DNA of 64,000 nt from Nocardioidaceae bacterium. Its GTDB lineage: Bacteria > Actinomycetota > Actinomycetes > Propionibacteriales > Nocardioidaceae. The stretch spans positions 248,001 to 312,000 of the forward strand of contig JAGIBL010000006.1 of the NCBI GenBank assembly GCA_017744365.1. The letters run 5' to 3'. Positions 1 through 64,000 of this stretch are shown here, in pieces. Position 1 is the stretch's first letter, and the number at the start of each line of letters is the position of its first letter. The translations under genes were made by a program, and so were the position numbers. The notes beneath the pieces are model-generated. The model saw nothing but the letters and a program-made list of their open reading frames with translations, ran no database searches and was not told the origin of the DNA.

Positions 1-1087
1 CCGCGTCCTCGACGTGCGCGGTGACGGTGTCGAGCTGGTCCTGGCTGATCAGCGAGCCCATGTCGCTGCCCCACTCCAGGCCGGCCGAGAGGTTCATCGC
101 CTTGGTGGCCGCGACGAACTTCTCCTTGAACTTGTCATAGACCTGGTCCGCGACGAACATCCGCTCGGTCGAGACGCAGAGCTGGCCGGCGTTGGAGAAG
201 CAGGCTCGCACGGCACCCTCGGCTGCCTTGTCGAGATCCGCGTCGCGCAGGATCAGGATCGGGTTCTTGCCGCCCAGCTCCAGCGAGCAGCCGATGAGCC
301 GGTCGGCGCACTGCTGCGCGATGAGCTTGCCGGTCGCGGTTGAGCCGGTGAAGCAGATGTAGTCCGAGCGCTCGATGATCGGCGTGCCGAGCTCACGACC
401 CGGGCCGGCGACCACGTTCCACAGGTCCGCCGGGAAGCCGGCCTCCTCGAGCAGCTGGGCGCCGAGCAGCGCGGAGAGCATCGTCTGCGCGTCCGGCTTG
501 GTGACCACCGCGTTGCCGGCGAGCAGCGCGGGCAGGCCGTCGCACAGCGCCATCGTGAACGGGTAGTTCCACGGCGAGATGATCCCGACGACGCCCTTGG
601 GCACGAAGTTCACCTCGGCGCGGGTCAGCCCGGGGATCACACCGAGCCGCTTCTCCGAGTCCAGGTGCTGGTGCGCCGTACGGGCGTAGTAGCGAGCCGT
701 GAGCGCGATGTGGATCGGCTCGTCGAAGGCGTGCTTGCGAGCCTTGCCGGACTCCCAGCAGATCAGGTCGATGATCTCGTCCTGCCGGTCCAGCACGATG
801 TCGTGCAGCCGCAGCAGCAGCTCGGCGCGGTGGTCGAGCGAGGTGCGCTGCCAGGCCTGCTGCGCGCGCCGAGCCCGGGCGAACGCCTCCTTGACGTCGG
901 CCTCGTTCGACTGCGGGATCACCGCGAGCGGCTTCCCGGTGGCGGGCGCGTACGACGTGACGCCGGTGCCCGTGGTGGCGATGATCCGCTTGGTCAGCGC
1001 GCTGACGTACTCGGGCTCGAAGGCGTACGACGCCCGCGGGTCGTGCTCGGGGTCGGCCGGAAGCTGCGTCGAGGGGTTCAGGCTCAT
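1..1087 (-). CDS. gabD2: Succinic-semialdehyde dehydrogenase (ALDH family), 3' end cut by window edge
   Basis: NAD(P)-dependent aldehyde dehydrogenase, probably oxidising succinic semialdehyde to succinate at the end of GABA degradation. About 362 codons are visible; the C-terminal quarter lies beyond the left edge. The frame shows the ALDH landmarks: SPWNYPF in the cofactor domain, FTGSTATGK, the general-base motif LELGGKNP and the nucleophile loop SNAGQLCVSTER with its Cys. The start is the ATG at 1087, giving MSLNPSTQLP. The N-terminal extension and the FTGSTATGK loop fit the GabD2-type actinobacterial enzyme better than betaine-aldehyde dehydrogenase, but substrate is inferred. An inverted repeat lies just upstream. 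ALDH membership is near certain; the GabD2 assignment is moderate. Confidence 0.85.
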   Translation of the reverse strand, partial: MSLNPSTQLPADPEHDPRASYAFEPEYVSALTKRIIATTGTGVTSYAPATGKPLAVIPQSNEADVKEAFARARRAQQAWQRTSLDHRAELLLRLHDIVLDRQDEIIDLICWESGKARKHAFDEPIHIALTARYYARTAHQHLDSEKRLGVIPGLTRAEVNFVPKGVVGIISPWNYPFTMALCDGLPALLAGNAVVTKPDAQTMLSALLGAQLLEEAGFPADLWNVVAGPGRELGTPIIERSDYICFTGSTATGKLIAQQCADRLIGCSLELGGKNPILILRDADLDKAAEGAVRACFSNAGQLCVSTERMFVADQVYDKFKEKFVAATKAMNLSAGLEWGSDMGSLISQDQLDTVTAHVEDA

Positions 1088-1111
1088 GTCCGGAGCGTAA
1101 ACCCATGGGTA

Positions 1112-1139
1112 ACTTTACACAATGGCCGATCTGTAAAGT
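1112..1139. promoter_or_regulatory. Inverted repeat ACTTTACA-N12-TGTAAAGT upstream of the ALDH gene
   Basis: Perfect 8-bp arms separated by 12 bp, 25 bp upstream of the ALDH start and in a locally AT-rich patch. The arms could double as promoter hexamers: TTTACA on the minus strand resembles a -35 box. It could be a repressor site for the aldehyde dehydrogenase or for the convergently ending gene. No regulator gene is adjacent inside the window. Confidence 0.45.
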
Positions 1140-1142
1140 GGG

Positions 1143-1817
1143 CTACTTGAATCGGAAGTAGAGCCAGGCGCCGTTGCCGGCCAGGTTGCGGGAGTCGCCG
1201 GCGAAGAGGGCGCGGACGCGGAACCGGACTCCCGAAGGGTGGCTGCCGGCCCAGCGCCAGGAGACCCGGCCGGTGCTGTCCTCGATGATGCAGGCGCTGG
1301 TGAGCCGGGCCCGCCAGGCACCGTCGCGGTAGCGCTGCAGCTGGTGGCGCAGGCACATCTGCCCCGGGCGCTTCGGGTAGGTCAGCGTCCGGAACAGGGG
1401 CGAGGCGCCACGCTTCATCACCAGGTAGGCACCGCTGCGGGCGTAGCCGGTGTGCAGTGTGGTCGCGATCCGCGGACGCACCCAGACGAAGACCGTGTCG
1501 CTGGCCGGGTCGGTGGTGCCGCCCTCGACGACGGCGGTGACCCGGGTGTTCACGGTCAGCGCGAGGGTGAGCTGGTACGGACCCTCGGCGGGCTCCTGCA
1601 TCGCGAAGGTGGTCGCGGCCGCACCCGCGGGCTCGATCCGGATCTTCAAGGTCCCGTTGCCGGTGTTCGAGGTCGAGCCCCAGAACCGGACGCTCGTGCC
1701 CGCCACCGAGACCTTCCGGTCGGCGTTGAGCGTCACCGTCGCCGCGTCGGCGTGCGCGGGGGCCGCGACTCCCACGACCGCGGCCACCAGCGCCAGCACG
1801 AGAAGACGAACCCTCAT
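1143..1817 (-). CDS. Secreted beta-sandwich-like hypothetical protein
   Basis: 224 residues, family not recognised. The N-terminus MRVRLLVLALVAAVVGVA followed by APAHADA is a classical Sec signal peptide with an AxA cleavage site near residue 24, so the mature protein should be extracellular. The rest is rich in T, V, G and S with alternating short hydrophobic stretches and no catalytic motif. It looks like Ig-like or fibronectin-like beta domains, an inference from composition only. Three cysteines lie in the C-terminal half (near MCLRHQL and ACIIEDS), so a disulfide is possible. It follows the small membrane protein at 1878-2264 on the same strand after a 60-bp gap and may be co-transcribed. 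Confidence 0.7.
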   Translation of the reverse strand: MRVRLLVLALVAAVVGVAAPAHADAATVTLNADRKVSVAGTSVRFWGSTSNTGNGTLKIRIEPAGAAATTFAMQEPAEGPYQLTLALTVNTRVTAVVEGGTTDPASDTVFVWVRPRIATTLHTGYARSGAYLVMKRGASPLFRTLTYPKRPGQMCLRHQLQRYRDGAWRARLTSACIIEDSTGRVSWRWAGSHPSGVRFRVRALFAGDSRNLAGNGAWLYFRFK

Positions 1818-1877
1818 GACGATCCCCCCGTCGAATCCGGACTTTCCGGGAGGTTCAACGCGAGAATCGGCCCTGGG

Positions 1878-2264
1878 TCACGACTCCCGGGAGCGCTCCG
1901 GCGGCGGCAGCGGGGTCTCCCGGTCCCGCCAGTCACGCGGGTTCCGCCGGTTCTCGGCGAGCACCAACCCCGCGATGCCGCCGACGGGCAGCATTCCGGT
2001 GGCTGCGACATGCTGGTCGATCTCGGTGCCGGGCAGCAGAGCGACGGCCAGCCCGAGCGGCACGAACAGCGCGGGCAGGAGGAGGCGTTCGGCCAACGGG
2101 CGCGGGAAGAGCCGGTACCAGAGCCAGCCGAGCCCGATGCCGAGGGCGCCGTACACCGAGAACGCGCGCACCTCGCCGACCAGGTCGGCGACCGCCCCCG
2201 CGAACGAGGCGGCCACGAACGCAAGGGTCCACACGATCGCCCAGGCCCGGAAGTCGCTCTTCAC
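1878..2264 (-). CDS. Small four-helix membrane protein, unknown function
   Basis: 128 residues starting at the GTG at 2264 (VKSDFRAWAIVW). The open frame continues upstream, but that part overlaps the ligD-type gene and has shadow-like composition, so the internal GTG is preferred. Four hydrophobic stretches are visible: AIVWTLAFVAASFAGAVADL, SVYGALGIGLGWLWY, LLLPALFVPLGLAVALL and MLPVGGIAGLVLA. The tail NRRNPRDWRDRETPLPPPE is basic and proline-rich, probably cytoplasmic. I do not recognise the family. It lies 22 bp downstream of the LigD-type polymerase gene in the same direction, so co-transcription is likely, but no functional link is known. Confidence 0.65.
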   Translation of the reverse strand: MKSDFRAWAIVWTLAFVAASFAGAVADLVGEVRAFSVYGALGIGLGWLWYRLFPRPLAERLLLPALFVPLGLAVALLPGTEIDQHVAATGMLPVGGIAGLVLAENRRNPRDWRDRETPLPPPERSRES

Positions 2265-2286
2265 CGGGCCAGTATGAGGGCTGTCC

Positions 2287-3240
2287 TCACTCCACCTCCG
2301 GCTCCGGAGGCTCTTCGTTCCCCGCGGCCTCGTCCCGGTCGGCCCACTCCAGGAGCGGCGCGACGTCGAAGACGTGGTCGTCGATGTCGTGGTGCAGATC
2401 GCCGATCTCCGCGTACCTGGCCGGCATCGTCGCGATGGTGAAGTCGTCGGGGACGCAGTCGTCGATCTCGTCCCAGCGGACCGGGGCACTCACCGTGCCC
2501 TGGGCGTTGCCGCGCACCGAGTACGCCGCCGCGATCGTGTGGTCGCGGGCGTTCTGGTTGTAGTCGACGAAGAGGTCCGCCGGGTCGCGGTCCTTGCGCC
2601 ACCAGGTCGTGGTGACGTCGTCGCACCGCCGCTCGACCTCGCGGGCGAAGGCGAGTGCGGCCCGGCGTACGACCTTGTGGTCGCCGTCGGGGCGGATCCG
2701 GACGTAGATGTGCATGCCCTTGCCGCCGCTGGTCTTCGGGTAGCCGACCGCGCCGAGCTCGTCGAGCACCTCGTGGGCCACGTGCGCGACCCGCTGCACG
2801 GTGGACCACGGGCACGCCGGCCCCGGGTCCAGGTCGATGCGCCACTCGTCGGGCTTCTCCACGTCGGCCCGCCGGCTGTTCCAGGGATGGAACTCCACGG
2901 TGCTCATCTGTACGGCCCACACCACCTGGGCGATCTCGGTCACGCAGAGCTCGTCGGCGGTCCGCTTCCAGCGGGGGAAGAACACCCGCACCGTCTCCAT
3001 CCACGGCGGCGCCCCGGACGGCAGCCGCTTCTGGTGCACCTTCTCCCCGGCGACCCCCTTGGGGTACCGGTGCAGCATGCACGGCCGCTCCCGGAGCGCG
3101 TTGACGATGCCGTCCCCGACGGAGAGGTAGTACTCCACCAGGTCGAGCTTCGTCTCGCCGCGCTCCGGGAAGTAGACCCGGTCGGGGTTGGAGATGCGGA
3201 CGATCTTGTCGTCGACCTCCAGCTCGATCGCCTCACCCAT
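2287..3240 (-). CDS. Stand-alone LigD-type DNA polymerase/primase domain protein
   Basis: 317 residues forming only the polymerase (PrimPol) domain found in multidomain bacterial LigD, which adds nucleotides at ends during non-homologous end joining. Key motifs: RIDLDPGP (metal-binding DxD), SGGKGMHIYVRI (phosphate-binding loop and second acidic region) and DYNQNARDHT near the 3' nucleotide site. There are no nuclease or ligase domains, and no Ku or ATP-dependent ligase gene lies in the window. Actinobacteria commonly encode such single-domain proteins (PolD1/PolD2 types). The C-terminus is acidic (NEEPPEPEVE). The start is the ATG at 3240. Family assignment is firm; the role in end joining versus gap filling is not settled by sequence. 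Confidence 0.9.
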   Translation of the reverse strand: MGEAIELEVDDKIVRISNPDRVYFPERGETKLDLVEYYLSVGDGIVNALRERPCMLHRYPKGVAGEKVHQKRLPSGAPPWMETVRVFFPRWKRTADELCVTEIAQVVWAVQMSTVEFHPWNSRRADVEKPDEWRIDLDPGPACPWSTVQRVAHVAHEVLDELGAVGYPKTSGGKGMHIYVRIRPDGDHKVVRRAALAFAREVERRCDDVTTTWWRKDRDPADLFVDYNQNARDHTIAAAYSVRGNAQGTVSAPVRWDEIDDCVPDDFTIATMPARYAEIGDLHHDIDDHVFDVAPLLEWADRDEAAGNEEPPEPEVE

Positions 3241-3267
3241 GCAGGCGATCGTGCCAGAGCGGCGAGG

Positions 3268-3627
3268 TCACTGCTTGGCGTAGTTCGACGCGCCCCACCA
3301 GTCGACGACCACGACCGGCTCGTCGCCGACCACCCAGGCGTCGTGACCCTGCGGCAGCGCGGTCACGTCTCCGGCGACCGCGTCGAACTCGGTGCCGTCC
3401 TCCATCACCACGTGCAACGTGCCCTGCAGGTGGTACTGGAAGTGCGGCGCCTGGCACAGGTCCGTGCCGGCGATCGGCTTCACGTGCTCCGACCACCGCC
3501 AGCCCGGCTGCAGCGTCAGCCGGCCGATCTCGGCCTCGCCGATCTGCAGCAGGTCCACGACGCCGCGCTCGAAGGAGCGGGTCTCGTCGGGGGTGTCGAA
3601 GCTCTTCTGCTCTGTCTTGGCTGACAT
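3268..3627 (-). CDS. Cupin-domain protein
   Basis: 119 residues making a single small cupin barrel. The core runs from about residue 35 (LTLQPGWRWSEHVKP) through HFQYHLQGTLHVVMEDG, EFDAVAGDVTALPQGHDAWV and VVVVDWWG. The metal-binding histidines are only partly conserved: H48 of SEHVKP and the HFQYH pair are candidates. It may bind a small ligand rather than act as an enzyme. The start ATG at 3627 is preceded by a GAGGAGGC-like ribosome-binding site. It is divergent from the SARP-type regulator at 3792, and the gap between them holds direct repeats, so the two genes may share control. Confidence 0.75.
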   Translation of the reverse strand: MSAKTEQKSFDTPDETRSFERGVVDLLQIGEAEIGRLTLQPGWRWSEHVKPIAGTDLCQAPHFQYHLQGTLHVVMEDGTEFDAVAGDVTALPQGHDAWVVGDEPVVVVDWWGASNYAKQ

Positions 3628-3702
3628 GACTGCCTCCTCGTTCGGGAACGTGACCGAAGCGTCGTACGGCGTCCTTGCAGCCGGTTTGCAGATCTGTGCC
3701 CG

Positions 3703-3763
3703 CTCGGCGGGATCCTGGGCAGGTTCATGCCCTCTCGGCGGGGATCTCAGCAGGTTCCTGCCC
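3703..3763. repeat. Pair of ~30-bp direct repeats between cupin gene and SARP regulator
   Basis: Two imperfect copies, 3703-3732 and 3734-3763, lie 31 bp apart. Both begin CTCGGCGG and end near CAGGTTC-TGCCC, with about 25 of 30 positions shared. A third degraded stretch (GTGCCCGCTCGGCGG) overlaps the left edge. They sit directly upstream of the SARP-like gene in the divergent promoter region. SARP proteins are known to bind direct repeats, so these are plausible autoregulatory sites. Confidence 0.5.
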
Positions 3764-3791
3764 GGTCGCGCAGCCTCGTACGATCAGCCTC

Positions 3792-6700
3792 GTGGGTGCA
3801 CGGTCGGTGCGCGTGCTCGGGGAGCTCTCCGTCGACGGGGTGGACATCCGCGCCGGCCTCGACCGCAAGGCGCGGATGCTGCTGCGCCTGCTCGCGACGG
3901 CCCGCGGCCGTCCCGTCACCGCCGAGGCGCTCGCCGATGCGCTCTGGTCCGAGAAGCCGCCATCTCGGCCCGCCGACCAGGTCGCGGTGCTGGCCAGCCG
4001 GGTTCGCCGGCTGCTCGGCCGCGACGCGGTCCCCCGTACCGACCACGGCTACCGGCTCGACGGCGTGCCCGTCGACCTCGACGAGCTGGCCGAGGTGGTG
4101 GCCGAGACCGAGCGACGGCTGGCCGCCGGCGAGACCGCGGTCGCCACCGCCCGGGTGGCGCTTGCCCTGGTCCGCGGGCCGCTGCCGCCGCCGGAGACGG
4201 ACGCGGACTGGGCGCTCGCCGACCACGCCGCCGCCCAGCGGCTAGTCGCGCGCGCCCGGGGCGCTGCCACCGCGGCGCTGCTGGCGAGCGGTTCCTGGCC
4301 CGAGGCGCTCGAGCTGGCCACCGCGGACCTGGCCGACGACCCGTACGACGAGAGCGCGGTGCGCGCGCTGATGCGGGCGGAGGTCGCCGCGGGCCGGCCC
4401 GCGCGGGCGCTGCAGGCGTTCGCGGACCTGCGCGCCACCCTCGCCGACGAGCTCGGTGCCGACCCCGATCCCGACACCGTCGCGCTGCACGCAGCTGTGC
4501 TGCGGGGCGACGTGGCGGCCACCGTGCGCACCGCCGCCCGGCCGGTGCTGGTCGGCCGGACCAGCCAGCTCGATCACCTCGACCACCTGGTCGGCCGGAT
4601 CGGCGAGGGGCAGGTCCGGATCGCCCGGGTCACCGGTGAGGCCGGGATCGGCAAGACCACCCTGCTGCGGGCGTGGTCGCAGGCGCGCGCCGAGGCGGGC
4701 GACACCGTGCTCACCGGCAGTTGCGGGCCGCTCGACCGCTCCGTGCCGCTGGACGTGGTGCTGGCCGCGATCGAGGAGCACCTGCGCCGGTCCGGGGACC
4801 CCGCGGCACTGCTGGGCGAGGAGGCCGCGGTGCTGCGGCCGGGGAGCCCGCTCGCACCCGACCCGGTGCTCGGCCCGGCCACCCTCTACGCCGCGGTCAC
4901 CACCGTGCTCGCCCGGATCGCGGGGCGACGCGGTGTGGTGCTGGTGATCGACGACGCGCACCTGGCCGGCCCGGCGCTGGGCGACTGGCTGCGCTTCGCC
5001 GTACGACGCCCGTTGCCGCTGCTCGTGGTCGCGGCCACCCGCCCGGCCGAGGGCGGCCCGCTGCCGGCCACCGACGAGATCGGGCTCGGCCCGCTGGACC
5101 TGGCCTCGACCGGACAGCTGGTCGGCGCCGAGCGGGCCGCCGAGCTGCACGCGCGCTCGGGCGGGCACCCGCTCTTCCTCAGCGAGCTGGCCGGCTCCGC
5201 GGGTGACGAGCTGCCCGCGACGCTGGTGGCCGCGGTGACCGAGCGCTGCGACCAGCTCGGCGAGGCGGCTGCGCTGGTCCGCTCGGCCGCGGTGCTCGGC
5301 GGCGTTCTCGACGTCGACCTGCTCGCCTCGGTGCTCCGGCTCCCGGCGCTGGAGGTGCTGGCCCGAGCCGAGTCGGCCGCCGAGCGCGGCCTGCTCGTCG
5401 ACCGCGCCGGCCGGTACGCGTTCCGGCACGAGCTGGTGCGCGAGGCGCTGGCCTCCGGGACGCCGCAGGCCCGGGTGAGCACGCTGCACCGGGAGGCGGC
5501 CCGGGTGCTCGCCGCCCGCGCCGACGCCGACCCGGTGGCGGTCGCCGAGCACGCCCGCCTCGGCGGCGACACCGCGCTGGCCGCCTCCGCGCTGCGGCAG
5601 GCCGCTGACCGAGCCTCGGCGCGCTTCGACCACGCGACCGCGGCCGCGCTGCTGGAGGAGTCGCTGGCCCTGCGACCGGCGCCCGCGACGCTGCTGGCCC
5701 GGGCGCGGGTGCGGATCCGGCTCGCCGACTACGCCGCGGCCGAGGCGGACGCGCTGGACGCCGACGGCGCCGGCAGCTCCGAGGTGGCCGCCTGGGCGGC
5801 GTACTTCGACCGGCGCTTCGAGGACGCGGTCCGGCACGCCGACGACGGCCACCGGACCGCGAGCGAGGACGCGGAGCGGGCACGCTGCCTGATGGCGGGC
5901 GGGCGGATCCGGCACGCTCGCGGCGACCTGGCCGAGGCCCAGAACCGCCTGCAGGCCGCCACCGAGCTGGCCACCGGAGCGGACCGGCTGACCGCCTCGG
6001 CCTGGCTCGGCGTGCTGCTCGCGCACCGCAGCCGCCCCGCGGAGGCGCTCGCGCTGCTGCGTCCGGCGACCCGGCCCGGCGTCGGGGTCGACCACACCTC
6101 GGCAGCGCTGCACGCGCTGCTCTTCACCGGGCACGCCCACGCGATCGCCGGCGAGCCCGCGCACGCCCTGGAGGTCTTCGCCCGGTACACCGCCGAGGTC
6201 GAGCGACGGCAGGTGCCCCGCTTCGGCGGACGCGGGACGAACTTCGGCGGCTGGGTGCTGCGCAACGTCGGCGCCACCGCGCAGGCGCTCGATGCCCACC
6301 AGGCCGCGCTCGCGGTCGCGAACGGCACCGCCGAGCTGACCGTCGCCGTCCACGAGGACCTCGCCGAGGACCGGTTGCTGGCCGGCGATCCCGAGGCCGC
6401 CGCCGCCGAGCTGGCCGCGGCGCGGGACGCCCTGCGCGGTGACCTCGTCTTCGGCTGGCGGCTGGAGCTCAAGCTCCGGCTCCTGGAGGCCCGGCGGCTG
6501 CTCCTCACCGGGCACGCCGAGGAGGCGCTCGCGGCCGCGACCACGTTGCGCGCGGAGGCCGAGCGGCTGGGCGTGCCCCGGTACTCCTCGGTGGCAGCGA
6601 TCGTCGAGCACCAGGCCCGCGCGGCGATGAGCGAGCCGGTCGATCTCGACCAGGCCGCGCGCGACCTGGCCGCGGTCGAGGAGTCGGTGCGCCTGGAGGC

Positions 6701-6866
6701 GTGGTGGTGGGCCGGCGAGCTCGGCACCGCGCTGCGCGAACCTCGGTTCCTGCGGCGCGCGGAGGAGCTGGCCGCGGCGCTGGCGCACGCCTCCGGACCA
6801 TACGGCGACGGGCTCCGCGCCGAGGCCGACCGGCGGCTGGCGGTCTGGTCGGTCAGCGCGCGCTGA
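3792..6866 (+). CDS. SARP/BTAD-family transcriptional regulator with AAA ATPase and TPR region
   Basis: 1,024 residues from the GTG at 3792. The order matches large AfsR-like regulators: an OmpR-type winged helix (about 1-90, VRVLGELSVDG to GYRLDG), a BTAD helical domain (about 95-240, with ADDPYDESAVRALMRAEVAAG), an ATPase with Walker A GEAGIGKTT and Walker B VVLVIDDAH, then several hundred residues of alanine-rich TPR-like helices. Family members activate secondary-metabolite or stress genes. The frame is open upstream to 3675, but the GTG immediately precedes the conserved winged helix. No biosynthetic cluster is adjacent, so the target is unknown. Its end overlaps the convergent methyltransferase gene by 14 bp. 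Confidence 0.85.
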   Translation: MGARSVRVLGELSVDGVDIRAGLDRKARMLLRLLATARGRPVTAEALADALWSEKPPSRPADQVAVLASRVRRLLGRDAVPRTDHGYRLDGVPVDLDELAEVVAETERRLAAGETAVATARVALALVRGPLPPPETDADWALADHAAAQRLVARARGAATAALLASGSWPEALELATADLADDPYDESAVRALMRAEVAAGRPARALQAFADLRATLADELGADPDPDTVALHAAVLRGDVAATVRTAARPVLVGRTSQLDHLDHLVGRIGEGQVRIARVTGEAGIGKTTLLRAWSQARAEAGDTVLTGSCGPLDRSVPLDVVLAAIEEHLRRSGDPAALLGEEAAVLRPGSPLAPDPVLGPATLYAAVTTVLARIAGRRGVVLVIDDAHLAGPALGDWLRFAVRRPLPLLVVAATRPAEGGPLPATDEIGLGPLDLASTGQLVGAERAAELHARSGGHPLFLSELAGSAGDELPATLVAAVTERCDQLGEAAALVRSAAVLGGVLDVDLLASVLRLPALEVLARAESAAERGLLVDRAGRYAFRHELVREALASGTPQARVSTLHREAARVLAARADADPVAVAEHARLGGDTALAASALRQAADRASARFDHATAAALLEESLALRPAPATLLARARVRIRLADYAAAEADALDADGAGSSEVAAWAAYFDRRFEDAVRHADDGHRTASEDAERARCLMAGGRIRHARGDLAEAQNRLQAATELATGADRLTASAWLGVLLAHRSRPAEALALLRPATRPGVGVDHTSAALHALLFTGHAHAIAGEPAHALEVFARYTAEVERRQVPRFGGRGTNFGGWVLRNVGATAQALDAHQAALAVANGTAELTVAVHEDLAEDRLLAGDPEAAAAELAAARDALRGDLVFGWRLELKLRLLEARRLLLTGHAEEALAAATTLRAEAERLGVPRYSSVAAIVEHQARAAMSEPVDLDQAARDLAAVEESVRLEAWWWAGELGTALREPRFLRRAEELAAALAHASGPYGDGLRAEADRRLAVWSVSAR

Positions 6867-7602
6867 GCACCAGCATCGCGACGACCACCGGTGGCAGGCC
6901 GGTGACAGCCTCCTCGGCACGAGCACGGTGCTCGGCCCGCCGCGCCGGGCTCAGCGTGGCCAGGAACGGGGCCACATGCGCCATCCCCCAGCGCCAGTCG
7001 ACCAGGTCCTGCGGGGTGTCCAGGCCGGTGGCGACCTCGACGGGGACCACGTCCACCGAGCGGTAGCCGGTCCCGAGCGCGGCCGCCCGCCACGAAGAGG
7101 CACCGCGGGGCGAACGGTTCTGCATCGCGACGTACCAGTCCGGCACCACGAACCCGGCCTCGGCCAGCACCGCGTCCACGACCGCCTTGGCCGGGTGCTC
7201 CCAGCCCGGGTCGAACGTCGAGGCCGCGACCGCGCCGGCGACCCGGCGGGCCTCGGCGAGCGCCGGGACGGGATCGGCCAGGTGGTTGAGCACGAAGCCC
7301 TGCACGACGAGGTCGAACGCCCCGTCGCCGAACGGCAGCGCGCGAGCGTCGGCGACGGCGGCCGGCAGCCCGGGCACGAGCATCCCGGCGGCGAGGTCGG
7401 TGGCGGCGACGAGCGCGGCACCGCGACGGCGGGCCTCCAGCGCGGCCACGCAGGAGCCGGCGCCCACGTCGAGCACCCGGGCTCCGGCGAGCGGAACCGG
7501 CGCGTGGTCGAGCAGGGCCGCGGCCATCCGTGCGTAGGCCCGCGCCGGTCCGTCGCGCCAGGCGGGAGCGGCGGCGTCGTACGCGCTTCGGATGTCGCTC
7601 AC
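6853..7602 (-). CDS. SAM-dependent class I methyltransferase
   Basis: 249 residues from the GTG at 7602, which overlaps the stop of the phosphotransferase gene by 4 bp (GTGA), implying translational coupling. The Rossmann-type SAM site is clear: motif I ARVLDVGAGSCVAALEA (about residue 42), an acidic residue in VAATDLAAGML, and LPFGDGAFDLVVQGFVLNHL for motifs III-IV. This is the Methyltransf_11/UbiE-like fold. Substrate cannot be told. It is the last gene of the cysQ-phosphotransferase-methyltransferase run, whose members have no obvious shared pathway. The 3' end overlaps the SARP gene. Confidence 0.8.
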   Translation of the reverse strand: MSDIRSAYDAAAPAWRDGPARAYARMAAALLDHAPVPLAGARVLDVGAGSCVAALEARRRGAALVAATDLAAGMLVPGLPAAVADARALPFGDGAFDLVVQGFVLNHLADPVPALAEARRVAGAVAASTFDPGWEHPAKAVVDAVLAEAGFVVPDWYVAMQNRSPRGASSWRAAALGTGYRSVDVVPVEVATGLDTPQDLVDWRWGMAHVAPFLATLSPARRAEHRARAEEAVTGLPPVVVAMLVLSAR

Positions 7603-8576
7603 AGCAACGCCTCCGCGCGCACCGCCTGCTCCTCCCACCAGGCGAGCTCGTCGTCGTACCCGCCGAGCGCCTTCTCCCAGCCGAACTGCACCAGCGCGCC
7701 CAGGAGCGACAGCGCGACCTGGGTATCCCACCAGGGTTCGGTCTCCACGCCGTACGACGTCAGGGAGTCGCGGTAGAGCGCGATCGCGGCCTCCTTGCTG
7801 ACCGGCAGCCGGCGGCAGTTGATCGCCAGGTACCAGGCCAGGTCGCTCGCCGGCGCGGCCCGCCCGGGGATCTCCCAGTCGAAGAGCACGGTGCGGCCCG
7901 CGTCGTCGGTGCCGAGGTTGTCGAGCTTCCAGTTGCCGTGCACGAACGTCTGCGGCGTGCGCGCGAGCGCGTCCACCAGCGGGGCCGGGTCGTGGGCTAG
8001 CGGGAGCACCACCGCGGCCGCACGCGGGGCCACCTCGGCCAGCCGCGGCCACCCCTCGCGGACCAGCCGGGGCACCAGGTCCGAGCTCCCCCGGGCGAGC
8101 TCGGCCTCGCCCATCGAGGGCGAGAGCTCCAGGTAGCGCCGGGCCGGCGTGACCACGTCGATAGGCAGGTCGGTCGCCACGAACGCGGCGTGCACCGCGG
8201 CCATGTGGTCGAGGAACCGGGCGTTCTCGGCTTCGGTGATCGGCTCGTCGGTGGCGGGGACGAGCCAGGCGGAGACGTCCTCCATGAGCAGCGCGGCGGT
8301 GCTGGTCTCGAGGGCGACGGCGACGATCGGCTGCCGGATGCAGTCGGGCAGCGCGTCGAGGATGCCGCGCCGCCACAGCTCGACCGGGGCGAACCCGTCG
8401 AACCCGGAGGCGCGCATGGTCCAGTCCGACGCGGGGTCGAGGTACTTCACGACGTACGGCGTCGCGCCGATGGTGACGTGATCCAGCCGAGCGCCGGACT
8501 TGCCGGGACCGAGGAGCGGACGGGCGTCCCGGGCGCCGTCGAGCAGCTCGGCGATCGACGAGAGCACCCGGGTCAT
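7599..8576 (-). CDS. Aminoglycoside-phosphotransferase-like kinase family protein
   Basis: 325 residues with the APH/choline-kinase fold. The catalytic loop reads HGNWKLDN (usual HGDxxxxN, here Asn where most members have the catalytic Asp) and the metal-binding segment reads VLFDWEIPGRA. An N-terminal Lys that could contact ATP is in YVVKYLD. The HGN in place of HGD is an oddity and could mean weak or absent kinase activity. It starts 4 bp after the cysQ-like gene ends and overlaps the methyltransferase gene, so the three are probably one transcript. Substrate unknown; resistance is only one of many roles of this family. Confidence 0.75.
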   Translation of the reverse strand: MTRVLSSIAELLDGARDARPLLGPGKSGARLDHVTIGATPYVVKYLDPASDWTMRASGFDGFAPVELWRRGILDALPDCIRQPIVAVALETSTAALLMEDVSAWLVPATDEPITEAENARFLDHMAAVHAAFVATDLPIDVVTPARRYLELSPSMGEAELARGSSDLVPRLVREGWPRLAEVAPRAAAVVLPLAHDPAPLVDALARTPQTFVHGNWKLDNLGTDDAGRTVLFDWEIPGRAAPASDLAWYLAINCRRLPVSKEAAIALYRDSLTSYGVETEPWWDTQVALSLLGALVQFGWEKALGGYDDELAWWEEQAVRAEALL

Positions 8577-8580
8577 CGAA

Positions 8581-9375
8581 CTACTCGATCCCGTGGGTCT
8601 TGATGAAGCTCAGGATCGGCTCGGCCAGGTCGGGCCGGCAGACGACCAGGTCCGGGAGCAGCACGTTCTCCTGGTTGTAGAGCAGCGGCGAGCCGTCGAT
8701 CCGGCTGGTGAACAGGCCGGCACTGCGGGCCACCGCGACGGGAGCGGCCGAGTCCCACTCGTACTGCCCGCCCGCGTGCACGTAGGCGTCGGTGACGTCC
8801 CGGGCCACCGAGATCACCTTGGCGCCCGCCGAGCCCATCGGCACCAGCTCGGCGCCGATCTCCTCGGCCAGGGCCTGCACGAAGGCGGGCGGGCGGGTCC
8901 GCGACACCGCGATCCGCGGCTTCGGTGCCGTACGCGCGGGCACGACGGGGGGCTGGCCGGTGTGGAAGGTGCGGCCCAGGCCGGGCTGCGCGACCGCGCC
9001 GGCGACGAGCTCACCCTCGGACCACAGCGCGACGTGCACGGCCCAGTCGTCGCGCGGCGGCTCGGAGTACTCCCGGGTGCCGTCGACCGGGTCGATGATC
9101 CAGACGCGCTTCGTCGTCCGGCGATCGTGGGTGCCGACGGTGCCGCGGTGCTCCTCCTCGCTGAGGACCGCGTCGTCCGGCTGGTAGGTCGCGAACAGCT
9201 TCATCAGCAGCTCATGCGAGGCCAGGTCGCCGGCGTCCTTGAGCGCCTTGCCCTCCAGGCCGCTCTCCCGGACCTGCAGCAGCAGGTCGCCGGCCACGGT
9301 GGCCGCCCAGGCCGCGAAGAGGTGGTCGTTGTCGAGAGCGTCGGCCGGGGGAACGCCGGGTTCGAAGTCGGTCAC
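8581..9375 (-). CDS. cysQ: 3'(2'),5'-bisphosphate nucleotidase CysQ / inositol-phosphatase family
   Basis: 264 residues from the GTG at 9375 (VTDFEPG). Lithium-sensitive phosphatase fold: the first metal ligands are in LSEEEHRG (about residue 90), the signature is IIDPVDGTREY (about 112-122), and the C-terminal metal ligand is GGQYEWDSAAPVA. CysQ removes the 3' phosphate from PAP/PAPS in sulfate assimilation; inositol or fructose bisphosphate activity cannot be excluded. Motifs match actinobacterial CysQ more closely than SuhB. It heads the three-gene minus-strand run and lies 17 bp downstream of pth. An upstream in-frame ATG at 9444 would overlap pth and is less likely. Confidence 0.85.
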   Translation of the reverse strand: MTDFEPGVPPADALDNDHLFAAWAATVAGDLLLQVRESGLEGKALKDAGDLASHELLMKLFATYQPDDAVLSEEEHRGTVGTHDRRTTKRVWIIDPVDGTREYSEPPRDDWAVHVALWSEGELVAGAVAQPGLGRTFHTGQPPVVPARTAPKPRIAVSRTRPPAFVQALAEEIGAELVPMGSAGAKVISVARDVTDAYVHAGGQYEWDSAAPVAVARSAGLFTSRIDGSPLLYNQENVLLPDLVVCRPDLAEPILSFIKTHGIE

Positions 9376-9392
9376 ACCCGGGACCCTAACGC

Positions 9393-9980
9393 TCAGCGGT
9401 TGAAGCGCTGCTGGGTGGCCTCGAGGCCGTTCTCGATCAGGCACTCGACGGCGTCCGCGGCGTCGTCGACCTGGAAGGGGAGCTCCTTGCGCTCGGCGGC
9501 GGAGTAGCTGCTCAGCACGAAGTCGGCAGGATCCTTGCGGCCGGGCGGACGGCCGATGCCGGCGCGGACCCGGTAGAAGTCGCCGGTGCCGATCGAGGCG
9601 CGGATCGACTTGAGCCCGTTGTGGCCGTTGTCGCCGCCGCCGAGCTTGATCCGGAGCGTGCCGAAGTCGATGTCCAGCTCGTCGTGGATCGCGATCAGGT
9701 GGTCCGGGCTGACGCCGTAGAACTTCATCAGCGTCGAGACCGGACCCCCGGACTCGTTCATGTAGCCGCGGGCGCGGCCGAGGATCACCTTCGGCGCCGG
9801 CGCTCCCGGAGGAGCGAGCCGGCCCTCGAGCACCTCGGCCCGCCCGGACTTGTGGGACTTGAGCGCGCCGCCCATCCGGCGGGCGAGCTCGTCGACCACC
9901 AGGTAGCCGACGTTGTGACGGGTTCCGGCGTACGTCGGGCCGGGGTTGCCCAGCCCGACGACCAGCCAGTCCTCGCTCAC
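9393..9980 (-). CDS. pth: Peptidyl-tRNA hydrolase
   Basis: 195 residues, the usual Pth length. It releases tRNAs from stalled peptidyl-tRNA in the cytoplasm. Signatures: WLVVGLGNPGPTYAGTRHNVGY with the catalytic His, RGYMNESGG, and the catalytic Asp in IAIHDELDIDFG, followed by GGGDNGHNGLKSI. The gene follows rplY on the same strand after 21 bp, the conserved bacterial order, so it is probably in the glmU-prs-rplY-pth transcription group. Confidence 0.97.
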   Translation of the reverse strand: MSEDWLVVGLGNPGPTYAGTRHNVGYLVVDELARRMGGALKSHKSGRAEVLEGRLAPPGAPAPKVILGRARGYMNESGGPVSTLMKFYGVSPDHLIAIHDELDIDFGTLRIKLGGGDNGHNGLKSIRASIGTGDFYRVRAGIGRPPGRKDPADFVLSSYSAAERKELPFQVDDAADAVECLIENGLEATQQRFNR

Positions 9981-10001
9981 GTCAAGCAGTCGTCAGCCGA
10001 C

Positions 10002-10682
10002 TCACTCGGAGTCGGCGGACTCCTCGGCAGCGGCCTCCTCGGCCGGAGCCTCCTCGGCAGCGGCCTCCTCGGCCGGAGCCTCGTGCTCGATGCCCGCCTC
10101 GGCCTCGGCTTCGGCCAGCTCCGCCTCGACCTCGGCAGCGGTCGGCGCGTGGGTCACGTTGACGACCAGGATCTCGCCGTCGGTGAGCAGCGTGGAGCCG
10201 CTCGGCAGGGTCAGGTCGGAGGCGTGGATCTGGGTGCCGACCTCGGCGCCCTCGACGGAGACCTCGATGGCCTCGGGGATGTGGGTGGCCTCGGCCTCGA
10301 CGGAGACGACGTTGGCCTCGGTGACGACCAGCGCGTCCGCGGCGGCCTCGCCGACGACGTGCACCGGCACCTCGACGGTGACCTTCTCGCCCTTCTTCAC
10401 CGCGACGAAGTCGATGTGCTCGAGGAAGCCCTTGATCGGGTCGGCCTGGACCTGCTTGGTCAGCGCGAGCTGGACCTTGCCCTCGATCTCGATGTTGAGC
10501 ACCGCGTTCGCGCCGCCGTGCTTGATCGCCATCAGGGTGTCGTGGCCCGGCAGGGTCACGTGGATCGGGTCGTTGCCGTGGCCGTAGATGACCGCGGGAA
10601 CCTTGTCGGCGCGACGGATGCGGCGAGCGGCACCCTTGCCGAACTCGGTGCGGGCCTCGGCCTTGATGAGATCTTCGGACAT
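10002..10682 (-). CDS. rplY: 50S ribosomal protein L25 (Ctc/long form)
   Basis: 226 residues starting at the ATG at 10682 (MSEDLIKAEARTEFG). The N-terminal L25 beta-barrel (about 1-95, including VPAVIYGHGNDP) binds 5S rRNA. It is followed by the TL5/Ctc C-terminal domain (about 96-185). The last 40 residues are an acidic Ala/Glu-rich tail. Part of the tail DNA is a perfect 30-bp tandem duplication. A strong stem-loop lies about 80 bp upstream in the leader. Upstream in-frame codons exist to 10790, but the L25 fold begins at the chosen Met. Confidence 0.96.
   Translation of the reverse strand: MSEDLIKAEARTEFGKGAARRIRRADKVPAVIYGHGNDPIHVTLPGHDTLMAIKHGGANAVLNIEIEGKVQLALTKQVQADPIKGFLEHIDFVAVKKGEKVTVEVPVHVVGEAAADALVVTEANVVSVEAEATHIPEAIEVSVEGAEVGTQIHASDLTLPSGSTLLTDGEILVVNVTHAPTAAEVEAELAEAEAEAGIEHEAPAEEAAAEEAPAEEAAAEESADSE
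10021..10080. repeat. Perfect 30-bp tandem duplication in the rplY tail
   Basis: 10021-10050 and 10051-10080 are identical and adjacent. The duplication is in frame, a multiple of three, and encodes a repeated 10-residue Ala/Glu stretch near the C-terminus of L25. It probably arose by slippage and may vary in copy number between strains. Confidence 0.9.
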
Positions 10683-10759
10683 GCTGCTGCGCTCCTGAAC
10701 GTGTTGCGGGTATGTGGAAGTCGGTGGCCGCCCCGGCTTCGTTCGGCCCGGAGACACGA

Positions 10760-10791
10760 CATGCACCGCACGCCGACGGGCGCGGTGCATG
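10760..10791. promoter_or_regulatory. Strong stem-loop in the rplY leader
   Basis: Perfect 10-bp inverted repeat CATGCACCGC / GCGGTGCATG with a 12-nt loop, 78 bp upstream of the rplY ATG. On the minus strand it would form in the rplY 5' leader. There is no T-tract, so it is not a good terminator. An autoregulatory L25-binding leader is conceivable but only inferred. Confidence 0.5.
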
Positions 10792-10875
10792 GAGATTCAC
10801 GAACCGACCGCGTCGATCACGGAGCATCCCGTTCTCCGGGCGTCCCTCGCCGAGGCAACCTGGAAATCCTAGCGA

Positions 10876-10893
10876 GGCCTTGCTCGCAAGGCC
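10876..10893 (-). terminator. Hairpin terminator after the MarR-family gene
   Basis: Perfect 7-bp stem GGCCTTG / CAAGGCC with a 4-nt loop, 8 bp past the MarR stop codon. It is followed on the minus strand by a short T-containing stretch (GGATTTCC). It separates the MarR gene from rplY. Confidence 0.65.
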
Positions 10894-10901
10894 AATCGGG
10901 G

Positions 10902-11333
10902 CTACTCAAAAGGGTCGACCAGGGGTCTCAGGTCCTGCAGGAGCTCGGTCAGCAGTGCCATCCGCTCCTTGCCCAGGTGCCGGGTCCACTCGCGCCGGAT
11001 CGCGTTCTCGACCTGACGGGCCTGGAGCTGTGCCTCCCGGCCACGCTCGGCGATGCAGATCAGCCGGGCGCGCGCGTCGCTCGGGTCGGGCCGGCGCTCG
11101 ACGTACCCGGCCTGCTCGAGCTGGTCGACGAGGAACTGGGTGCTCTGCTTGGTCAGCTGGGCCTGCTCGGCCAGGTCGGTGAGCCGGATGCCGTCCTCGG
11201 CGAGCCGCTGGAAGACCCGTGCCTGCGCCAGCGTGACGTCGTCGAACCCGGCCTCCGCGAGCTCGGCCATCACCCGGTTCTCGGTGTGGCGGTAGCCCAG
11301 GTACATCAGCAGCGCCGGGTGCACGTCGGCCAT
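10902..11333 (-). CDS. MarR-family transcriptional regulator
   Basis: 143 residues, a typical MarR dimer subunit. The winged helix covers about residues 33-100: VTLAQARVFQRLAEDGIRLTDLAEQ, recognition helix TKQSTQFLVDQLEQAGYV, and wing RRPDPSDARARL. Flanking helices form the dimer interface. It is divergent from the DinB-fold gene at 11404, with a perfect palindrome between them, so it most likely represses itself and that neighbour. The ligand is unknown. A hairpin terminator follows the gene. Confidence 0.9.
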   Translation of the reverse strand: MADVHPALLMYLGYRHTENRVMAELAEAGFDDVTLAQARVFQRLAEDGIRLTDLAEQAQLTKQSTQFLVDQLEQAGYVERRPDPSDARARLICIAERGREAQLQARQVENAIRREWTRHLGKERMALLTELLQDLRPLVDPFE

Positions 11334-11342
11334 CGGACCCCC

Positions 11343-11371
11343 TTGACAATTAGTCAGACTCTCTGACTAAT
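11343..11371 (+). promoter_or_regulatory. Promoter with MarR operator TTAGTCAGA-CTC-TCTGACTAA
   Basis: A perfect inverted repeat with 9-bp arms and a 3-bp centre occupies 11350-11370. A consensus -35 box TTGACA is at 11343-11348 and a weak -10 (ACTAAT, 11366-11371) follows at 17-bp spacing, so the operator fills the promoter spacer. It reads toward the DinB-fold gene at 11404 and lies 17 bp from the MarR start. This is the expected layout for steric repression by the adjacent MarR protein. Confidence 0.75.
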
Positions 11372-11403
11372 CTGAGCGTACCCCTTCCCCCTCGGGAGCA
11401 GCG

Positions 11404-12033
11404 ATGAGACACGACGAGCTGTGGCACCACATCCACCAGGAGCGGCGCGCGCTCGCCGGCCACCTGGCCGGCCTCTCCCCCGGCGACTGGGAGCACGAGT
11501 CGCTCTGCCCCGGGTGGACCGTGCTCGACGTCGCCGCGCACGTGATCTCCAACCCGCAGGTCGGCGGCCGGAAGATCCTCGGGATGGTCGGGCGCAACCT
11601 CGGCCGCGGCTACAACACGATGATCTTCCGCGAGACGAAGCGCTGGTCCCGCGACCAGACGCCGGCCCGGATCCTGGAGGACTTCGACCGGTACGACGGC
11701 TCGACGCGGCACGTCCCGCTGACCACGAGCGTCGAGCCGCTGCTGGACGTCATCGTGCACAGCCAGGACATCCTGCGCCCGCTCGGCATCGCCTACGCGG
11801 CGAACCCCGAGGCGGCCGCTGTCGCCGCGGACCGGGCACGGCTGCACGCGTCGTACATGGGCTGGGGCCGCGCCAAGAAGTACCGCCTGGTGGCCACCGA
11901 CCTCGACTGGACCCGCGGCAAGGGACCGACAGTCGAGGGCCCCGTCAACGAGCTCCTGATGCTCTCCACCGGCCGCGACCCCGACTGGACCCTGCTGACC
12001 CTCGCCGCCGAGGCGTCCCAAATGAAAGCCTGA
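11404..12033 (+). CDS. DinB-fold mycothiol-dependent-isomerase-like protein (TIGR03083 type)
   Basis: 209 residues with the four-helix DinB/MDMPI fold. Helix 1 (MRHDELWHHIHQERRALAGH), the metal-binding His motif LDVAAHVISNP and DVIVHSQDILRPLG supply the expected histidine triad. Actinobacterial members use mycothiol in detoxification or isomerisation, but the substrate here is unknown. It is controlled by the divergent MarR protein through the palindromic promoter. The last residues (EASQMKA and the stop) are encoded inside the first unit of the repeat array at 12010-12202, so the C-terminus was apparently captured from the repeat. Confidence 0.75.
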   Translation: MRHDELWHHIHQERRALAGHLAGLSPGDWEHESLCPGWTVLDVAAHVISNPQVGGRKILGMVGRNLGRGYNTMIFRETKRWSRDQTPARILEDFDRYDGSTRHVPLTTSVEPLLDVIVHSQDILRPLGIAYAANPEAAAVAADRARLHASYMGWGRAKKYRLVATDLDWTRGKGPTVEGPVNELLMLSTGRDPDWTLLTLAAEASQMKA

Positions 12034-12202
12034 AACCCGCCGAGGCGTCTTCGCTGAAAGACGCCAACGCGCTGAGACGTCTCATCTGAAATGCGGCGTG
12101 GCGCTCGGCGGGCCAGGCGTTTTCATCTGCGACGCCTCAGCGCGTGTAGGGCTTTCATCTGCGACGCCTCGGCGCGTGCCGGGCTTTCATCTGCGACGCC
12201 TC
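12010..12202. repeat. Fold-back array: three 32-bp-spaced repeats facing three inverted copies
   Basis: An 18-bp core TTTCATCTGCGACGCCTC occurs identically at 12121, 12153 and 12185, exactly 32 bp apart. Three more diverged inverse cores (form GAGGCGTC-N6-TGAA) start at 12010, 12042 and 12074, again 32 bp apart. The six cores are symmetric about position 12106, so transcripts from either strand could fold into a hairpin with arms of about 82 bp around a 29-nt loop. It fills the space between two convergent genes and overlaps the end of the DinB-fold gene. It could be a bidirectional terminator or a small non-autonomous repeat element. Confidence 0.8.
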
Positions 12203-12222
12203 GGCGGTGGAAGACGCGTGCC

Positions 12223-13203
12223 TCAGGCGTGGCCGTCGAACATGCTGGTCACCGAGCCGTCCTCGAAGACCTCCTTGATCGCCCGCGAGATCAGCGGGGC
12301 GATGGAGAGGCAGGTCAGCTTGTCGAACTGCTTCTCCGGATCCAGCGGCAGGGTGTTGGTGACCACGACCTCGGCCGCCGAGGAGTTCTTCAGCCGGTCC
12401 ACGGCCGGGTCGGAGAGGATCGCGTGCGTGGCCGCGATGATGACGCCGGCGGCGCCGTCGTTCATGAGCGCCTCGGCGGCCTTCACGATGGTGCCGCCGG
12501 TGTCGATGATGTCGTCGGTGAGCACGCACATCCGGCCCTCGACCTGACCGACGACCCGGTTGGCCACGGTCTCGTTCGGCCGGTTGATGTCCCGGGTCTT
12601 GTGGATGAAGGCCAGCGGCACCCCGCCGAGCCGGGAGGACCAGCGCTCGGCGACCTTGATCCGGCCGGCGTCCGGGGAGACCACGGCCAGCGGCTGGTCG
12701 CCGTACTTGTTCTTGATGTAGTCGGTGAGGATCGGCAGCGCCATCAGGTGGTCCACCGGGCCGTCGAAGAAGCCCTGCAGCTGGTCGGCGTGCAGGTCGA
12801 CGGTGATGATCCGGTCCGCGCCGGCGGTCTTGAACAGGTCCGCCATCAGCCGCGCGGAGATGGGCTCCCGGCCGCGGTGCTTCTTGTCCTGGCGGCTGTA
12901 GCCCCAGAACGGCATCACCACGGTGATCCGCTTGGCCGAGGCGCGCTTGAGCGCGTCCACCATGATCAGGTGCTCCATGATCCACTCGTTGACCGGAGCG
13001 GTGTGGCTCTGGATCACGAAGGCGTCGCACCCGCGGACGGACTCCTCGTAGCGGACGTAGATCTCGGAGTTGGCGAACTCGTACGCCGAGGTCGGGACCA
13101 GCGGAGTGCCCAGGGACTCGGCCACCTCCTGAGCCAGCTCGGGGTGGGCCCGGCCGCTGAAGACCATCAGGTTCTTCTCGGTGGCTCGCTTCATTCCGCT
13201 CAC
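12223..13203 (-). CDS. prs: Ribose-phosphate pyrophosphokinase (PRPP synthase)
   Basis: 326 residues from the GTG at 13203 (VSGMKRATEKNLMVF). This start gives the usual actinobacterial length and has a GAGGAG ribosome-binding site 9 bp upstream. It makes PRPP from ribose 5-phosphate and ATP for nucleotide, His and Trp synthesis and for arabinan precursors. Landmarks: the flexible loop FWGYSRQDKKHRGREPISA, the metal-binding DLHADQLQGFF and the PRPP loop VLTDDIIDTGGT. It lies 51 bp downstream of glmU on the same strand, a conserved pairing. The 3' end abuts the fold-back repeat array. Confidence 0.97.
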   Translation of the reverse strand: MSGMKRATEKNLMVFSGRAHPELAQEVAESLGTPLVPTSAYEFANSEIYVRYEESVRGCDAFVIQSHTAPVNEWIMEHLIMVDALKRASAKRITVVMPFWGYSRQDKKHRGREPISARLMADLFKTAGADRIITVDLHADQLQGFFDGPVDHLMALPILTDYIKNKYGDQPLAVVSPDAGRIKVAERWSSRLGGVPLAFIHKTRDINRPNETVANRVVGQVEGRMCVLTDDIIDTGGTIVKAAEALMNDGAAGVIIAATHAILSDPAVDRLKNSSAAEVVVTNTLPLDPEKQFDKLTCLSIAPLISRAIKEVFEDGSVTSMFDGHA

Positions 13204-13254
13204 GCTGGCTGCTCCTCGCGGGTCCTCGGCGTTCGTCACCCGTCAGTCAGATTG

Positions 13255-14763
13255 TCACCCACCGGCCACCGAGTCCCCAACACCGGACTCCGGCGTGCCA
13301 GCATCTGGACCTGCCCCTGGAGCGTCGTCGCCGCGGTGGGAGGCCTTGGCCGCGTCGGCCGCCGCCTTGGCCTGGGCGGTCCCGGCCCGCTTCTTCTGGG
13401 CCCACTCGTCGAAGTGCCGCTGCGGCCCGCTGGTCACCGCGAGCGCGCCCGGCGGCACGTCCCGGCGGATCACGCTGCCGGCTCCCGTGGCCGCGCCGTC
13501 GCCGATGGTCACCGGCGCGACGAAGGTGTTGTTGCTGGCGGTCTTGGCGTAGGCGCCGATGGTGGTCCGGTGCTTCGCGACGCCGTCGTAGTTGGCGAAG
13601 ATCGTGCCGGCGCCGATGTTCGCGCCCTCCCCGATGGTGGCGTCGCCGACGTAGGAGAGGTGCGGCACCTTGGCGCCCTGCCCGATCTGGGCGTTCTTGG
13701 TCTCCACGAAGGTGCCGATCTTGCCGTCCTGGCCGAGCTCGGTGCCCGGGCGCAGGTAGGCGAACGGGCCGACGGTGGCGCCGGGGCCGACCACGGCCAG
13801 CTCCCCGTGGGCCCGTACGACGTGAGCCCCGGCGCCGATCTCGCAGTCCTTCAAGGTGCTGTCCGGGCCGATCACCGCGTCCTCGCCGACGGCGGTGGCG
13901 CCGAGCAGCTGGACCCCCGGCAGGAGCGTCACGTCCGCGGCCAGCTTCACGTCCGCGTCGACCCAGGTGCTGGCCGGGTCGACGACGGTGACGCCCTCGC
14001 GCATCCAGCGGTCCAGGATGCGCCTGTTCATCTCGGCGCCGAGCGCGGCCAGCTGGGCCCGGTCGTTGGCGCCCTCGGTCTGGACCACGTCGTCGATCAC
14101 GAAGGCACCCACGGTGCGTCCGTCGGCGCGGGCCAACGTGACCGTGTCGGTCAGGTAGTACTCGCCCTTGGCGTTGGCGTTGGTCAGCCGGGGCAGCGCC
14201 GCGTCCAGGAAGGCCGCGTCGAAGGCCAGGATGCCGCTGTTGATCTCGTCGATGGCCAGCTGCGCCTCGGTGGCGTCCTTCTGCTCCACGATCGCGGCCA
14301 CGCCGGTCTCGTCGCGCACGATCCGGCCGTAGCCGAACGGGTCCGCGACCACGCCGGTGAGGATGCTCATCGCGTGCTCGGTGCCGGCGTGGAAGTCGAG
14401 GAAGGCCCGCAGGCTCTCGCCCTCCAGCAGCGGGGTGTCGCCGGTGATGACCAGCACGGTGCCGGTGCGGGCCTGCGCGGGAAGCGCCTCCCAGGCCGTC
14501 CGGACCGCGTGCCCGGTGCCCTCCTGGGTCTCCTGGACGGCGAGCAGCGCGTCCGGGACCAGCTCGGTGACGTGCGGCCCGACCTGCTCGCGCTGGTGCC
14601 CGACCACGGCGACCACCCGGCTCGGCTCGACCGCCACCGCGGCGCGCAGCACGTGCCCGATCATGCTGCGGCCCGCGATCGGGTGCAGCACCTTCATCGT
14701 CTTGGACTTCATCCGGGTCCCGCCCCCGGCGGCCAGCACGATGACCGTGATCTCCTGCGGCAC
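13255..14763 (-). CDS. glmU: Bifunctional GlmU: N-acetylglucosamine-1-P uridyltransferase / glucosamine-1-P acetyltransferase
   Basis: 502 residues from the GTG at 14763, with GAGGAGG 7 bp upstream. It makes UDP-GlcNAc for peptidoglycan. The N-terminal nucleotidyltransferase carries LAAGGGTRMKS and the uridine-binding QETQEGTGHAV. From about residue 255 a left-handed beta-helix of hexapeptide repeats carries the acetyltransferase site (YVGDATIGEG, IFANYDGVAKHRT with the catalytic His). The last 50 residues are an Ala/Asp/Gly-rich tail longer than in E. coli, as in many actinobacteria. It is the first gene of the glmU-prs group and divergent from the LuxR-type gene. Confidence 0.97.
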   Translation of the reverse strand: MPQEITVIVLAAGGGTRMKSKTMKVLHPIAGRSMIGHVLRAAVAVEPSRVVAVVGHQREQVGPHVTELVPDALLAVQETQEGTGHAVRTAWEALPAQARTGTVLVITGDTPLLEGESLRAFLDFHAGTEHAMSILTGVVADPFGYGRIVRDETGVAAIVEQKDATEAQLAIDEINSGILAFDAAFLDAALPRLTNANAKGEYYLTDTVTLARADGRTVGAFVIDDVVQTEGANDRAQLAALGAEMNRRILDRWMREGVTVVDPASTWVDADVKLAADVTLLPGVQLLGATAVGEDAVIGPDSTLKDCEIGAGAHVVRAHGELAVVGPGATVGPFAYLRPGTELGQDGKIGTFVETKNAQIGQGAKVPHLSYVGDATIGEGANIGAGTIFANYDGVAKHRTTIGAYAKTASNNTFVAPVTIGDGAATGAGSVIRRDVPPGALAVTSGPQRHFDEWAQKKRAGTAQAKAAADAAKASHRGDDAPGAGPDAGTPESGVGDSVAGG

Positions 14764-14825
14764 GTCGCCTCCTCGTCTGCCGAACAAGCCGCATCGAGCC
14801 TAGGCCATGTCTGATACTCATCCCC

Positions 14826-16442
14826 ATGGGCGAGGTCAGGCCGCTGCGCGGAGGCGGGAGCGCGCCGCTCCCCGCCGGCGAAGGCGTCGCCTCGGCCCGG
14901 GCGGCGTACCGCGACGGCCGCTGGCGCGAGGCCCGCGACCTGCTCGACCGGGTCGGTGACCTCGGCGCCGCCGACCTCGAGCTGCGCGGCACCATCGCCT
15001 TCCTCACCGGAGACGCCCGCGCCTACTTCGAGGACCTGGCCGCGGCCTACCGCTCCCACGACGACCCCGCGGCCGCGGCGCGCGTCGCGGCCTGGCTCGG
15101 GGTGATGCACCTGATCCGCGGCGAGACCGGCCACAGTGCCGGCTGGATGGCCTCGGCCCGGCGGCTGACCGAGGAGCACGGCGAGTGCGCCGCCAGCGCC
15201 TACCTCAACGTCACCCCGATCCTGGCCGACCAGTCCCCCGGCCGCGACGAGGCGATCGCGCTGGCCGTCGAGATGAACCAGATCGCCCGCCGGTACGGCG
15301 ACATCGACGCGATCGCGCTGACCGGCCAGACGCTCGGGCAGCTGCTGATCCGCACCGGCCGGGCCGCCGAGGGCCGCGACCTGATGGACGAGGCGATGGT
15401 CGCCGCCGCTTCCGGCCAGCTCTCCTCGCCGCTGGTCGAGATCCTCGTCTACCTGGCCGTGATGGAGGCCTGTCGGCTGCTGTTCGACGTGACCCGGGCC
15501 CGCGAGTGGACCACCGCGATCGCCCGGCTGGAGGCGCGCTCGCCCGACCTGGTCGCCTTCGCCGGCGTGCTGAGCCTGTGCCGGGCCCAGCTGCACCACG
15601 TCGAGGGCGACTGGGACGAGGCGCTGGACGCGGCGGCGCGCGCCACCGACGCCCCGCTGCGCGGGGAGGCCCTGCTCGTGCGCGCCGAGGTCCTCCGCAA
15701 GCGCGGCGACCTCGACGCCGCCGCCCGCCTGTACGACGACGCCGCCGCTCGCGGCGCGGAGGCGGTGACCGGGCTGACCCTGCTGCACCTGGCCCGGGGC
15801 GAGCACGACCTCGCCGCCGCCCGGATCCAGCGCGCCCTCGCCGAGCGCACCGACGCGCGCGACCGGGCGGCGCTGCTGCCCACGGCGGTGACCGTGCTGG
15901 CCGGCGTGGACCTCGACGAGGCCGGCCGGCTCGCCACCGAGCTCGCCGGTCACGCCGCACACCTGGCCAGCCCGCTGCTGGTCGCCCGCGCCCGGCAGGC
16001 CGAGGGCGAGGTCGCACTGGCCCGCGGCGAGGCCGGGGTCGCCGTACCGGCGCTGCGGGCGGCCATCGCCGAGCTGTCCGCCCTCGGCGTCCCGGACGAG
16101 CTGGCCGCCTGCCGGATGCTCGCCGCGCGGGCGTACGCGGCCACCGGGCACGACGCCTTGGCCGCCCTGGAGGAGGACGCGGCCCGGGCCCTGGCGGAGG
16201 ACCTGCGGATGCCACTGCCGACGGCGGCACCGGCCGACCCTGAGCCGGACTCGCCGTTGTCGGCCCGCGAGCTCGAGGTGCTCCGGCTGGTCGCGCTCGG
16301 TGCCACCAACCGCGAGATCGCCGAGCAGCTGACCCTCTCGCCGCGGACCGTGGACCGGCACGTCAGCAACATCCTCGGCAAGGTCTCCGCCCCCACGCGC
16401 GCGGCCGCCGCGGCGTACGCGGTCGAGCGCGGCCTGCTCTGA
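14826..16442 (+). CDS. LuxR-family regulator with large TPR-like sensor region
   Basis: 538 residues. The first 450 are alanine-rich paired helices (for example YRDGRWREARDLLDRV and GDWDEALDAAARA) resembling TPR repeats, with no AAA ATPase motif. The C-terminus is a LuxR/GerE helix-turn-helix: LSARELEVLRLVALGATNRE followed by IAEQLTLSPRTVDRHVSNIL, about residues 475-535. It resembles ATPase-less relatives of LAL regulators. It is divergent from glmU and precedes a secreted TolB-like protein by 134 bp, in which several TGGGT/ACCCA motifs occur. Targets unknown. Confidence 0.85.
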   Translation: MGEVRPLRGGGSAPLPAGEGVASARAAYRDGRWREARDLLDRVGDLGAADLELRGTIAFLTGDARAYFEDLAAAYRSHDDPAAAARVAAWLGVMHLIRGETGHSAGWMASARRLTEEHGECAASAYLNVTPILADQSPGRDEAIALAVEMNQIARRYGDIDAIALTGQTLGQLLIRTGRAAEGRDLMDEAMVAAASGQLSSPLVEILVYLAVMEACRLLFDVTRAREWTTAIARLEARSPDLVAFAGVLSLCRAQLHHVEGDWDEALDAAARATDAPLRGEALLVRAEVLRKRGDLDAAARLYDDAAARGAEAVTGLTLLHLARGEHDLAAARIQRALAERTDARDRAALLPTAVTVLAGVDLDEAGRLATELAGHAAHLASPLLVARARQAEGEVALARGEAGVAVPALRAAIAELSALGVPDELAACRMLAARAYAATGHDALAALEEDAARALAEDLRMPLPTAAPADPEPDSPLSARELEVLRLVALGATNREIAEQLTLSPRTVDRHVSNILGKVSAPTRAAAAAYAVERGLL

Positions 16443-16576
16443 GCGGTTCCACCCAGCACCCACGGTCGACCCACCCGTGAATTGGGTAGCCCGGTTGGGT
16501 GACCTCACCGATGCCCGGGACCGAGTCGCGCACCTAGCGTCGCGTCGACCACTCGCCCGCCGTACCGGAGGACCCG

Positions 16577-18457
16577 ATGACCGAGCACGCACCGACCCGC
16601 GCCGTGCGCCGCCTGACCATCCTGCTGCTCGCCGCCCTGGCGACCACCCTGCTGCTCGCCGCCCCGTCCGAGGCAGCCACGTCGCTGACGGCGTCGCGGA
16701 CCGCGGTCGTCGGCGGCGAGTCCGTCCGGCTCTCCGGGACGCTCGGCCGGCAGCCGCGCCGCCGGGTGCTGCTGCAGCGCCGGGCCGGAGCTCGCTGGGT
16801 GAGCGTCACCGCGACCACGAGCACCCGTCGCGGCACCTTCGCGTTCACCGTCCGCCCCTCCGGCCGGCCCGGGACCCGGACCCTCTACCGGGCCCGCGCG
16901 CCGCGCACCGCCACCCGGGCCGCGACGACCACGACCGCGCGGGGAGTCGTGGTCGTCGCGCAGACCGCCGCCCTGGCGGTGCCGGCCCAGGTCGTCACGG
17001 GCGCCTCGTTCACGGCGACGGCGACGCTGCGGCCCGCCCGCCCCGGCCGGGTGACCGTGCTGCAGAAGCTGACCGCCGGCACCTGGACCGAGATCGGCCG
17101 CGGCGTGCAGAGCGCCACCGGCACCACCGTGCTGCACCCGGCGCTCGCTGCCCTCGGAGCGACGTCCCTGCGTGTCGTGGCGCTGGCCTCCCAGGGGGCG
17201 CCGGCCTTCGCCTCCGCGGCCCGCACGATCACCGTCCTTCCTCCGGCGACCACCCGTGTCTCGATCTCGAACGCCGGCGCACAGGCCGACGCCGCCTCGT
17301 CCGAGCCGGGGGTCAGCGCGGACGGCCGCTACGTCGTCTTCTCCTCCGACACCTCCACCCTGGTTGCCGACGACACCAACGGCGTCACCGACGTCTTCCT
17401 CCGCGACCGGACCGCCGGCACCACCGAGCGGATCTCGCTCACCTCGGACGGCGGCCAGGCGGCCGAGCTCAGCGACGACCCGGCGATCAGCGCGGACGGC
17501 CGCTACGTCGTCTTCCGCTCTCTCGCCAACCTGACGCCCGGCATCGCCGACAGCGTGTTCGACATCTTCCTCAAGGATCGGGTCACCGGTGCCCTCGAGA
17601 AGGTCTCCGTCAGCGCGCCGGGCCTCCTCGGCCACGACCAGTCCTACCTGCCAACCGTCAGCGCCGACGGCCGCTACGTCGCCTTCGCCTCGTTCGCCAA
17701 GGACCTGGTGCCCGGCGACACCAACCACAAGTCCGACATCTTCGTGCGCGACCGCACCGCCGGGACCACCGAGCGGATCTCGGTCGACAACGACGGGGGC
17801 GAGGCCGACAACACCTCCACCCAGCCCGAGATCAGCGCCGATGGCCAGTACGTCGCGTACATGTCGTCGGCCACCAACCTCGTCGCCGGCGACGACAACG
17901 GCCTGAACGACGTCTTCCGGTGGAGCCGGGCCAACCACAGCAGCCGCCGCGTCTCGGAGACCAGCGCAGGCGTGGGCGGCGACGGCTGGTCCGCCTCGCC
18001 GTCGATCAGCGCCGACGGCCGCTACGTGGCCTTCTTCTCCGAGGCCGGGAACCTGACCGCCGGCGACACCGACGGGTGGGCCGACGTCAAGGTCTGGGAC
18101 GGCAACGACGGCTCCTTCGAGCAGATCTCCCTCACCAGCACCGGCGCGGAGGTCTTCGCCGACGTCGGCTCGCCCTCCATCAGCGCGGACGGCCGCTACG
18201 TCGCCTTCTCCAGCAACCACGCCGCGTTCACGTCCGGTGACACCAACGGCGCCTGGGACGTGTTCGTCCGCGACCGCCAGCTCGGCACGCTGCGCCGGGT
18301 CAGCGACGGGCTCGGCGGTGCGGCCTCCGACGGCGACGCGTACGGCGTCCTCGCGGGCGACGGGAACACGATGGTGCTGCGCTCGGCGGCCACCAACCTG
18401 GTCGCCGGCGACACCAACGGCGTCGCGGACCTGTTCGCCCGCGACCTGACTCGCTGA
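16577..18457 (+). CDS. Secreted TolB-like beta-propeller repeat protein
   Basis: 626 residues. A hydrophobic signal segment (LTILLLAALATTLLLAAPSEA) is followed by a basic, Thr-rich domain (about 40-230) resembling Ig-like modules. Then come seven units of about 55 residues with the core ISADGRYVxFxS, then NLVxGDTNGxxDVFxRD and TxERIS. This is a PD40/TolB-type propeller; the repeated GDTNGxxD could bind calcium (inference). It is probably extracellular and involved in binding rather than catalysis. The 5' gap after the LuxR-type gene holds repeated TGGGT motifs, so control by that regulator is possible. Confidence 0.8.
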   Translation: MTEHAPTRAVRRLTILLLAALATTLLLAAPSEAATSLTASRTAVVGGESVRLSGTLGRQPRRRVLLQRRAGARWVSVTATTSTRRGTFAFTVRPSGRPGTRTLYRARAPRTATRAATTTTARGVVVVAQTAALAVPAQVVTGASFTATATLRPARPGRVTVLQKLTAGTWTEIGRGVQSATGTTVLHPALAALGATSLRVVALASQGAPAFASAARTITVLPPATTRVSISNAGAQADAASSEPGVSADGRYVVFSSDTSTLVADDTNGVTDVFLRDRTAGTTERISLTSDGGQAAELSDDPAISADGRYVVFRSLANLTPGIADSVFDIFLKDRVTGALEKVSVSAPGLLGHDQSYLPTVSADGRYVAFASFAKDLVPGDTNHKSDIFVRDRTAGTTERISVDNDGGEADNTSTQPEISADGQYVAYMSSATNLVAGDDNGLNDVFRWSRANHSSRRVSETSAGVGGDGWSASPSISADGRYVAFFSEAGNLTAGDTDGWADVKVWDGNDGSFEQISLTSTGAEVFADVGSPSISADGRYVAFSSNHAAFTSGDTNGAWDVFVRDRQLGTLRRVSDGLGGAASDGDAYGVLAGDGNTMVLRSAATNLVAGDTNGVADLFARDLTR

Positions 18458-18483
18458 AACAACGATCGTCTAGGGTGCGGGCC

Positions 18484-19515
18484 ATGCCCGCACCCTCGAC
18501 GGCTTCGCTCGGCGACCGGCTGCTGGACGCGCAGGTGGCCTGGCTCGTCGAGCGGCTCACCGGCCCCGCGCTGCCCGCGCTGATCGCCGAGGACGTCGAC
18601 GACCTGCTGCTGGCCGGCTCCCGGATCCGGCTCGGCGACCTGGTCGGTGCCGAGGACGTGAAGCCGGTGGTGCACCTGCTGCTGGCGACCGTGCCGCCGA
18701 GCACGGCCGCGAGCACGCTGGTCGAGATGGCCGCCGACGTGGGCTTCGCCGGACCGCCGGAGGCGTTCACGCTGGCCGACCTGATCGACCGCGAGCACGT
18801 GGCCGGCCTGACCGGCGAGGCGCTCGGCCTGGTCGACCTGGCCGAGCGGTTCCTGGACCGCCTCACCGAGAGCCCACTGGTCGCGACGCTGGCATCCCGG
18901 TTCGTCGGCCGGGTCGTCAACGACGTGGTCCAGGCGAACCGTGCCATGGCCGAGAAGATCCCCGGCGTCGGCTCGCTGGTCTCCTTCGGCGCGAACGCCG
19001 CCGGCCGGACCATCGGCGCCGCCAACAAGCAGCTCGAGCAGGTGCTCGGGGACGCCGCCGGCAAGGGCGCGGTCTTCGCGATGCGACGGCTCAACAAGGT
19101 CGTCCTGGACACCCTCAAGGACCCGACCGTGCGGGAGGCGGTGCTCGAGGTCTTCGACCTGTACGCCGACCAGCCGATCACCGGCCTGGACCAGCTGGGC
19201 TCGCGCGACGACGTACGGCGGGTGGCCGGCCTGCTCCAGGACATCGTCGTCGCCGGCGCTCCGACCGAGCCGGTGATGGCGCTGGCGGACGCCCTGGTCG
19301 ACGGCTTCTTCACGACGTACGGCGACAGCCCGGTGTCCACGCTGCTCGAGGAGCTCGACGTCACCCGGGACCTCCTGGTCGAGCACGCGACGGCGATCGT
19401 CCCCCGCGCGCTCGCCGCCGCGCACTCCTCCGGTGAGCTGGAGCGACTGCTTCGTACCCGCCTCGAACCGTTCTACGCCTCCGCGGAGGTCCGCGCCATC
19501 CTCGGCGAAGCCTGA
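18484..19515 (+). CDS. Conserved-looking hypothetical protein
   Basis: 343 residues, family not recognised. I chose the ATG at 18484 because AGGG lies 8 bp upstream; an in-frame GTG at 18475 is the alternative. The protein is mostly helical and soluble, with no signal peptide, membrane segment or catalytic motif. There are regular Leu/Val heptad-like stretches (VAGLLQDIVVAG, VMALADALVDGFF, LLEELDVTRDLLVEH), so an elongated helical scaffold is likely. It lies 26 bp after the TolB-like gene and 61 bp before the histidine kinase, all on the plus strand, so co-transcription is possible. Confidence 0.6.
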   Translation: MPAPSTASLGDRLLDAQVAWLVERLTGPALPALIAEDVDDLLLAGSRIRLGDLVGAEDVKPVVHLLLATVPPSTAASTLVEMAADVGFAGPPEAFTLADLIDREHVAGLTGEALGLVDLAERFLDRLTESPLVATLASRFVGRVVNDVVQANRAMAEKIPGVGSLVSFGANAAGRTIGAANKQLEQVLGDAAGKGAVFAMRRLNKVVLDTLKDPTVREAVLEVFDLYADQPITGLDQLGSRDDVRRVAGLLQDIVVAGAPTEPVMALADALVDGFFTTYGDSPVSTLLEELDVTRDLLVEHATAIVPRALAAAHSSGELERLLRTRLEPFYASAEVRAILGEA

Positions 19516-19576
19516 GCTTCGCGTTCCCCTCAGGATCGGCTCGTCCCGGCCGACCAGAGAGGAGATGGAGGTCGGG

Positions 19577-21673
19577 ATGCGCACCGGGCTGCGCGGCGCG
19601 TCGCGCGCCGTGCTGCGACTGACCCTGCTCGGAGTCGTGATCGTGGTGATGGGCGACATGTCCATCCGGCTGGCCCCGGCCGGGACGCACGTGGCTTCCT
19701 GGTGGCCGGCGGCAGGCGTTGCGGTGCTCGCCGGCCTCCGGGCCGGTCGCACCGGGCTCGCCCCTGTCGCGCTGGTCACGCTGGTCGCCGGCGTGGTGGC
19801 CAACCTGGGTGGTGGCCGGACCCCGGCCGTGGCCCTGCTCTTCGGCTTCGCCAACGCGGCCGAGGTCGTGGTCGCCTGCCTGCTGATCGCCGAGGTGAAC
19901 CCGCGGCGCACGCTGCGCACCCTCGACGACCTGGCTCGCACCACGCTGGCCGCCGCCGCGGGGGCGCTCACGATCGGCCTGCTCGCCGGCGCCACCGTGG
20001 CCTGGCAGCTCGACGGCGACTTCTGGGTCACCCTGCGCGCGGTCTGGGCCTCGCACCTGTCGGCGATGCTGCTGTTCCTGCCGTTCGGGCTGCGCGCGAC
20101 CCAGCACCGCAGCCAGGCCCGGATGCCCGAGAAGGTGGCGACCGCGGCCGGGCTGGTCTCGACCACGCTGGCGATCTTCGGCCCGGCGCAGTCGCTGCCG
20201 GTGGTCTTCCTGCTCTTCCCGCTGCTGGTGTTCACCGCGTTCCGGCAGTCGGTGCGCGCGGGCGCGGTCCAGCTGATGCTGGTCACCTGGACCGCGGCCG
20301 CCACCTCGGCCGCGGGCTGGGGTCCGCTGGTGCTCGCCGTCCGGCGCGCCGGCCTGGCTCCCGAGACCACTGGTCTGCTGCTGCAGGCGCTCATCATCTC
20401 GACGGCGATCATGGTCTACGCAGTGCGGCTGACCGTGGAGACCAAGCTCGACGCGATCGCGGACGCGATGCAGTCGCGCTACCGGCTGCAGGCGGTCATC
20501 GAGTCGGCACCCTCGACCGCGATCATCCAGACCGACCTGTCCGGCGTCATCCAGGTCTTCAACCAGGGCGCGGTCAACCTGCTCGGCCATCCCGAGGAGG
20601 CGATGGTCGGCCACTGCACGCCGCTGGTCTTCCACGACCTCGCCGAGGTCGCCGCGCGGGCTGCCGAGCTCGGCATCGAGCCGGGCTTCGAGGTGTTCGT
20701 GCACGACGTACGGGACGGGCGGCACCCCTCGGACCGCCGGGACTGGACCTTCGTCACCGCCGACGGCACCCGCCGCCTGGTCTCGCTGGTGATGAGCCGG
20801 GTCGACGACGCCGACGGCGAGCCGATCGGGTTCCTCGGGATCGCCGAGGACGTCGGCGCGCAGCGGATGGTCGAGGAGCTGCTGGTGCAGGCGCTCGACC
20901 ACGAGCGCGCGCTGGCCGAGCGGCTGCGCGCCGCCGACCTGCTCAAGTCCGACTTCGTCTCCTCGGTCTCCCACGAGCTGCGCACCCCGATGACCAGCGT
21001 GCTCGGGTACGCCGAGATCCTCGCCGACGAGTACACCGAGAGCCTCGGTGAGCAGGGTGCCGCGATCATCAACCGGATCGAGACCAACGGGCGCCGGCTG
21101 CTCAGCCTCGTCGACGACCTGCTCACCCTGTCCCGGGTCGAGTCCGGCTCGTTGACCATGGCGAAGAAGCCGTTCGACCTGCGGGCCGCGGTGCACGCGG
21201 CGAACGCGGTGGTGCAGCCGCTGGCGCTGGTCAAGAACATCCGGCTCAAGGTCGCCGAGCCCGGCGAGCCGCAGGTCGTGGACGGCGACCAGGCCGAGAT
21301 CGAGCGGGTCGTCATCAACCTGCTCAGCAACGCGATCAAGTTCACCGACGGCGGCGGCCGGGTCGACGTCCGGATCTCCGCCGAGGGACCCGAGCAGATC
21401 GTCCTCGAGGTCTCCGACACCGGCATGGGCATTCCCGCCGACGACCTCGCGCACGTCTTCACCCGGTTCCACCGGGCGGCGAACGCGGCCGGCTCGGTCG
21501 CCCCGGGTACCGGCCTGGGCCTGGCCATCGTCAAGGCGATCGTCGAGGGTCACGGGGGTGCGGTCGGGGTCACCTCCGAGCTCGACCGGGGCACCCGCTT
21601 CACGGTCACCCTGCCCCGTCGTACGGCGCCGCCCGCGCTGGCCCCGGGGCAGCACGCGGAGCTCCCCGGGTGA
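19577..21673 (+). CDS. MASE1-PAS hybrid-type sensor histidine kinase (orphan)
   Basis: 698 residues. The ATG at 19577 has GGAGG 5 bp upstream and is preferred over the ATG at 19565. About residues 1-290 form eight or so membrane helices of the MASE1 type (WWPAAGVAVLAGLRAG). A PAS domain follows (AVIESAPSTAIIQTD to GIAEDVGAQR), then HisKA with SSVSHELRTPMTSVLGY and an ATPase domain with INLLSNAIKFTDGGG, DTGMGIP and GTGLGLAIVKAI. It phosphorylates a response regulator in answer to an unknown signal. No response regulator is adjacent. The final ELPG and stop come from a repeat copying the tRNA 3' end. Confidence 0.9.
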   Translation: MRTGLRGASRAVLRLTLLGVVIVVMGDMSIRLAPAGTHVASWWPAAGVAVLAGLRAGRTGLAPVALVTLVAGVVANLGGGRTPAVALLFGFANAAEVVVACLLIAEVNPRRTLRTLDDLARTTLAAAAGALTIGLLAGATVAWQLDGDFWVTLRAVWASHLSAMLLFLPFGLRATQHRSQARMPEKVATAAGLVSTTLAIFGPAQSLPVVFLLFPLLVFTAFRQSVRAGAVQLMLVTWTAAATSAAGWGPLVLAVRRAGLAPETTGLLLQALIISTAIMVYAVRLTVETKLDAIADAMQSRYRLQAVIESAPSTAIIQTDLSGVIQVFNQGAVNLLGHPEEAMVGHCTPLVFHDLAEVAARAAELGIEPGFEVFVHDVRDGRHPSDRRDWTFVTADGTRRLVSLVMSRVDDADGEPIGFLGIAEDVGAQRMVEELLVQALDHERALAERLRAADLLKSDFVSSVSHELRTPMTSVLGYAEILADEYTESLGEQGAAIINRIETNGRRLLSLVDDLLTLSRVESGSLTMAKKPFDLRAAVHAANAVVQPLALVKNIRLKVAEPGEPQVVDGDQAEIERVVINLLSNAIKFTDGGGRVDVRISAEGPEQIVLEVSDTGMGIPADDLAHVFTRFHRAANAAGSVAPGTGLGLAIVKAIVEGHGGAVGVTSELDRGTRFTVTLPRRTAPPALAPGQHAELPG

Positions 21674-21839
21674 TCCTCGCTTCGCTCGTCAGCCCGACTT
21701 CGCTCGCTCGGGCGAACACGAGCAAGCTCGGTTCGCCGCTCGCTCGCTCCCCGGGTGATCCTCGCTTCGCTCGTCAGCCCGACTCGCCGCTCGGACAACA
21801 CGAGCAAGCTCGGTTGCCGCTCGCTTGCGCTCCCCGGGT
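21662..21839. repeat. Tandem repeats carrying the tRNA 3' end (CTCCCCGGGT) three times
   Basis: CTCCCCGGGT occurs at 21662, 21747 and 21830; the last copy is the true 3' end of the tRNA gene. The intervals (85 and 83 bp) are themselves alike: GATCCTCGCTTCGCTCGTC, then CACGAGCAAGCTCGGTT with a CGAGC-AA-GCTCG hairpin. The first copy encodes the end of the histidine kinase. This region lies downstream of the tRNA on the minus strand. Confidence 0.75.
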
Positions 21840-21908
21840 AGGAGTCGAACCTACGTCGCTAGTCCTGATTCAAAGTCAGGCGGGCCCTGCCGGCAGACCA
21901 ACCGGGGA
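21830..21908 (-). tRNA. tRNA-Gln (anticodon UUG), slightly unusual arms
   Basis: Read on the minus strand: acceptor TCCCCGG / CCGGGGA with discriminator G, anticodon arm CCTGA-CTTTGAA-TCAGG giving anticodon TTG, and T arm GTAGG-TTCGACT-CCTAC. G73 and the anticodon agree with glutamine. Oddities: a 9-nt variable loop, a D stem with one mismatch or a shifted pairing, and no A at position 14. At 79 nt it is a few bases long for tRNA-Gln. CCA is not encoded. Both ends are copied into flanking tandem repeats, and the gene sits at the left edge of the accessory island. Confidence 0.82.
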
Positions 21909-22090
21909 TTGATCGGTCAAAGGTTAGCGGGACGGGTCTGCCGACAGCGCCCGCGGCGGGGCGGCACAGATTCCGGGCCGCCAGACCAACCGGGGATTGA
22001 TCGGTCACAGGCTAGCGGGACGGGTCTGCCGACAGCGCCCGCGGCGGGGCGGCGCAGATTCCGGGCCGGCAGACCAACCGGGGAATGACT
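21895..22090. repeat. 88-bp tandem repeats each carrying the tRNA 5' head
   Basis: Units 21895-21982 and 21983-22070 match at about 84 of 88 positions, and a partial third starts at 22071. On the minus strand each unit ends with TCCCCGGTTGGTCTG, the first nucleotides of the tRNA, preceded by a TAACCT/TAGCCT element 13-14 bp away that could be a -10 box. The tRNA promoter plus its 5' head is therefore present three times, with only the copy nearest the gene complete. Confidence 0.8.
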
Positions 22091-22148
22091 CGGCACAGGC
22101 TATCCGCCCTGCGGGCCTCGCGCCCCGAGGTGGTCGAGGCGGCGCCTC

Positions 22149-22895
22149 TCACACGAGCCGGGGCACCGCGGCCAGCAGCTCCTGGGTGTACGGGTGGCTC
22201 GGTCGTTCGATGACCTCGTCGGTCGTGCCGTGCTCGACGAGCTTGCCCGACTTCATCACCGAGATCGTCTGCGCCATGTAGCGGACGACGGCCAGGTTGT
22301 GCGAGATGAAGAGGATCCCGACACCGGTCTCGGCCTGGATCTCCTTGAGCAGGTTCAGCACCGCGCCCTGGACGGAGACGTCGAGCGCCGAGGTGATCTC
22401 GTCGGCGATCAGGATCTGGGGATCCGAAGCGAGGGCTCGCGCGATCGCGACCCGCTGCCGTTGCCCTCCGGAGAGCTGGCGCGGGAGCTTGGTGGCGTCA
22501 CCAGGATCGAGGCGGACCAGCTCGAGGAGCTCGCCGACACGCGCGGCCCGGCCCCGGCGCCGGCCGCCGAGGCCCTCCGCCACGGAGGTGCCGATGCTCA
22601 TCCGCGGATCGAGCGAGGCGTACGGATCCTGGAAGATGTACTGCAGCGGCCGGCGCGCGAGGTCACGGCGGGCCCGGCTGGTCGGGTCGAACTCGAGGCC
22701 GTTCCAGCTCACCCGCCCCGCGCTGATCGGCGCGAGGCCGACGACCGCCCGCGCCAGTGTCGACTTCCCCGAGCCCGACTCGCCCACCAGCCCGACGATC
22801 GAGGCGGCATCCACCGCGATGCTGACGTCATCGACGGCGACGACGGTCTTGCTGCCGTGCCCGTACCTGACGACCAGGTTCTCGACCCTCAGCAC
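22149..22895 (-). CDS. Peptide ABC transporter ATP-binding protein (DppF/OppF-like)
   Basis: 248 residues from the GTG at 22895, one base after the preceding stop. It is a complete ABC ATPase: Walker A GESGSGKST (about residue 40), Q loop YIFQDPYASLDP, signature LSGGQRQRVAIARAL, Walker B ILIADEITSALD (Ile-Thr replacing the usual Pro-Thr) and switch ISHNLAVV. The C-terminal HPYTQELLAAVP is typical of the dipeptide/oligopeptide family. It should pair with the ATPase half of the preceding fusion protein to power dipeptide import. It is last in the SBP-DppB-DppCD-DppF operon. Confidence 0.92.
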   Translation of the reverse strand: MLRVENLVVRYGHGSKTVVAVDDVSIAVDAASIVGLVGESGSGKSTLARAVVGLAPISAGRVSWNGLEFDPTSRARRDLARRPLQYIFQDPYASLDPRMSIGTSVAEGLGGRRRGRAARVGELLELVRLDPGDATKLPRQLSGGQRQRVAIARALASDPQILIADEITSALDVSVQGAVLNLLKEIQAETGVGILFISHNLAVVRYMAQTISVMKSGKLVEHGTTDEVIERPSHPYTQELLAAVPRLV

Positions 22896-22896
22896 C

Positions 22897-24804
22897 TCAC
22901 ACCGCCCTCTCGGCTCCGGCCGAGCCCATCGAGGCATCCACCAGGGGATGCCAGCACGCGGCAGAGCGGTGGGCGGCCAGCTCGACCAGCTCCGGCCGTT
23001 CCTCCGTGCACCGCTCGCTCGCACGGGGGCAGCGCGGCGCGAAGGCGCACCCGGGCGGCAGGGCCGAGGCGTGCGGCGGCCTTCCCGGAATGTTCGCGAG
23101 CGGGACCGACCGATCGGTCGACATGTCCGGGATGCTCGCGACCAGCGCACTCGTGTACGGGTGTGCCGCCTCGGCGGCCAGGGCACCCACCGGGAGCTCC
23201 TCGACCACCCGGCCGGCGTACATCACCACGACGCGCGAGGCGATCTCGGAGACGACCGCCATGTCGTGGCTGATCAGGAGCACCGCGGCGCCGGCCTCGC
23301 GGGAGATCCGCTGGAGCAGGCCGAGCACCTCCTTCTGGACCGTCACGTCCAGTGCGGTGGTCGGTTCGTCGGCGATGATCAGCGCCGGCTGCGCCATCAG
23401 GCCCATGGCGATCGACGCGCGCTGGCGCATGCCGCCGGAGAACTCCATCGGGTACTGGCGCGCTCGATCCTCGGGTGCGGTGATCAGCACGGCGCGCAGC
23501 CGGTCCACGGCACGCTCGAGCGCTTCCCGGCGACTGGCACCGTCGTGGGTCTCGGCGACCTCGGCGAGCTGCCGGCCGACCCGCAGCGACGGGTTGAGCG
23601 AGGACATCGGGTCCTGGAAGACCAGCGCCAGCGACGTCCCCAGGAGGCGTTCGCGGTCGCGCGGCCGCATCGCGCGCAGGTCCTGCCCGCGCAGCTCGTG
23701 GACCTCGGCGTCGGCCAGGTTCGGGAACGACGTCAGGTGCGCCGCCGCCATGGCGGTCAGGCTCTTGCCCGATCCGGACTCGCCCACGACGCCGACGATC
23801 TCCCCCGGCCGGATGTGCAGGTCGACGTCGACGACGGGCGAGAACGGCGCCCCCTCGCCCGGCACGGTCACCGTCAGCCGTTCGACCCGCAGCACGCTCT
23901 CGTCCGCCGTACGCTCCGGCTCCGCGGCGGGCCGTTCCTCCCGCCCGCTCGTGACGCGGGGCAGCGCGAGGTGCCCGTGGTGGCCGTCCCCGAGGATCTG
24001 GGTGAGCAGCTCCCCCGCGAGGACGAACGTGAGGCCGGCCAGCACGGTCGCGATGCTCGGAGCGAGGGCGGCGCCGGGGTTCGTGTAGATCGCCGGGAGG
24101 CCGTCGGCGAGCATCCGCCCCCAGTCGTACGCGGGCGGCTGCACCCCGAAGCCCAGGTACGACAGGGCCGAGATGCTCAGCAGCGCGGTCCCGATCTGGC
24201 TGGTGGCGTTGACGACGAGCGGCTCGGAGATGTTCGGGATCACGTGTCGGGTGAGGATCCGCCACCGGGAGACGCCGAGCATCCGCGCGGCGGAGACGTA
24301 GTCCGCTCCGGCGATGCTGCTCGCCGTGGTGTGCGTGAGCCGGGCGAACGACGGCGCCAGCCCGATCGCCATCGAGAGCACCGCGCCGCGCGCCCCGACA
24401 CCGAAGATCATCGCGAGGAACAGCGCCAGCAGCAGTCCCGGGAACGCCACCATCAGGTTCAGCCCGGCCACCACGGCCCGGCCGGCGCGCCGGCCCAGCA
24501 CGACCGGCACGGTGCCGACGAGAACACCGGCCGCGACCCCGATGCCGACGACGAGCAGGGCGAGGACCAGGGACAGCCGGGTCGCGACGAGGGTCCGGGC
24601 GAAGACGTCGCGCCCGAGCGCGTCGGTGCCGAACGGGTGCTCGGAGGAAGCACCCGACTGGAGCGCGTCGACGGAGATCTCCCGAGCCCGGTCGCTGAAG
24701 AACAGCGGCCCGGCGATCGCGGTGGCCACCAGGACCACCAGCAGCAGGATCGTGACGATCCCGAGCGGGGACCTCAGGTGGTGGAGGATGCGGCCGCGGT
24801 TCAC
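22897..24804 (-). CDS. Fused peptide ABC transporter permease-ATPase (DppC-DppD fusion)
   Basis: 635 residues in one frame. Residues 1 to about 275 are a DppC-type inner-membrane permease: TM segment LGIVTILLLVVLVATAIAG, the HPFGTDALGRDVFAR motif, and the EAA-like loop YVSAARMLGVSRWRILTRHV. After a short linker, residues 300-635 are a DppD-type ATPase: Walker A GESGSGKS, LVFQDPMSSLNP, signature FSGGMRQRASIA, Walker B LIIADEPTTALD, and the C-terminal Cys-rich CAFAPRCPRASERC typical of Opp/Dpp ATPases. These are normally two proteins. The gene starts one base after the DppB stop. Single-frame continuity argues against a sequencing artefact. Confidence 0.92.
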   Translation of the reverse strand: MNRGRILHHLRSPLGIVTILLLVVLVATAIAGPLFFSDRAREISVDALQSGASSEHPFGTDALGRDVFARTLVATRLSLVLALLVVGIGVAAGVLVGTVPVVLGRRAGRAVVAGLNLMVAFPGLLLALFLAMIFGVGARGAVLSMAIGLAPSFARLTHTTASSIAGADYVSAARMLGVSRWRILTRHVIPNISEPLVVNATSQIGTALLSISALSYLGFGVQPPAYDWGRMLADGLPAIYTNPGAALAPSIATVLAGLTFVLAGELLTQILGDGHHGHLALPRVTSGREERPAAEPERTADESVLRVERLTVTVPGEGAPFSPVVDVDLHIRPGEIVGVVGESGSGKSLTAMAAAHLTSFPNLADAEVHELRGQDLRAMRPRDRERLLGTSLALVFQDPMSSLNPSLRVGRQLAEVAETHDGASRREALERAVDRLRAVLITAPEDRARQYPMEFSGGMRQRASIAMGLMAQPALIIADEPTTALDVTVQKEVLGLLQRISREAGAAVLLISHDMAVVSEIASRVVVMYAGRVVEELPVGALAAEAAHPYTSALVASIPDMSTDRSVPLANIPGRPPHASALPPGCAFAPRCPRASERCTEERPELVELAAHRSAACWHPLVDASMGSAGAERAV

Positions 24805-24805
24805 G

Positions 24806-25771
24806 TCAGCTCTCCTTGATCGTCGAGCGCGGGTCCACGACGGCGATCGCGATGTCGACGACGAGGTTGATGAGCAGGACGGCGGATCCGAAGAAGAGCG
24901 CCACGGCCTGGACCACCGGGTAGTCCTTGACGATCACCGAGTGCACCAGCTCCGCGCCCACACCGGGCCACGCGAAGACGTTCTCGACGAGCACCGTGCC
25001 GGCGAGCATCGAGGCCAGGATCATGCCGCTGACCGTCAGCGTCGGCGTGAGGGTGTTCGGCAGCGCGTGCCGCAGGTAGACCACGCGCGCCGGCAGCCGC
25101 TTGGCCCGGGCGGTCCTGATGTAGTCCTCGGCGAGCACCCGCTGCGTCTCGGCCCGGACGATGCGCGCCAGGTGCGCGATCGGTCCGATCACCAGCGCCG
25201 TCACCGGCAGCACGTACGACGAGTGCCCGGACATGCCCGCGACCGGCAGCACGTCCAGCGTGACCGCGAAGACGAACACCAGGCCGACCGCGAGCAGGTA
25301 GTCCGGCATCGACAGCGCCAGGCCGGTGGAGCCACCGAACCCGAGGTGCAGCCCGCGGCCACGTCCGTCCCGGGTGGCGATCCCGATCAGCATCCCGAGC
25401 GGGAGCGCGATCGCGATGCACACGACGAAGGCGACCAGGCCGAGCTTGACCGTCGCCGGGACGAGCTGCCCGAGCAGCTCGCTCACCGGCGTCTGGCTGT
25501 CCAGCGAGGTCCCGAGGTCGAGGTGCAGCAGGTGCCAGACGTAGTCGACGTACTGCTTCCAGAGCGGATCGTCGAGCCCGAGCCGCTCGCGGGTGGCGGC
25601 GATCGTCTCCGGCGAGGCACGCAGCCCCAGAGCCGACCGCACCGGGTCACCCGGGAGTGCGTGGACCATCGCGAACGACGCCGTGACGACGACCGCCATG
25701 GATCCGACGAACCTGCCCAGCCTCCGGACGAGGAAGGCCAGCCACGGGTGCCCGGTACGGAACGGACTCAC
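24806..25771 (-). CDS. Peptide ABC transporter permease (DppB-like)
   Basis: 321 residues, the usual DppB length. The N-terminus VRRLGRFVGSMAVVVTASFAMVHALPGDP is the conserved first helix and LPGDP motif. The periplasmic segment LGLDDPLWKQYVDYVWHLLHLDLGTSL follows, then the BPD_transp_1 core with EAA-like loop YIRTARAKRLPARVVYLRHALPN. It forms the membrane channel with the permease half of the fused partner. It sits 27 bp after the lipoprotein gene in the operon. Confidence 0.93.
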   Translation of the reverse strand: MSPFRTGHPWLAFLVRRLGRFVGSMAVVVTASFAMVHALPGDPVRSALGLRASPETIAATRERLGLDDPLWKQYVDYVWHLLHLDLGTSLDSQTPVSELLGQLVPATVKLGLVAFVVCIAIALPLGMLIGIATRDGRGRGLHLGFGGSTGLALSMPDYLLAVGLVFVFAVTLDVLPVAGMSGHSSYVLPVTALVIGPIAHLARIVRAETQRVLAEDYIRTARAKRLPARVVYLRHALPNTLTPTLTVSGMILASMLAGTVLVENVFAWPGVGAELVHSVIVKDYPVVQAVALFFGSAVLLINLVVDIAIAVVDPRSTIKES

Positions 25772-25798
25772 TCGATCCTCACTTCTCCTGCGTGCGGG

Positions 25799-27403
25799 TC
25801 AGCGCAGCACGCGCAGCGACGTCGGCTCGAGGATCCGGGCGACCACGTCGAACTTCGCACCGGTTCCCCAGTACAGGTACGGCGAGACCGAGATCGGCAC
25901 GATGTCGGCGTCCTTGATGAGCGCGCTCTCGGCACGGTTCCAGTCGTCGCAGCCGGCCGTCCCGGCCTTGCCCTGGGCCGCCGCGATCGACTCGTCGTAC
26001 ACCTTGTTGTGCATCGTGCCGTAGTTGACCCCGCCGTCCGCCGGCGTCGGGCCGGAGAAGAACGGGATCAGGGTGGCGGGATTGCTGACGCCGAGGCCGA
26101 TCAGCGTCGCGGTCCAGGGGCCCTTGCCGCCGAAGACCACGTCCGACTTCTCGTCGAAGGTCTGGCCGTTGAGCTTCACGTCGACGCCGAGGGCCTTCCA
26201 CTTCGCGTCGATGTACTCGGCCGTCGCGGCGTTGGTGGTGTCCTCGTTGTCGTAGATGAGCGAGACCGTGAGCGGCTTGCCGCCCTTGCTGCGGACACCG
26301 CCTCCAGCGGCGGTCCAGCCGGCCGCGTCCAGCGCCGACGCGGCAGCGGCCGGGTCGAAGGCGGGAAGGTTCGGGGTCACGGTGTCACCGGCGCAGATCT
26401 TCGGGTCGGTCAGCAACCCGTTCGCCTGCTCGCCGAGGCCACCGGTGGAGACCTTGGCGAGCTCCTTCATGTCCAGGGCGGACACGAGCGCGCGCCGCAC
26501 CGCGACGTCCGCGGTCGGCAGGCCGGCCGCCTGGTTGAACGTCAGCTCGAGCTTGATGATCGAACCGCCGTCGGAGAACATCTTGCGCGCCGCCAGGCGC
26601 TGGGTGTCCGGTCCGGACAGGTAGGAGATGTTCACGCCCTTGCTGAGCAGCAGGTTGGCCGTGGTCGTGGCGCTCTTCACGAGCTTGAAGACGACCTTCG
26701 CCGGCATCCCCTTGGCGTCGGTCTTGGCACCGTCCGGCCCCCAGGCGTAGTCCTTGCGCAGCGTGTACTCGTAGGAGTTGCCGGGCTGCGCCTTGCTGAG
26801 CACGAACGGGCCCGAGCCGACGGTCGTCGCCTTCATCGCGTCGCGGTTGCCGATGCCGGCAGCGCAGACCAGCGGCAGCTCGGCGAGGTTCTGCAGGAAG
26901 AAGGGAGCACCCTCCTTCAACGTCACCGTCACGGTGCCGGCCGCGGCGTCCGCGGTCGCCTTCGCCCCGGACGGGACCGCCACCCCGGTCATGCCGGAGC
27001 CTGCGTCGGGGTCGCCGACGTAGTTGATGTTGTCCGCGACGGTCTTGGCGTCCATCGCACTGCCGTCGGCGCAGGTGACGCCCTTGCGAACGGTCAGCGT
27101 GTACGACGTGCCCGAGCCCGTCCAGGACTCGACCACGCTCGGTGCGACGTCGCCGGAGTCGAGGAGCTTGACCGGGTTGTCGTAGGCGAACACGCCCATC
27201 GTGAGATTGACGCCGTCGACGTTGCGCTGCGGGTCGAGCGAACCGGGATCGCTGTCGATGGCGATGGTCAGCGTTCCGCCTTCGGCGAAGTCGCCGCCGC
27301 CGGAGGATGCTCCGCCGTTGCCGCTGTCGTTCGAGCAGCCGGCCAGCGCGAGCGTGGTACAGAGCGTGAGAACCGAGATGGTTGCTGCGCGATTTCGTCC
27401 CAT
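25799..27403 (-). CDS. Peptide-binding lipoprotein, ABC transporter family 5
   Basis: 534 residues from the ATG at 27403 with AGGAAGAG upstream. A lipobox LALAGC places the lipidated Cys at residue 23, followed by a Gly/Ser/Asn-rich linker. The SBP_bac_5 fold begins at LTIAIDSDPGSLDPQRNVDG and continues with SWTGSGTSYTLTVRKG and FDPAAAASALDAAGW. It captures peptides outside the membrane and delivers them to DppB/DppCD. The substrate could be di- or oligopeptides or another solute carried by this family (nickel and opines are alternatives). A TTGT-N8-ACAA palindrome lies 93 bp upstream. Confidence 0.92.
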   Translation of the reverse strand: MGRNRAATISVLTLCTTLALAGCSNDSGNGGASSGGGDFAEGGTLTIAIDSDPGSLDPQRNVDGVNLTMGVFAYDNPVKLLDSGDVAPSVVESWTGSGTSYTLTVRKGVTCADGSAMDAKTVADNINYVGDPDAGSGMTGVAVPSGAKATADAAAGTVTVTLKEGAPFFLQNLAELPLVCAAGIGNRDAMKATTVGSGPFVLSKAQPGNSYEYTLRKDYAWGPDGAKTDAKGMPAKVVFKLVKSATTTANLLLSKGVNISYLSGPDTQRLAARKMFSDGGSIIKLELTFNQAAGLPTADVAVRRALVSALDMKELAKVSTGGLGEQANGLLTDPKICAGDTVTPNLPAFDPAAAASALDAAGWTAAGGGVRSKGGKPLTVSLIYDNEDTTNAATAEYIDAKWKALGVDVKLNGQTFDEKSDVVFGGKGPWTATLIGLGVSNPATLIPFFSGPTPADGGVNYGTMHNKVYDESIAAAQGKAGTAGCDDWNRAESALIKDADIVPISVSPYLYWGTGAKFDVVARILEPTSLRVLR

Positions 27404-27495
27404 CGGTGTGTCTCTTCCTGTGCGGCGGGTGGGCGAGCCGTGACGGCACCCGGAGATGTGGAGCACGATTGAAGCGACGCCGCCGCACGCGCATC

Positions 27496-27511
27496 TTGTC
27501 CCGCCCCACAA
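27496..27511. promoter_or_regulatory. Palindrome TTGTCCCGCCCCACAA between transporter and DUF885 genes
   Basis: 16-bp site of form TTGT-N8-ACAA, preceded by TC, in the divergent promoter region 93 bp upstream of the SBP gene and 115 bp upstream of the DUF885 gene. It matches in layout the palindrome in front of the pucR gene at 36754. It is a candidate shared operator; no binding evidence exists. Confidence 0.45.
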
Positions 27512-27625
27512 ACGACCTCGCGGCCGATGGTGGCTCGACCCAAGTCCCACGCACCCTCCGATTCGTACCGTCAGCACATCGCCTCGCCAGCAGTGAGGAA
27601 CCGCACGGAAGCAGGTACAGGGTAG

Positions 27626-29272
27626 ATGGACGCCGAGAGCCTCGGAATCGATTACCAGCAGCTCCGCTACCGTGCCGCGCCCACCTGGGCGCACCTCACC
27701 GGTGAGTACTCGTTCGCCGGGCGGTTCGAGGACGTCAGCGGCGACGGCGAGGCCGCGGTCGGCGAGGCGAGCCGCGGGATCGCGGCCCAGGCCCGGGCGC
27801 TGGTCGTGCCGCCGGACGGGTCGTCGGAGTCCCTCGACGCGGCCGCTCTCGCCTGGGACGCGGAGAACCGCGCGGCGGTCCTCGACCTCCGGTTCGCCGA
27901 GCTCGACGTCGACCACCTCTTCGGTCCGCTCACCGAGCTGACCACGACGGTCCCGAAGCTGCCGCTTCCCGACGAGGAGGTGGCCGCGGCGATGCCGGCC
28001 AAGCTCCGCGCCGTCGCCAGGAACCTGGACGACCGGATCGCACGGTTGCGCGACGGACGCGCGGCCGGGCGGACGCCGGTCCTGTTCGCGGTCGAGGGCC
28101 TGCTCGCGGCGTCGCGGGCTCGGCTCGGCTCGGACGTCGACGCGGACCCGCTGCTGAACCTCGGACCGACGCCCGCGGCGGTGGATCGCGCCGGCCTGCT
28201 CGCCCGGGTGCGCGACGTGGTCGCGGACGAGGTCAGGCCGGCGGTCGCGGCGTACGCCGAGTCCCTCCGTCTCGAGGCCGCCCCGACCGCGCGCGACGAC
28301 GAGCACTGCGGGCTGTGCTGGCTCCCGGACGGTACCGGCCTCTACGCAGCGCTGCTGCGCTCGCACACCACCACCGACCTCGGTCCGGACGAGATCCACC
28401 GGATCGGCCTCGAGCAGGTCGAGCTCCTGGAGCAGGAGTACGCCGAGCTCGGGGCCGAGGTCTTCGGGTGCGCGCACGTCCCCACCGTGATGCGCCGGCT
28501 CCGGGACGACCCCGACCTGCACTACCGGGACCCCGACGAGCTGCTGCGGGACGCGCGCCGGACCCTGGAGCGCGCGTCGCTCCACGCGCCCCGGTGGTTC
28601 GGCCGGGTGCCGCGGGCCGGCTGCGCGGTCGAGAGCGCCACCAGCGGATCCCTCGGGTCCTACGTCCGTCCCGCGCGGGACGGCTCGCGCGGCGCGACCT
28701 TCGTCGTCAACGTCGCGGACCCGTCCGCGTGGGCCCGCTTCGAGGTCGAGGCGCTCTCCTTCCACGAAGGCGTCCCCGGCCACCACCAGCAGATCGCCCT
28801 CGCGGCCGAGCTGACGCACCTGCCCGAGTTCCGCCGGACGACCTCGGTCACCGGTTACTCCGAGGGCTGGGGCCTGTACGCCGAGCGGCTGGCCGACGAG
28901 GTCGGCCTGTACAGCAGCCCGCTCGACCGTTTCGGGATGCTCTCCTTCGACTCGCTCCGGGCGTGCCGTCTGGTCGTGGACACCGGGATCCACGCCCTGG
29001 GATGGAGCCGCGCGCGAGCCAAGCAGTACCTGGCCGAGAACTCGCCGCTGAGCAGCTCGCACGTCGATGCCGAGGTGGACCGGTACGTGGTGGTGCCCGG
29101 GCAGGCGACGGCGTACATGCTCGGGAGGCTCGAGATCATGCGCATCCGGGAGGAGGCTCGGGCCAGGCTCGGGGCGCGCTTCGACCTGGCCCGGTTCCAC
29201 GACGTCGTGCTCGGCGAGGGTCAGCTTCCGCTGCCGCTGCTGGACGCGCACGTCCGCGCCGCGCTGCGCTGA
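27626..29272 (+). CDS. DUF885-family putative metallocarboxypeptidase
   Basis: 548 residues from the ATG at 27626. The DUF885 signature is clear: ALSFHEGVPGHHQQIALA (HExxPGHxxQ, about residues 375-392), GYSEGWGLYAERLADEVG and the C-terminal PGQATAYMLGRLEI. The family is mostly helical, with a zinc-like site made by the HE and downstream residues. Some members are peptidases, but most are uncharacterised. No signal peptide, so cytoplasmic. It is divergent from the peptide transporter and convergent with the amidase, and it is the only plus-strand gene in the left part of the island. It probably degrades imported peptides. Confidence 0.82.
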   Translation: MDAESLGIDYQQLRYRAAPTWAHLTGEYSFAGRFEDVSGDGEAAVGEASRGIAAQARALVVPPDGSSESLDAAALAWDAENRAAVLDLRFAELDVDHLFGPLTELTTTVPKLPLPDEEVAAAMPAKLRAVARNLDDRIARLRDGRAAGRTPVLFAVEGLLAASRARLGSDVDADPLLNLGPTPAAVDRAGLLARVRDVVADEVRPAVAAYAESLRLEAAPTARDDEHCGLCWLPDGTGLYAALLRSHTTTDLGPDEIHRIGLEQVELLEQEYAELGAEVFGCAHVPTVMRRLRDDPDLHYRDPDELLRDARRTLERASLHAPRWFGRVPRAGCAVESATSGSLGSYVRPARDGSRGATFVVNVADPSAWARFEVEALSFHEGVPGHHQQIALAAELTHLPEFRRTTSVTGYSEGWGLYAERLADEVGLYSSPLDRFGMLSFDSLRACRLVVDTGIHALGWSRARAKQYLAENSPLSSSHVDAEVDRYVVVPGQATAYMLGRLEIMRIREEARARLGARFDLARFHDVVLGEGQLPLPLLDAHVRAALR

Positions 29273-29287
29273 GCGGGCACGCCGTGC

Positions 29288-30538
29288 TCAGTCCCAGGGG
29301 TTCTCCAGCGCGACCGGAGGACGCGCGGTGTGCCAGTCGGTCATCGCCTGGAGACCCACCGCCGCGCCGAGGACGGCTCGGTCGCGCCCCGCGGCCCCGA
29401 CGAGCTGGACGCCGACGGGAAGTCCGCTGTCGCTGGGCGTCACGGGCAGGCTCACCACCGGCAGCCCGGTCAGGGACCAGCAGCCGGTCAACCGGTTGAT
29501 CCGCCGGCTCGTCTCGGTCAGGTCCCCGGCATCGGCGCGCGGGGCGACGAAGGGCGTGGCCGGCACCGCGACCAGGTCGACCTCCGCGAGGGTCGTCCCG
29601 ACATCGGCCCGCCAGCGCTGGGCCACGGCGAGCGCCCGCTCCGCCTCGCGGACGGTCACCGCCCGGCCCGCGTCGATCCGGCCGCGGATGCCCTCGGAGA
29701 CACGCGGGTCCTCCCAGAAGGGATACAGGTGCCGGACCGCCTCGGAGTTCTGCAGCGCGGCCATGGCCGCGTGCACCCGGTGCACGGCACGGAGCCCGCG
29801 AACGGGTCGCACCGCTGCTCCCGCGTCGCGCAGCACGTCCAGCATGTCCTCGAAGCCGCGCGCGACCGCCGGCTCCAGGTCGTCGAGGAAGTACTCCTCC
29901 GGCACCCCGACCCTGAGCGCGGACAGGTCCGCGGCCGCCTCGGGAATCACCGGCCAGCCCGCCAGCACCTCCAGCGCAGCGAGCACGTCCTCGGCGCTGC
30001 GGGCGATCGGGCCGACGACGTCCATGCTCGGGCTCAGCGGTGTGACCCCGAGGGTCGGCACCAGGCCGTGGCTCGGCCGGATCGTGGTGACGCCGCAGAA
30101 CGCCGCGGGGTTGCGCAGCGAGCCCCCGGTGTCCGTCCCGATGGCCAGGCGCACCAGTCCCGCGGCCACGGCGACGGCCGATCCCCCGCTGGAGCCACCG
30201 GGGATCCGGTCCGTGTCCCACGGGTTGCGGCAGGCGCCGTACGTCGGGTTCTGGGTGGTCGCCGCGAAGCTGAGCTCCTCGAGGTTCGCCTTGGCGACGA
30301 TCCTGGCCCCGGCGGCGCGCAGCCGCCGGACCACCTCCGCATCGGCCGCCGCGACCTGATGGGGCCCGCGCAGGCCGTCGGTCCGGGGCGTGCCCGCGAC
30401 GTCGATGTTGTCCTTGACGGCGACGGGCCAGGTCGCCAGTGGCCCGGTCGCAGCCTCCTGCCGCGGGGCGTCGTCCAGGAGCTGCGTGAAGGCCCGCAGC
30501 TCGGCGTCGAGGGCCCGGACGCGCGCCGGCACGGTCAC
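29288..30538 (-). CDS. Amidase-signature family hydrolase
   Basis: 416 residues from the GTG at 30538, overlapping the CoA-transferase stop by 4 bp (GTGA). The Ser-cisSer-Lys triad is present: Lys in VAVKDNIDVAGTP (about 42), cis-Ser in PGGSSGGSAVAVAAG (about 115) and nucleophile Ser in GTDTGGSLRNPAAFCG (about 137). It hydrolyses a carboxamide; AtzF-, GatA- and peptide-amidase-like members share these motifs, so the substrate is open. It is last in the S9 peptidase-methylaspartate lyase-CoA transferase-amidase operon, which suggests it removes an amide or carbamoyl group from a pathway compound. Confidence 0.88.
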   Translation of the reverse strand: MTVPARVRALDAELRAFTQLLDDAPRQEAATGPLATWPVAVKDNIDVAGTPRTDGLRGPHQVAAADAEVVRRLRAAGARIVAKANLEELSFAATTQNPTYGACRNPWDTDRIPGGSSGGSAVAVAAGLVRLAIGTDTGGSLRNPAAFCGVTTIRPSHGLVPTLGVTPLSPSMDVVGPIARSAEDVLAALEVLAGWPVIPEAAADLSALRVGVPEEYFLDDLEPAVARGFEDMLDVLRDAGAAVRPVRGLRAVHRVHAAMAALQNSEAVRHLYPFWEDPRVSEGIRGRIDAGRAVTVREAERALAVAQRWRADVGTTLAEVDLVAVPATPFVAPRADAGDLTETSRRINRLTGCWSLTGLPVVSLPVTPSDSGLPVGVQLVGAAGRDRAVLGAAVGLQAMTDWHTARPPVALENPWD

Positions 30539-31758
30539 GCCGCGCCGCCCGAGGTCGAGCGCGAAGGGCCGAAGGCGCCTCGTTCGGCGTAGTCCGCGAT
30601 CTCGCGCTGCGACAGTCCGAGCTCCTCGCCCAGGACCTGGTCCCGGTGCTCGTCGAGCCCGGGCGCCCTCGACGGCTCGGGCGTGGGCCACCAGGCGCGG
30701 CCACCGGTGCGGACGTGCCGGACCGTGCCGAACTTCGGGTGCTCGGTGCCGATGACCAGCTCGCGCGAGACCGTCTGCGCCTCGTCGAAGGCCTGCCCCA
30801 GCCCGTTGACCGGGCCGCAGGGCACCCCCTCGGCGCTGAGCAGCTCGACCCAGTGGTCGGTCCCGTGCCGCAGCAGCGCGCGGGCCAGCAGGTCGTCGAG
30901 CTCGGCCTGGTTCGCCTGCCGGGCGGGAATCGTCGAGAACCGAGGGTCCAGCGCCACCTCGGGGATGCCGAGCACGGACGTCAGCCGCTCGAAGAACTTG
31001 GGCTTCACGCAGGCGAGCATCAGCCAGCCGTCCGCGGTCTCGTAGGCGCCGAACGGCACGATCGACGGGTGTGCGGAGCGGGCCTTCCGAGGAGTCTCGT
31101 GGCCCCGGGTGAGGTACCAGGTCGCCGGGTAGGACAGCATCGACATCGCGGTGTCGAACAGGCTCACGTCGCACTCGCCGCCGACCCCGTCCCGGCGCGC
31201 GACGTGCACCCCGGCGAGCAGAGAGATCGCGGCCACCAGGCCGCCGGTGTAGTCGACGAGCGACAGCCCGCTCTTGGTGGGCGGTCCCCCGGGATCACCG
31301 GTGAGCGCCATCCACGCCGACAGCCCCTGCACCACGTAGTCGTACGCCGGCTCAGCGCGCCGGGGACCGGTCATCCCGTAGCCAGACAGCGAGCAGACCA
31401 CGAGCGCGGGGTTGACGTGCTTGAGGTCGTCGTACCGCAGCCCCAGCTTGTCCGGTACGTCGCCGCGCAGGTTGTAGGTCAGCGCGTCGGCCTCGCGCAC
31501 CATCCGGTGCAGGATCTCCATCCCGGCCGGCACCGAGAGGTCGAGGCTGACACTGCGCTTGTTGCGGTTGAAGGACTGGAAGAAGAGGCTGTCGTCGCCC
31601 TCGGCGAACGGCGGCACGTACCGGCCGATGTCGCCACCGGTGCGGGCGTCCTCGACCTTGATGACGTCCGCGCCCAGCTCGGCCAGGTGCAGCGACCCGA
31701 AGGGACCCGCGCCGTACTGCTCGACGGCGATGATCCTGAGGTCGCTCAGCCCGGTCAC
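30535..31758 (-). CDS. CaiB/BaiF (class III) CoA-transferase, candidate mesaconate CoA-transferase
   Basis: 407 residues from the GTG at 31758, overlapping the upstream stop by 4 bp. Class III family landmarks: LRIIAVEQYGAGPFGSLHLAELGADVIKVED at the N-terminus, NRNKRSVSLDL, and the catalytic Asp in VSLFDTAMSML (about residue 200). It moves CoA between acids. Placement immediately downstream of a methylaspartate ammonia-lyase gene makes mesaconate the likely acceptor, as in the haloarchaeal methylaspartate cycle where a CaiB-type succinyl-CoA:mesaconate transferase is used. Formyl- or oxalyl-CoA transferases share the fold, so specificity is inference from context. Confidence 0.88.
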   Translation of the reverse strand: MTGLSDLRIIAVEQYGAGPFGSLHLAELGADVIKVEDARTGGDIGRYVPPFAEGDDSLFFQSFNRNKRSVSLDLSVPAGMEILHRMVREADALTYNLRGDVPDKLGLRYDDLKHVNPALVVCSLSGYGMTGPRRAEPAYDYVVQGLSAWMALTGDPGGPPTKSGLSLVDYTGGLVAAISLLAGVHVARRDGVGGECDVSLFDTAMSMLSYPATWYLTRGHETPRKARSAHPSIVPFGAYETADGWLMLACVKPKFFERLTSVLGIPEVALDPRFSTIPARQANQAELDDLLARALLRHGTDHWVELLSAEGVPCGPVNGLGQAFDEAQTVSRELVIGTEHPKFGTVRHVRTGGRAWWPTPEPSRAPGLDEHRDQVLGEELGLSQREIADYAERGAFGPSRSTSGGAA

Positions 31759-32984
31759 GTCGTGCTCCTGCTCCCGATGACCGCAAGGGTGCGCGTCATC
31801 TCGTTCCTGGTCACCATCACGGCCTCGTCGACGCCCATCCCGGGACGCGCCAGCAGGACGTCCGCGCCGGTGCCCAGGGCGACGTGGGTGGCGATCCGCG
31901 CCGAGACCTCCGACTCGGTGCACGAGCCCCCGCAGTACGCCGCCACCCCGGCCTCGCGGCACGCGATGACGGCGCGAGCGGTGTCGTCGAGGCTGCCGAC
32001 GTCGGGCATCTTGATCTGCAGCACGTCCGCCGCGCCGGCGTCGAGGAACGCGAGGACGTCGTCGTAGGTGTTGCACCACTCGTCGGCGACGAGCTCGACC
32101 GGCGACCCCAGGGCGGCGAGCTCCTTGCGCAGCCGCAGCAGGGCGTCGATCTGCTCGGGCCGCGATCCGCCGCGCACCGGCTGCTCGACCCGGAGCGGGA
32201 AGGGTGCGCACCGGGCCGCCAGCCGGTCCAGGAAGGCGGCCACGTCGGCGAGCGAGCCGAACACCTCGCCCAGGGTGCCGTAGCAGTCGAGGTGGATCGT
32301 CGGCACGTAGTCGTCCCGGGCGCGGCGCTCCAGGATCCGGTCCCGGACGCGACCCGCGTAGTCGGCCAGCAGCCGGCCACCCGCACCGACGAGGAGGTCC
32401 GCGTTGTTGATCAGGCCGTGCGGCAGGCTGTCGACCTCGCGCAGCACCATCCGGTCGATCGCGCCGACCCGGTCCTCCCCGCACTGCGCCAGGATCGGCA
32501 CGGCCGCGACCGGCAGCGGGTTGCCGTACTCCTCGGCGACCACCTCGGCCATCGTCCGGCGCGAGCCCCGCGCCGTGGCGTCGAGAAGCGCCTGGCTGAC
32601 GCCGTACGCCACCGCGCGAGGAAGGGCGAGCTCCGCCATCCGTGCGGACTGGGCCCGGAACGAGGTGACCTCCTCGCCGACGAGGAGCTCCTCGATCGGA
32701 GCCCCCCAGCGCTCGATGGCGTCCGTGGCGACCAGGACGGGCTCGCGACCCGACCCGCCGGCGTACTGGACGGAGACACCGACACCGGTGGCGACCTGGC
32801 CGTCCTCGAGGACGAGCAGCACCTGCAGCGCCTCGCTCGGCTGCCGGATGGAGCGGTAGCCGTCGGTGAGCACCGGGCCGTCGTAGAAGTAGCCGTCCCG
32901 GACCGCGCCGGCGGCGATCGCGGCCTGGTCGTCGTTGCTGTACGTCCCGGTGCCCGGCACCAGGAGAACCTGCGAGATCCGCAT
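31755..32984 (-). CDS. mal: Methylaspartate ammonia-lyase (enolase superfamily)
   Basis: 409 residues, the typical MAL length (about 410). It should eliminate ammonia from 3-methylaspartate to give mesaconate. Family motifs: N-terminal MRISQVLLVPGTGTYSNDDQ, the His region PTIHLDCYGTLGEVFG (about 229), RVEQPVRGG, metal ligands around ADEWCNTYDDV, the catalytic Lys in QIKMPDVGS (about 323) and CGGSCTES. Its ATG overlaps the S9 peptidase stop by one base, and its own end overlaps the CoA-transferase start, so translation is coupled. No glutamate mutase gene is present in the window, leaving the source of methylaspartate open. Confidence 0.88.
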   Translation of the reverse strand: MRISQVLLVPGTGTYSNDDQAAIAAGAVRDGYFYDGPVLTDGYRSIRQPSEALQVLLVLEDGQVATGVGVSVQYAGGSGREPVLVATDAIERWGAPIEELLVGEEVTSFRAQSARMAELALPRAVAYGVSQALLDATARGSRRTMAEVVAEEYGNPLPVAAVPILAQCGEDRVGAIDRMVLREVDSLPHGLINNADLLVGAGGRLLADYAGRVRDRILERRARDDYVPTIHLDCYGTLGEVFGSLADVAAFLDRLAARCAPFPLRVEQPVRGGSRPEQIDALLRLRKELAALGSPVELVADEWCNTYDDVLAFLDAGAADVLQIKMPDVGSLDDTARAVIACREAGVAAYCGGSCTESEVSARIATHVALGTGADVLLARPGMGVDEAVMVTRNEMTRTLAVIGSRSTT

Positions 32985-34921
32985 CAGCCGACGTACCGGG
33001 AGAGCCAGTCGACGACCCGGGCGTTGTAGTCGTGCCGGAACCGGGGTGGGCTGGTGAACAGCATGTTGTGGCTCGCACCGGGGTAGATGACGATCTCGCT
33101 GGCGACGCCCAGCTCGCGCAGCGCCGTGTGCCACTGCCGCGCCTGGTCCAGCGGGCAGCGGACGTCGGCGCCGCCGTGCAGCAGCAGCGTCGGGGTCCGT
33201 ACCGAGGTGACCCGCGTGATCGGCGACATCGCGGCGTAGCGGTCCTCGTGCTCCCAGAACGGGCCGCCCCACTCGGTGGTCGAGAGGCCTCTCCGGTTGT
33301 CGCAGGTGCCGGCCGCGCTGCGCAGGTCGCTGATCACGCCCCCGCCGATCGCGGCCGCGAACCGGTCCGTCACGGTGGTCAGGTAGCAGGTCATGTAGCC
33401 GCCGTAGCTGTACCCGGTGACGGCGACGCGGGCGTCGTCGACCAGCCCCTCGGCGACCAGCTGGTCGACGGGCTCGAGGAAGTCCGCGGCGTCCGAGGTC
33501 CCCCAGTGCCCGGACACCGCCCGGGCGAAGTCCTCGCCGTAGCCGTCACTGCCCCGCGGGTTGAGGAGCAGCACGGTCCACCCGCGCGCGACCAGCTCGT
33601 GGTGGTACAGGTGCACGCTCTCGGCGGCACCGTTCCAGGCGTTGTGCGGACCGCCGTGGATGTCGACCAGCAGAGGCTGCGGCCCCGTCGCCGCGGGGTC
33701 GCGCATGACCCAGCCGACCACGGTGGTGCCGTCGGAGATCGTGAACGAGCGCTCCTCGCGCAGGGCGGGCACGGCGTCGCCGAGCTCGTCGCGGTACCGG
33801 GTCAGCCGCACCGGCTCGCCGGTGCCCAGGTCGAGGACGAAGACCTCGCCGAAGGAGTCCTGGTCGCTGCCGAGGAAGCACACCGTGTCGCCCGCGATGC
33901 TGAGGCTCGACACGTTGGACCCGGATCCGGCGAGGATCGGCGCGGCCTTCCCGGTGGCGAGGTCGAGACGGTGCGGAACGACGTACCCGCCCTCCCGGAG
34001 GCAGAGCACCACGGTTCCGTCGGCGGCCACGCGCGGGACCGAGCCCGGGTAGCCCGGCGCGCCGTACATCACCTGGCGGTCCCAGGACTCGGTGAGGTGC
34101 CGGTAGCCACCGCCGGCGAGGTCGACCAGCAGCAGCCCCGTGAACCGCGCCAGTCCTTCGGGATGCCCGCACACCAGCAGTCCGTCACCCTCAGGGGTCC
34201 ACGCCAGCGGTCCGGCGGTGCCGTCCGCAGGGCCCGCGAGCCGCGCGGTGCGCGTCGGATCGGCGAGATCCACCACGTACGCCGCGGAGTGGCGGGTCAG
34301 GTCGGCATCCGGGCTCGTCGCCGCGGTGAACGCGATCCGGGTGCCGTCGGGCGACCAGGCCGCGTTCCCCGCGTTCCACTCGCCGTGGGTGACCTGCTCG
34401 CAGACCCCGGTCTCGAGCTCGACGACGTACGCGTGCCTGCGCGGCGAGGAGAGCACGCCGTCCCCGTCGGCGTAGTAGTCGAGCCGGGCACTGACCACCG
34501 GCGCTCCCCAGGCCCAGCCCTCGGCGTCGGCGGGCGGGGTCGCCGCACCCACGAAGAGGAGACGCCGGCCGTCCGGGCTGAACACGGGCGCTCCGGCGCC
34601 TTCGGGGCGCGTGGTCAGCTGCGTCTCGACACCGGTCGCGACGTCGACCAGCCAGATCTGCGGCGGACCGGCGGCGGCCCGGAGGAAGGCGATCCGGGTC
34701 CCGTCCGGCGACCACGCAGGCGCCGTGTCCGACCCTGGCGGGGTCAGCGCCCGCGGCTCGCCCCCGGTCGCGGGAACCAGCCACAGCGACCGTACGGCGG
34801 TGTCGCTCGCGAGGTCGTCGACCCGGAGGACGTAGGCCACCGTCGACCCGTCCGGGCTGATCACCGGCTGCTCGGGAAGACGCACCCGCTCGATGTCGTC
34901 GACGGTCAGGTAGCGGTTCAA
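32984..34921 (-). CDS. S9-family peptidase (acylaminoacyl/prolyl-oligopeptidase type)
   Basis: 645 residues. The N-terminal ~380 residues form a beta-propeller with PD40-like units (AWSPDGTRIAFLR, VFSPDGRRLLFVG, AWSPDGTRIAFTA). The C-terminal alpha/beta-hydrolase domain carries the catalytic Ser in GYSYGGYM (about 505), Asp in HGGADVRCP (about 585) and His in GASHNM (about 616). It is cytoplasmic, with no signal peptide, and cuts short or N-acylated peptides. It is the first gene of a four-gene operon with methylaspartate lyase. A degenerate TTGT-N8-ACAA-like site lies about 70 bp upstream. Confidence 0.92.
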   Translation of the reverse strand: MNRYLTVDDIERVRLPEQPVISPDGSTVAYVLRVDDLASDTAVRSLWLVPATGGEPRALTPPGSDTAPAWSPDGTRIAFLRAAAGPPQIWLVDVATGVETQLTTRPEGAGAPVFSPDGRRLLFVGAATPPADAEGWAWGAPVVSARLDYYADGDGVLSSPRRHAYVVELETGVCEQVTHGEWNAGNAAWSPDGTRIAFTAATSPDADLTRHSAAYVVDLADPTRTARLAGPADGTAGPLAWTPEGDGLLVCGHPEGLARFTGLLLVDLAGGGYRHLTESWDRQVMYGAPGYPGSVPRVAADGTVVLCLREGGYVVPHRLDLATGKAAPILAGSGSNVSSLSIAGDTVCFLGSDQDSFGEVFVLDLGTGEPVRLTRYRDELGDAVPALREERSFTISDGTTVVGWVMRDPAATGPQPLLVDIHGGPHNAWNGAAESVHLYHHELVARGWTVLLLNPRGSDGYGEDFARAVSGHWGTSDAADFLEPVDQLVAEGLVDDARVAVTGYSYGGYMTCYLTTVTDRFAAAIGGGVISDLRSAAGTCDNRRGLSTTEWGGPFWEHEDRYAAMSPITRVTSVRTPTLLLHGGADVRCPLDQARQWHTALRELGVASEIVIYPGASHNMLFTSPPRFRHDYNARVVDWLSRYVG

Positions 34922-34987
34922 CCTTGCTCCTCCGATAGCGCGCTGGCCGGTTCACCCCGATCGTGGCAGCCGTCCGGACGGCGGCGC

Positions 34988-35003
34988 TGGTGTCGCGGCA
35001 CGA
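34988..35003. promoter_or_regulatory. Degenerate TTGT-N8-ACAA-like site upstream of the S9 operon
   Basis: TGGTGTCGCGGCACGA has the same 4-8-4 layout as the palindromes at 27496, 36754 and 45395, and its GGCAC core equals that of the pucR site. It differs from the full pattern at two outer positions. It lies 67-82 bp upstream of the S9 gene. Weak candidate on its own. Confidence 0.25.
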
Positions 35004-35063
35004 AATGGGTGCCCGCGGGCGGAGGCGGCGGACAAGGGACCGAGCCGGAGGCGACGACAGCGC

Positions 35064-36719
35064 CTACCCGCGCAGGAACAGCCGCAGCTGCAGCATCGCC
35101 GAGAGGCGCTCGTCGCGGTCGTCCAGGCGCAGCCCGGAGACCTCGGTCACCCGGCGCAGGCGGTAGCGGAAGGTGTTGGGGTGCACGTGCAGCGCAGCGG
35201 CCGCCGCCATGTTGTCGCCGAAGTGGTCGAGCCACGCGCGCAGGGTCGGCACCAGGTCGGAGCGGTGCTTCTCGTCGTGCTCGACCAAGCGGGCGATGGG
35301 ACCGCTCAGCCGCATCCCGCGCACGGTGACGAGGTCGGTCATCTCCATCATGAGCAGCTCGAAGGCGTGCTCGGAGGTCGAGCAGACCCGGTTCGCCTCG
35401 GGCGAGCTCCGCGCCAGCCGCAGTGCCCGGTCGGCCTCACCCCGCGCCCGGGCCAGGCCGTCGGCGTCGGCAGCGACCCCGCTGACGCCGATCGCTGCGG
35501 CGGAGCGGCGCCCGACCCGGGCGAGGAAGTCCTTCGCCATCCGCTGGCCGCGGTCGGAGTCGGCCTCGGTGCCGGCCGGGACCGGCACGATCCCGTAGAC
35601 CACGTCACCGACCAGCGCGGCCGAGGCGCCGGGCTGCGAGGAGCCGAGGTACATGTCGAACGCGTCGCCGATCCGCAGCAGCTCGGCAGCCCGGTCGCCG
35701 GGCATCCGGCTCGGCACCGCGGTGTCGTCGTCGGCGAGGGCGACCGCGAGCACCACCATCTGCCGTCGCGGCAGGCCGAGCCGGGCTGCCACCTCCTCGG
35801 CTTCCGGACCGCCGGCGAGCACCTGAGCGGTGAGGTCGGAGCGCATCCGCCGCTCGACGTTGGCATTGGCGCGGTGGCTGAGCAGGTGCACGGCGACGGT
35901 GCTCTGCAGGTCCCGGAAGTGCCGCATCTTCTCGTCCGAGAGGGGCTCCGGGACGGCTGCCCAGACCGAGCCGAGGATCTCGTCCCCGCCACGGATGCCC
36001 AGGACCACCCGCGGCATGGTGAACCCCCCGTGACCGCTCTCCGGCGGGTCGACGAACAGAGGCTCCTGGGTCCGGTAGAGCTCGCGGAAGATGCCGCGCT
36101 CCTGGAGGTCCTGGGTCGCCCACGGGGTGACCTGGCGGTTGAGGATCGCCCGCACCCGGGAGGGGTCGGCCTCCTCCTGCCGGATCGAGAAGGCGAGCAC
36201 CCGGGAGTCACGGTCCTCCACGGTGATGGGGGCGTCCAGGATCTCGGCGATCGCGTTGGCGAGGGCGAACAGGTCGCCCGTTGGAACGCCGCCGAGCGAC
36301 GAGCCCCCGAACAGCCCCGAGGTCGTGGTGAGCAGCGGGGCGAGGGTGGCGGCCAGCTGCATCCAGGACGCCTCGTTGCCGAGCGCCAGCACCGGGGCCG
36401 GCAGTGGTCGTCCCTGCAGCGACTCCGCCGAGCTCTCGCGCAGGATCAGCGCGCCGCCGTCGAGGTCACCGATGCGGTCGAGCAGGGCCGCCGCCTGGTC
36501 CCCCGGCTGCACGCCGACCCCGAGCACGAGCGGCCGACGCGGCCAGGCGACCTGGTCGACGTGGTCGAAGATCACCAGTCCGTCGACCTGCTGGTCGAGG
36601 TCCTGGTCCTCGAACGCGGGCCGGAGAACGGTGTGCCCGGCGTCCTCCAGGATGCGCGCGAGCGTCGGCGCCGGGGCGTCGAGGACCACGCTCTCGGGTC
36701 GGTGCTCCTGGCGGCTCAC
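35064..36719 (-). CDS. PucR-family transcriptional regulator
   Basis: 551 residues from the GTG at 36719 (VSRQEHRPES). The first ~230 residues are a PucR-type sensing region, the middle resembles a GGDEF-like/CdaR domain, and the C-terminus is the PucR helix-turn-helix: AAAAALHVHPNTFRYRLRRV (about 500-520) followed by LDDRDERLSAMLQLRL. Such proteins control purine, amino acid or GABA catabolism, usually with a pathway compound as effector. It sits in the middle of the island between the NSAR-like and S9 genes and is the only regulator gene there, so it is the natural candidate to control the island. A perfect palindrome lies 35 bp upstream. Confidence 0.9.
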   Translation of the reverse strand: MSRQEHRPESVVLDAPAPTLARILEDAGHTVLRPAFEDQDLDQQVDGLVIFDHVDQVAWPRRPLVLGVGVQPGDQAAALLDRIGDLDGGALILRESSAESLQGRPLPAPVLALGNEASWMQLAATLAPLLTTTSGLFGGSSLGGVPTGDLFALANAIAEILDAPITVEDRDSRVLAFSIRQEEADPSRVRAILNRQVTPWATQDLQERGIFRELYRTQEPLFVDPPESGHGGFTMPRVVLGIRGGDEILGSVWAAVPEPLSDEKMRHFRDLQSTVAVHLLSHRANANVERRMRSDLTAQVLAGGPEAEEVAARLGLPRRQMVVLAVALADDDTAVPSRMPGDRAAELLRIGDAFDMYLGSSQPGASAALVGDVVYGIVPVPAGTEADSDRGQRMAKDFLARVGRRSAAAIGVSGVAADADGLARARGEADRALRLARSSPEANRVCSTSEHAFELLMMEMTDLVTVRGMRLSGPIARLVEHDEKHRSDLVPTLRAWLDHFGDNMAAAAALHVHPNTFRYRLRRVTEVSGLRLDDRDERLSAMLQLRLFLRG

Positions 36720-36753
36720 GGCTCGATCGTAGGCTCCCGCGGTGCGCCGGGTC

Positions 36754-36769
36754 TTGTGCGTCGGCACAA
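36754..36769. promoter_or_regulatory. Palindrome TTGTGCGTCGGCACAA upstream of pucR-type gene
   Basis: Inverted repeat TTGTGC-GTCG-GCACAA with perfect 6-bp arms, 35 bp upstream of the PucR start and 35 bp past the end of the NSAR-like gene. Related 16-bp sites occur in other island promoters, so this is a candidate autoregulatory PucR operator. Confidence 0.5.
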
Positions 36770-36803
36770 CTGCTGCGCTCGGGATGGTGCAGCGGCACCA
36801 GGC

Positions 36804-37925
36804 TCAGGAGGCGACGGGCAGCCACTCCCGGTGCACGGTCACGGCCTCGAGGACCTCGGCGATCGGCGTGACCCCGAGCCCCGGGCCGGTCGGGACCGCC
36901 ATGAAACCGTCCTGCAGCACCAGCGGCTCGGTGATGTCCCGCTGGTAGAAGCGCGACGAGGCCGAGACGTCACCCGGGAGCAGCATGCCGGGCAGCGCGG
37001 CGAGCGCGGCGTTGGCGGCCCTGCCCAGCCCGGTCTCCAGCATGCCGCCGCACCAGACCGGGACGTCGTGGGCGCGGCAGACGTCGTGCACCCGGCGCGC
37101 CTCGAGGTAGCCACCGACCCGGCCGGCCTTGATGTTCACCACCCGGCAGGCGCCGGCCCTGATCGCGTCGGCGGCGGCACGTGCCGAGGTGATCGACTCG
37201 TCGAGGCAGATCGGGGTGCGCAGGTGGCGCGCCAGCTCGGCGTGGCCGAGCACGTTCTCCTCCGCCATCGGCTGCTCGATGAGCAGCAGGTCGAAGTCGT
37301 CGAGCTTCCGGAGCTGGTCGACGTCGGCGAGCGTGTACGCCGTGTTGGCGTCGACCTGCAGCGGAACGTCCCCGAACTCGTCGCGGATCACCTTCACCGC
37401 GGCGACGTCCCAGCCCGGCTCGATCTTGAGCTTGATCCGCCGGTAGCCCTCCTCGAGGTAGCCGCCGACGGTCGCGACCAGCTCGTCGAGGGTGTCCATG
37501 ATGCCGACGGAGACTCCCGCCGGGACCGCGGTGGCCACGGCTCCCAGCGCCCGGCTCATCGGCGTCCCGGCCGCCCGCAGCTCGGCGTCCCAGAGCGCCA
37601 TCTCCAGCGCGGCCTTGCTCATCCGGTGGCCGCGGTAGCGCTCCAGCACGGGCCCGACCAGGTTCACGTCGACGACGGCGAGATCGGCGAGCGCCGGCAC
37701 CAGGAAGTCGCGCAGGGTGGTCATCGCCGCGTCGACGTACTCCGAGGCGTAGAGCGGGTACTGCGCGGCGACGCACTCGCCCCATCCCTCGGCGGCCGAG
37801 GTGACGGCACGGAGGAGCAGCGCGTCCTTGCTGGTCTGCGTCCCGAACGACGTCCGGAACGGAGACACCAGCGGCATCCTGACCCGGATCAGCTCGATGC
37901 CCTCCAGCTTCGCGTCCACACTCAC
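36804..37925 (-). CDS. Enolase-superfamily N-succinylamino acid racemase / o-succinylbenzoate synthase-like
   Basis: 373 residues with the NSAR/OSBS type of muconate-lactonizing fold. The N-terminal capping domain starts LEGIELIRVRMPLVSPFRTS. Barrel motifs: KLKIEPGWD (catalytic Lys, about 165), QVDANTAYT (Asp ligand, about 193), LIEQPM, LDESITS (about 243) and NIKAGRVGG (second Lys, about 265), then WCGGMLETGLGRAAN. OSBS makes a menaquinone precursor; NSAR racemises N-succinylamino acids. No other men genes are nearby, while a COG3375 GNAT and an M20 deacylase lie about 8 kb away, favouring NSAR. Confidence 0.85.
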   Translation of the reverse strand: MSVDAKLEGIELIRVRMPLVSPFRTSFGTQTSKDALLLRAVTSAAEGWGECVAAQYPLYASEYVDAAMTTLRDFLVPALADLAVVDVNLVGPVLERYRGHRMSKAALEMALWDAELRAAGTPMSRALGAVATAVPAGVSVGIMDTLDELVATVGGYLEEGYRRIKLKIEPGWDVAAVKVIRDEFGDVPLQVDANTAYTLADVDQLRKLDDFDLLLIEQPMAEENVLGHAELARHLRTPICLDESITSARAAADAIRAGACRVVNIKAGRVGGYLEARRVHDVCRAHDVPVWCGGMLETGLGRAANAALAALPGMLLPGDVSASSRFYQRDITEPLVLQDGFMAVPTGPGLGVTPIAEVLEAVTVHREWLPVAS

Positions 37926-38063
37926 AGCTCTCCACCTCGTTCTGGTCCGGCGGGCCTGACGCCCCTGCAGCCGAAGTACACCGAGCAGCGCGCCTCCGCG
38001 TCCGGTGCCGGATCACCAAGTTGGGGCTCCCGCGCTGTGCGAGTGCCCTACCGGCCGACGCCG

Positions 38064-39308
38064 TCAGCCGCGCGTCAGGTCCCGTACGGCGTCGCCGAGC
38101 GCGTCCAGCCCGCTCGCGATCCAGGGCAGCTCCGCGGGCCGGTCCGAGGCGAGCGCGCGCAGGCGCTGCTCGTCGTTCTCGCCGTACAGCATCGGGGTGG
38201 CGATCCGCAGCGCGAGCCGATCGGGAAGGTCCCCGAAGGCAGTGCCGGGCAGGGTCGCGATGCCGTGCCGGGCGAGCAGGGTGGTCGCGAGTCCGGCCGC
38301 GTCGCGGACGTCCTGCCCGGCCAGCGCCTCCCGGCGGCCGGACAGGTCCGGGTAGAGGTAGAAGCCTGCCGTGGGGCCCGCCACCTCGGCGCCGGCCGAC
38401 GTCAGGACGTCCGCGGTCGCCCGGGCCACGCGACCGTGCAGGAGCCGGCTCCGTGCGATCCGCTCGCGGAGCTCGTCCGGCTCGCCGAGCGCCCACGCGG
38501 CTGCGTGCTGCACCGGTTGCGGGGCCGAGGACCACAGCTCGCTCGCCGCGACGACGACGCGGTCGCGCAGGGCGGAGAGCTCGGCCGGGAACCGGGCCAG
38601 CCCGATCCGCCATCCGCCCAGCGCCAGGCTCTTGCTCAGGCCCGAGGTGGTGATCGTGCGCGCGGGAAGCACCTGGGCCGGGGTCAGCACCTCGCGACCC
38701 TCGTCGTGCACGAGGTCCAGGTAGATCTCGTCGGAGAGCACCACGAGGCCGAGCCGGTCGGCGGCGGCGCACAGCCGTCGTACGGTGTCGGGCCGCGCGA
38801 CCGTGCCGGTCGGGTTGTCGGGCAGGGTCACGAGCACGGCCGTCGGCCGGGTGCCCCGCCGCGCCAGCCGCTGGTACTCGGCCACGAGCAGCTCCGGGTC
38901 CGGGACACCGCCCTCGCCGGGCAGCGTGGGCACCGGGACGGCCACCTGGCCGAGCAGCAGGTTCTGGGCGGCGTAGCTGACCCAGCTCGGCCGCGGCAGC
39001 AGGACCGGCCCCCCGAGCGCCTGGAAGAGCGCGTACAGCAGCGGCTTGCTGCCCGGCCCGGCGACGACCTGGGAGCGTTCGGTCGGCACCCCTCGGCGCG
39101 ACCAGTAGCCCGCCGCGGCGTCCCGCAGCACGTCGGCTCCGGCCACCGGTCCGTAGTCCGCGCGGTGCGCGTGCTCGGAGAGCCGGGCGACGAGCGCGGG
39201 GTGCACCGGGATGCTCGCCTCCCCGAAGCCCAGCGCCACCGTGGCCAGGCCCGCGGCCCGCCGGCGTGCGATCTCCTCGTTCACCGCGAGGGTCGGCGAG
39301 ATGCTCAC
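38064..39308 (-). CDS. PLP-dependent class I/II aminotransferase
   Basis: 414 residues from the GTG at 39308, overlapping the S12 hydrolase stop by 4 bp. Fold-type I aminotransferase: PGSKPLLYALFQALGG, LPDNPTGTVARPD (Asn for PLP), SDEIYLDLVHDEG (Asp and Tyr), Schiff-base Lys in SGLSKSLALGGWRIG (about 225) and a C-terminal Arg region ALRIATPMLYG. It would remove the amino group from an amino acid released in the island; substrate not predictable. It is last in the operon that starts with the M17 peptidase. A 138-bp gap separates it from the NSAR-like gene. Confidence 0.88.
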   Translation of the reverse strand: MSISPTLAVNEEIARRRAAGLATVALGFGEASIPVHPALVARLSEHAHRADYGPVAGADVLRDAAAGYWSRRGVPTERSQVVAGPGSKPLLYALFQALGGPVLLPRPSWVSYAAQNLLLGQVAVPVPTLPGEGGVPDPELLVAEYQRLARRGTRPTAVLVTLPDNPTGTVARPDTVRRLCAAADRLGLVVLSDEIYLDLVHDEGREVLTPAQVLPARTITTSGLSKSLALGGWRIGLARFPAELSALRDRVVVAASELWSSAPQPVQHAAAWALGEPDELRERIARSRLLHGRVARATADVLTSAGAEVAGPTAGFYLYPDLSGRREALAGQDVRDAAGLATTLLARHGIATLPGTAFGDLPDRLALRIATPMLYGENDEQRLRALASDRPAELPWIASGLDALGDAVRDLTRG

Positions 39309-40834
39309 GAGGCCTCCCTCCGGGTGAGCGGGATGTTGGCGTAGGTGGTCCGCAGGCCGTCCAGCAGCAGCGTCTCGCCCGTGGCCGAGCGGTAGCGACC
39401 CGGAGCCACCTCGACCAGCTGCAGGGTGATCGGGTCCTCCAGCGAGCCCCGCCGCGGCAGGTCGATCACGTCGCTCTCGGCGTCGTGCCGCAACCGGTAC
39501 CACCCCAGCGGCACGCCGTTGACGATCGCCGCGTAGGTACCCAGGGCTTCCTCGGGGAGCCGGGCCGGGGGCAGACCGGGAACCGCCGTCCGGTACCGCA
39601 CCTCGCCACTCGGCCGGTCCAGCAGGTAGCGGACGTGACCGTCGGAGTCCCGGAGGAAGTCGGCGTCCGGCGGTGGCGATTCCGGTTCGACTCGGAGCAC
39701 GTCGCCCAGCCGTCCCACGTAGGTCCCGGCGGCGTCCTCGGGCACCGAGGAGCCCGCGGGCTGCCGGGACCCGGGCACCGGGGCGCTCCGGACCGCACCG
39801 GCTCCGGCCAGGAGACGCACGATCTCGGCGGCCAGCTCGTTCTGGACGTCGTGGTCGACCGCGTTGGTGAGCACCGCCGCTCCGATGCCGAGGTCGGGGA
39901 GCCAGAGCGCCTGGCAGAGGAACCCGAAGCCGGCACCTCCGTGGTGCAGGACCCGGACACCCGGTTCCCAGGTGTCGACGTAGACGCCGAGCCCGTACCC
40001 GCGCACCTGCTCGGCGCGCAGCCGCGGGAAGTCGAGGTGCTGCGCGACCAGCTCGGGCCGCAGCACGGAACGACCCTGGTCGAGCTGGAAGGACAGGTAG
40101 CCCAGCAGGTCGTCGACGCAGGTGTAGAGGCCGCCGGAGGGAACCATGGGCACCCGCCGGGGGACGGCGACGCCGGCGTCGGCGAAGGCGCGGGAGTGCC
40201 CGATCGCACGGTCGGGCTCGGCGTCGTACCGGGCGAAGTCGAAGGTGCTGCGGTCCAGGGCGAGTGGCGCGAAGAGCCGCGTGCGCATGAACTCCGCGAA
40301 AGGCAGGCCGCTCGCGGCGGCGACCGCGTGCCCGGCCAGGTCGATTCCCAGGTTGGAGTACTCGTGGTGGTGCCCGACCGGGAAGCGCAGGTAGGTCTCG
40401 GCGATGCTGGCGAGGTGCTCCTCGAAGGAGGCCTCGCCGACCTCGTAGTTGGAGCCGACCGGCGCTTCGTGGGTGAGGCCCGCCGTGTGCGTGAGCAGGT
40501 GCCGCAGCGTGATCCGGCGCTCCGGGTGCTCCTCGAGGTCGCTGCGCACGGTGAGGTCGGGGAGGTAGGTCACGACGGGCTCGTCGAGCTCGGCCAGCCC
40601 TTCCTGGACGGCCAGCAGGACGCCGGTCGCGGTGACGAGCTTGGAGGTCGACTGGACGCTGAACATCGTCCGCGTGCCGACCGGACTGCCGGCTCCGGTG
40701 CCGCCGAAGCCCTGGGACCAGAGCGGTCCGGTGCGGTCGCACAATCCCACCGCGATCCCCGGCACCCCGTGCTCGGCCGCCAGCCGCGGCACCAGCGTGG
40801 CGAGGTGGTCGATCAGTACGTCGACGTCAGGCAC
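39305..40834 (-). CDS. Serine beta-lactamase-like hydrolase (S12; D-aminopeptidase type)
   Basis: 509 residues from the GTG at 40834 (GGGAG 9 bp upstream); an in-frame ATG at 40861 is possible. Penicillin-binding-protein fold: nucleophile motif STSK (about 63), YSN (about 159) and HHGG (about 296, in place of KTG). The C-terminal ~170 residues form an extra beta-domain, as in D-aminopeptidase and alkaline D-peptidase relatives. No signal peptide, so cytoplasmic and probably not an antibiotic resistance enzyme. Family members often act on D-residue peptides or amides, which fits the NSAR-type racemisation genes. Its start overlaps the ammonia-lyase end by 8 bp. Confidence 0.85.
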   Translation of the reverse strand: MPDVDVLIDHLATLVPRLAAEHGVPGIAVGLCDRTGPLWSQGFGGTGAGSPVGTRTMFSVQSTSKLVTATGVLLAVQEGLAELDEPVVTYLPDLTVRSDLEEHPERRITLRHLLTHTAGLTHEAPVGSNYEVGEASFEEHLASIAETYLRFPVGHHHEYSNLGIDLAGHAVAAASGLPFAEFMRTRLFAPLALDRSTFDFARYDAEPDRAIGHSRAFADAGVAVPRRVPMVPSGGLYTCVDDLLGYLSFQLDQGRSVLRPELVAQHLDFPRLRAEQVRGYGLGVYVDTWEPGVRVLHHGGAGFGFLCQALWLPDLGIGAAVLTNAVDHDVQNELAAEIVRLLAGAGAVRSAPVPGSRQPAGSSVPEDAAGTYVGRLGDVLRVEPESPPPDADFLRDSDGHVRYLLDRPSGEVRYRTAVPGLPPARLPEEALGTYAAIVNGVPLGWYRLRHDAESDVIDLPRRGSLEDPITLQLVEVAPGRYRSATGETLLLDGLRTTYANIPLTRREAS

Positions 40835-42047
40835 GTCCGGCCACTCCCGTCGTCTCGGCATCCGTCCGACTGGTCCCAGCCTGCACCCCGGCGGTCAGAT
40901 CGGCGTACGACGCGGGGTCGGTGACCCCCTCGGTGTCGAAGAGCACGACCGTGGAGGCCGGCCGCAGCAGCGACCCGGCACGGGAGTCGAGCCGGAGCCG
41001 CCGCAGTCCGGCCAGGCTGGCGGCCCCGCTCTCGCTCGTCGCGACCCCGAGGGCGGCGAGGTCGCGGACGGCCGCGACGGCCTCGATGTCGCTGACCCGG
41101 GTCGCTGCCCGGATCCCTCGCTGCAGCAACGGCCAGGCGGCCAGGGAGACCTCACCGCAGTTCAGCCCCGCCATGCTGGACTCGTGCGGGCCCGGGACGA
41201 CGACCCGCTCCCCCGACGCGAGCGACTGCCACAGGCAGTCCGCGCTGGTGGGCTCGGCAGAGACCACGCTGCAGGACCCGCTGGCCAGAGCCCGGACGGC
41301 CGCCGAGGCGAAGGCACCCACCCCGACCGGCACGACCGCGACGTCGATGCCGGCGTCCTCGCCCAGGGCGGCGGCGAGCTGCTCCACGGTCTCGGTGAAG
41401 ATCGTCGAGTAGCCGGTGACGACCGCTTCCGGGATCTCGGTGTAGCCGGGCCACGAGGTGTCGGAGACCAGCAGCTCGTTCCCCGAGCGGGCCGCCTCGG
41501 TCGCGGCGCGCCGGACGGCGTCGTCGTAGGAGCCTTCCACGACGACCACCTCCGCACCTTCCCCCCGGATCGCGTCGACCCGCGCCTCGCTCATGTCCGC
41601 GGGCACGAAGATCCTGCTGCCGAGGCCGAGGAGACGGGCCAGGTGGGCGACCGCGCGACCGTGGTTCCCGTCGGTCGCCGTGGAGAGCACCACCTCGCCT
41701 CGGAGCCCTGCGGCAGCGCGCGCCAGGTCGTCGTACGTCGTGAAGCCAGCCTGTCCGACCTCCCGGCCGACCTCTCGGCCGACCTCTCGGGCGACCGCGA
41801 CCGAGACCGCCCAGCTGGCACCGACCACCTTGAACGACGGGAGGCCCAGTCGCTCCTGCTCGTGCTTGACGAACACGTGCCGGACGCCGACCTGATCGGC
41901 GAGCTCCGGAGCCGGGACCAGCGGCGAGGCGGCGAAGCCGGGCATCGAGCGGTGGAAGCGGGCCACGTCCCGGGGCACTCGCTCGGCCGCGCCGCGCAGC
42001 GCGGACCAGGCGGGGTTCCAGAGCACGTGGCTCTCGAAGTGGGTCAT
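40827..42047 (-). CDS. Diaminopropionate ammonia-lyase-like PLP enzyme (fold type II)
   Basis: 406 residues from the ATG at 42047. Fold-type II PLP enzyme: Schiff-base Lys in GLPSFKVVGAS (about 72), phosphate/Asn loop ATDGNHGRAVA, VPVGVGAFASAAV and SSMAGLNCGEVS. This set is closer to diaminopropionate ammonia-lyase (which makes pyruvate and two ammonia) than to threonine dehydratase. Another beta-substituted amino acid is possible. The segment after the Lys contains a 12-bp tandem repeat giving REVGREVGREVG. It starts one base after the CitE-type lyase stop. Confidence 0.82.
   Translation of the reverse strand: MTHFESHVLWNPAWSALRGAAERVPRDVARFHRSMPGFAASPLVPAPELADQVGVRHVFVKHEQERLGLPSFKVVGASWAVSVAVAREVGREVGREVGQAGFTTYDDLARAAAGLRGEVVLSTATDGNHGRAVAHLARLLGLGSRIFVPADMSEARVDAIRGEGAEVVVVEGSYDDAVRRAATEAARSGNELLVSDTSWPGYTEIPEAVVTGYSTIFTETVEQLAAALGEDAGIDVAVVPVGVGAFASAAVRALASGSCSVVSAEPTSADCLWQSLASGERVVVPGPHESSMAGLNCGEVSLAAWPLLQRGIRAATRVSDIEAVAAVRDLAALGVATSESGAASLAGLRRLRLDSRAGSLLRPASTVVLFDTEGVTDPASYADLTAGVQAGTSRTDAETTGVAGRA
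41756..41791. repeat. Three 12-bp tandem repeats inside the ammonia-lyase gene
   Basis: CGACCTCYCGGC is repeated three times without a gap, encoding REVG three times on the minus strand, about 20 residues after the PLP Lys. It lengthens a surface helix in frame and probably arose by slippage. Confidence 0.8.
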
Positions 42048-42048
42048 C

Positions 42049-42858
42049 TCAGGGTTCCTCTCCCACGCCGAGGATGCGGCGTGCACGTTCCACCACCGGC
42101 AGGTCCACCAGTCCGCCGCCGACGACCGTCGCCGCCCCGCCGGACCGACCGTCCGCCTCGACCACCGCGCGCGCCCAGGCCACCTGCTCCGGGGTCGGGG
42201 CGAACCCTGCCCGGATCGGCTCCACCTGCGCCGGGTGCACCGCGAGCTTCCCGGCGAAGCCGTCGCGCCGGGACTGCTCGGCGTCCGTTCGTGCCCTCGC
42301 CGCGTCGGTCAGCGAACGGGTGACCCCGTCGACGGGCGCGGCCGAGCCGGCCGCCCGGGAGGCCAGGACCGCGCGGTGGCGCACCTGGGCGATCAGCCCC
42401 GAGTCCTCGTCGCAGCCGAGGTCGAGGGCGAGGTCGACGGTGCCGAGCGCCACGCCCTCGACGCCGTCGGCACCCAGGATGTCGGGGATGCGCTCGACGC
42501 CGGCGGCGGTCTCGACCAGGGCCAGGACGGGGGCACCTGCCAGGTCGTGCACTTCGTGCAGGTCCCGCGCCCGCTCGGCCTTCGGGACGATCACCCCACG
42601 GAGCCCGGCGCGCCCGGCGATCGCGCGCAGGTCGTCACGGTGCCAGGCGGACCCCACCGGATTGACCCGGACCCACGCCTCCCCGCCCTGCGACAGCCAC
42701 GCGCCGACGGCCTCGCGGGCGGCGCCCTTCGTGTCGGGGGCCACCGCGTCCTCCAGGTCGCAGATCACCTGGTCGGCGCCGGTGGCCACGGCCTTCGCGA
42801 ACCTGTCCGGGTGGCTGCCGGGCACGAAGAGCCAGACCGGCCCACGGCGGGTGCTCAT
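42049..42858 (-). CDS. HpcH/HpaI-CitE-type CoA-ester lyase (methylmalyl/citramalyl-CoA lyase candidate)
   Basis: 269 residues from the ATG at 42858, overlapping the MaoC gene stop (ATGA). TIM-barrel CitE family: RGPVWLFVPGSHPDRFAKAV, ICDLEDAVAPDTK (acidic metal region, about 34), WVRVNPVGS (conserved Arg), LALVETAAGVE (Glu ligand), GTVDLALDLG and GKLAVHPAQVEPI. It cleaves a beta-hydroxyacyl-CoA such as beta-methylmalyl-CoA (to glyoxylate and propionyl-CoA), malyl-CoA or citramalyl-CoA. Coupling to a mesaconyl-CoA hydratase-like gene supports the C5 substrate. Single-subunit CitE-like proteins are not citrate lyase complexes, and citD and citF are absent. Confidence 0.87.
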   Translation of the reverse strand: MSTRRGPVWLFVPGSHPDRFAKAVATGADQVICDLEDAVAPDTKGAAREAVGAWLSQGGEAWVRVNPVGSAWHRDDLRAIAGRAGLRGVIVPKAERARDLHEVHDLAGAPVLALVETAAGVERIPDILGADGVEGVALGTVDLALDLGCDEDSGLIAQVRHRAVLASRAAGSAAPVDGVTRSLTDAARARTDAEQSRRDGFAGKLAVHPAQVEPIRAGFAPTPEQVAWARAVVEADGRSGGAATVVGGGLVDLPVVERARRILGVGEEP

Positions 42859-43832
42859 GCGACCACCCCGACGAAGGTCCAGTCCAGGACCGGGCGGCGT
42901 CCGGCCGCCCAGGTCTCCGCGTGCAGGACCGCCAGCACCGCGCCGTCCCGGTAGTCCTCGGTGCCCAGCACGGAGACCCTGGTCGTCAGCGTGTCGTCCT
43001 CGTGCACGGGTCCGACGTGGTCGCACGCGAACCACTCGGTGACCGTGACCAGGCCGGGCACCAGCCGGCAGACCTGGCCGAGCGCGAGTCCGATCGCGTG
43101 GCCGCCGTACACCAGGCGTCGACCACCGCCGGCGGACGCATCGTGGTGGACCGCCGCGACGTTGCCGGTGAGCCGGGCGAGCTCCGGGGCGCTCGAGACC
43201 ACGTCGCCGTAGGAGAGCTCGGCCCGGTACCCGACGGTGACCGGCGTCGGTTCGCCCTGGCGCAACGGCTCCAGGTCCCAGCCGTCGAGCCAGGTGGGTG
43301 TCGTCAGCGGGCGCAGCCCTGCAGGAGCGACGAAAGCCTCCCCGGCGGCCGCGGCGGGAGCGGCCGCTGGAGACCCGTCGCGACAGCGGACCAGGGCGCA
43401 CCGGTCGAGGGTGAGAACCACCCGGCCGGCCTGGTCGCGGGTGGTCATCCGGAGGAGCACCTTGCCCCGGGGCGGACGGTCGGCGCGGGCACGGGCCCGG
43501 GTCGTGGCGAGCACCTCGGTGGTCGTGGTCAGCGTGTCCCCGGCAGAGGCCGTCGCGTGGAAACGGAGGTCGCGGTAGAAGAGGTTCGCCACGACCTGGC
43601 GGGTGAGCACGCTCGACTGGCCGATGGCGATGTCCCACACCAGACCGGGATGAGCCAGCCCGGGCCGGCCGGTGACCCGCTCGGCCAGGGCGTCGTCCGC
43701 AGCCAGCGCCAGCCGGTCACCGAGGATCGCCCGGTGCACGGCCCGGCTGCCCGCGTCGATCGTCTGCCCGGGCGCGGAGACGACCGCGCCGACCTCGATG
43801 TCCTCGAAGTACGGACCGTCGCGCCCGGTCAC
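42855..43832 (-). CDS. mch: MaoC double-hotdog hydratase, mesaconyl-CoA hydratase/methylmalyl-CoA dehydratase-like
   Basis: 325 residues from the GTG at 43832, overlapping the M17 stop by 4 bp. Two hotdog domains: PYFEDIEVGAVV to about residue 150, and a second with RRLVYGGHAIGLALG (about 235) and the C-terminal VLDWTFVGV. The pattern FEDxxxG, then RxVYGGH is that of Mch, which hydrates mesaconyl-CoA to beta-methylmalyl-CoA in the methylaspartate cycle and the ethylmalonyl-CoA route. A general enoyl-CoA hydratase role cannot be ruled out. The catalytic Asp/His pair is not obvious in the first half, as expected for a fused dimer with one active site. Confidence 0.8.
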   Translation of the reverse strand: MTGRDGPYFEDIEVGAVVSAPGQTIDAGSRAVHRAILGDRLALAADDALAERVTGRPGLAHPGLVWDIAIGQSSVLTRQVVANLFYRDLRFHATASAGDTLTTTTEVLATTRARARADRPPRGKVLLRMTTRDQAGRVVLTLDRCALVRCRDGSPAAAPAAAAGEAFVAPAGLRPLTTPTWLDGWDLEPLRQGEPTPVTVGYRAELSYGDVVSSAPELARLTGNVAAVHHDASAGGGRRLVYGGHAIGLALGQVCRLVPGLVTVTEWFACDHVGPVHEDDTLTTRVSVLGTEDYRDGAVLAVLHAETWAAGRRPVLDWTFVGVVA

Positions 43833-45292
43833 GAGGCTGCCCCCGTCCTGGCGCGCGGGCGTTCCCGGAGGAAGCGCGTCAGTGTCCGGACGCCGCGCCC
43901 GTAGGCGCCACCCGCCCAGATGTCGTCCGCGGCGGAGCGCATCACGGTGAGACCGAGGTCGACGTGCGCCCACGGGACGTCGTCGACGAAGGGCCGCAGG
44001 TACAGCGCGGCGGTGATGCCACCGAAGGCCTGGGTCGCGTCGGGATCGAAGTTGCGCGCGTCGGCGACGTCGGATCGGAGACCCGGCCGGTACGGCTCCC
44101 ACAGCGGCATCGGCCAGCCGGGTTCGCCGGACGCGCTCCCGGCGGACAGGACCTCGTCCAGCAACGGCCGGTCGTTCCCGAACCCGGCCCAGAGCTGCGG
44201 GCCGAGCCCGCTGCTCGAGGTGAGGGTCGCGAGGTCGACGATCGCCGCGGGAGCGTGCTCGACGGCGTACGCCAAGGCGTCGCCGACCACGAGCCTGCCC
44301 TCGCAGTCGGCATCGGTGACCTCGACGGTGCGACCGCCGCGGTGGCGGAGCACGTCTCCGATCCGGGTCGCCGACGGGCCGGGCATGTTCTCCGCGCAGG
44401 CGAGGTAGCCGCGCACGGAGACGTCCGAGCCGAGCGTGGCCAGCGCCACGAAGGCTCCGAGGACGGCCGCGGCACCGGACATGTCCGCCTTCATGGTGAG
44501 CATGCCGCGCGAGGTCTTGAGGGAGAGACCGCCGGCGTCGAAGGTGATCCCCTTGCCGACGAGGGCGACGTGCGAGTCGCCGGCGCCGCGAGCCAGCTCG
44601 ACGAGGACCGGGGGGTTCTCGCTGCCGCGGCCCACCCCGAGGATGCCGCCGAACCCGCCCGCTTCCAGCTCGGGGCGCCGGTGCACGCGTACGTCGAAGC
44701 CGAGAGCCGCGCCGAGGTCGGCACAGAGGGAGGCCAGGCGCTCGGGCACCAGCTGCCCCGGCGGCGCGTTCACCAGGTCGCGCGCCAGGTTGGTCGCCGA
44801 GGCCGCCACGACTGCCTCGCGCACCACCTCCTCGGGACCGGCGTGCCGGACGTCCCCCGGCGCCATCCGGGACAGGAGCACGGCACCGTCGGACGGAGCT
44901 GCGTAGGCGTAGGCCCCCAGGGTCCAGCCCTCGGCCGCGGCCGCGTACGCACCCTCCTCGTCGGACCACGTGCCCGTCAGGTTGACCGCTGCCCCACCGG
45001 GCGAGAGACGACGCGCGGCTGCCATCGCGGCTTGCCGGACGTGGTCGTGCTCCAAGGCCGGATCCGCGCCGCCCACGGCCGTGAGGAGGACGTCCGCGCC
45101 CGACCCGAGCGGCAGCACGGCGGTGTCACCGGGCCGTCGCAGGCCCAGTCGCGGAGCCCATGCCTCGAGATCCGCATCGATGCCGAGGCCGGCGACCGCG
45201 CGCAGCACGGTCGGTGGGACGCCGCCGTCGACGCCGACCGGGACGATGATCGTGCCTGGCGCCGACCCGTCTCGGGTGGCTGCTGGGGTCAC
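43829..45292 (-). CDS. M17-family leucyl aminopeptidase-like peptidase
   Basis: 487 residues. The catalytic C-terminal domain carries the two-metal site: LVGKGITFDAGGLSLK (about 248), MKADMSGAAAVLG and TDADCEGRLVVGDAL (about 331). The last is a variant of the canonical NTDAEGRL: Asn, Thr and Ala are replaced but the metal-binding Asp and Glu stay. It removes N-terminal residues in the cytoplasm; the altered signature may reflect different specificity. It is the first gene of the six-gene minus-strand operon, starting from the divergent promoter shared with the M20-GNAT-M20 operon. Confidence 0.92.
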   Translation of the reverse strand: MTPAATRDGSAPGTIIVPVGVDGGVPPTVLRAVAGLGIDADLEAWAPRLGLRRPGDTAVLPLGSGADVLLTAVGGADPALEHDHVRQAAMAAARRLSPGGAAVNLTGTWSDEEGAYAAAAEGWTLGAYAYAAPSDGAVLLSRMAPGDVRHAGPEEVVREAVVAASATNLARDLVNAPPGQLVPERLASLCADLGAALGFDVRVHRRPELEAGGFGGILGVGRGSENPPVLVELARGAGDSHVALVGKGITFDAGGLSLKTSRGMLTMKADMSGAAAVLGAFVALATLGSDVSVRGYLACAENMPGPSATRIGDVLRHRGGRTVEVTDADCEGRLVVGDALAYAVEHAPAAIVDLATLTSSSGLGPQLWAGFGNDRPLLDEVLSAGSASGEPGWPMPLWEPYRPGLRSDVADARNFDPDATQAFGGITAALYLRPFVDDVPWAHVDLGLTVMRSAADDIWAGGAYGRGVRTLTRFLRERPRARTGAAS

Positions 45293-45394
45293 CGCCGTGC
45301 TCCTCTCCAGTCGGCCGGGAGGCCGTCGGCCGGGACGCTAGCGGGAGCGTCTCGGCTCCCGCCGGTGCCGGACGCCTACCTCCGGAAGGTGTTT

Positions 45395-45410
45395 TCATGC
45401 GGCGCCACAA
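45395..45410. promoter_or_regulatory. TTGT-N8-ACAA-like site in the M17/M20 divergent promoter
   Basis: TCATGCGGCGCCACAA on the plus strand (TTGTGGCGCCGCATGA on the minus strand) shares the 4-8-4 layout and the TTGTG half-site with the pucR palindrome. It lies 36 bp before the M20 gene and about 103 bp before the M17 gene, so it could control both operons. Confidence 0.4.
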
Positions 45411-45445
45411 GAGCGCCTCTTCGGCCGGCTGAGAGCGTGCGGGCC

Positions 45446-46597
45446 ATGACCTCACCCATGTCGACGCTCCACCCTCGCGTGACGCTCGCCCACGCGCGGG
45501 TCGAGAGTGTCGTCCAGGCCGCCGCACGGATGATCGCGTGCGAGTCGCCCTCCGCGGACCTCGCGGCCGTGGCCCGCAGCGCCGACGTCGTCGCCGCCGT
45601 CGGCGCCGAGATCCTCGGCCGTGAGCCCGACCGGATCGAGATCGACGGCTGCCGGCACCTGCGCTGGAAGCTGGGGAGCGGACCCACGAAGGTCCTGGTC
45701 CTCGGGCACCACGACACGGTGTGGCCGCTCGGAACCGTGGACGAGATCCCCGTCGAGCACGGCGAGCGGCTGCGCGGCCCCGGCTGCCTCGACATGAAGG
45801 CAGGCCTGGCACTCGCCTTCGACGCGATCGCCGCGCTCGGCTGCCCGGACGGGATCACCCTGCTGGTCACCGGCGACGAGGAGATCAGCTCGCCCACCTC
45901 CCGCACCCTCATCGAGGCGGAGGCGGCGGGCGCGGCGGCGGCCCTCGTCCTCGAGGCCGGCGACGACTCCGGCGCGCTGAAGACCGAGCGCAAGGGGCGA
46001 GCGCACTACCGGCTGACGTTTCGCGGCAAGGCCGCGCACGCGGGCCTCGAGCCGCACCGCGGCGCGAACGCCCTGGTCGCCCTCGGGCACGCCATCGGTG
46101 CGGTCGTCGCGCTGGCGGACGACGCGACGGGCACGACCGTGACGCCGACGATGGCGTCGTCGGGAACCGCGGGCAACACGGTCCCCGAGCTCTCGACGCT
46201 GACGATCGACGTCCGTGCCCGCACCGCTGCCGAGCTGGAACGGGTCGACGCCGCGATCCGCGCCCTCGCGCCCGTCGTCCCCGCTGTCCGTGTCGAGATC
46301 GACGGCGGCATCGACCGGCCTCCGCTGGAGGCCGCGATGACCCACGACCTCCTCGACCGCGCGGGCCGGGTCGCCGCCGCCCTCGGCATCGCGCCGGTCC
46401 GGGGCGTGGCGGTCGGAGGTGGTTCGGACGGCAACCTCACCGCCGCCGCCGGCGTGCCGACGCTGGACGGGCTGGGCGCCGTCGGGGGCGGGGCCCACGC
46501 ACGACACGAGTGGGTGGACGTCAGCCTGCTCGGCGACCGGCTGGCTCTGCTCGTGGGCCTGATCGACGACCTGCTCGACGCGCGAGGTGCGCGATGA
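45446..46597 (+). CDS. M20-family deacylase/carboxypeptidase (candidate N-succinyl-L-amino acid desuccinylase)
   Basis: 383 residues from the ATG at 45446. Glutamate-carboxypeptidase (CPG2)-like M20 enzyme: LGHHDTVWPLGT (metal His and Asp, about 87), GPGCLDMKAGL (bridging Asp, about 115), VTGDEEISSP (catalytic and metal Glu, about 145), LEAGDDSGALKTERKG and a dimerisation lid starting at RAHYRLTFRGKAAHAG. It overlaps the GNAT gene by 4 bp (ATGA). In the published Geobacillus pathway an M20 deacylase, a COG3375 GNAT and NSAR work together; the same trio is present here. Peptide cleavage is the alternative role. Confidence 0.88.
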   Translation: MTSPMSTLHPRVTLAHARVESVVQAAARMIACESPSADLAAVARSADVVAAVGAEILGREPDRIEIDGCRHLRWKLGSGPTKVLVLGHHDTVWPLGTVDEIPVEHGERLRGPGCLDMKAGLALAFDAIAALGCPDGITLLVTGDEEISSPTSRTLIEAEAAGAAAALVLEAGDDSGALKTERKGRAHYRLTFRGKAAHAGLEPHRGANALVALGHAIGAVVALADDATGTTVTPTMASSGTAGNTVPELSTLTIDVRARTAAELERVDAAIRALAPVVPAVRVEIDGGIDRPPLEAAMTHDLLDRAGRVAAALGIAPVRGVAVGGGSDGNLTAAAGVPTLDGLGAVGGGAHARHEWVDVSLLGDRLALLVGLIDDLLDARGAR

Positions 46598-47409
46598 GCC
46601 GTGGCCAGGTGCTCCCCCTCGAGGTGCGCGAGGCGGCCGGGGTCGCCGAGCTCGAGGACGTCAGCGCCCTGCTCGGCAACGTCTGGAACCGGCCGGCCGG
46701 GTCACGCCAGATGACCGTCTCGCTGCTCCGGGCGCTCAGCATGACCGGCAACTACGTCGGCGCCGCGTTCCTCGGCGACCGGCTGGTCGGTGCCGCGGTC
46801 GGCTTCTTCGCTCCGGCCTCCGGCTCGATGCACAGCCACATCACCGGCGTCGACGCCGGCGCGCAGGCCCGCAACATCGGCTACACGCTGAAGATGCACC
46901 AGCGCGCCTGGGCCCTGGAGCGAGGCATCCCGCTGATCACCTGGACCTACGACCCGGTCGTGCGCCGCAACGCGTACTTCAACCTGGTCAAGCTCGGCGC
47001 CCGGGCCACGACGTACCTCCCGGACTTCTACGGCCCGATGGACGACGGGCTGAACCGTGGCGAGGAGAGCGACCGGCTGCTGGTCGCCTGGCAGGTCGGC
47101 GCCGGCGAGCCCGCGCACGACCTCGGGACGCAGTCCGCGGGGCTGCCGGCCCTCCTGCACGAGGACGCCGGCGTCGTCACGCGGACCACCTGGACCCGCG
47201 GCGCGGCGCTGGTCCCGGTGCCGGAGGACATCGAGCGGCTGCGCGCGGAGTCACCCGCCCTGGCCCAGGCCTGGCGTGGTGCGCTGCGCCACGTCCTCGG
47301 CACCGCGATGGCCGACGGCGCGGTCATCACCGGGTTCGACAAGCACCACGGCTACCTGATCGACGACCCGACGCCCGCCCCGGCCGACCTACCTGGAGGA
47401 CCCGCATGA
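46594..47409 (+). CDS. COG3375-type GNAT acyltransferase (candidate amino acid N-succinyltransferase)
   Basis: 271 residues. The first ~150 residues fit the GNAT fold: VGAAFLGDRLVGAAVGFFAP for the central strands, then HSHITGVDAGAQARNIGYTL with the acyl-CoA loop, and TWTYDPVVRRNAYFNLVKLG, which is characteristic of COG3375 predicted acetyltransferases. DFYGPMDDGLNRGEESDRLL follows. In firmicutes these proteins are operonic with NSAR and succinylate D-amino acids. It overlaps both neighbours by 4 bp, so the M20-GNAT-M20 operon is tightly coupled. The acyl donor (succinyl-CoA versus acetyl-CoA) cannot be read from sequence. Confidence 0.85.
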   Translation: MSRGQVLPLEVREAAGVAELEDVSALLGNVWNRPAGSRQMTVSLLRALSMTGNYVGAAFLGDRLVGAAVGFFAPASGSMHSHITGVDAGAQARNIGYTLKMHQRAWALERGIPLITWTYDPVVRRNAYFNLVKLGARATTYLPDFYGPMDDGLNRGEESDRLLVAWQVGAGEPAHDLGTQSAGLPALLHEDAGVVTRTTWTRGAALVPVPEDIERLRAESPALAQAWRGALRHVLGTAMADGAVITGFDKHHGYLIDDPTPAPADLPGGPA

Positions 47410-48725
47410 GCACCACCCCCGACGTGGTACGAATCTGTTCCGACCTGATCGCCATCGACACCAGCAACTACGGGAGCAACGGGAGCAAGGGCGAGCGGGC
47501 CGCCGCCGAGTACGTCGACGCGCTGCTGCGCGCGGCTGGGTACGAACCGGAGCTGGTCGAGTCCGAACCGGGCCGCGCCAACCTGGTGCTCCGCGTCCCG
47601 GGCGCGGACCGCTCGGCGCCGGGCGTGGTGGTCCACGGCCACCTCGACGTCGTGCCTGCCGACCCCGAGCTGTGGTCGGTCCCGCCGTTCGAGGGGCGCG
47701 TCGCGGACGGCTACATCTGGGGACGCGGAGCGTGCGACATGAAGGACATGGTCGCGATGATGGTCGCGACGCTCCTGCGGTGGGCGCAGACCGGGACCGT
47801 GCCTCACCGCGATCTCGTCTTCGCGTTCGTCGCGGACGAGGAGGAGGACGGCGCGCTCGGCGCGGAGTGGCTGGTGCGCAAGCGCCCCGCACTCTTCGAC
47901 GGGGTGGCCGTCGCCGTCGGCGAGTCCGGCGGACGGGCTGTCGAGGTCACGGGGCCCGACGGTCGGGTGCACCGTTTCTACCCGGTCGCCGTGGCCGAGC
48001 GAGGGTCGCTCCACATGCGGGTGCACGCGGACGGCACCGCCGGGCACGGCTCCCGGCCCAGCCCCGACAACCCCGTCGCGCACCTGGTCCGGGGCCTCGC
48101 GCGAGTGACGGAGCACCGTTGGCCGATGGAGATCAGCGCTGCGCCCCGGAAGCTCCTGACGACCGCCGCGGAGGTCCTCGGCCTGGAGGCGGACCTCGAC
48201 TCCGAGGCGAGCGTGGAGGCCCTTCTCGACCAGCTCGGCCCGCTCCGCGACTTCGTGGAACCTTCCCTGCGGTGCTCGACGAACGTGACCGTGCTCGATG
48301 CGGGCTACAAGTTCAACGTCGTGCCCAGCGAGGCGGAGGCGGAGATCGACGTACGGTCCCTCCCCGGAGGCGAGGAGCACCAGCTCGCGACGCTCGACGA
48401 GCTGCTCGGTCCGCGCGTCACCCGGCGCTTCCTGTCCTACCGGCCGGCGATCGCCGCCGGCTGGGAGAACCCGTGGTTCGAGGCGATGTCCCGCGCGATC
48501 CTGGCGCACGACCCCGAGGGCGTCGTGGTTCCGTTCTGCATGGGCGGCGGGACCGACGCGAAGCCGTTCCACGAGCTCGGGATGGCCGGTTTCGGGTTCT
48601 CTCCGCTGACGCTCGACGGCGAGGGGCGGACGCCCGACGGGATGCACGGGGTCGACGAGCGCGTGCCGGTGGCGTCCGTCGTCGGCGGGCTGGCGGTCCT
48701 CGAGGAGTTCCTGCGCACGGTGTGA
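47406..48725 (+). CDS. M20/M25/M40-family metallopeptidase (ArgE/DapE-like)
   Basis: 439 residues from the ATG at 47406. Zinc site: VVHGHLDVVPADP (about 78), GRGACDMKDMVAMMV (about 111) and FVADEEEDGALGAEWL (about 144), then the lid domain AGHGSRPSPDNPVAHL and a C-terminal His in MHGVDERV. Length and motifs match the large M20 carboxypeptidase group (PM20D1-like, acyl-amino acid hydrolases) rather than the CPG2-like first gene. It probably cleaves dipeptides or N-acylamino acids. It is last in the M20-GNAT-M20 operon and marks the likely right end of the island. Confidence 0.9.
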   Translation: MSTTPDVVRICSDLIAIDTSNYGSNGSKGERAAAEYVDALLRAAGYEPELVESEPGRANLVLRVPGADRSAPGVVVHGHLDVVPADPELWSVPPFEGRVADGYIWGRGACDMKDMVAMMVATLLRWAQTGTVPHRDLVFAFVADEEEDGALGAEWLVRKRPALFDGVAVAVGESGGRAVEVTGPDGRVHRFYPVAVAERGSLHMRVHADGTAGHGSRPSPDNPVAHLVRGLARVTEHRWPMEISAAPRKLLTTAAEVLGLEADLDSEASVEALLDQLGPLRDFVEPSLRCSTNVTVLDAGYKFNVVPSEAEAEIDVRSLPGGEEHQLATLDELLGPRVTRRFLSYRPAIAAGWENPWFEAMSRAILAHDPEGVVVPFCMGGGTDAKPFHELGMAGFGFSPLTLDGEGRTPDGMHGVDERVPVASVVGGLAVLEEFLRTV

Positions 48726-48747
48726 CCGGCGGGCGCCCCCTCCGGTC

Positions 48748-49587
48748 TCACGCCCCCGAGGTGGTCTCCGCCGCGAAGTCGTGCTCGGTGAAGTCGACCG
48801 TGCGGCGGGCGTTGGCGACCGAGGTGACCGTGCTGGTCCCCAGCGGACCCTCGCGGTCGAACACGATGGCCGTCCCGGTGGCGACGCCGTCGTGGGCGAC
48901 GAAGCTGACCGCGGAGAGCCCGACCTCCTGGCTGACCGGGGGCCGCGAGATCGCCAGCGTGATGTCGGTGTTGATGTACTGCACGCCCTGGTCGCCCCAG
49001 CTCACCACCATGCTGGTCGAGTCCGCGGCACCGGCGAGCCCGGCGAACGGCGACGGCTTCTCCCCCGCGACGATCGCCAGCGCGGTCTGCCAGGTGGCCT
49101 TGCGGGAGCCGTTCTGGTGCTCGGCGAAGTTCTGCGACCAGCCGCTCTCCTCGCTGTAGAAGATCGGCACCCGCGGCTCGTCGCCGACCGGGGCGATGTC
49201 CAGCGGCGGCGGCACCGGCACCTCCGCCGGCGACCAGACCTTCCCGTCCGGGCTCTCCGAGGGCCGCAGGAACAGCGCGCTCGCGCGGGCCACGGTCTGC
49301 CCGCCCTGCTCGAGCGTGGTGTCGACGAGCATCAGCCGGGTGCCCTCGCGGACGACCGTCGAGCGCAGCCGGCACGGGTCCATGCTGGGCGCGCGGAACA
49401 GGTCGACGGTGAACCGGGCCGGGCTCAGGTCCTCCCGGCCGGCCGCGCGCACCGCGTTCTCGGCCTCGCGCCCGAGGGCGCCGCTGGTCGCGACCCCGTG
49501 CATCTGGTCCGCCTTCCACAGGCTGCGGGCGATGTCCTGGGGCACCAGCAGGTCCCCGTCGGCACGGAAGAGCGCGTACTTCGTCAC
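48748..49587 (-). CDS. Acyl-CoA thioesterase-like double-hotdog protein
   Basis: 279 residues from the GTG at 49587. Two hotdog halves resemble TesB-like thioesterases: SLWKADQMHGVATSGALGRE and ARFTVDLFRAPSMDPCRLRS in the first, and WGDQGVQYINTDITLAISRP and VSFVAHDGVATGTAIVFDRE in the second. Actinobacterial relatives are annotated as thioesterase superfamily, often near lipid genes. It is divergent from the acyl-CoA desaturase, which supports a lipid role. It ends 22 bp from the island's last M20 gene, convergent. Confidence 0.75.
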   Translation of the reverse strand: MTKYALFRADGDLLVPQDIARSLWKADQMHGVATSGALGREAENAVRAAGREDLSPARFTVDLFRAPSMDPCRLRSTVVREGTRLMLVDTTLEQGGQTVARASALFLRPSESPDGKVWSPAEVPVPPPLDIAPVGDEPRVPIFYSEESGWSQNFAEHQNGSRKATWQTALAIVAGEKPSPFAGLAGAADSTSMVVSWGDQGVQYINTDITLAISRPPVSQEVGLSAVSFVAHDGVATGTAIVFDREGPLGTSTVTSVANARRTVDFTEHDFAAETTSGA

Positions 49588-49705
49588 CCGGCCATCCTCC
49601 CAGCAGACGAGACGCGGCGTTCCGTTGGGGCCTGGCGCTTGGTGCTGGCGGCGCCCGGAGGTTACGGTTCCGTAGGTAGACGCCGCCCTGCGTGAAGGAA
49701 CCCCT

Positions 49706-50665
49706 ATGACGACGTCCCCCCTGCTGACCGAGCCGGCCCCGGAGACGACCCCGGCCACGCTGGCGACGATGGGAGGCGATCGCCAGTCCCGCACGGAGCA
49801 GGTCGCACTGGCGCTGTTCATCGTGGTCCCGTTCCTGGCGCTCGTCGCCGCGGTCCCGGTGGCCTGGGGCGGCTGGCTCGGCTGGACCGACGTGGTGATC
49901 GCGGTCGGGATGTACTACTTCACCCTGCTCGGCGTCACCGTCGGCTACCACCGGCTGTTCACGCACAAGTCCTTCAAGCCCAACCGCGCGGTGAAGGTCG
50001 GGCTCGCGATCGCCGGCTCGATGGCGATCCAGGGTCCGCTGGTCCGCTGGGTGGCCGACCACCGCAAGCACCACAAGTTCTCCGACCGCGACGGCGACCC
50101 GCACAGCCCCTGGAAGTACGGCACGACGGTCGGCGCGCTCGCGAAGGGCCTCTGGCACGCGCACATGGGCTGGCTCTTCGACGAGGAGCAGACCCCGCAG
50201 CGCAAGTACGCCCCGGACCTGATGAAGGACCCCGACCTGGTCCGGATCTCCCGGCTGTTCTGGGTCGGCGTGGTGGTCTCGCTGGCGCTGCCGGCGGTGC
50301 TCGGCGGGCTGCTCACCTGGTCCTGGCAGGGCGCGCTGACCGCGTTCTTCTGGGGCTCGCTGGTCCGCGTCGCGCTGCTGCACCACGTGACCTGGTCGAT
50401 CAACTCCATCTGCCACACCATCGGTAACCGGCCGTTCGTCTCCCGCGACAAGTCCGCGAACGTGTGGTGGCTGGCGATCCCCTCCGGCGGCGAGTCCTGG
50501 CACAACCTGCACCACGCCGACCCGACCTGCGCGCGCCACGGCGTGCTGCGCGGCCAGGTGGACATGTCCGCCCGGGTGATCTGGATGTTCGAGAAGGCCG
50601 GCTGGGTCAGCGACGTGCGCTGGCCGGTGCGCGAGCGCCTCGACGCGAAGCGCGTCCCGGCCTAA
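49706..50665 (+). CDS. Acyl-CoA (delta-9-type) fatty acid desaturase
   Basis: 319 residues, an integral membrane di-iron desaturase. The three His boxes are present: HRLFTH (about 86), HRKHH (about 123) and HNLHH (about 270). Four hydrophobic stretches surround them (LALFIVVPFLALVAAVPVAW, VVIAVGMYYFTLLGVTVGY, FWVGVVVSLALPAVLGGLL and GALTAFFWGSLVRVALL). It introduces a double bond into saturated acyl chains, adjusting membrane fluidity. AAGGAAC precedes the ATG at 49706. No dedicated electron-transfer partner is adjacent. Confidence 0.93.
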   Translation: MTTSPLLTEPAPETTPATLATMGGDRQSRTEQVALALFIVVPFLALVAAVPVAWGGWLGWTDVVIAVGMYYFTLLGVTVGYHRLFTHKSFKPNRAVKVGLAIAGSMAIQGPLVRWVADHRKHHKFSDRDGDPHSPWKYGTTVGALAKGLWHAHMGWLFDEEQTPQRKYAPDLMKDPDLVRISRLFWVGVVVSLALPAVLGGLLTWSWQGALTAFFWGSLVRVALLHHVTWSINSICHTIGNRPFVSRDKSANVWWLAIPSGGESWHNLHHADPTCARHGVLRGQVDMSARVIWMFEKAGWVSDVRWPVRERLDAKRVPA

Positions 50666-50670
50666 GCCTG

Positions 50671-51240
50671 TCAGCGGAACGCGTCCGCGGCGGCCTGCAC
50701 CTGCCCGACGTACGCCGCCCAGAACGCCTCGTCGCCGTACGACGCCGCGTCCGGCGGGCCCTGACCGTCGACCATCTCCCGGCAGATGTCGGCGTGCCCC
50801 GCGTGCTGCGCGGTCTCGCCGACCATCCGGACCAGCAGCACCCCGAGCGTGGTGGCCCGGCGCTCCTCGGGCCAGTGCGGCACCGAGCCGGGACTGTCCA
50901 GGTCGAGCGCGGCGATGGTGTCGTCGCCGTGCCGGCAGGCCTGGTCGTAGAGGTCCAGCAGGAACTGCCGCGACTCGTGCGGCCGCGCCCACATGTCCGC
51001 GCCGTCCCAGACGGAGCCGTCCTCGACCCACGGCAGCGTGAACGAGCCCGGCCGCCCGAACGCGGTGCCGAGGTAGACCTGCTCGTTGCCCGTCAGGTGC
51101 TTGACCAGGCCGAGCAGGTTGGTGCCGCTGGCGGTCATCGGCCGGCGTACGTCGTACTCGCTCAGCCCCTCGAGCTTGCCGACGACCACCGCGCGCGCGT
51201 CGCGCAGCCGCGCGTGCAGGACATCCTTGAGGTCGCTCAT
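50671..51240 (-). CDS. DinB-superfamily (DUF664) protein
   Basis: 189 residues from the ATG at 51240, the start of the fold (MSDLKDVLHARLRDARAVVV); an upstream GTG at 51270 is less likely. Four-helix DinB fold with metal-binding His in LGLVKHLTGNEQVYLG and GETAQHAGHADICREM. DUF664 proteins are probable thiol-dependent transferases or hydrolases; the substrate is unknown. It is convergent with the desaturase (5-bp gap) and divergent from the TetR gene (53 bp). Confidence 0.82.
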   Translation of the reverse strand: MSDLKDVLHARLRDARAVVVGKLEGLSEYDVRRPMTASGTNLLGLVKHLTGNEQVYLGTAFGRPGSFTLPWVEDGSVWDGADMWARPHESRQFLLDLYDQACRHGDDTIAALDLDSPGSVPHWPEERRATTLGVLLVRMVGETAQHAGHADICREMVDGQGPPDAASYGDEAFWAAYVGQVQAAADAFR

Positions 51241-51293
51241 GCGCCTCACGTTAACCGCGGGCACCGACATCGGACCCCTGGCAGGATGACCGG

Positions 51294-51926
51294 GTGCCCG
51301 AGCGCGACAAGAAACCTCCCCGCAACCGGATGACCTCGGCGGAGCGCCGCGAGCAGCTCATCGAGATCGCCCGCACCGTCTTCGCCGAGCGCGGCTTCGA
51401 CGGGGCCTCGGTCGAGGAGATCGCCGCGCGGGCCGAGGTGTCCAAGCCGGTCGTCTACGAGCACTTCGGCGGCAAGGAGGGCCTGTACGCCGTCGTGGTC
51501 GACCGCGAGGTGCGCCAGCTGCTCGGGATGATGCGCGACGCGTTGCACGAGGGCTCGGCCCGGGTCCTGCTCGAGCAGGCCGCGGTCGCGCTGCTCGACT
51601 ACATCGAGCAGTCCTCCGAGGGGTTCCGGATCCTCGTCCGGGACAGCCCGCTCGGCTCCTCCAGCGGCTCCTACGTCTCGATCATGAGTGACATCGCCAG
51701 CCGGGTCGAAGGGATCCTGGTCGACGAGTTCAAGCGACGCGGCTTCGACGCCAAGTCAGCCCCGATGTACGCGCAGATGCTGGTCGGCATGGTCGGCCTC
51801 ACCGGGCAGTGGTGGCTGGACACCCGCAAGCCCGCCAAGGAGGTCGTCGCCGCGCACCTGGTGAACCTGGCCTGGAACGGCCTGGCGGGCCTGGAGAAGA
51901 AGCCCGCACTCCGCAGTCACCCCTAG
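51294..51926 (+). CDS. TetR-family transcriptional regulator
   Basis: 210 residues. The N-terminal HTH is RTVFAERGFDGASVEEIAAR followed by AEVSKPVVYEHFGGKEGLYA (about residues 25-65), and an all-helical ligand domain follows. From memory it resembles the TetR protein encoded next to glmU in mycobacteria (Rv1019 type). If so, its distance of 36 kb from glmU here supports insertion of the accessory region. It overlaps the convergent alpha/beta hydrolase by 4 bp. Confidence 0.88.
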   Translation: MPERDKKPPRNRMTSAERREQLIEIARTVFAERGFDGASVEEIAARAEVSKPVVYEHFGGKEGLYAVVVDREVRQLLGMMRDALHEGSARVLLEQAAVALLDYIEQSSEGFRILVRDSPLGSSSGSYVSIMSDIASRVEGILVDEFKRRGFDAKSAPMYAQMLVGMVGLTGQWWLDTRKPAKEVVAAHLVNLAWNGLAGLEKKPALRSHP

Positions 51927-52600
51927 GCGGTCAGCAGCGCCTCCGCCACGGCGGCCGGCTGAGACAGCGCCACCAGGTGTCCCCCGGGCACCACCGTCGG
52001 CTCCACCCCGAGGCGCTCCCGGGCCACCCGCTGCTGCAGGGACAACGGGAAGAAGCGGTCGTCCGCGCCCGCGATCACCTTGGTCGGCACGTCGGGCCAG
52101 GCCTCGATCGCGCACGGCGTGGTGAAGACGATCTCGGCCTCGTCGCGCTGGTGCTGCTCACCCTCGGCGGCGACGGCCGGGTCGACGTCGTGCAGGAAGT
52201 ACGCCTCCAGGTCGACGCCCTCGGTCCACCCGCCGGCGCGGGCGGCCTCCAGGCGGGCCCCCTCCTGGCCGACCGCCTCCCACCACTCCCCGGGCGTCTC
52301 GCCGGGTCGCGGCACCATCGCGTTGACGAGCACGATCCCCAGCGGCGGCCGGCCCTCGTCCACCAGCCGCTGCGCCACCACCGGCGCGGTGAAGCCGCCC
52401 AGCGACTGCGCCACGAGGAGCACTTCGCCGGCGTCGCACGCCGCCAGGACCAGCTCGGTGTACTCGGGTATCCCGGCGTCGGGATCGTCGGCCGGAAGGT
52501 CGACCGCGACCGCCTCGTGACCGGCCTTCTCGAGGAGCGGCACCACCCGGCTCCAGATCCAGCCAGCGCCTCCAGCCCCGGGCAGCAGCACGAACCTCAT
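51923..52600 (-). CDS. Alpha/beta-hydrolase fold protein
   Basis: 225 residues, an esterase-like EstA/salicylate-esterase type. The oxyanion region FVLLPGAGGAGWIWSRV starts at residue 3. The nucleophile is Ser in LLVAQSLGGFTAPV (about 84; elbow AQSLGG), the acid is in VIAGADDRFFP and the His is in VPGGHLVALSQP. Substrate unknown. It lies 9 bp downstream of the tam gene on the same strand, so it may belong to the TamR-controlled transcript. Confidence 0.82.
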   Translation of the reverse strand: MRFVLLPGAGGAGWIWSRVVPLLEKAGHEAVAVDLPADDPDAGIPEYTELVLAACDAGEVLLVAQSLGGFTAPVVAQRLVDEGRPPLGIVLVNAMVPRPGETPGEWWEAVGQEGARLEAARAGGWTEGVDLEAYFLHDVDPAVAAEGEQHQRDEAEIVFTTPCAIEAWPDVPTKVIAGADDRFFPLSLQQRVARERLGVEPTVVPGGHLVALSQPAAVAEALLTA

Positions 52601-52609
52601 CCGGGCAGG

Positions 52610-53392
52610 CTACCCAGCCACCCGCGCCACCACGAAGATCCGGCGGAACGGCATCAGCACCCCGATGTCGCTCGCCGGGTAGGCAGCACGGAGGCGGCGC
52701 TTCAGCTCCTCCTCGTAGGAGGCGCGGAGCGCCGGGTCCGCCTCCAGGGCCTGCAGGGCGGGCCGCGCGCCGGTCCCGCTGATCCAGTCGAAGACCGGGT
52801 CCTCGCCGTGCAGCACGTGCAGGTAGGTGGTCTCCCAGGCGTCGACCTCGCAGCCGAGGGCACCCAGGGCGCGCAGGTAGGTGGCGGCGTCGTACGACGC
52901 GGGCCAGGCGACATCCCCGGCGAGCTCCGCATACGGCGGCTCGCCGCCGAGCGCGTGCGTGATGCGGTGACTGGGCGCGTCGAAGTTGCCGGGCACCTGG
53001 AATGCGAACCAGCCACCGGGCTTCACCATGGCGAGCAGCCGGGGCAGCAGGTCCAGGTGGCCGGGCACCCACTGCAGGGTCGCGTTCGAGATCAGGACGT
53101 CGACGGGCTCCTCCGGTGCCCAGGTGCGCAGGTCGGCGACCTCGTAGGTCACCCGCCCGCCGTGCTCGGCCCGGGCCCGCTCGATCATCTCCGGGCTGGA
53201 GTCGACGCCGGTCACCTCGGCCGCGGGCCAGCGCTCGGCGAGGAGGGTGGTCAGGTTGCCGGGGCCGCAACCGAGATCGAGAACGTCCCGTACGACGTGG
53301 GCATCGATCCGGGACAGCAGCTCGACGAACGGACGGCCTCGCTCGTCGGCGTAGGTGAGGTAGCGGTCCGGGTCCCAGGTGTGCTTGCTCAT
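52610..53392 (-). CDS. tam: Trans-aconitate 2-methyltransferase
   Basis: 260 residues from the ATG at 53392. SAM-dependent class I methyltransferase with the Tam-specific N-terminus TWDPDRYLTYADERGRPF, motif I VLDLGCGPGNLTTLL (about 39), VTGVDSSPEMI, ISNATLQWVPGHLDLL and the tail LMPFRRIFVVA. It methylates trans-aconitate, a spontaneous by-product of cis-aconitate that inhibits aconitase. It is divergent from a MarR-family gene, the tam/tamR arrangement described in Streptomyces, with a duplicated palindrome in the intergenic region. Confidence 0.9.
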   Translation of the reverse strand: MSKHTWDPDRYLTYADERGRPFVELLSRIDAHVVRDVLDLGCGPGNLTTLLAERWPAAEVTGVDSSPEMIERARAEHGGRVTYEVADLRTWAPEEPVDVLISNATLQWVPGHLDLLPRLLAMVKPGGWFAFQVPGNFDAPSHRITHALGGEPPYAELAGDVAWPASYDAATYLRALGALGCEVDAWETTYLHVLHGEDPVFDWISGTGARPALQALEADPALRASYEEELKRRLRAAYPASDIGVLMPFRRIFVVARVAG

Positions 53393-53404
53393 CACGTCTC
53401 CACT

Positions 53405-53458
53405 TCTCTCGACGTCAAGATACTTTGGTCGAGCGATCTCTCGATGTCAAGATTCTTT
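53405..53458. promoter_or_regulatory. Duplicated TamR-type operator between tam and tamR
   Basis: Two 22-bp copies, 53405-53426 and 53437-53458, share 20 of 22 positions at a 32-bp spacing (three helical turns). Each contains TCTCGA-YG-TCAAGA, a near-palindrome with a half-site pattern typical of MarR proteins. They lie immediately upstream of both genes and probably bind the adjacent MarR/TamR protein on one face of the helix. Confidence 0.7.
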
Positions 53459-53475
53459 ACGGCTACGATGCAGCC

Positions 53476-53973
53476 ATGCCGACGGATGGGAACGACGAGG
53501 TCGACCTGCTCGTCGACGCCTGGCGCCGCGAGCGCGCCGACCTGGACCTGGCCCCGGTCGAGGTGTTCAGCCGGATCGGCCGGCTGGCCCGGCTGCTCGA
53601 CCTGGCCCGCCGGGACGCGTTCACCGCGCAGTCCATCGAGCCGTGGGAGTTCGACGTGCTCGCCGCGCTGCGCCGGGCGGGTTCGCCGTACCAGCTCAGC
53701 CCCGGCCAGCTGCTGCGCGAGACCATGGTGACCAGCGGGACCATGACCAACCGGATCGACCGCCTCTCCGAGCGCGGTCTGGTTTCCCGCTCCCCCGACC
53801 CGCGCGACCGCCGCGGCGTCCTGGTCGGGCTCACCGCCGCCGGCAAGCGCGCCGTGGACGGCGCCTTCGAGACCCTGATCGCCTCCGAGCGCGAGCTCCT
53901 CGGCGAGCTCTCCGCCAGCGAGCGGCGGGAGCTGGCGGGGCTGCTCAAGAGGCTGATGCGACCGCTGAGCTGA
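53476..53973 (+). CDS. tamR: MarR-family regulator, TamR type
   Basis: 165 residues from the ATG at 53476. Winged helix about residues 52-120: SIEPWEFDVLAALRRAG, the recognition helix around MVTSGTMTNRIDRLSERGLV, wing RSPDPRDRRGVLVGLT. The long N-terminal helix rich in Arg (VDAWRRERADLDLAPVEVF) is typical of the UrtR/TamR subgroup. In Streptomyces, TamR responds to trans-aconitate, citrate and cis-aconitate and derepresses tam and TCA-cycle genes. The duplicated operator and the divergent tam gene support this identity. Confidence 0.85.
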   Translation: MPTDGNDEVDLLVDAWRRERADLDLAPVEVFSRIGRLARLLDLARRDAFTAQSIEPWEFDVLAALRRAGSPYQLSPGQLLRETMVTSGTMTNRIDRLSERGLVSRSPDPRDRRGVLVGLTAAGKRAVDGAFETLIASERELLGELSASERRELAGLLKRLMRPLS

Positions 53974-53983
53974 GGCGTCCCGC

Positions 53984-54571
53984 TCAGGAGGACGCGACGT
54001 AGCGCCGAAAGCCGGCAAGGTCGTCCGCGTTCGCGAACGGACCGACGTGGGTCGCGACGACCATGCCGTCCACCACCAGCAGGCTCGACGGGATCGCGAA
54101 CGCCGGCACCAGGCCGTCCAGACCGCGCAGGTAGGCGCCATCAGGGTCCATCCAGTTCGGATAAGTGATCGCCGCGGCCTTCAATCGCGACGTGGCGGTG
54201 GACCGGCGCACGTCCTTGCTGACGCCGACGACGGAGAGCTCCTGACGGCTCTCGGCGGCCTGCAGCAGCGGCAGCTCCTTGACGCACGGATGGCACCACC
54301 CGGCCCAGAGGTTCACCAGCACCGGCCGGCCGGCCTCTCCGCTCAACGAAAGGCCCGGCGGGACTGGGATCAACGACGTCCCGGCGCCCTGGAGGTCGGG
54401 CAGGCGTCTGGGTTCGACGCGGCTCCAGCCGGTGGCGATCTTGCTGGTCGCGGTGGTCTGCCCGCTGGTCGCAGGCTCTCCGCCGCATCCGGCGCAAGCG
54501 AGAGCGGCGACCAAAAAGATCGTCAGAATTCGGCTCGCGATTGGAATTTCCCGACCTACCTCACTTATCAC
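53984..54571 (-). CDS. TlpA-like thioredoxin-fold lipoprotein
   Basis: 195 residues if started at the GTG at 54571; an ATG at 54637 would overlap the divergent gene. The N-terminal helix ILTIFLVAALACAGC ends in a lipobox, so the protein is membrane-anchored outside the cell. The thioredoxin motif is WAGWCHPCVKELP, with catalytic Cys residues in WCHPC, followed by FAIPSSLLVVDGMV (cis-Pro region). It is likely a reductant or resurfacing factor for extracytoplasmic thiols or cytochrome c. It is divergent from a small secreted Cys-containing protein, a possible client. Confidence 0.82.
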   Translation of the reverse strand: MISEVGREIPIASRILTIFLVAALACAGCGGEPATSGQTTATSKIATGWSRVEPRRLPDLQGAGTSLIPVPPGLSLSGEAGRPVLVNLWAGWCHPCVKELPLLQAAESRQELSVVGVSKDVRRSTATSRLKAAAITYPNWMDPDGAYLRGLDGLVPAFAIPSSLLVVDGMVVATHVGPFANADDLAGFRRYVASS

Positions 54572-54585
54572 TCTGAACAGGACGC

Positions 54586-54601
54586 ACCTGTCTATACAGG
54601 T
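54586..54601. promoter_or_regulatory. Palindrome ACCTGT-CTAT-ACAGGT upstream of the small secreted protein
   Basis: Perfect 6-bp inverted repeat with a 4-bp centre, overlapping a TATACA -10-like element, 24 bp upstream of the start at 54625. The surrounding 60 bp are unusually AT-rich for this genome. It is probably the promoter of the secreted protein and possibly an operator. Confidence 0.45.
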
Positions 54602-54624
54602 CGAAACCGTAACAGGGAGGGAAC

Positions 54625-54966
54625 ATGAGAGTCGCACGAATCGTCGTCACCACCACGATGGGGCTGGCCATCGGCCTTGGAGCCACGATCGCGGCGGCGC
54701 CCGCCGCCTCGGCATCCGCCAGCGGTTGCGGAGTGATGATCATCTGGGACACCGGCCACACCTACTACAAGGGCGGCAAGGCGCGGTGCACCAGCCTCAC
54801 GGGTGGTACCAAAGTTCGAGCCAAGGTGACCTGCAAGGACAACGTGCGCGGTTACGTCAGCACGCAGTACGGGCCGTGGATAGGCACGTCAGGGTCCTGG
54901 TCTTCGTTGACCTGCAGTCCTGGTGCGACCGCGACCGCCCAGGACGTCGAGTACCAGCTCGGCTGA
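54625..54966 (+). CDS. Small secreted cysteine-containing protein
   Basis: 113 residues with a strong GGGAGG ribosome-binding site. The signal peptide (VVTTTMGLAIGLGATIAAAP, cleavage near ASASA, about residue 32) leaves a mature chain of about 80 residues with four Cys (GCGV, KARCTS, VTCKDN, LTCSPG), suggesting two disulfides. Aromatic and Gly-rich segments (GHTYYKGGK, TQYGPWIGTSGSW) resemble small secreted beta-proteins of actinobacteria. Function unknown. The neighbouring TlpA-like lipoprotein could help its disulfides. Confidence 0.72.
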   Translation: MRVARIVVTTTMGLAIGLGATIAAAPAASASASGCGVMIIWDTGHTYYKGGKARCTSLTGGTKVRAKVTCKDNVRGYVSTQYGPWIGTSGSWSSLTCSPGATATAQDVEYQLG

Positions 54967-54982
54967 GTCGCCTGGGGTCGGG

Positions 54983-55633
54983 TTAGTGCGGCTCCCCGCC
55001 CGTCAGCGCGAGCCCGACCCCGAGGCCGATCATCGAGACGCCCCCGACGGTCCCCATCGCCTCCCCGCGCTTGGGCGAGCGGTTGAACCAGGTGCGCAGC
55101 TGGGCGGCGACGACGGCCCACAGGCTGTCCGAGGCCATCCCGATCACCACCGCGAGCAGGCCGAGCAGCAGCATCTGCAGCTGCAGGTGGCCGGCGTCGC
55201 GGTCGATGAACTGCGGCAGGACCGCGGCCATCATCATGTAGCCCTTCGGGTTGGTCGCCCCGACGACGTACCCCTGCCGGATCGCGCGGGCCCAGGTCAT
55301 CCGCTGCCCGTGCGGGAGGTCGGCTCCGTCCCCGGCGAGGAACTCCTTGCGCCGTCGTACGGCCTCGAAGCCCAGGTAGACCAGGTACGCCGCACCCGCC
55401 AGCTTGAGCACGGTGTAGACGACGATCGACTCCTGCACGACCACACCGAGGCCGAGCGCGACGAGCACCACGATGCTGAGCAGGCCGAGGGTGTTGCCGA
55501 CGACGGTGGCCAGCGCGACACCGCGCCCGTAGGCGAGGGCACGGCCGACGGTGAAGACGACGCTGGGACCCGGGATCACGATGATGATGAACGCCGCGAG
55601 CCCGAAGGTCAGCAGCTGGTCGAGCGAGATCAC
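54983..55633 (-). CDS. LysE-family amino acid exporter
   Basis: 216 residues from the GTG at 55633, overlapping the ABC-F stop by 4 bp. Six hydrophobic segments as expected for LysE/RhtB: FGLAAFIIIVIPGPSVVFTV with the family GPxxxx motif, VALATVVGNTLGLLSIVVLV, VLKLAGAAYLVYLGFEAVR, then GATNPKGYMMMAAVLPQF and MLLLGLLAVVIGMASDSLWA. It exports an amino acid or similar metabolite. Translational coupling to an ABC-F gene is an unusual pairing. Confidence 0.88.
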   Translation of the reverse strand: MISLDQLLTFGLAAFIIIVIPGPSVVFTVGRALAYGRGVALATVVGNTLGLLSIVVLVALGLGVVVQESIVVYTVLKLAGAAYLVYLGFEAVRRRKEFLAGDGADLPHGQRMTWARAIRQGYVVGATNPKGYMMMAAVLPQFIDRDAGHLQLQMLLLGLLAVVIGMASDSLWAVVAAQLRTWFNRSPKRGEAMGTVGGVSMIGLGVGLALTGGEPH

Positions 55634-57390
55634 TCCAGCACGGTAGCGGCTTCGAGCCACTCCTGTTCCAGCATTTCCTTCTCGGCGGCGAGCACGGTCA
55701 GCTCCTCGCTGACCTTGCCGAGCTCCGCGTAGTCGGTGGCCGCGGCGGCCATCCGCTCGTTGAGCTCGGCCTCCCGTACGGCGAGGCGTTCGAGCTGCTT
55801 CTCCACCCGGGCGATCGTCTTGCGAGCGGCGCGCTCCTCGGCGCCGCCGACACGAGGCTTCTCCGGCGCGGGCGGCGCCGGGATGGGAGCTGCGGCCAGT
55901 GCCGTACGACGTCTTTCAAGATATTCATCCACCCCGCCCGGAAGCATCCCGATGCTCCCGTCGCCGAGCAGCGCCCAGGTCGAGTCGGTGACGCGCTCCA
56001 GGAAGTACCGGTCGTGGGAGACCACCACCAGCGTCCCCGGCCAGCCGTCCAGGAAGTCCTCCAGCACGGTCAGCGTCTCGATGTCGAGGTCGTTGGTCGG
56101 CTCGTCGAGGAGCAGCACGTTGGGCTCCGAGAGCAGCAGCTTGAGCAGCTGGAACCTCCGCCGCTCGCCACCGGAGAGGTCGCCGAGCCGCGCGGTGAGC
56201 CGGTCACCGGTGAACCCGAACCGCTCCAGCATCGCGGTCGCGGAGACGTCCTGACCGCCGGCGTTGCGGGTCACCCGGCGGATGTCCTCGATGGTCCCGA
56301 GCACCCGCGCCTCGGGGTCCTCCGGGGTCACGTCCTGGGTGAGGTGGGCGAGCGCGACGGTCCGGCCCTGCTTGACCTTGCCGACCGTCGGCTTCAGCGA
56401 GCCGGAGACCAGGTTGAGCACCGAGGTCTTGCCGGCACCGTTGACCCCGACGACGCCGACACGGTCGCCCGGGCCGAGCCGCCAGGTGGCGTGCCGCAGC
56501 AGGGTCCGGTCGCCGCGGACGAGGTCCACGTCCTCGAGGTCGACGACGTCCTTGCCGAGCCGCTGGGTGGCGAACCGCTCCAGCGCGATCCGGTCCCGCG
56601 GCGGTGGCTCGTCCTCGATGAGCGCGTTGGCGGCGTCGATGCGGAACTTCGGCTTCGAGGTCCGGGCAGGGGCACCGCGACGCAGCCAGGCCAGCTCCTT
56701 GCGCATCAGGTTCTGCCGCCGCGACTCGGTCGCCGCTGCCTGGCGCTGACGCTCGGCCTTGGCCAGCACGAAGGCCGCGTAGCCGCCGTCGTAGGAGTCG
56801 ACGACCCCGTCGTGGACCTCCCAGGTGGTCTGGCAGACGGCGTCGAGGAACCAGCGGTCGTGGGTGACGACCACCAGCGCCGACGTACGCCGGGCCAGGT
56901 GATCGGCCAGCCAGGCGACCGCTTCGACATCGAGGTGGTTGGTCGGCTCGTCGAGGATCAGCAGGTCGTGGTCCTCGAGCAGCAGCCGGGCCAGCGAGCA
57001 GCGCCGCCTCTCGCCGCCGGAGAGGCCGTGCACGGCGCGGTCCAGCGCGACACCGGCGAGCAGCACCTCGACCACCTCGCGAGTGCGGGGGTCCGCGGCC
57101 CACTCGTGGTCCGCCTTGCCGGCCAGCACCACCTCGCGGACGGTGTGACTGTCGTCGAGCAGGTCGCGCTGGTCGAGGTAGCCCAGGTGCAGCCCGCGGG
57201 CCCGGGATATCCGGCCCTGCTCGGGCTCGAGCCGGCCGGCCAGCAGGTTGAGCAGGGTGGTCTTGCCGTCGCCGTTGCGGCCGACGATGCCGATCCGCTC
57301 GCCCTCGCCGACACCGAGGCTGACGTCGTCCAGCAGCACCCGGACGCCGAAGGAGTGCGAGACCTTCTCCAGGTTCACGAGGTTAGGCAT
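55630..57390 (-). CDS. ABC-F family ribosome-associated ATPase (Uup/EttA-like)
   Basis: 586 residues from the ATG at 57390, overlapping the ispE end by 8 bp. Two ABC ATPase halves without membrane segments. Half 1: Walker A GRNGDGKTT, signature LSGGERRRCSLA, LLILDEPTNHLD. Half 2: GVNGAGKTS, LSGGERRRFQLL, LLLDEPTNDLD. They are joined by a basic linker (about 230-300). The C-terminal coiled coil rich in Glu/Arg (KTIARVEKQLERLAVREAEL) is Uup-like. ABC-F proteins act on the ribosome or on DNA branch structures. It lies downstream of rpf-rsmA-ispE as in other actinobacteria. Confidence 0.92.
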   Translation of the reverse strand: MPNLVNLEKVSHSFGVRVLLDDVSLGVGEGERIGIVGRNGDGKTTLLNLLAGRLEPEQGRISRARGLHLGYLDQRDLLDDSHTVREVVLAGKADHEWAADPRTREVVEVLLAGVALDRAVHGLSGGERRRCSLARLLLEDHDLLILDEPTNHLDVEAVAWLADHLARRTSALVVVTHDRWFLDAVCQTTWEVHDGVVDSYDGGYAAFVLAKAERQRQAAATESRRQNLMRKELAWLRRGAPARTSKPKFRIDAANALIEDEPPPRDRIALERFATQRLGKDVVDLEDVDLVRGDRTLLRHATWRLGPGDRVGVVGVNGAGKTSVLNLVSGSLKPTVGKVKQGRTVALAHLTQDVTPEDPEARVLGTIEDIRRVTRNAGGQDVSATAMLERFGFTGDRLTARLGDLSGGERRRFQLLKLLLSEPNVLLLDEPTNDLDIETLTVLEDFLDGWPGTLVVVSHDRYFLERVTDSTWALLGDGSIGMLPGGVDEYLERRRTALAAAPIPAPPAPEKPRVGGAEERAARKTIARVEKQLERLAVREAELNERMAAAATDYAELGKVSEELTVLAAEKEMLEQEWLEAATVLE

Positions 57391-58279
57391 ACGAGACCTC
57401 ATGCGCCCCGGCGACCGGGCCGTGCGCGACCCAGGCCTGGTAGCCGTCGTCGAGCAGTCGCTCGCGCAGCCGCAGCGCCAGCTCGTGCGTCCCGCTCAGG
57501 CCCAGGAGGGTCGGACCCGAGCCGGAGAGCAGCACTCTCATCACGCCGGTCTCCTCGAGCAGCGTCCGGGTGGTACGCAGGTCCGGGCGCAGCGCCAGGG
57601 CCGCGGGCTCCAGGTCGTTGCGGAGCGCGTCGGCGAGGGTGATCAGGTCGCCGTGCTCCAGCGCCGCGAGCACCTCGGCCGGGTCGAGCGAGTCCGGCTG
57701 CGGCAGGTCGTCGAAGGCCCGGTACACCGCCGGCGTGGAGAGCCCCTCCGCATTCGGGACCACCAGCCACCACCAGCTGCCGGCGTCGGTCACCGCGTCC
57801 ACGATCTCGCCCCGGCCGGTCCCGCGCGCGGTGCCGCCGACCAGCGCGAACGGGACGTCGCTGCCGAGCCGGGCGGCCAGCGCGAGCAGGTCCTCGTCCG
57901 TCGTACGGAGGTCCCAGAGGCGGTCGAGGGCGACCAGAGTCGCGGCCGCGTCCGCTGACCCGCCGGCCATCCCGCCCGCAACCGGGATCGCCTTGGCCAC
58001 CTCGATCCGCGCGCACCGGTCGATGCCGTGGTGGGCGGTGAGCAGCAGGCCGGCGTGCACGACGATGTTGTGCTCGTCGCGCGGGACCTCGGAGACGTCG
58101 ACGCCGCCGATCGCCTCGACGTGCACGCTCCAGGCGTCGGCCTCGGTCACGGTGACGTCGTCGTACAGGCTGATCGCCTGGTAGATGGTGTCGAGCGGGT
58201 GGAAGCCGTCGTCGCGGACCGGTCCGACGCCGAGGAACAGGTTGATCTTGGCCGGCGCCCGCACCGTCACGCTGTCCAT
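57383..58279 (-). CDS. ispE: 4-diphosphocytidyl-2-C-methyl-D-erythritol kinase
   Basis: 298 residues. GHMP kinase of the MEP isoprenoid pathway: N-terminal [23 protein letters not shown] loop [20 protein letters not shown] (about 95-115) and the C-terminal [12 protein letters not shown]. Phosphorylates CDP-methylerythritol at the 2-hydroxyl. It overlaps rsmA by 13 bp and the ABC-F gene by 8 bp on the same strand, so it lies in a tight tatD-rpf-rsmA-ispE-abcF group. Confidence 0.96.
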
Positions 58280-59136
58280 GTGACCCCCTCGGCGATGCGA
58301 GCGAAGGCGTGCACGTCGAGCTGCTCGCCCCGGGTCATCGGGTCGATCCCGGCCTTCCGCAGGGCCTCCTCGGCCGCGTCCGCCGAGCCGGCCAGGTTGC
58401 GCAGCGCGGGCCGCAAGGCCTTGCGGCGCTGGGCGAACGCGGCGTCGATGACCGCGAACACCTGCTCACGGCTCGCGGTCGTGACCGGGGGCTCGCGACG
58501 GGTCCAGGCGACCAGGCCGGAGTCGACGTTGGGGGCGGGCCAGAAGACGTTGCGGCCGATCGCGCCGGCCCGTCGTACGTCGGCGTACCAGGCCGCCTTC
58601 ACCGACGGGACGCCGTACGTCTTCGACCCGGGCGGAGCGGCGAGCCGGTCGGCCACCTCGGACTGCACCATCACCAGGCCACGCTCGAGGCTGGGCAGCA
58701 GGGCGAGCAGGTGCAGCAGCACCGGGACCGAGACGTTGTACGGCAGGTTGGCCACCAGCGCGGTCGGCGCCGGGCCGGGGACCTGCTGGATCCGCAGCGC
58801 ATCCTCGTGGACCACCTCGAACGCGCCGGCCTGCGCGGGCGCGTACGTCGCGATGGTGGCCGGCAGCTCCGCGGCCAGCAACGGGTCGACCTCGATGGCG
58901 ACGACCCGGCGGGCGACAGCGAGTAGGGCCAGGGTCAGCGAGCCGAGCCCGGGCCCGACCTCGACGACGACGTCCTCGGCGGTGATCTTGGACTCCGTCA
59001 CGATCCGGCGAACCGTGTTCGGGTCGATGACGAAGTTCTGCCCGCGCTGCTTGGTGGGCCGCAGGTCGAGCTTCGCGGCCAGCGTGCGGACCTCGGCGGG
59101 ACCGAGCATGCGCGGGGGGTCGGCCTGCTCAGTCAC
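58267..59136 (-). CDS. rsmA: 16S rRNA (adenine-N6,N6) dimethyltransferase RsmA/KsgA
   Basis: 289 residues. Dimethylates two adjacent adenines in helix 45 of 16S rRNA. Motifs: [20 protein letters not shown], motif [17 protein letters not shown] (about 62), [11 protein letters not shown], motif [16 protein letters not shown] and a C-terminal helical domain with [16 protein letters not shown]. Immediate downstream overlap with ispE. The 124-bp gap upstream contains 31-bp repeats. Confidence 0.96.
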
Positions 59137-59161
59137 CCGCCAACCCTAGAGCCCACCCCGA

Positions 59162-59257
59162 CCCGGCGCGAAAGTGCACGTAATTGCGCCGGGTCAGCGT
59201 TCACACGTGCACCTTTGCGCCGGGTCAGCGTTCACACGTGCACCTTTGCGCCGGGTC
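59162..59257. repeat. 31-bp tandem repeats with an inverted copy between rpf and rsmA
   Basis: The unit begins GCGCCGGGTCAGCG and ends GTGCACCTTT. Full copies start at 59186 and 59217, and a partial copy starts at 59248, exactly 31 bp apart. An inverted copy CCCGGCGCGAAAGTGCACGT at 59163-59182 matches at 18 of 20 positions, so a fold-back is possible, as in the 32-bp array at 12010-12202. The sequence is different but the architecture is alike. It lies between two co-directional genes. Confidence 0.8.
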
Positions 59258-59260
59258 GCG

Positions 59261-60535
<1,275 letters not shown>

Positions 60536-60584
60536 ACCCGCCACGCGGGGAGGGTGGGTCAACTCACGCTGATACGTCCGCTTT

Positions 60585-60600
60585 TGTGACCTCGGTCACG
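60585..60600. promoter_or_regulatory. Crp/GlxR-like site TGTGACCTCGGTCACG upstream of rpf
   Basis: Matches the TGTGA-N6-TCACA consensus at all but the last base. It lies about 215 bp upstream of the rpf GTG and 49 bp past the tatD stop. Crp-family proteins are known to regulate rpf genes in mycobacteria and corynebacteria, so the site is plausible but unproven. Confidence 0.5.
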
Positions 60601-60648
60601 GAACCATCTGCAAGCAGGCAGCTAACCCCACCTGCCCCACCGGCCACC

Positions 60649-61518
60649 TCAGCCCCAGGTGCCCCCGAAGGCGCGCTCGGTGTTCGCCTCGATGGCGCGG
60701 CACAGCCCGGCCAGGTCCTCGCCCCGGGTCTCGGCCATCGAGCGCACCGTCAGCGGCACCAGGTAGGAGGCGTTCGGGCGGCCCCGGTACGGCGCCGGGG
60801 TCAGGAACGGCGCGTCGGTCTCCACCAGCACCCGGTCCTGCGGCGCGACCTGCAGCGCCGCCCGGAGCCGGTCGGCGTTCTTGAAGGTCACCGTGCCCGC
60901 GAAGGAGAGGTACGCACCCCGCTCCAGGCAGGCTGCCGCGAACGTCGAGTCGCCGGAGAAGCAGTGCATCACCCAGCGCGGCGGCGCGCCGACCTCGTCG
61001 ACCACGCGCAGCACGTCCTCGTGCGCGTCGCGGTCGTGGATCACCAGGGTCCGGTCCAGCTCGTGGGCGAGCTCGATGTGCCGGCGGAACGAGCGCACCT
61101 GCGCCTCCCGGCCGTCCTCGCCGGTGCGGAAGTGGTCGAGTCCGGTCTCCCCCACCGCACGCACCCGCGGGTGCTCGGCCAGCGCGGCGATCTCGGCCAG
61201 CGCCTCGTCGAGCCGGCCCTCGGCCTCCAGGCGCGGCGCCTCGTTCGGGTGCAGGGCGACCCCGGCCACGATGGCGTCGTGCTCGGCCGCGACCTCGACG
61301 GCCCAGCGCGCACCGGGCAGGTCGCAGCCGATCTGCACGATCCGCGGCACCCCGACGGCGGCCGCGCGCTCCAGGGCCTCGGCGACGGGCATCGGGTCGG
61401 CGGGCTCGTCGTCGCCGTTCCACGGCGCGATGTCCAGGTGGCAGTGGTTGTCGACGACCGGGTGCGGCAGCGGCTCGGGAGCCTCGGGCCGGTCACCCTC
61501 GCGGCGTGCGGATCTCAT
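60649..61518 (-). CDS. tatD: TatD-family metal-dependent deoxyribonuclease
   Basis: 289 residues from the ATG at 61518, overlapping the rsmI stop by 4 bp (ATGA). TIM-barrel hydrolase motifs: VVDNHCHLD (two His), VALHPNEAP, AVGETGLDHFRTG (Glu), VIHDRDAHEDVL, VMHCFSGD and VETDAPFLTP (Asp). Acts as a 3'-5' exonuclease/DNase in repair or DNA turnover. The rsmI-tatD-rpf order on the minus strand resembles that of mycobacteria. Confidence 0.94.
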   Translation of the reverse strand: MRSARREGDRPEAPEPLPHPVVDNHCHLDIAPWNGDDEPADPMPVAEALERAAAVGVPRIVQIGCDLPGARWAVEVAAEHDAIVAGVALHPNEAPRLEAEGRLDEALAEIAALAEHPRVRAVGETGLDHFRTGEDGREAQVRSFRRHIELAHELDRTLVIHDRDAHEDVLRVVDEVGAPPRWVMHCFSGDSTFAAACLERGAYLSFAGTVTFKNADRLRAALQVAPQDRVLVETDAPFLTPAPYRGRPNASYLVPLTVRSMAETRGEDLAGLCRAIEANTERAFGGTWG

Positions 61519-62369
61519 GAGCCTCCTCGATCGACGTGCACCAGGTCGTAGACCTCGCGCTTGGGCACACCGGCCCGCTTGGCCACCGCGGCGATCGCCT
61601 CCTTGCGGGAGAGCCCGCTCTCCTCGGCGTCGGCGACCTGCGCGACCAGCGACGCCGGGTCGGTGTCGGCCACGAGCACCGCGCCCTCGACGACGAGGGT
61701 CACCTCGCCGCGCACGCCCTCGGCCGCCCAGTCGGCGAGCTCGGCGAGGGTGCCGCGGCGTACCTCCTCGTGGGTCTTGGTGAGCTCCCGGCACACCGCT
61801 GCCCGTCGTACGGGACCGAAGGCCTCGGCCAGTGCCCGCAGCGCCACCTCGGTGCGGTGCGGCGCCTCGAAGAAGACCAGCGTGCGCTGCTCGGCGACCA
61901 GCCCGGCGAGCCGCCGCGCCCGCTCACCGGGCTTGCGGGGCAGGAAGCCCTCGAAGCAGAACCGGTCCACCGGCAGGCCGCTGACCGCGAGCGCGGTGAG
62001 CACGGCCGAGGGGCCCGGGACCGCGGTCACGTGCACGCCGGCCTCGACCGCGGCGGCCACCAGCCGGTACCCGGGATCGGAGACGCTCGGCATCCCGGCG
62101 TCGGTGACGAGCACGACCCGGTCGCCGGCCAGCAGCGCGTCCAGCAGCTGGGGGGTGCGGGCCTGTTCGTTGCCCTCGAAGTAGGAGACGACCCGGCCGG
62201 CCGGCTCGATGCCGAGGTCGGTGGCGAGGCGCTTGAGCCGGCGGGTGTCCTCGGCGGCGATGACGTCGGCGCCGGCCAGCTCCTCGGCCAGCCGCGGCGG
62301 CGCGTCGGCCACCCTGCCGATCGGCGTCCCGGCGAGCACCAGGACGCCCGGAGAATCGGCAGCACTCAT
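61515..62369 (-). CDS. rsmI: 16S rRNA (cytidine-2'-O) methyltransferase
   Basis: 284 residues from the ATG at 62369 (MSAADSPGV); an ATG 12 bp upstream is possible. Tetrapyrrole-methylase fold: VLVLAGTPIGRVADAPPRLA, ADVIAAEDTRRLKRL, VTDAGMPSVSDPGY and FFEAPHRTEVALRAL. Methylates C1402 of 16S rRNA at the ribose. It is divergent from pmt with only about 50 bp between the starts, the conserved actinobacterial arrangement. Confidence 0.95.
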   Translation of the reverse strand: MSAADSPGVLVLAGTPIGRVADAPPRLAEELAGADVIAAEDTRRLKRLATDLGIEPAGRVVSYFEGNEQARTPQLLDALLAGDRVVLVTDAGMPSVSDPGYRLVAAAVEAGVHVTAVPGPSAVLTALAVSGLPVDRFCFEGFLPRKPGERARRLAGLVAEQRTLVFFEAPHRTEVALRALAEAFGPVRRAAVCRELTKTHEEVRRGTLAELADWAAEGVRGEVTLVVEGAVLVADTDPASLVAQVADAEESGLSRKEAIAAVAKRAGVPKREVYDLVHVDRGGS

Positions 62370-62419
62370 GGCGCCGATCATGACAGGCCGGCCAGGCCTC
62401 TCCTCGTAGGGTGGCCGTC

Positions 62420-64000
62420 GTGACCGCGCCCGCCCCGCCCTCGGCCCTGACGCGCGTCGTGACGCTGTCGCGGACCGCGACCGGGCGGGTGGTGCCGACC
62501 GCGGTGGCCCGGGCCCGGCAGCGCGTGCGCGACGACGACCCGGTGCTGTCGTGGGCGGCGAGCATCGGGATCGCCCTGCTGGCGGCCTTCCTGCGGCTGT
62601 GGAACCTCGGCTTCCCGAAGTCGTTCCTCTTCGACGAGACCTACTACGCCAAGGACGCCTGGTCGCTGGTGCACCACGGGTACGTGACCGGGTACGTCGA
62701 CGACGCCAACACCCAGATCCTGGCCGGGAACACCAGCGGGCTGTTCACCAAGGACCCGAGCATGGTGGTCCATCCCGAGGTCGGGAAGTGGATCATCGGC
62801 CTGACCGAGCAGGTCGCCGGGATGACCCCGTTCGGCTGGCGGCTGGCGCCGGCGATCGTCGGCTCGCTGATGGTGCTGGTGATGATCCGGCTGGCCCGCC
62901 GGGTCACCGGCTCGACGCTGCTCGGCCTGGTGGCCGGGGTGCTGATGTGCTTCGACGGGCTCCAGTTCGTGCTCTCCCGGCTGGCGCTCCTGGACATCTT
63001 CGTGGCGTTCTTCGTGCTCTGCGCGGTCAGCTGCCTGGTGGCCGACCGGGACTGGTTCCGGGCCCGGCTCGCCGCGGCCGGGGACCGCTTCGACGGCTGG
63101 GGGCCGCGGGTCTGGTGGCGGCCGTGGCTGCTCGCCTCGGGGATCCTGTGGGGACTCGCGCTCGGCACCAAGTGGGCGGCGATCTTCCCGATGGCCGCGT
63201 TCGGGCTGCTGTTCTGGGCGTGGAGCTCGGGCGCACGCCGGTCATTCGGCGTGCGCTGGGCGTGGCTGCGGTCGGCGCTGCTCGACGCCATCCCGGCCTT
63301 CGGGTACGTCGTGCTGGTGCCGCTCGTGGTCTACCTGCTCACCTGGTCGGGCTGGCTGCTGCACGCCGGCGTCTACGAGCAGCACCTCGCGCACAACCAG
63401 TACGGGCCGTACTGGGGCAGCTACACCGAGCACGACGCGCACGGGTTCCTCCCCGAGCTGTTCCAGTCGCTGCGCTCGCTCGTGCACTACCACCACGACG
63501 TGCTCCAGTTCCACGAGAGCGGGCTCAACGACTCCACGCACCCCTACCAGTCGAACCCACTGGGCTGGCTGATCCTCAACCGCCCGGTCGGGGTCGACGC
63601 GCAGAACGACATCGCGGTCGGCGCGCAGGGCTGCGACGCGACCGGCGGGGAGACCTGCTTGCGCCAGGTGCTGCTGCTCGGGACCCCGGTGCTGTGGTGG
63701 TTCGGCACCCTCGCGCTGATCTGGTCGGCCGTGGCCTGGGTGGGCCGGCGGGACTGGCGGTACGGCGTCGTCGTGGTCGGCGTGCTGGTCACCTGGCTGC
63801 CGTGGCTGCGCTTCGACGACCGCCCGATCTTCAGCTACTACGCGATCGTGACCGAGCCGTTCCTGATCCTCGGGGCGGTGCTGCTGCTCGGCGAGATGCT
63901 CGGCCGCGCCGGCCCGGGCACGCTACGCCGCCAGGTGGGCGCGGTGGCCGCGGGCACGGTCGTGGTCGCGGTGATGCTGAACTTCGCCTACTTCTGGCCC
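62420..64000 (+). CDS. pmt: Dolichyl-phosphate-mannose-type protein O-mannosyltransferase, 3' end cut by window edge
   Basis: 527 codons from the GTG at 62420, open to the right edge and ending in frame at LNFAYFWP. Integral membrane GT39 enzyme that transfers mannose from polyprenyl-phosphate-mannose to secreted proteins. The catalytic acidic motif is LFDETYYAKDAW (about residue 74) in the first extracytoplasmic loop after a helix (ASIGIALLAAFLRLWNLGF). Several hydrophobic helices follow, with the PMT_4TMC-like region near FGTLALIWSAVAWVG. Gene context with divergent rsmI matches Rv1002c/Rv1003 in M. tuberculosis. The remaining C-terminus is not visible. Confidence 0.92.
   Translation, partial: MTAPAPPSALTRVVTLSRTATGRVVPTAVARARQRVRDDDPVLSWAASIGIALLAAFLRLWNLGFPKSFLFDETYYAKDAWSLVHHGYVTGYVDDANTQILAGNTSGLFTKDPSMVVHPEVGKWIIGLTEQVAGMTPFGWRLAPAIVGSLMVLVMIRLARRVTGSTLLGLVAGVLMCFDGLQFVLSRLALLDIFVAFFVLCAVSCLVADRDWFRARLAAAGDRFDGWGPRVWWRPWLLASGILWGLALGTKWAAIFPMAAFGLLFWAWSSGARRSFGVRWAWLRSALLDAIPAFGYVVLVPLVVYLLTWSGWLLHAGVYEQHLAHNQYGPYWGSYTEHDAHGFLPELFQSLRSLVHYHHDVLQFHESGLNDSTHPYQSNPLGWLILNRPVGVDAQNDIAVGAQGCDATGGETCLRQVLLLGTPVLWWFGTLALIWSAVAWVGRRDWRYGVVVVGVLVTWLPWLRFDDRPIFSYYAIVTEPFLILGAVLLLGEMLGRAGPGTLRRQVGAVAAGTVVVAVMLNFAYFWP

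Follow-up and report, generated by a model that had tools for sequence, protein, structure and literature searches.

What would a methylaspartate ammonia-lyase (MAL), a class III CoA-transferase (CaiB), a MaoC hydratase and a CitE-type lyase do together in an actinobacterium without glutamate mutase? The question is raised by a Nocardioidaceae locus within the window analysed here, a stretch of 64,000 nucleotides (contig JAGIBL010000006.1) to which all coordinates refer. The four genes are members of one 20-gene cassette (22149-48725) of about 26 kb, a gene set found in some soil actinobacteria. It contains an Opp transporter, seven peptidase- or amidase-family genes, an N-acylamino acid/N-succinylamino acid racemase (NSAR) with a GNAT acyltransferase and an M20 hydrolase, a diaminopropionate ammonia-lyase and a PucR regulator. 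Leaving aside the identity of the natural peptide, the four genes probably form the part of a horizontally moving cassette for peptide catabolism that deals with 3-methylaspartate. All four reading frames are open at the coordinates first annotated, on the minus strand, and their description as split over two operons holds for these genes taken alone, but both runs sit within the one larger cassette.

The MAL gene (31755..32984, minus strand) encodes MAAL_N and MAAL_C domains and scores 447.5 bits against TIGR01502, above the curated cut-off of 286.15, with residues 2-405 covering model positions 1-407 of 408; the solved beta-methylaspartase 1kcz is matched at E 9.6e-110. The catalytic Lys and His, the Mg ligands and the methyl pocket are kept, the changes being T360S and F170L. 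Among the six MALs from cassettes of this type (type A), Q73, Q172, H194, D238, Y240, E273, D307, Q329, K331, Y356, G359, L384 and M389 are invariant, while T360S is found in all six, F170L in five and C361S in one. An excerpt of PMC7241714 describes a MAL bearing T360S with kinetics resembling those of the native enzyme. Family membership and active site thus confirm the initial identification and strongly support the prediction that the cassette enzyme converts 3-methylaspartate to mesaconate with loss of the amino group. Since T360S and F170L sit in the pocket, MAL might instead have drifted to another amino acid, with the CoA genes serving an unrelated acid (oxalate, succinate/glutarate or fatty acyl); the retention of the other catalytic and methyl-pocket residues makes this quite improbable.

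The absence of glutamate mutase holds for its E subunit, which was found nowhere in the source genome (G000; 100% complete, 0.03% contamination) by either PF06368 or TIGR01503. The TIGR01503 search covered nine genomes, giving three clear positives (G034, G059 and G179) and none in G687-G690 or G585. A mutase lies nearby at 24 of the 35 surveyed MAL loci that have 5 kb or more of sequence to either side, and in glutamate fermentation by the methylaspartate pathway it stands next to MAL, unlike here, where the E-subunit search was genome-wide. The mutase would be unneeded because methylaspartate would arrive with peptides, a source already proposed in the initial annotation and one that the cassette contents fit.

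Beyond MAL, the proposed CoA-ester route for mesaconate is supported. CaiB (30535..31758, minus strand; PF02515, 374 bits), a proposed mesaconate CoA-transferase, would make mesaconyl-CoA; the two-domain MaoC/hotdog protein (42855..43832, minus strand), a proposed mesaconyl-CoA hydratase, would hydrate it; and the CitE/RipC-type CoA-ester lyase (42049..42858, minus strand; PF03328; 8khl, E 1e-46) would cleave the product. MAL and CaiB overlap by 4 bases, as do CitE and MaoC. The haloarchaeal methylaspartate cycle (Gm, Mal, Mct, Mch, Mcl, Ms) shares with this organism MAL, a class III CoA-transferase, a two-domain MaoC hydratase, a CitE-fold lyase and a malate synthase in the genome, but here there is no glutamate mutase, the genes lie in a peptide-uptake cassette, and CaiB and CitE fall far under the haloarchaeal models. 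CaiB reaches 220.6 bits with the mesaconate CoA-transferase model (cut-off 700) and CitE 18.5 bits with the methylmalyl-CoA lyase model (cut-off 500), whereas RipC/Ccl is the best of the seven NCBIfam models that CitE matched (142.9 bits, under the cut-off of 375); close kinship with the lower half of the haloarchaeal cycle, suggested at first, is not borne out. CaiB itself is below the cut-off of all seven NCBIfam models matched, and its highest score, 259.6 bits for succinate-glutarate CoA-transferase, together with an oxalate score (215.6) near that for mesaconate, would suit a drifted MAL with CoA genes for another acid. MaoC, like CitE, is below every NCBIfam cut-off matched and its Pfam matches are weak; it resembles Rv0216 (2bi0, E 8e-72), which is uncharacterised, and the solved beta-methylmalyl-CoA dehydratase 8hgn (E 1e-20), both in a two-domain build. 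According to PMC5592240, some actinobacteria have homologues of Mct and of two-domain Mch while lacking Mal and Gm.

Kin of CaiB at 48-61% identity occur in 28 further genomes among 394. At the nine loci read they have as neighbours acyl-CoA dehydrogenase (9/9), MaoC (8/9), MmgE/PrpD (8/9) and CitE (7/9), and the surroundings of these non-MAL relatives are of the itaconate/methylsuccinate type (MaoC, acyl-CoA dehydrogenase, MmgE/PrpD) at eight of the nine. None of the nine has MAL within 15-16 kb, so CaiB alone is no marker of mesaconate. The itaconate/methylsuccinate cluster, as excerpted from PMC12290011, comprises a CoA-transferase, a hydratase, an (S)-citramalyl-CoA lyase, an acyl-CoA dehydrogenase and MmgE/PrpD; the window CaiB, MaoC and CitE are kin to the first three enzyme types, but the cassette is without the last two, and mesaconate would be supplied by MAL. 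The haloarchaeal-model scores of CaiB and CitE, the RipC/Ccl score and the neighbours of the CaiB kin lead us modestly to favour a predicted conversion of mesaconyl-CoA via citramalyl-CoA to acetyl-CoA and pyruvate over one via beta-methylmalyl-CoA to propionyl-CoA and glyoxylate. Of the two product pairs initially allowed, the former thus appears the likelier; the latter, against which the CitE scores and the eight itaconate/methylsuccinate-type loci count, is possible but on the doubtful side. It is the cleavage favoured by the resemblance of MaoC to 8hgn, with which it aligns across both domains, the His of the C-terminal half being matched by eye. The host would also be expected to handle beta-methylmalyl-type CoA esters, because the source genome has crotonyl-CoA carboxylase/reductase and no isocitrate lyase. 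Malate synthase, a gene that the initial annotation had proposed to look for, is present too (PF01274, 360 bits, family presence only).

Comparison with other MAL loci bears on how far these genes belong together. A differently built peptidase cassette (type B) occurs in other actinobacteria; CaiB directly adjoins MAL at 14 of 15 such loci, a RipB/Mch-like MaoC is present at six and an M55 D-aminopeptidase at all 15. MAL also adjoins CaiB in an Actinomycetes metagenome-assembled genome (L034) and at all four plasmid loci read, of 17 records. This recurrence in two cassette types, in L034 and on plasmids, with the Mch/RipB-like hydratase joining the pair at the six type B loci, argues against a MAL that has drifted to another substrate. 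The CaiB and CitE steps are not always tied to MAL, since CitE was not found in the G921 set or at any of the 15 type B loci, nor CaiB in the 20 kb of G585. In the alphaproteobacterial plasmid operons of Rhizobium sullae and Gemmobacter fulvus (GlmS-(GlmL)-GlmE-MAL-CaiB-CoA ester lyase plus a fumarase gene), MAL likewise precedes CaiB and a CitE-type lyase (31-34% and 30-33% identical to the window proteins, respectively), but these operons include the mutase and the fumarase-family gene, and their gene lists name no MaoC, NSAR or Opp-peptidase set. MAL-CaiB-CoA ester lyase with no mutase E within 29 kb occurs on plasmids of Sinorhizobium meliloti (pC) and Mesorhizobium 131-3-5, whose incomplete gene tables show neither NSAR nor diaminopropionate ammonia-lyase nor an Opp-peptidase set; the Mesorhizobium stretch has a P1 family peptidase and an alanine racemase some 6-8 kb away. 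The link between MAL, CoA-transferase and CitE is therefore not new, being found on these plasmids with or without a nearby mutase, and nor is a mutase-less MAL module as such unique; what does appear to be new is the placement of that link within a mobile D-peptide cassette.

The remaining genes suggest where 3-methylaspartate would come from. Peptides would be imported by an Opp/Dpp-type ABC transporter encoded on the minus strand: an ATPase (22149..22895; PF00005, oligo_HPY; 69-73% identity to the cassette counterparts of Microtetraspora, Nonomuraea, Jiangella and G1067), an OppC-type permease fused to an OppD-type ATPase in a single ORF (22897..24804; PF00528 + PF00005; 76-79% in relatives), an OppB-type permease (24806..25771; PF00528; 82-83%) and a family 5 solute-binding protein (25799..27199; PF00496), the real start of which is probably further upstream, where the open frame has, by eye, a lipoprotein-like signal. 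Intracellular cleavage may then be carried out by a DUF885 protein and proposed peptidase (27626..29272, plus strand; PF05960, 456 bits), an amidase-family hydrolase (29288..30538, minus; PF01425, 299 bits), an S9 prolyl-oligopeptidase-family peptidase (32984..34921, minus; PF00326, PD40), an S12 beta-lactamase-fold hydrolase (39305..40834, minus; PF00144), an M17 leucyl aminopeptidase (43829..45118, minus; PF00883, 313 bits), for which relatives' ORFs of 476-499 aa suggest a longer N-terminus, and an M20 peptidase (47406..48725, plus; NF005913, 548.7 bits, cut-off 382). No obvious signal peptide was found in the S9, S12, M17, M20, DUF885 or amidase products by a crude hydropathy check. The S12 protein, a proposed D-specific peptidase, has 7spn 'IS11' as its top solved-structure match; its 137 structure matches are mostly beta-lactamases and also include alkaline D-peptidase and D-amino acid amidase. 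A PucR/CdaR-type protein (35064..36719, minus; PF13556, PF17853; 77-78% in relatives) is the proposed regulator.

Three features went beyond the initial annotation: a putative D-to-L set, the gene for diaminopropionate ammonia-lyase, and a block that is conserved and apparently mobile as a whole. The D-to-L amino acid pathway of NSAR consists of NSAR, a GNAT succinyltransferase and a desuccinylase. The cassette unites the same three families, with substrates that are predictions: NSAR (36804..37919, minus; 1sja, E 2e-156), a GNAT-fold acyltransferase and proposed N-succinyltransferase (46594..47409, plus), and an M20 hydrolase and proposed deacylase (45458..46597, plus; PF01546). The GNAT protein has no Pfam or NCBIfam match and was recognized from its predicted structure (pLDDT 80.9), the best PDB match of which is a GNAT (E 7e-10). 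Here the set is embedded in a larger cassette for peptides, alongside MAL and diaminopropionate ammonia-lyase, and 7.5 kb separate NSAR from the M20-GNAT pair, which lies on the opposite strand; M20-GNAT-NSAR are in a row at three of the four other loci fetched, out of nine other places found. From this recurring trio, D-residues would be turned into L-residues by N-acylation, racemization and deacylation. The diaminopropionate ammonia-lyase (40827..42047, minus; NF006058, 291.7 bits, cut-off 276; 5ygr, E 8e-47; under the TIGR03528 and TIGR01747 cut-offs) would deaminate 2,3-diamino acids.

The block is conserved as a unit. Microtetraspora, Nonomuraea and Jiangella have 19 of the 20 genes in identical order, a PLP aminotransferase (38064..39308, minus; PF00155) being found in the window's copy only and missing from the relatives' cassettes read, while the flanks are unrelated: the 95 proteins flanking the block in these three genomes and the window gave a single weak cross-genome match (E 1e-10). 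G1067 has the same 19 genes, its PucR cut by the edge of the fetched piece, G773 has all 13 expected in the 20 kb fetched, and G921 has 17 of 20, diverged and rearranged. At the DNA level the Microtetraspora and Nonomuraea blocks share 99% identity over two stretches, which stop 111 and 452 bases beyond the gene block. The cassette thus appears to move horizontally between genera as one block.

Which peptides it might serve is a separate matter. Lipopeptide antibiotics of the malacidin, amphomycin and friulimicin kind, carrying 3-methylaspartate, 2,3-diamino acids and D-residues, could be food for soil actinobacteria, and the cassette has one enzyme family for each of these; we regard them as rather unlikely substrates. 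Malacidin A contains (2S,3S)-3-MeAsp, (2R,3S)-3-MeAsp, 3-MeDap and D-Val (excerpt of PMC8372822), and amphomycin and friulimicin contain threo-3-MeAsp, diaminobutyrate residues and D-pipecolate (excerpt of PMC12473245, whose text has 2,3-Dab but a legend 2,4). Inversion of C2 of (2R,3S)-MeAsp would give (2S,3S), the MAL substrate, but 3-methyl-diaminopropionate for the ammonia-lyase and acyl-MeAsp for NSAR are putative substrates, and no cassette enzyme is obviously suited to pipecolate, hydroxyaspartate or, beyond the generic amidase, the lipid tail. It is an unlikely, tentative proposal that a self-contained, recently moving cassette consumes 3-methylaspartate lipopeptide antibiotics through D-specific cleavage, D-to-L inversion, 2,3-diamino acid deamination and a MAL-to-CoA route. 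D-erythro-methylaspartate is a residue of microcystin, and cyanobacterial peptides of this kind, microcystin or nodularin, would suit the S12 hydrolase; they are highly improbable substrates, since diaminopropionate ammonia-lyase would have no role, Microtetraspora, Nonomuraea and Jiangella are soil-type genera, and no paper in the collection searched contains both 'methylaspartate ammonia-lyase' and 'microcystin'.

In two actinobacterial cassettes of different build, MAL, in most cases together with a CoA-transferase, is coupled to oligopeptide uptake and to enzyme families for D-peptides; this suggests that peptides containing 3-methylaspartate are really available in the habitats of these bacteria. 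The present cassette seems built to import and cut peptides rich in mirror-image and rare amino acids, burning 3-methylaspartate as food, and it offers candidate contexts for the poorly known DUF885 proteins, the GNAT protein without a Pfam model and the Rv0216-like hydratases. MAL is likely to act here apart from both glutamate fermentation and the haloarchaeal cycle, making use of ready-made 3-methylaspartate. If the peptides are non-ribosomal antibiotics, the cassette would constitute a directly testable pathway for antibiotic turnover; were they lipopeptides, it would be a route for drawing carbon and nitrogen from a class of antibiotics, and MAL would serve a function with no relation to either glutamate fermentation or acetate assimilation.

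The initial annotation described a methylaspartate ammonia-lyase (MAL, 31755-32984) coupled to a class III CoA-transferase (CaiB, 30535-31758), and a two-domain MaoC hydratase (42855-43832) coupled to a CitE/RipC-type lyase (CitE, 42049-42858), and all four ORFs are confirmed at these places on the minus strand. MAL clearly belongs to its family, scoring 447.5 bits to TIGR01502 where the cut-off is 286, and the protein aligns over its full length with the solved enzyme 1kcz, which we take to be that of C. tetanomorphum. With residue positions carried over from the 1kcz alignment, the catalytic, the Mg-binding and most of the pocket residues are conserved in 6/6 MALs of type A, the cassette type of the window and its relatives; all six carry T360S, five have F170L and one has C361S. 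The study from which the residue roles are taken describes a T360S MAL as comparable with the native enzyme (PMC7241714). CaiB, CitE and MaoC are members of their families, yet all three fall under every NCBIfam cut-off matched, and two more CitE matches occur elsewhere in the host genome, on contig C7. Among solved structures MaoC is closest to the Mycobacterium tuberculosis protein Rv0216, which is listed as a hypothetical protein; from the gene context in the cassette, proteins of the Rv0216-like group may act on a C5-dicarboxyl-CoA.

The lack of a glutamate mutase, previously noted from the window, holds for the complete host genome, in which searches for the E subunit with PF06368 and TIGR01503 found none. 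The same TIGR01503 search for the E subunit found nothing in the Microtetraspora, Nonomuraea and Jiangella carriers (G687-G689) or in the surveyed genomes G690 and G585, while it was positive in three genomes with a mutase beside MAL. As no mutase E is present, both the methylaspartate cycle and glutamate fermentation are ruled out for the host. Across the survey, mutase E is present at 34 of 56 MAL loci, and, where the sequence on both sides of MAL extends to 5 kb or more, at 24 of 35; the other 11 are three type A cassettes, G585, the Actinomycetes MAG locus L034, five Chloroflexi loci and the locus L073. At L034, MAL is followed directly by a CaiB with 61% identity to that of the window; mutase E is missing there and the neighbourhood is a different one. 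Six Chloroflexi MAL loci with poor gene calls (L069, L072, L074, L076, L081 and L084) were inspected for a peptidase cassette of this kind; Opp genes occur in three, and L069, L076 and L081 have MAL and Opp-type genes with no mutase E nearby.

The four CoA-route genes stand within a cassette of 20 genes (22149-48725), where 12 of the 19 intergenic gaps measure -8 to 1 bases. It further comprises an Opp transporter (22149-27199) and genes for DUF885, amidase, S9, PucR, N-acylamino acid/N-succinylamino acid racemase (NSAR), aminotransferase, S12, diaminopropionate ammonia-lyase, M17, M20, GNAT-fold and second M20 proteins. Genes were called by a simple GC-position script, by which starts are uncertain, most of all those of oppA and the M17 gene, and a crude hydropathy scan showed no obvious signal peptide in the S9, S12, M17, M20, DUF885 and amidase products. 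The PLP aminotransferase gene (38064-39308), with a 4-base overlap with the S12 gene, is unique to the window's copy. The product of 46594-47409, of a family of about 270 residues, matched no Pfam or NCBIfam model and was for that reason assigned through its predicted model (pLDDT 80.9), which matched GNAT structures at E 7e-10 and on which its designation as a putative GNAT-fold protein rests. Together, M20, GNAT and NSAR proteins would carry out D-to-L amino acid chemistry. The GNAT protein was found in nine other places, and in three of the four such non-cassette loci fetched (L090-L093) the three genes are contiguous, with the GNAT protein between the M20 hydrolase and NSAR; the fourth has M20 and no NSAR. 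This side-by-side arrangement supports the assignment of the three as a putative D-to-L amino acid module.

Among 54 related loci found, MAL is 72-73% identical in Microtetraspora malaysiensis, Nonomuraea spiralis and Jiangella muralis, and gene content and order are common to the window and all three except for the aminotransferase. Comparison of 95 flank proteins from the window and the three carriers gave one weak cross-genome pair, of 32% identity and at a different place. A chance run of genes is ruled out because the order is conserved between unrelated flanks. Between Microtetraspora and Nonomuraea, the block shares 99% DNA identity over two stretches, 14.8 and 11.0 kb long, that are separated between PucR and NSAR by an unaligned 0.2-0.6 kb, and this identity ends 111 and 452 bases beyond the gene block. 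Just past the cassette in Nonomuraea spiralis (contig 45, ~35677-43764, loci L098-L099) stand four genes that by eye resemble what we take to be a Wadjet-type defence set. Further copies were met in the survey: G773, whose overlapping 19 kb is ~99% identical to the Microtetraspora DNA and which has 13/13 of the genes expected in the fetched 20 kb; G1067, with the same 19 genes and PucR truncated by the edge of the fetched piece; and G921, with 17 genes, diverged and rearranged, and no CitE, DUF885 or aminotransferase in the 60 kb read. G1136, judged partly by gene order to be the Jiangella muralis contig again, was counted once. The cassette has a GC content of 72-73% in the window and the three carriers, and the flanks of the three named hosts have 66-69%. 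The flank genes 18484-19515 and 48748-49587 have homologues that are separated by 2.7 kb in G940 and by 5.7 kb in G952, the two genomes of the same genus fetched, with no cassette and different genes each time in between; in the window they are 29.2 kb apart, a sensor kinase (19565-21673) also intervening. MAL exceeded the cut-off in 4 of 396 genomes of a phylum sample, and in an order sample it occurs in 2 of 293, the window's own and G585, with none in the six other genomes of the same genus listed there. On the spacing of the flank genes in relatives and the rarity of MAL, the cassette as an old component of the lineage is rejected for now.

Given the missing mutase E, the oligopeptide transporter and the seven peptidase- or amidase-family genes of the cassette, the simplest source of METHYLASPARTATE would be imported peptides. 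The cassette unites families of enzymes that act on 3-methylaspartate, on 2,3-diamino acids and on D-residues; all three kinds of residue are listed for malacidin A (PMC8372822), and the list for amphomycin/friulimicin largely agrees (PMC12473245). The lipopeptide match is suggestive only, and microcystin degradation is a minor rival for the role of the cassette. That a mutase-less MAL module in a peptidase island would be new, as the initial annotation proposed, stands in part. On alphaproteobacterial plasmids, operons of MAL, CaiB and a CoA ester lyase occur with a mutase, and in Sinorhizobium and Mesorhizobium without mutase E within 29 kb (4 of 17 matching records read, with incomplete gene tables), and section 21 of PMC5592240 describes actinobacteria that have homologues of Mct and of two-domain Mch yet lack Mal. 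The separate parts are thus already known; what appears new is the assembled mobile D-peptide cassette, of which our searches of open-access literature found no description. In that literature, a single paper names both methylaspartate and diaminopropionate ammonia-lyase, in two columns of a gene table that it does not connect. On the Mesorhizobium 131-3-5 plasmid (L202), genes for a P1 family peptidase, an alanine racemase and a D-Ala-D-Ala ligase-type protein lie ~4-8 kb upstream of MAL-CaiB-lyase.

Relatives of CaiB with 48-61% identity occur in 28 of 394 genomes of the class besides the three type A carriers. At nine such loci, with families assigned from one or more examples each, we found acyl-CoA dehydrogenase (9/9), MaoC (8/9), MmgE/PrpD (8/9), CitE (7/9) and MAL (0/9). 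The nearest kin of the cassette CitE are RipC/Ccl-type lyases; the protein 8khl, which it matches, we take to be a citramalyl-CoA lyase. The gene content of the CaiB-relative loci is that of an itaconate/methylsuccinate cluster described in PMC12290011. From these gene contexts and the kinship of CitE, we lean towards a route in which mesaconyl-CoA would pass via citramalyl-CoA to acetyl-CoA and pyruvate. Against this counts the likeness of MaoC to the beta-methylmalyl-CoA dehydratase 8hgn, with which it shares the two-domain build and, by eye, a C-terminal His; the alternative via beta-methylmalyl-CoA is nevertheless less favoured than the citramalyl-CoA route. Malate synthase, for which the initial annotation had proposed a genome search, and crotonyl-CoA carboxylase/reductase are present in the host (contigs 7 and 12) and isocitrate lyase is absent from its genome, which suggests an ethylmalonyl-CoA pathway; with this gene set the host could use the products of either cleavage. 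The region round crotonyl-CoA carboxylase/reductase, where Mch and Mcl were sought, has no match to the cassette CaiB, CitE or MaoC at E 1e-3.

MAL also occurs in a differently built peptidase cassette, type B. In 249 genomes from the order of the carrier G687, MAL was detected at E 1e-40 in 18, of which G687, G773 and G921 are type A; 14 fetched of the remaining 15, plus G585, gave 15 type B loci. These contain Opp (14/15), M55 D-aminopeptidase (15/15), beta-aspartyl-peptidase family (13/15), M20 (15/15), M19 (14/15), DUF885 (15/15), creatininase family (14/15) and amidase fusion (15/15) genes. CaiB immediately adjoins MAL in all but G585, a RipB/Mch-like MaoC is found in six, and CitE, NSAR and diaminopropionate ammonia-lyase are absent from the 20 kb of every locus. 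All 15 MALs (L103, L140-L153) have His in place of Q329, which in studied MALs holds the C4 carboxylate (PMC7241714), and given this replacement a changed substrate is possible. A quick MAL tree, in which some branches are long, places the type A proteins in one clade (support 100) and those of type B in another (support 98) together with L034, which may lie inside or beside type B. With two cassette types and separate MAL clades, MAL, mostly with a CoA-transferase, seems to have entered peptide-uptake cassettes more than once, unless an old common origin is hidden from the tree.
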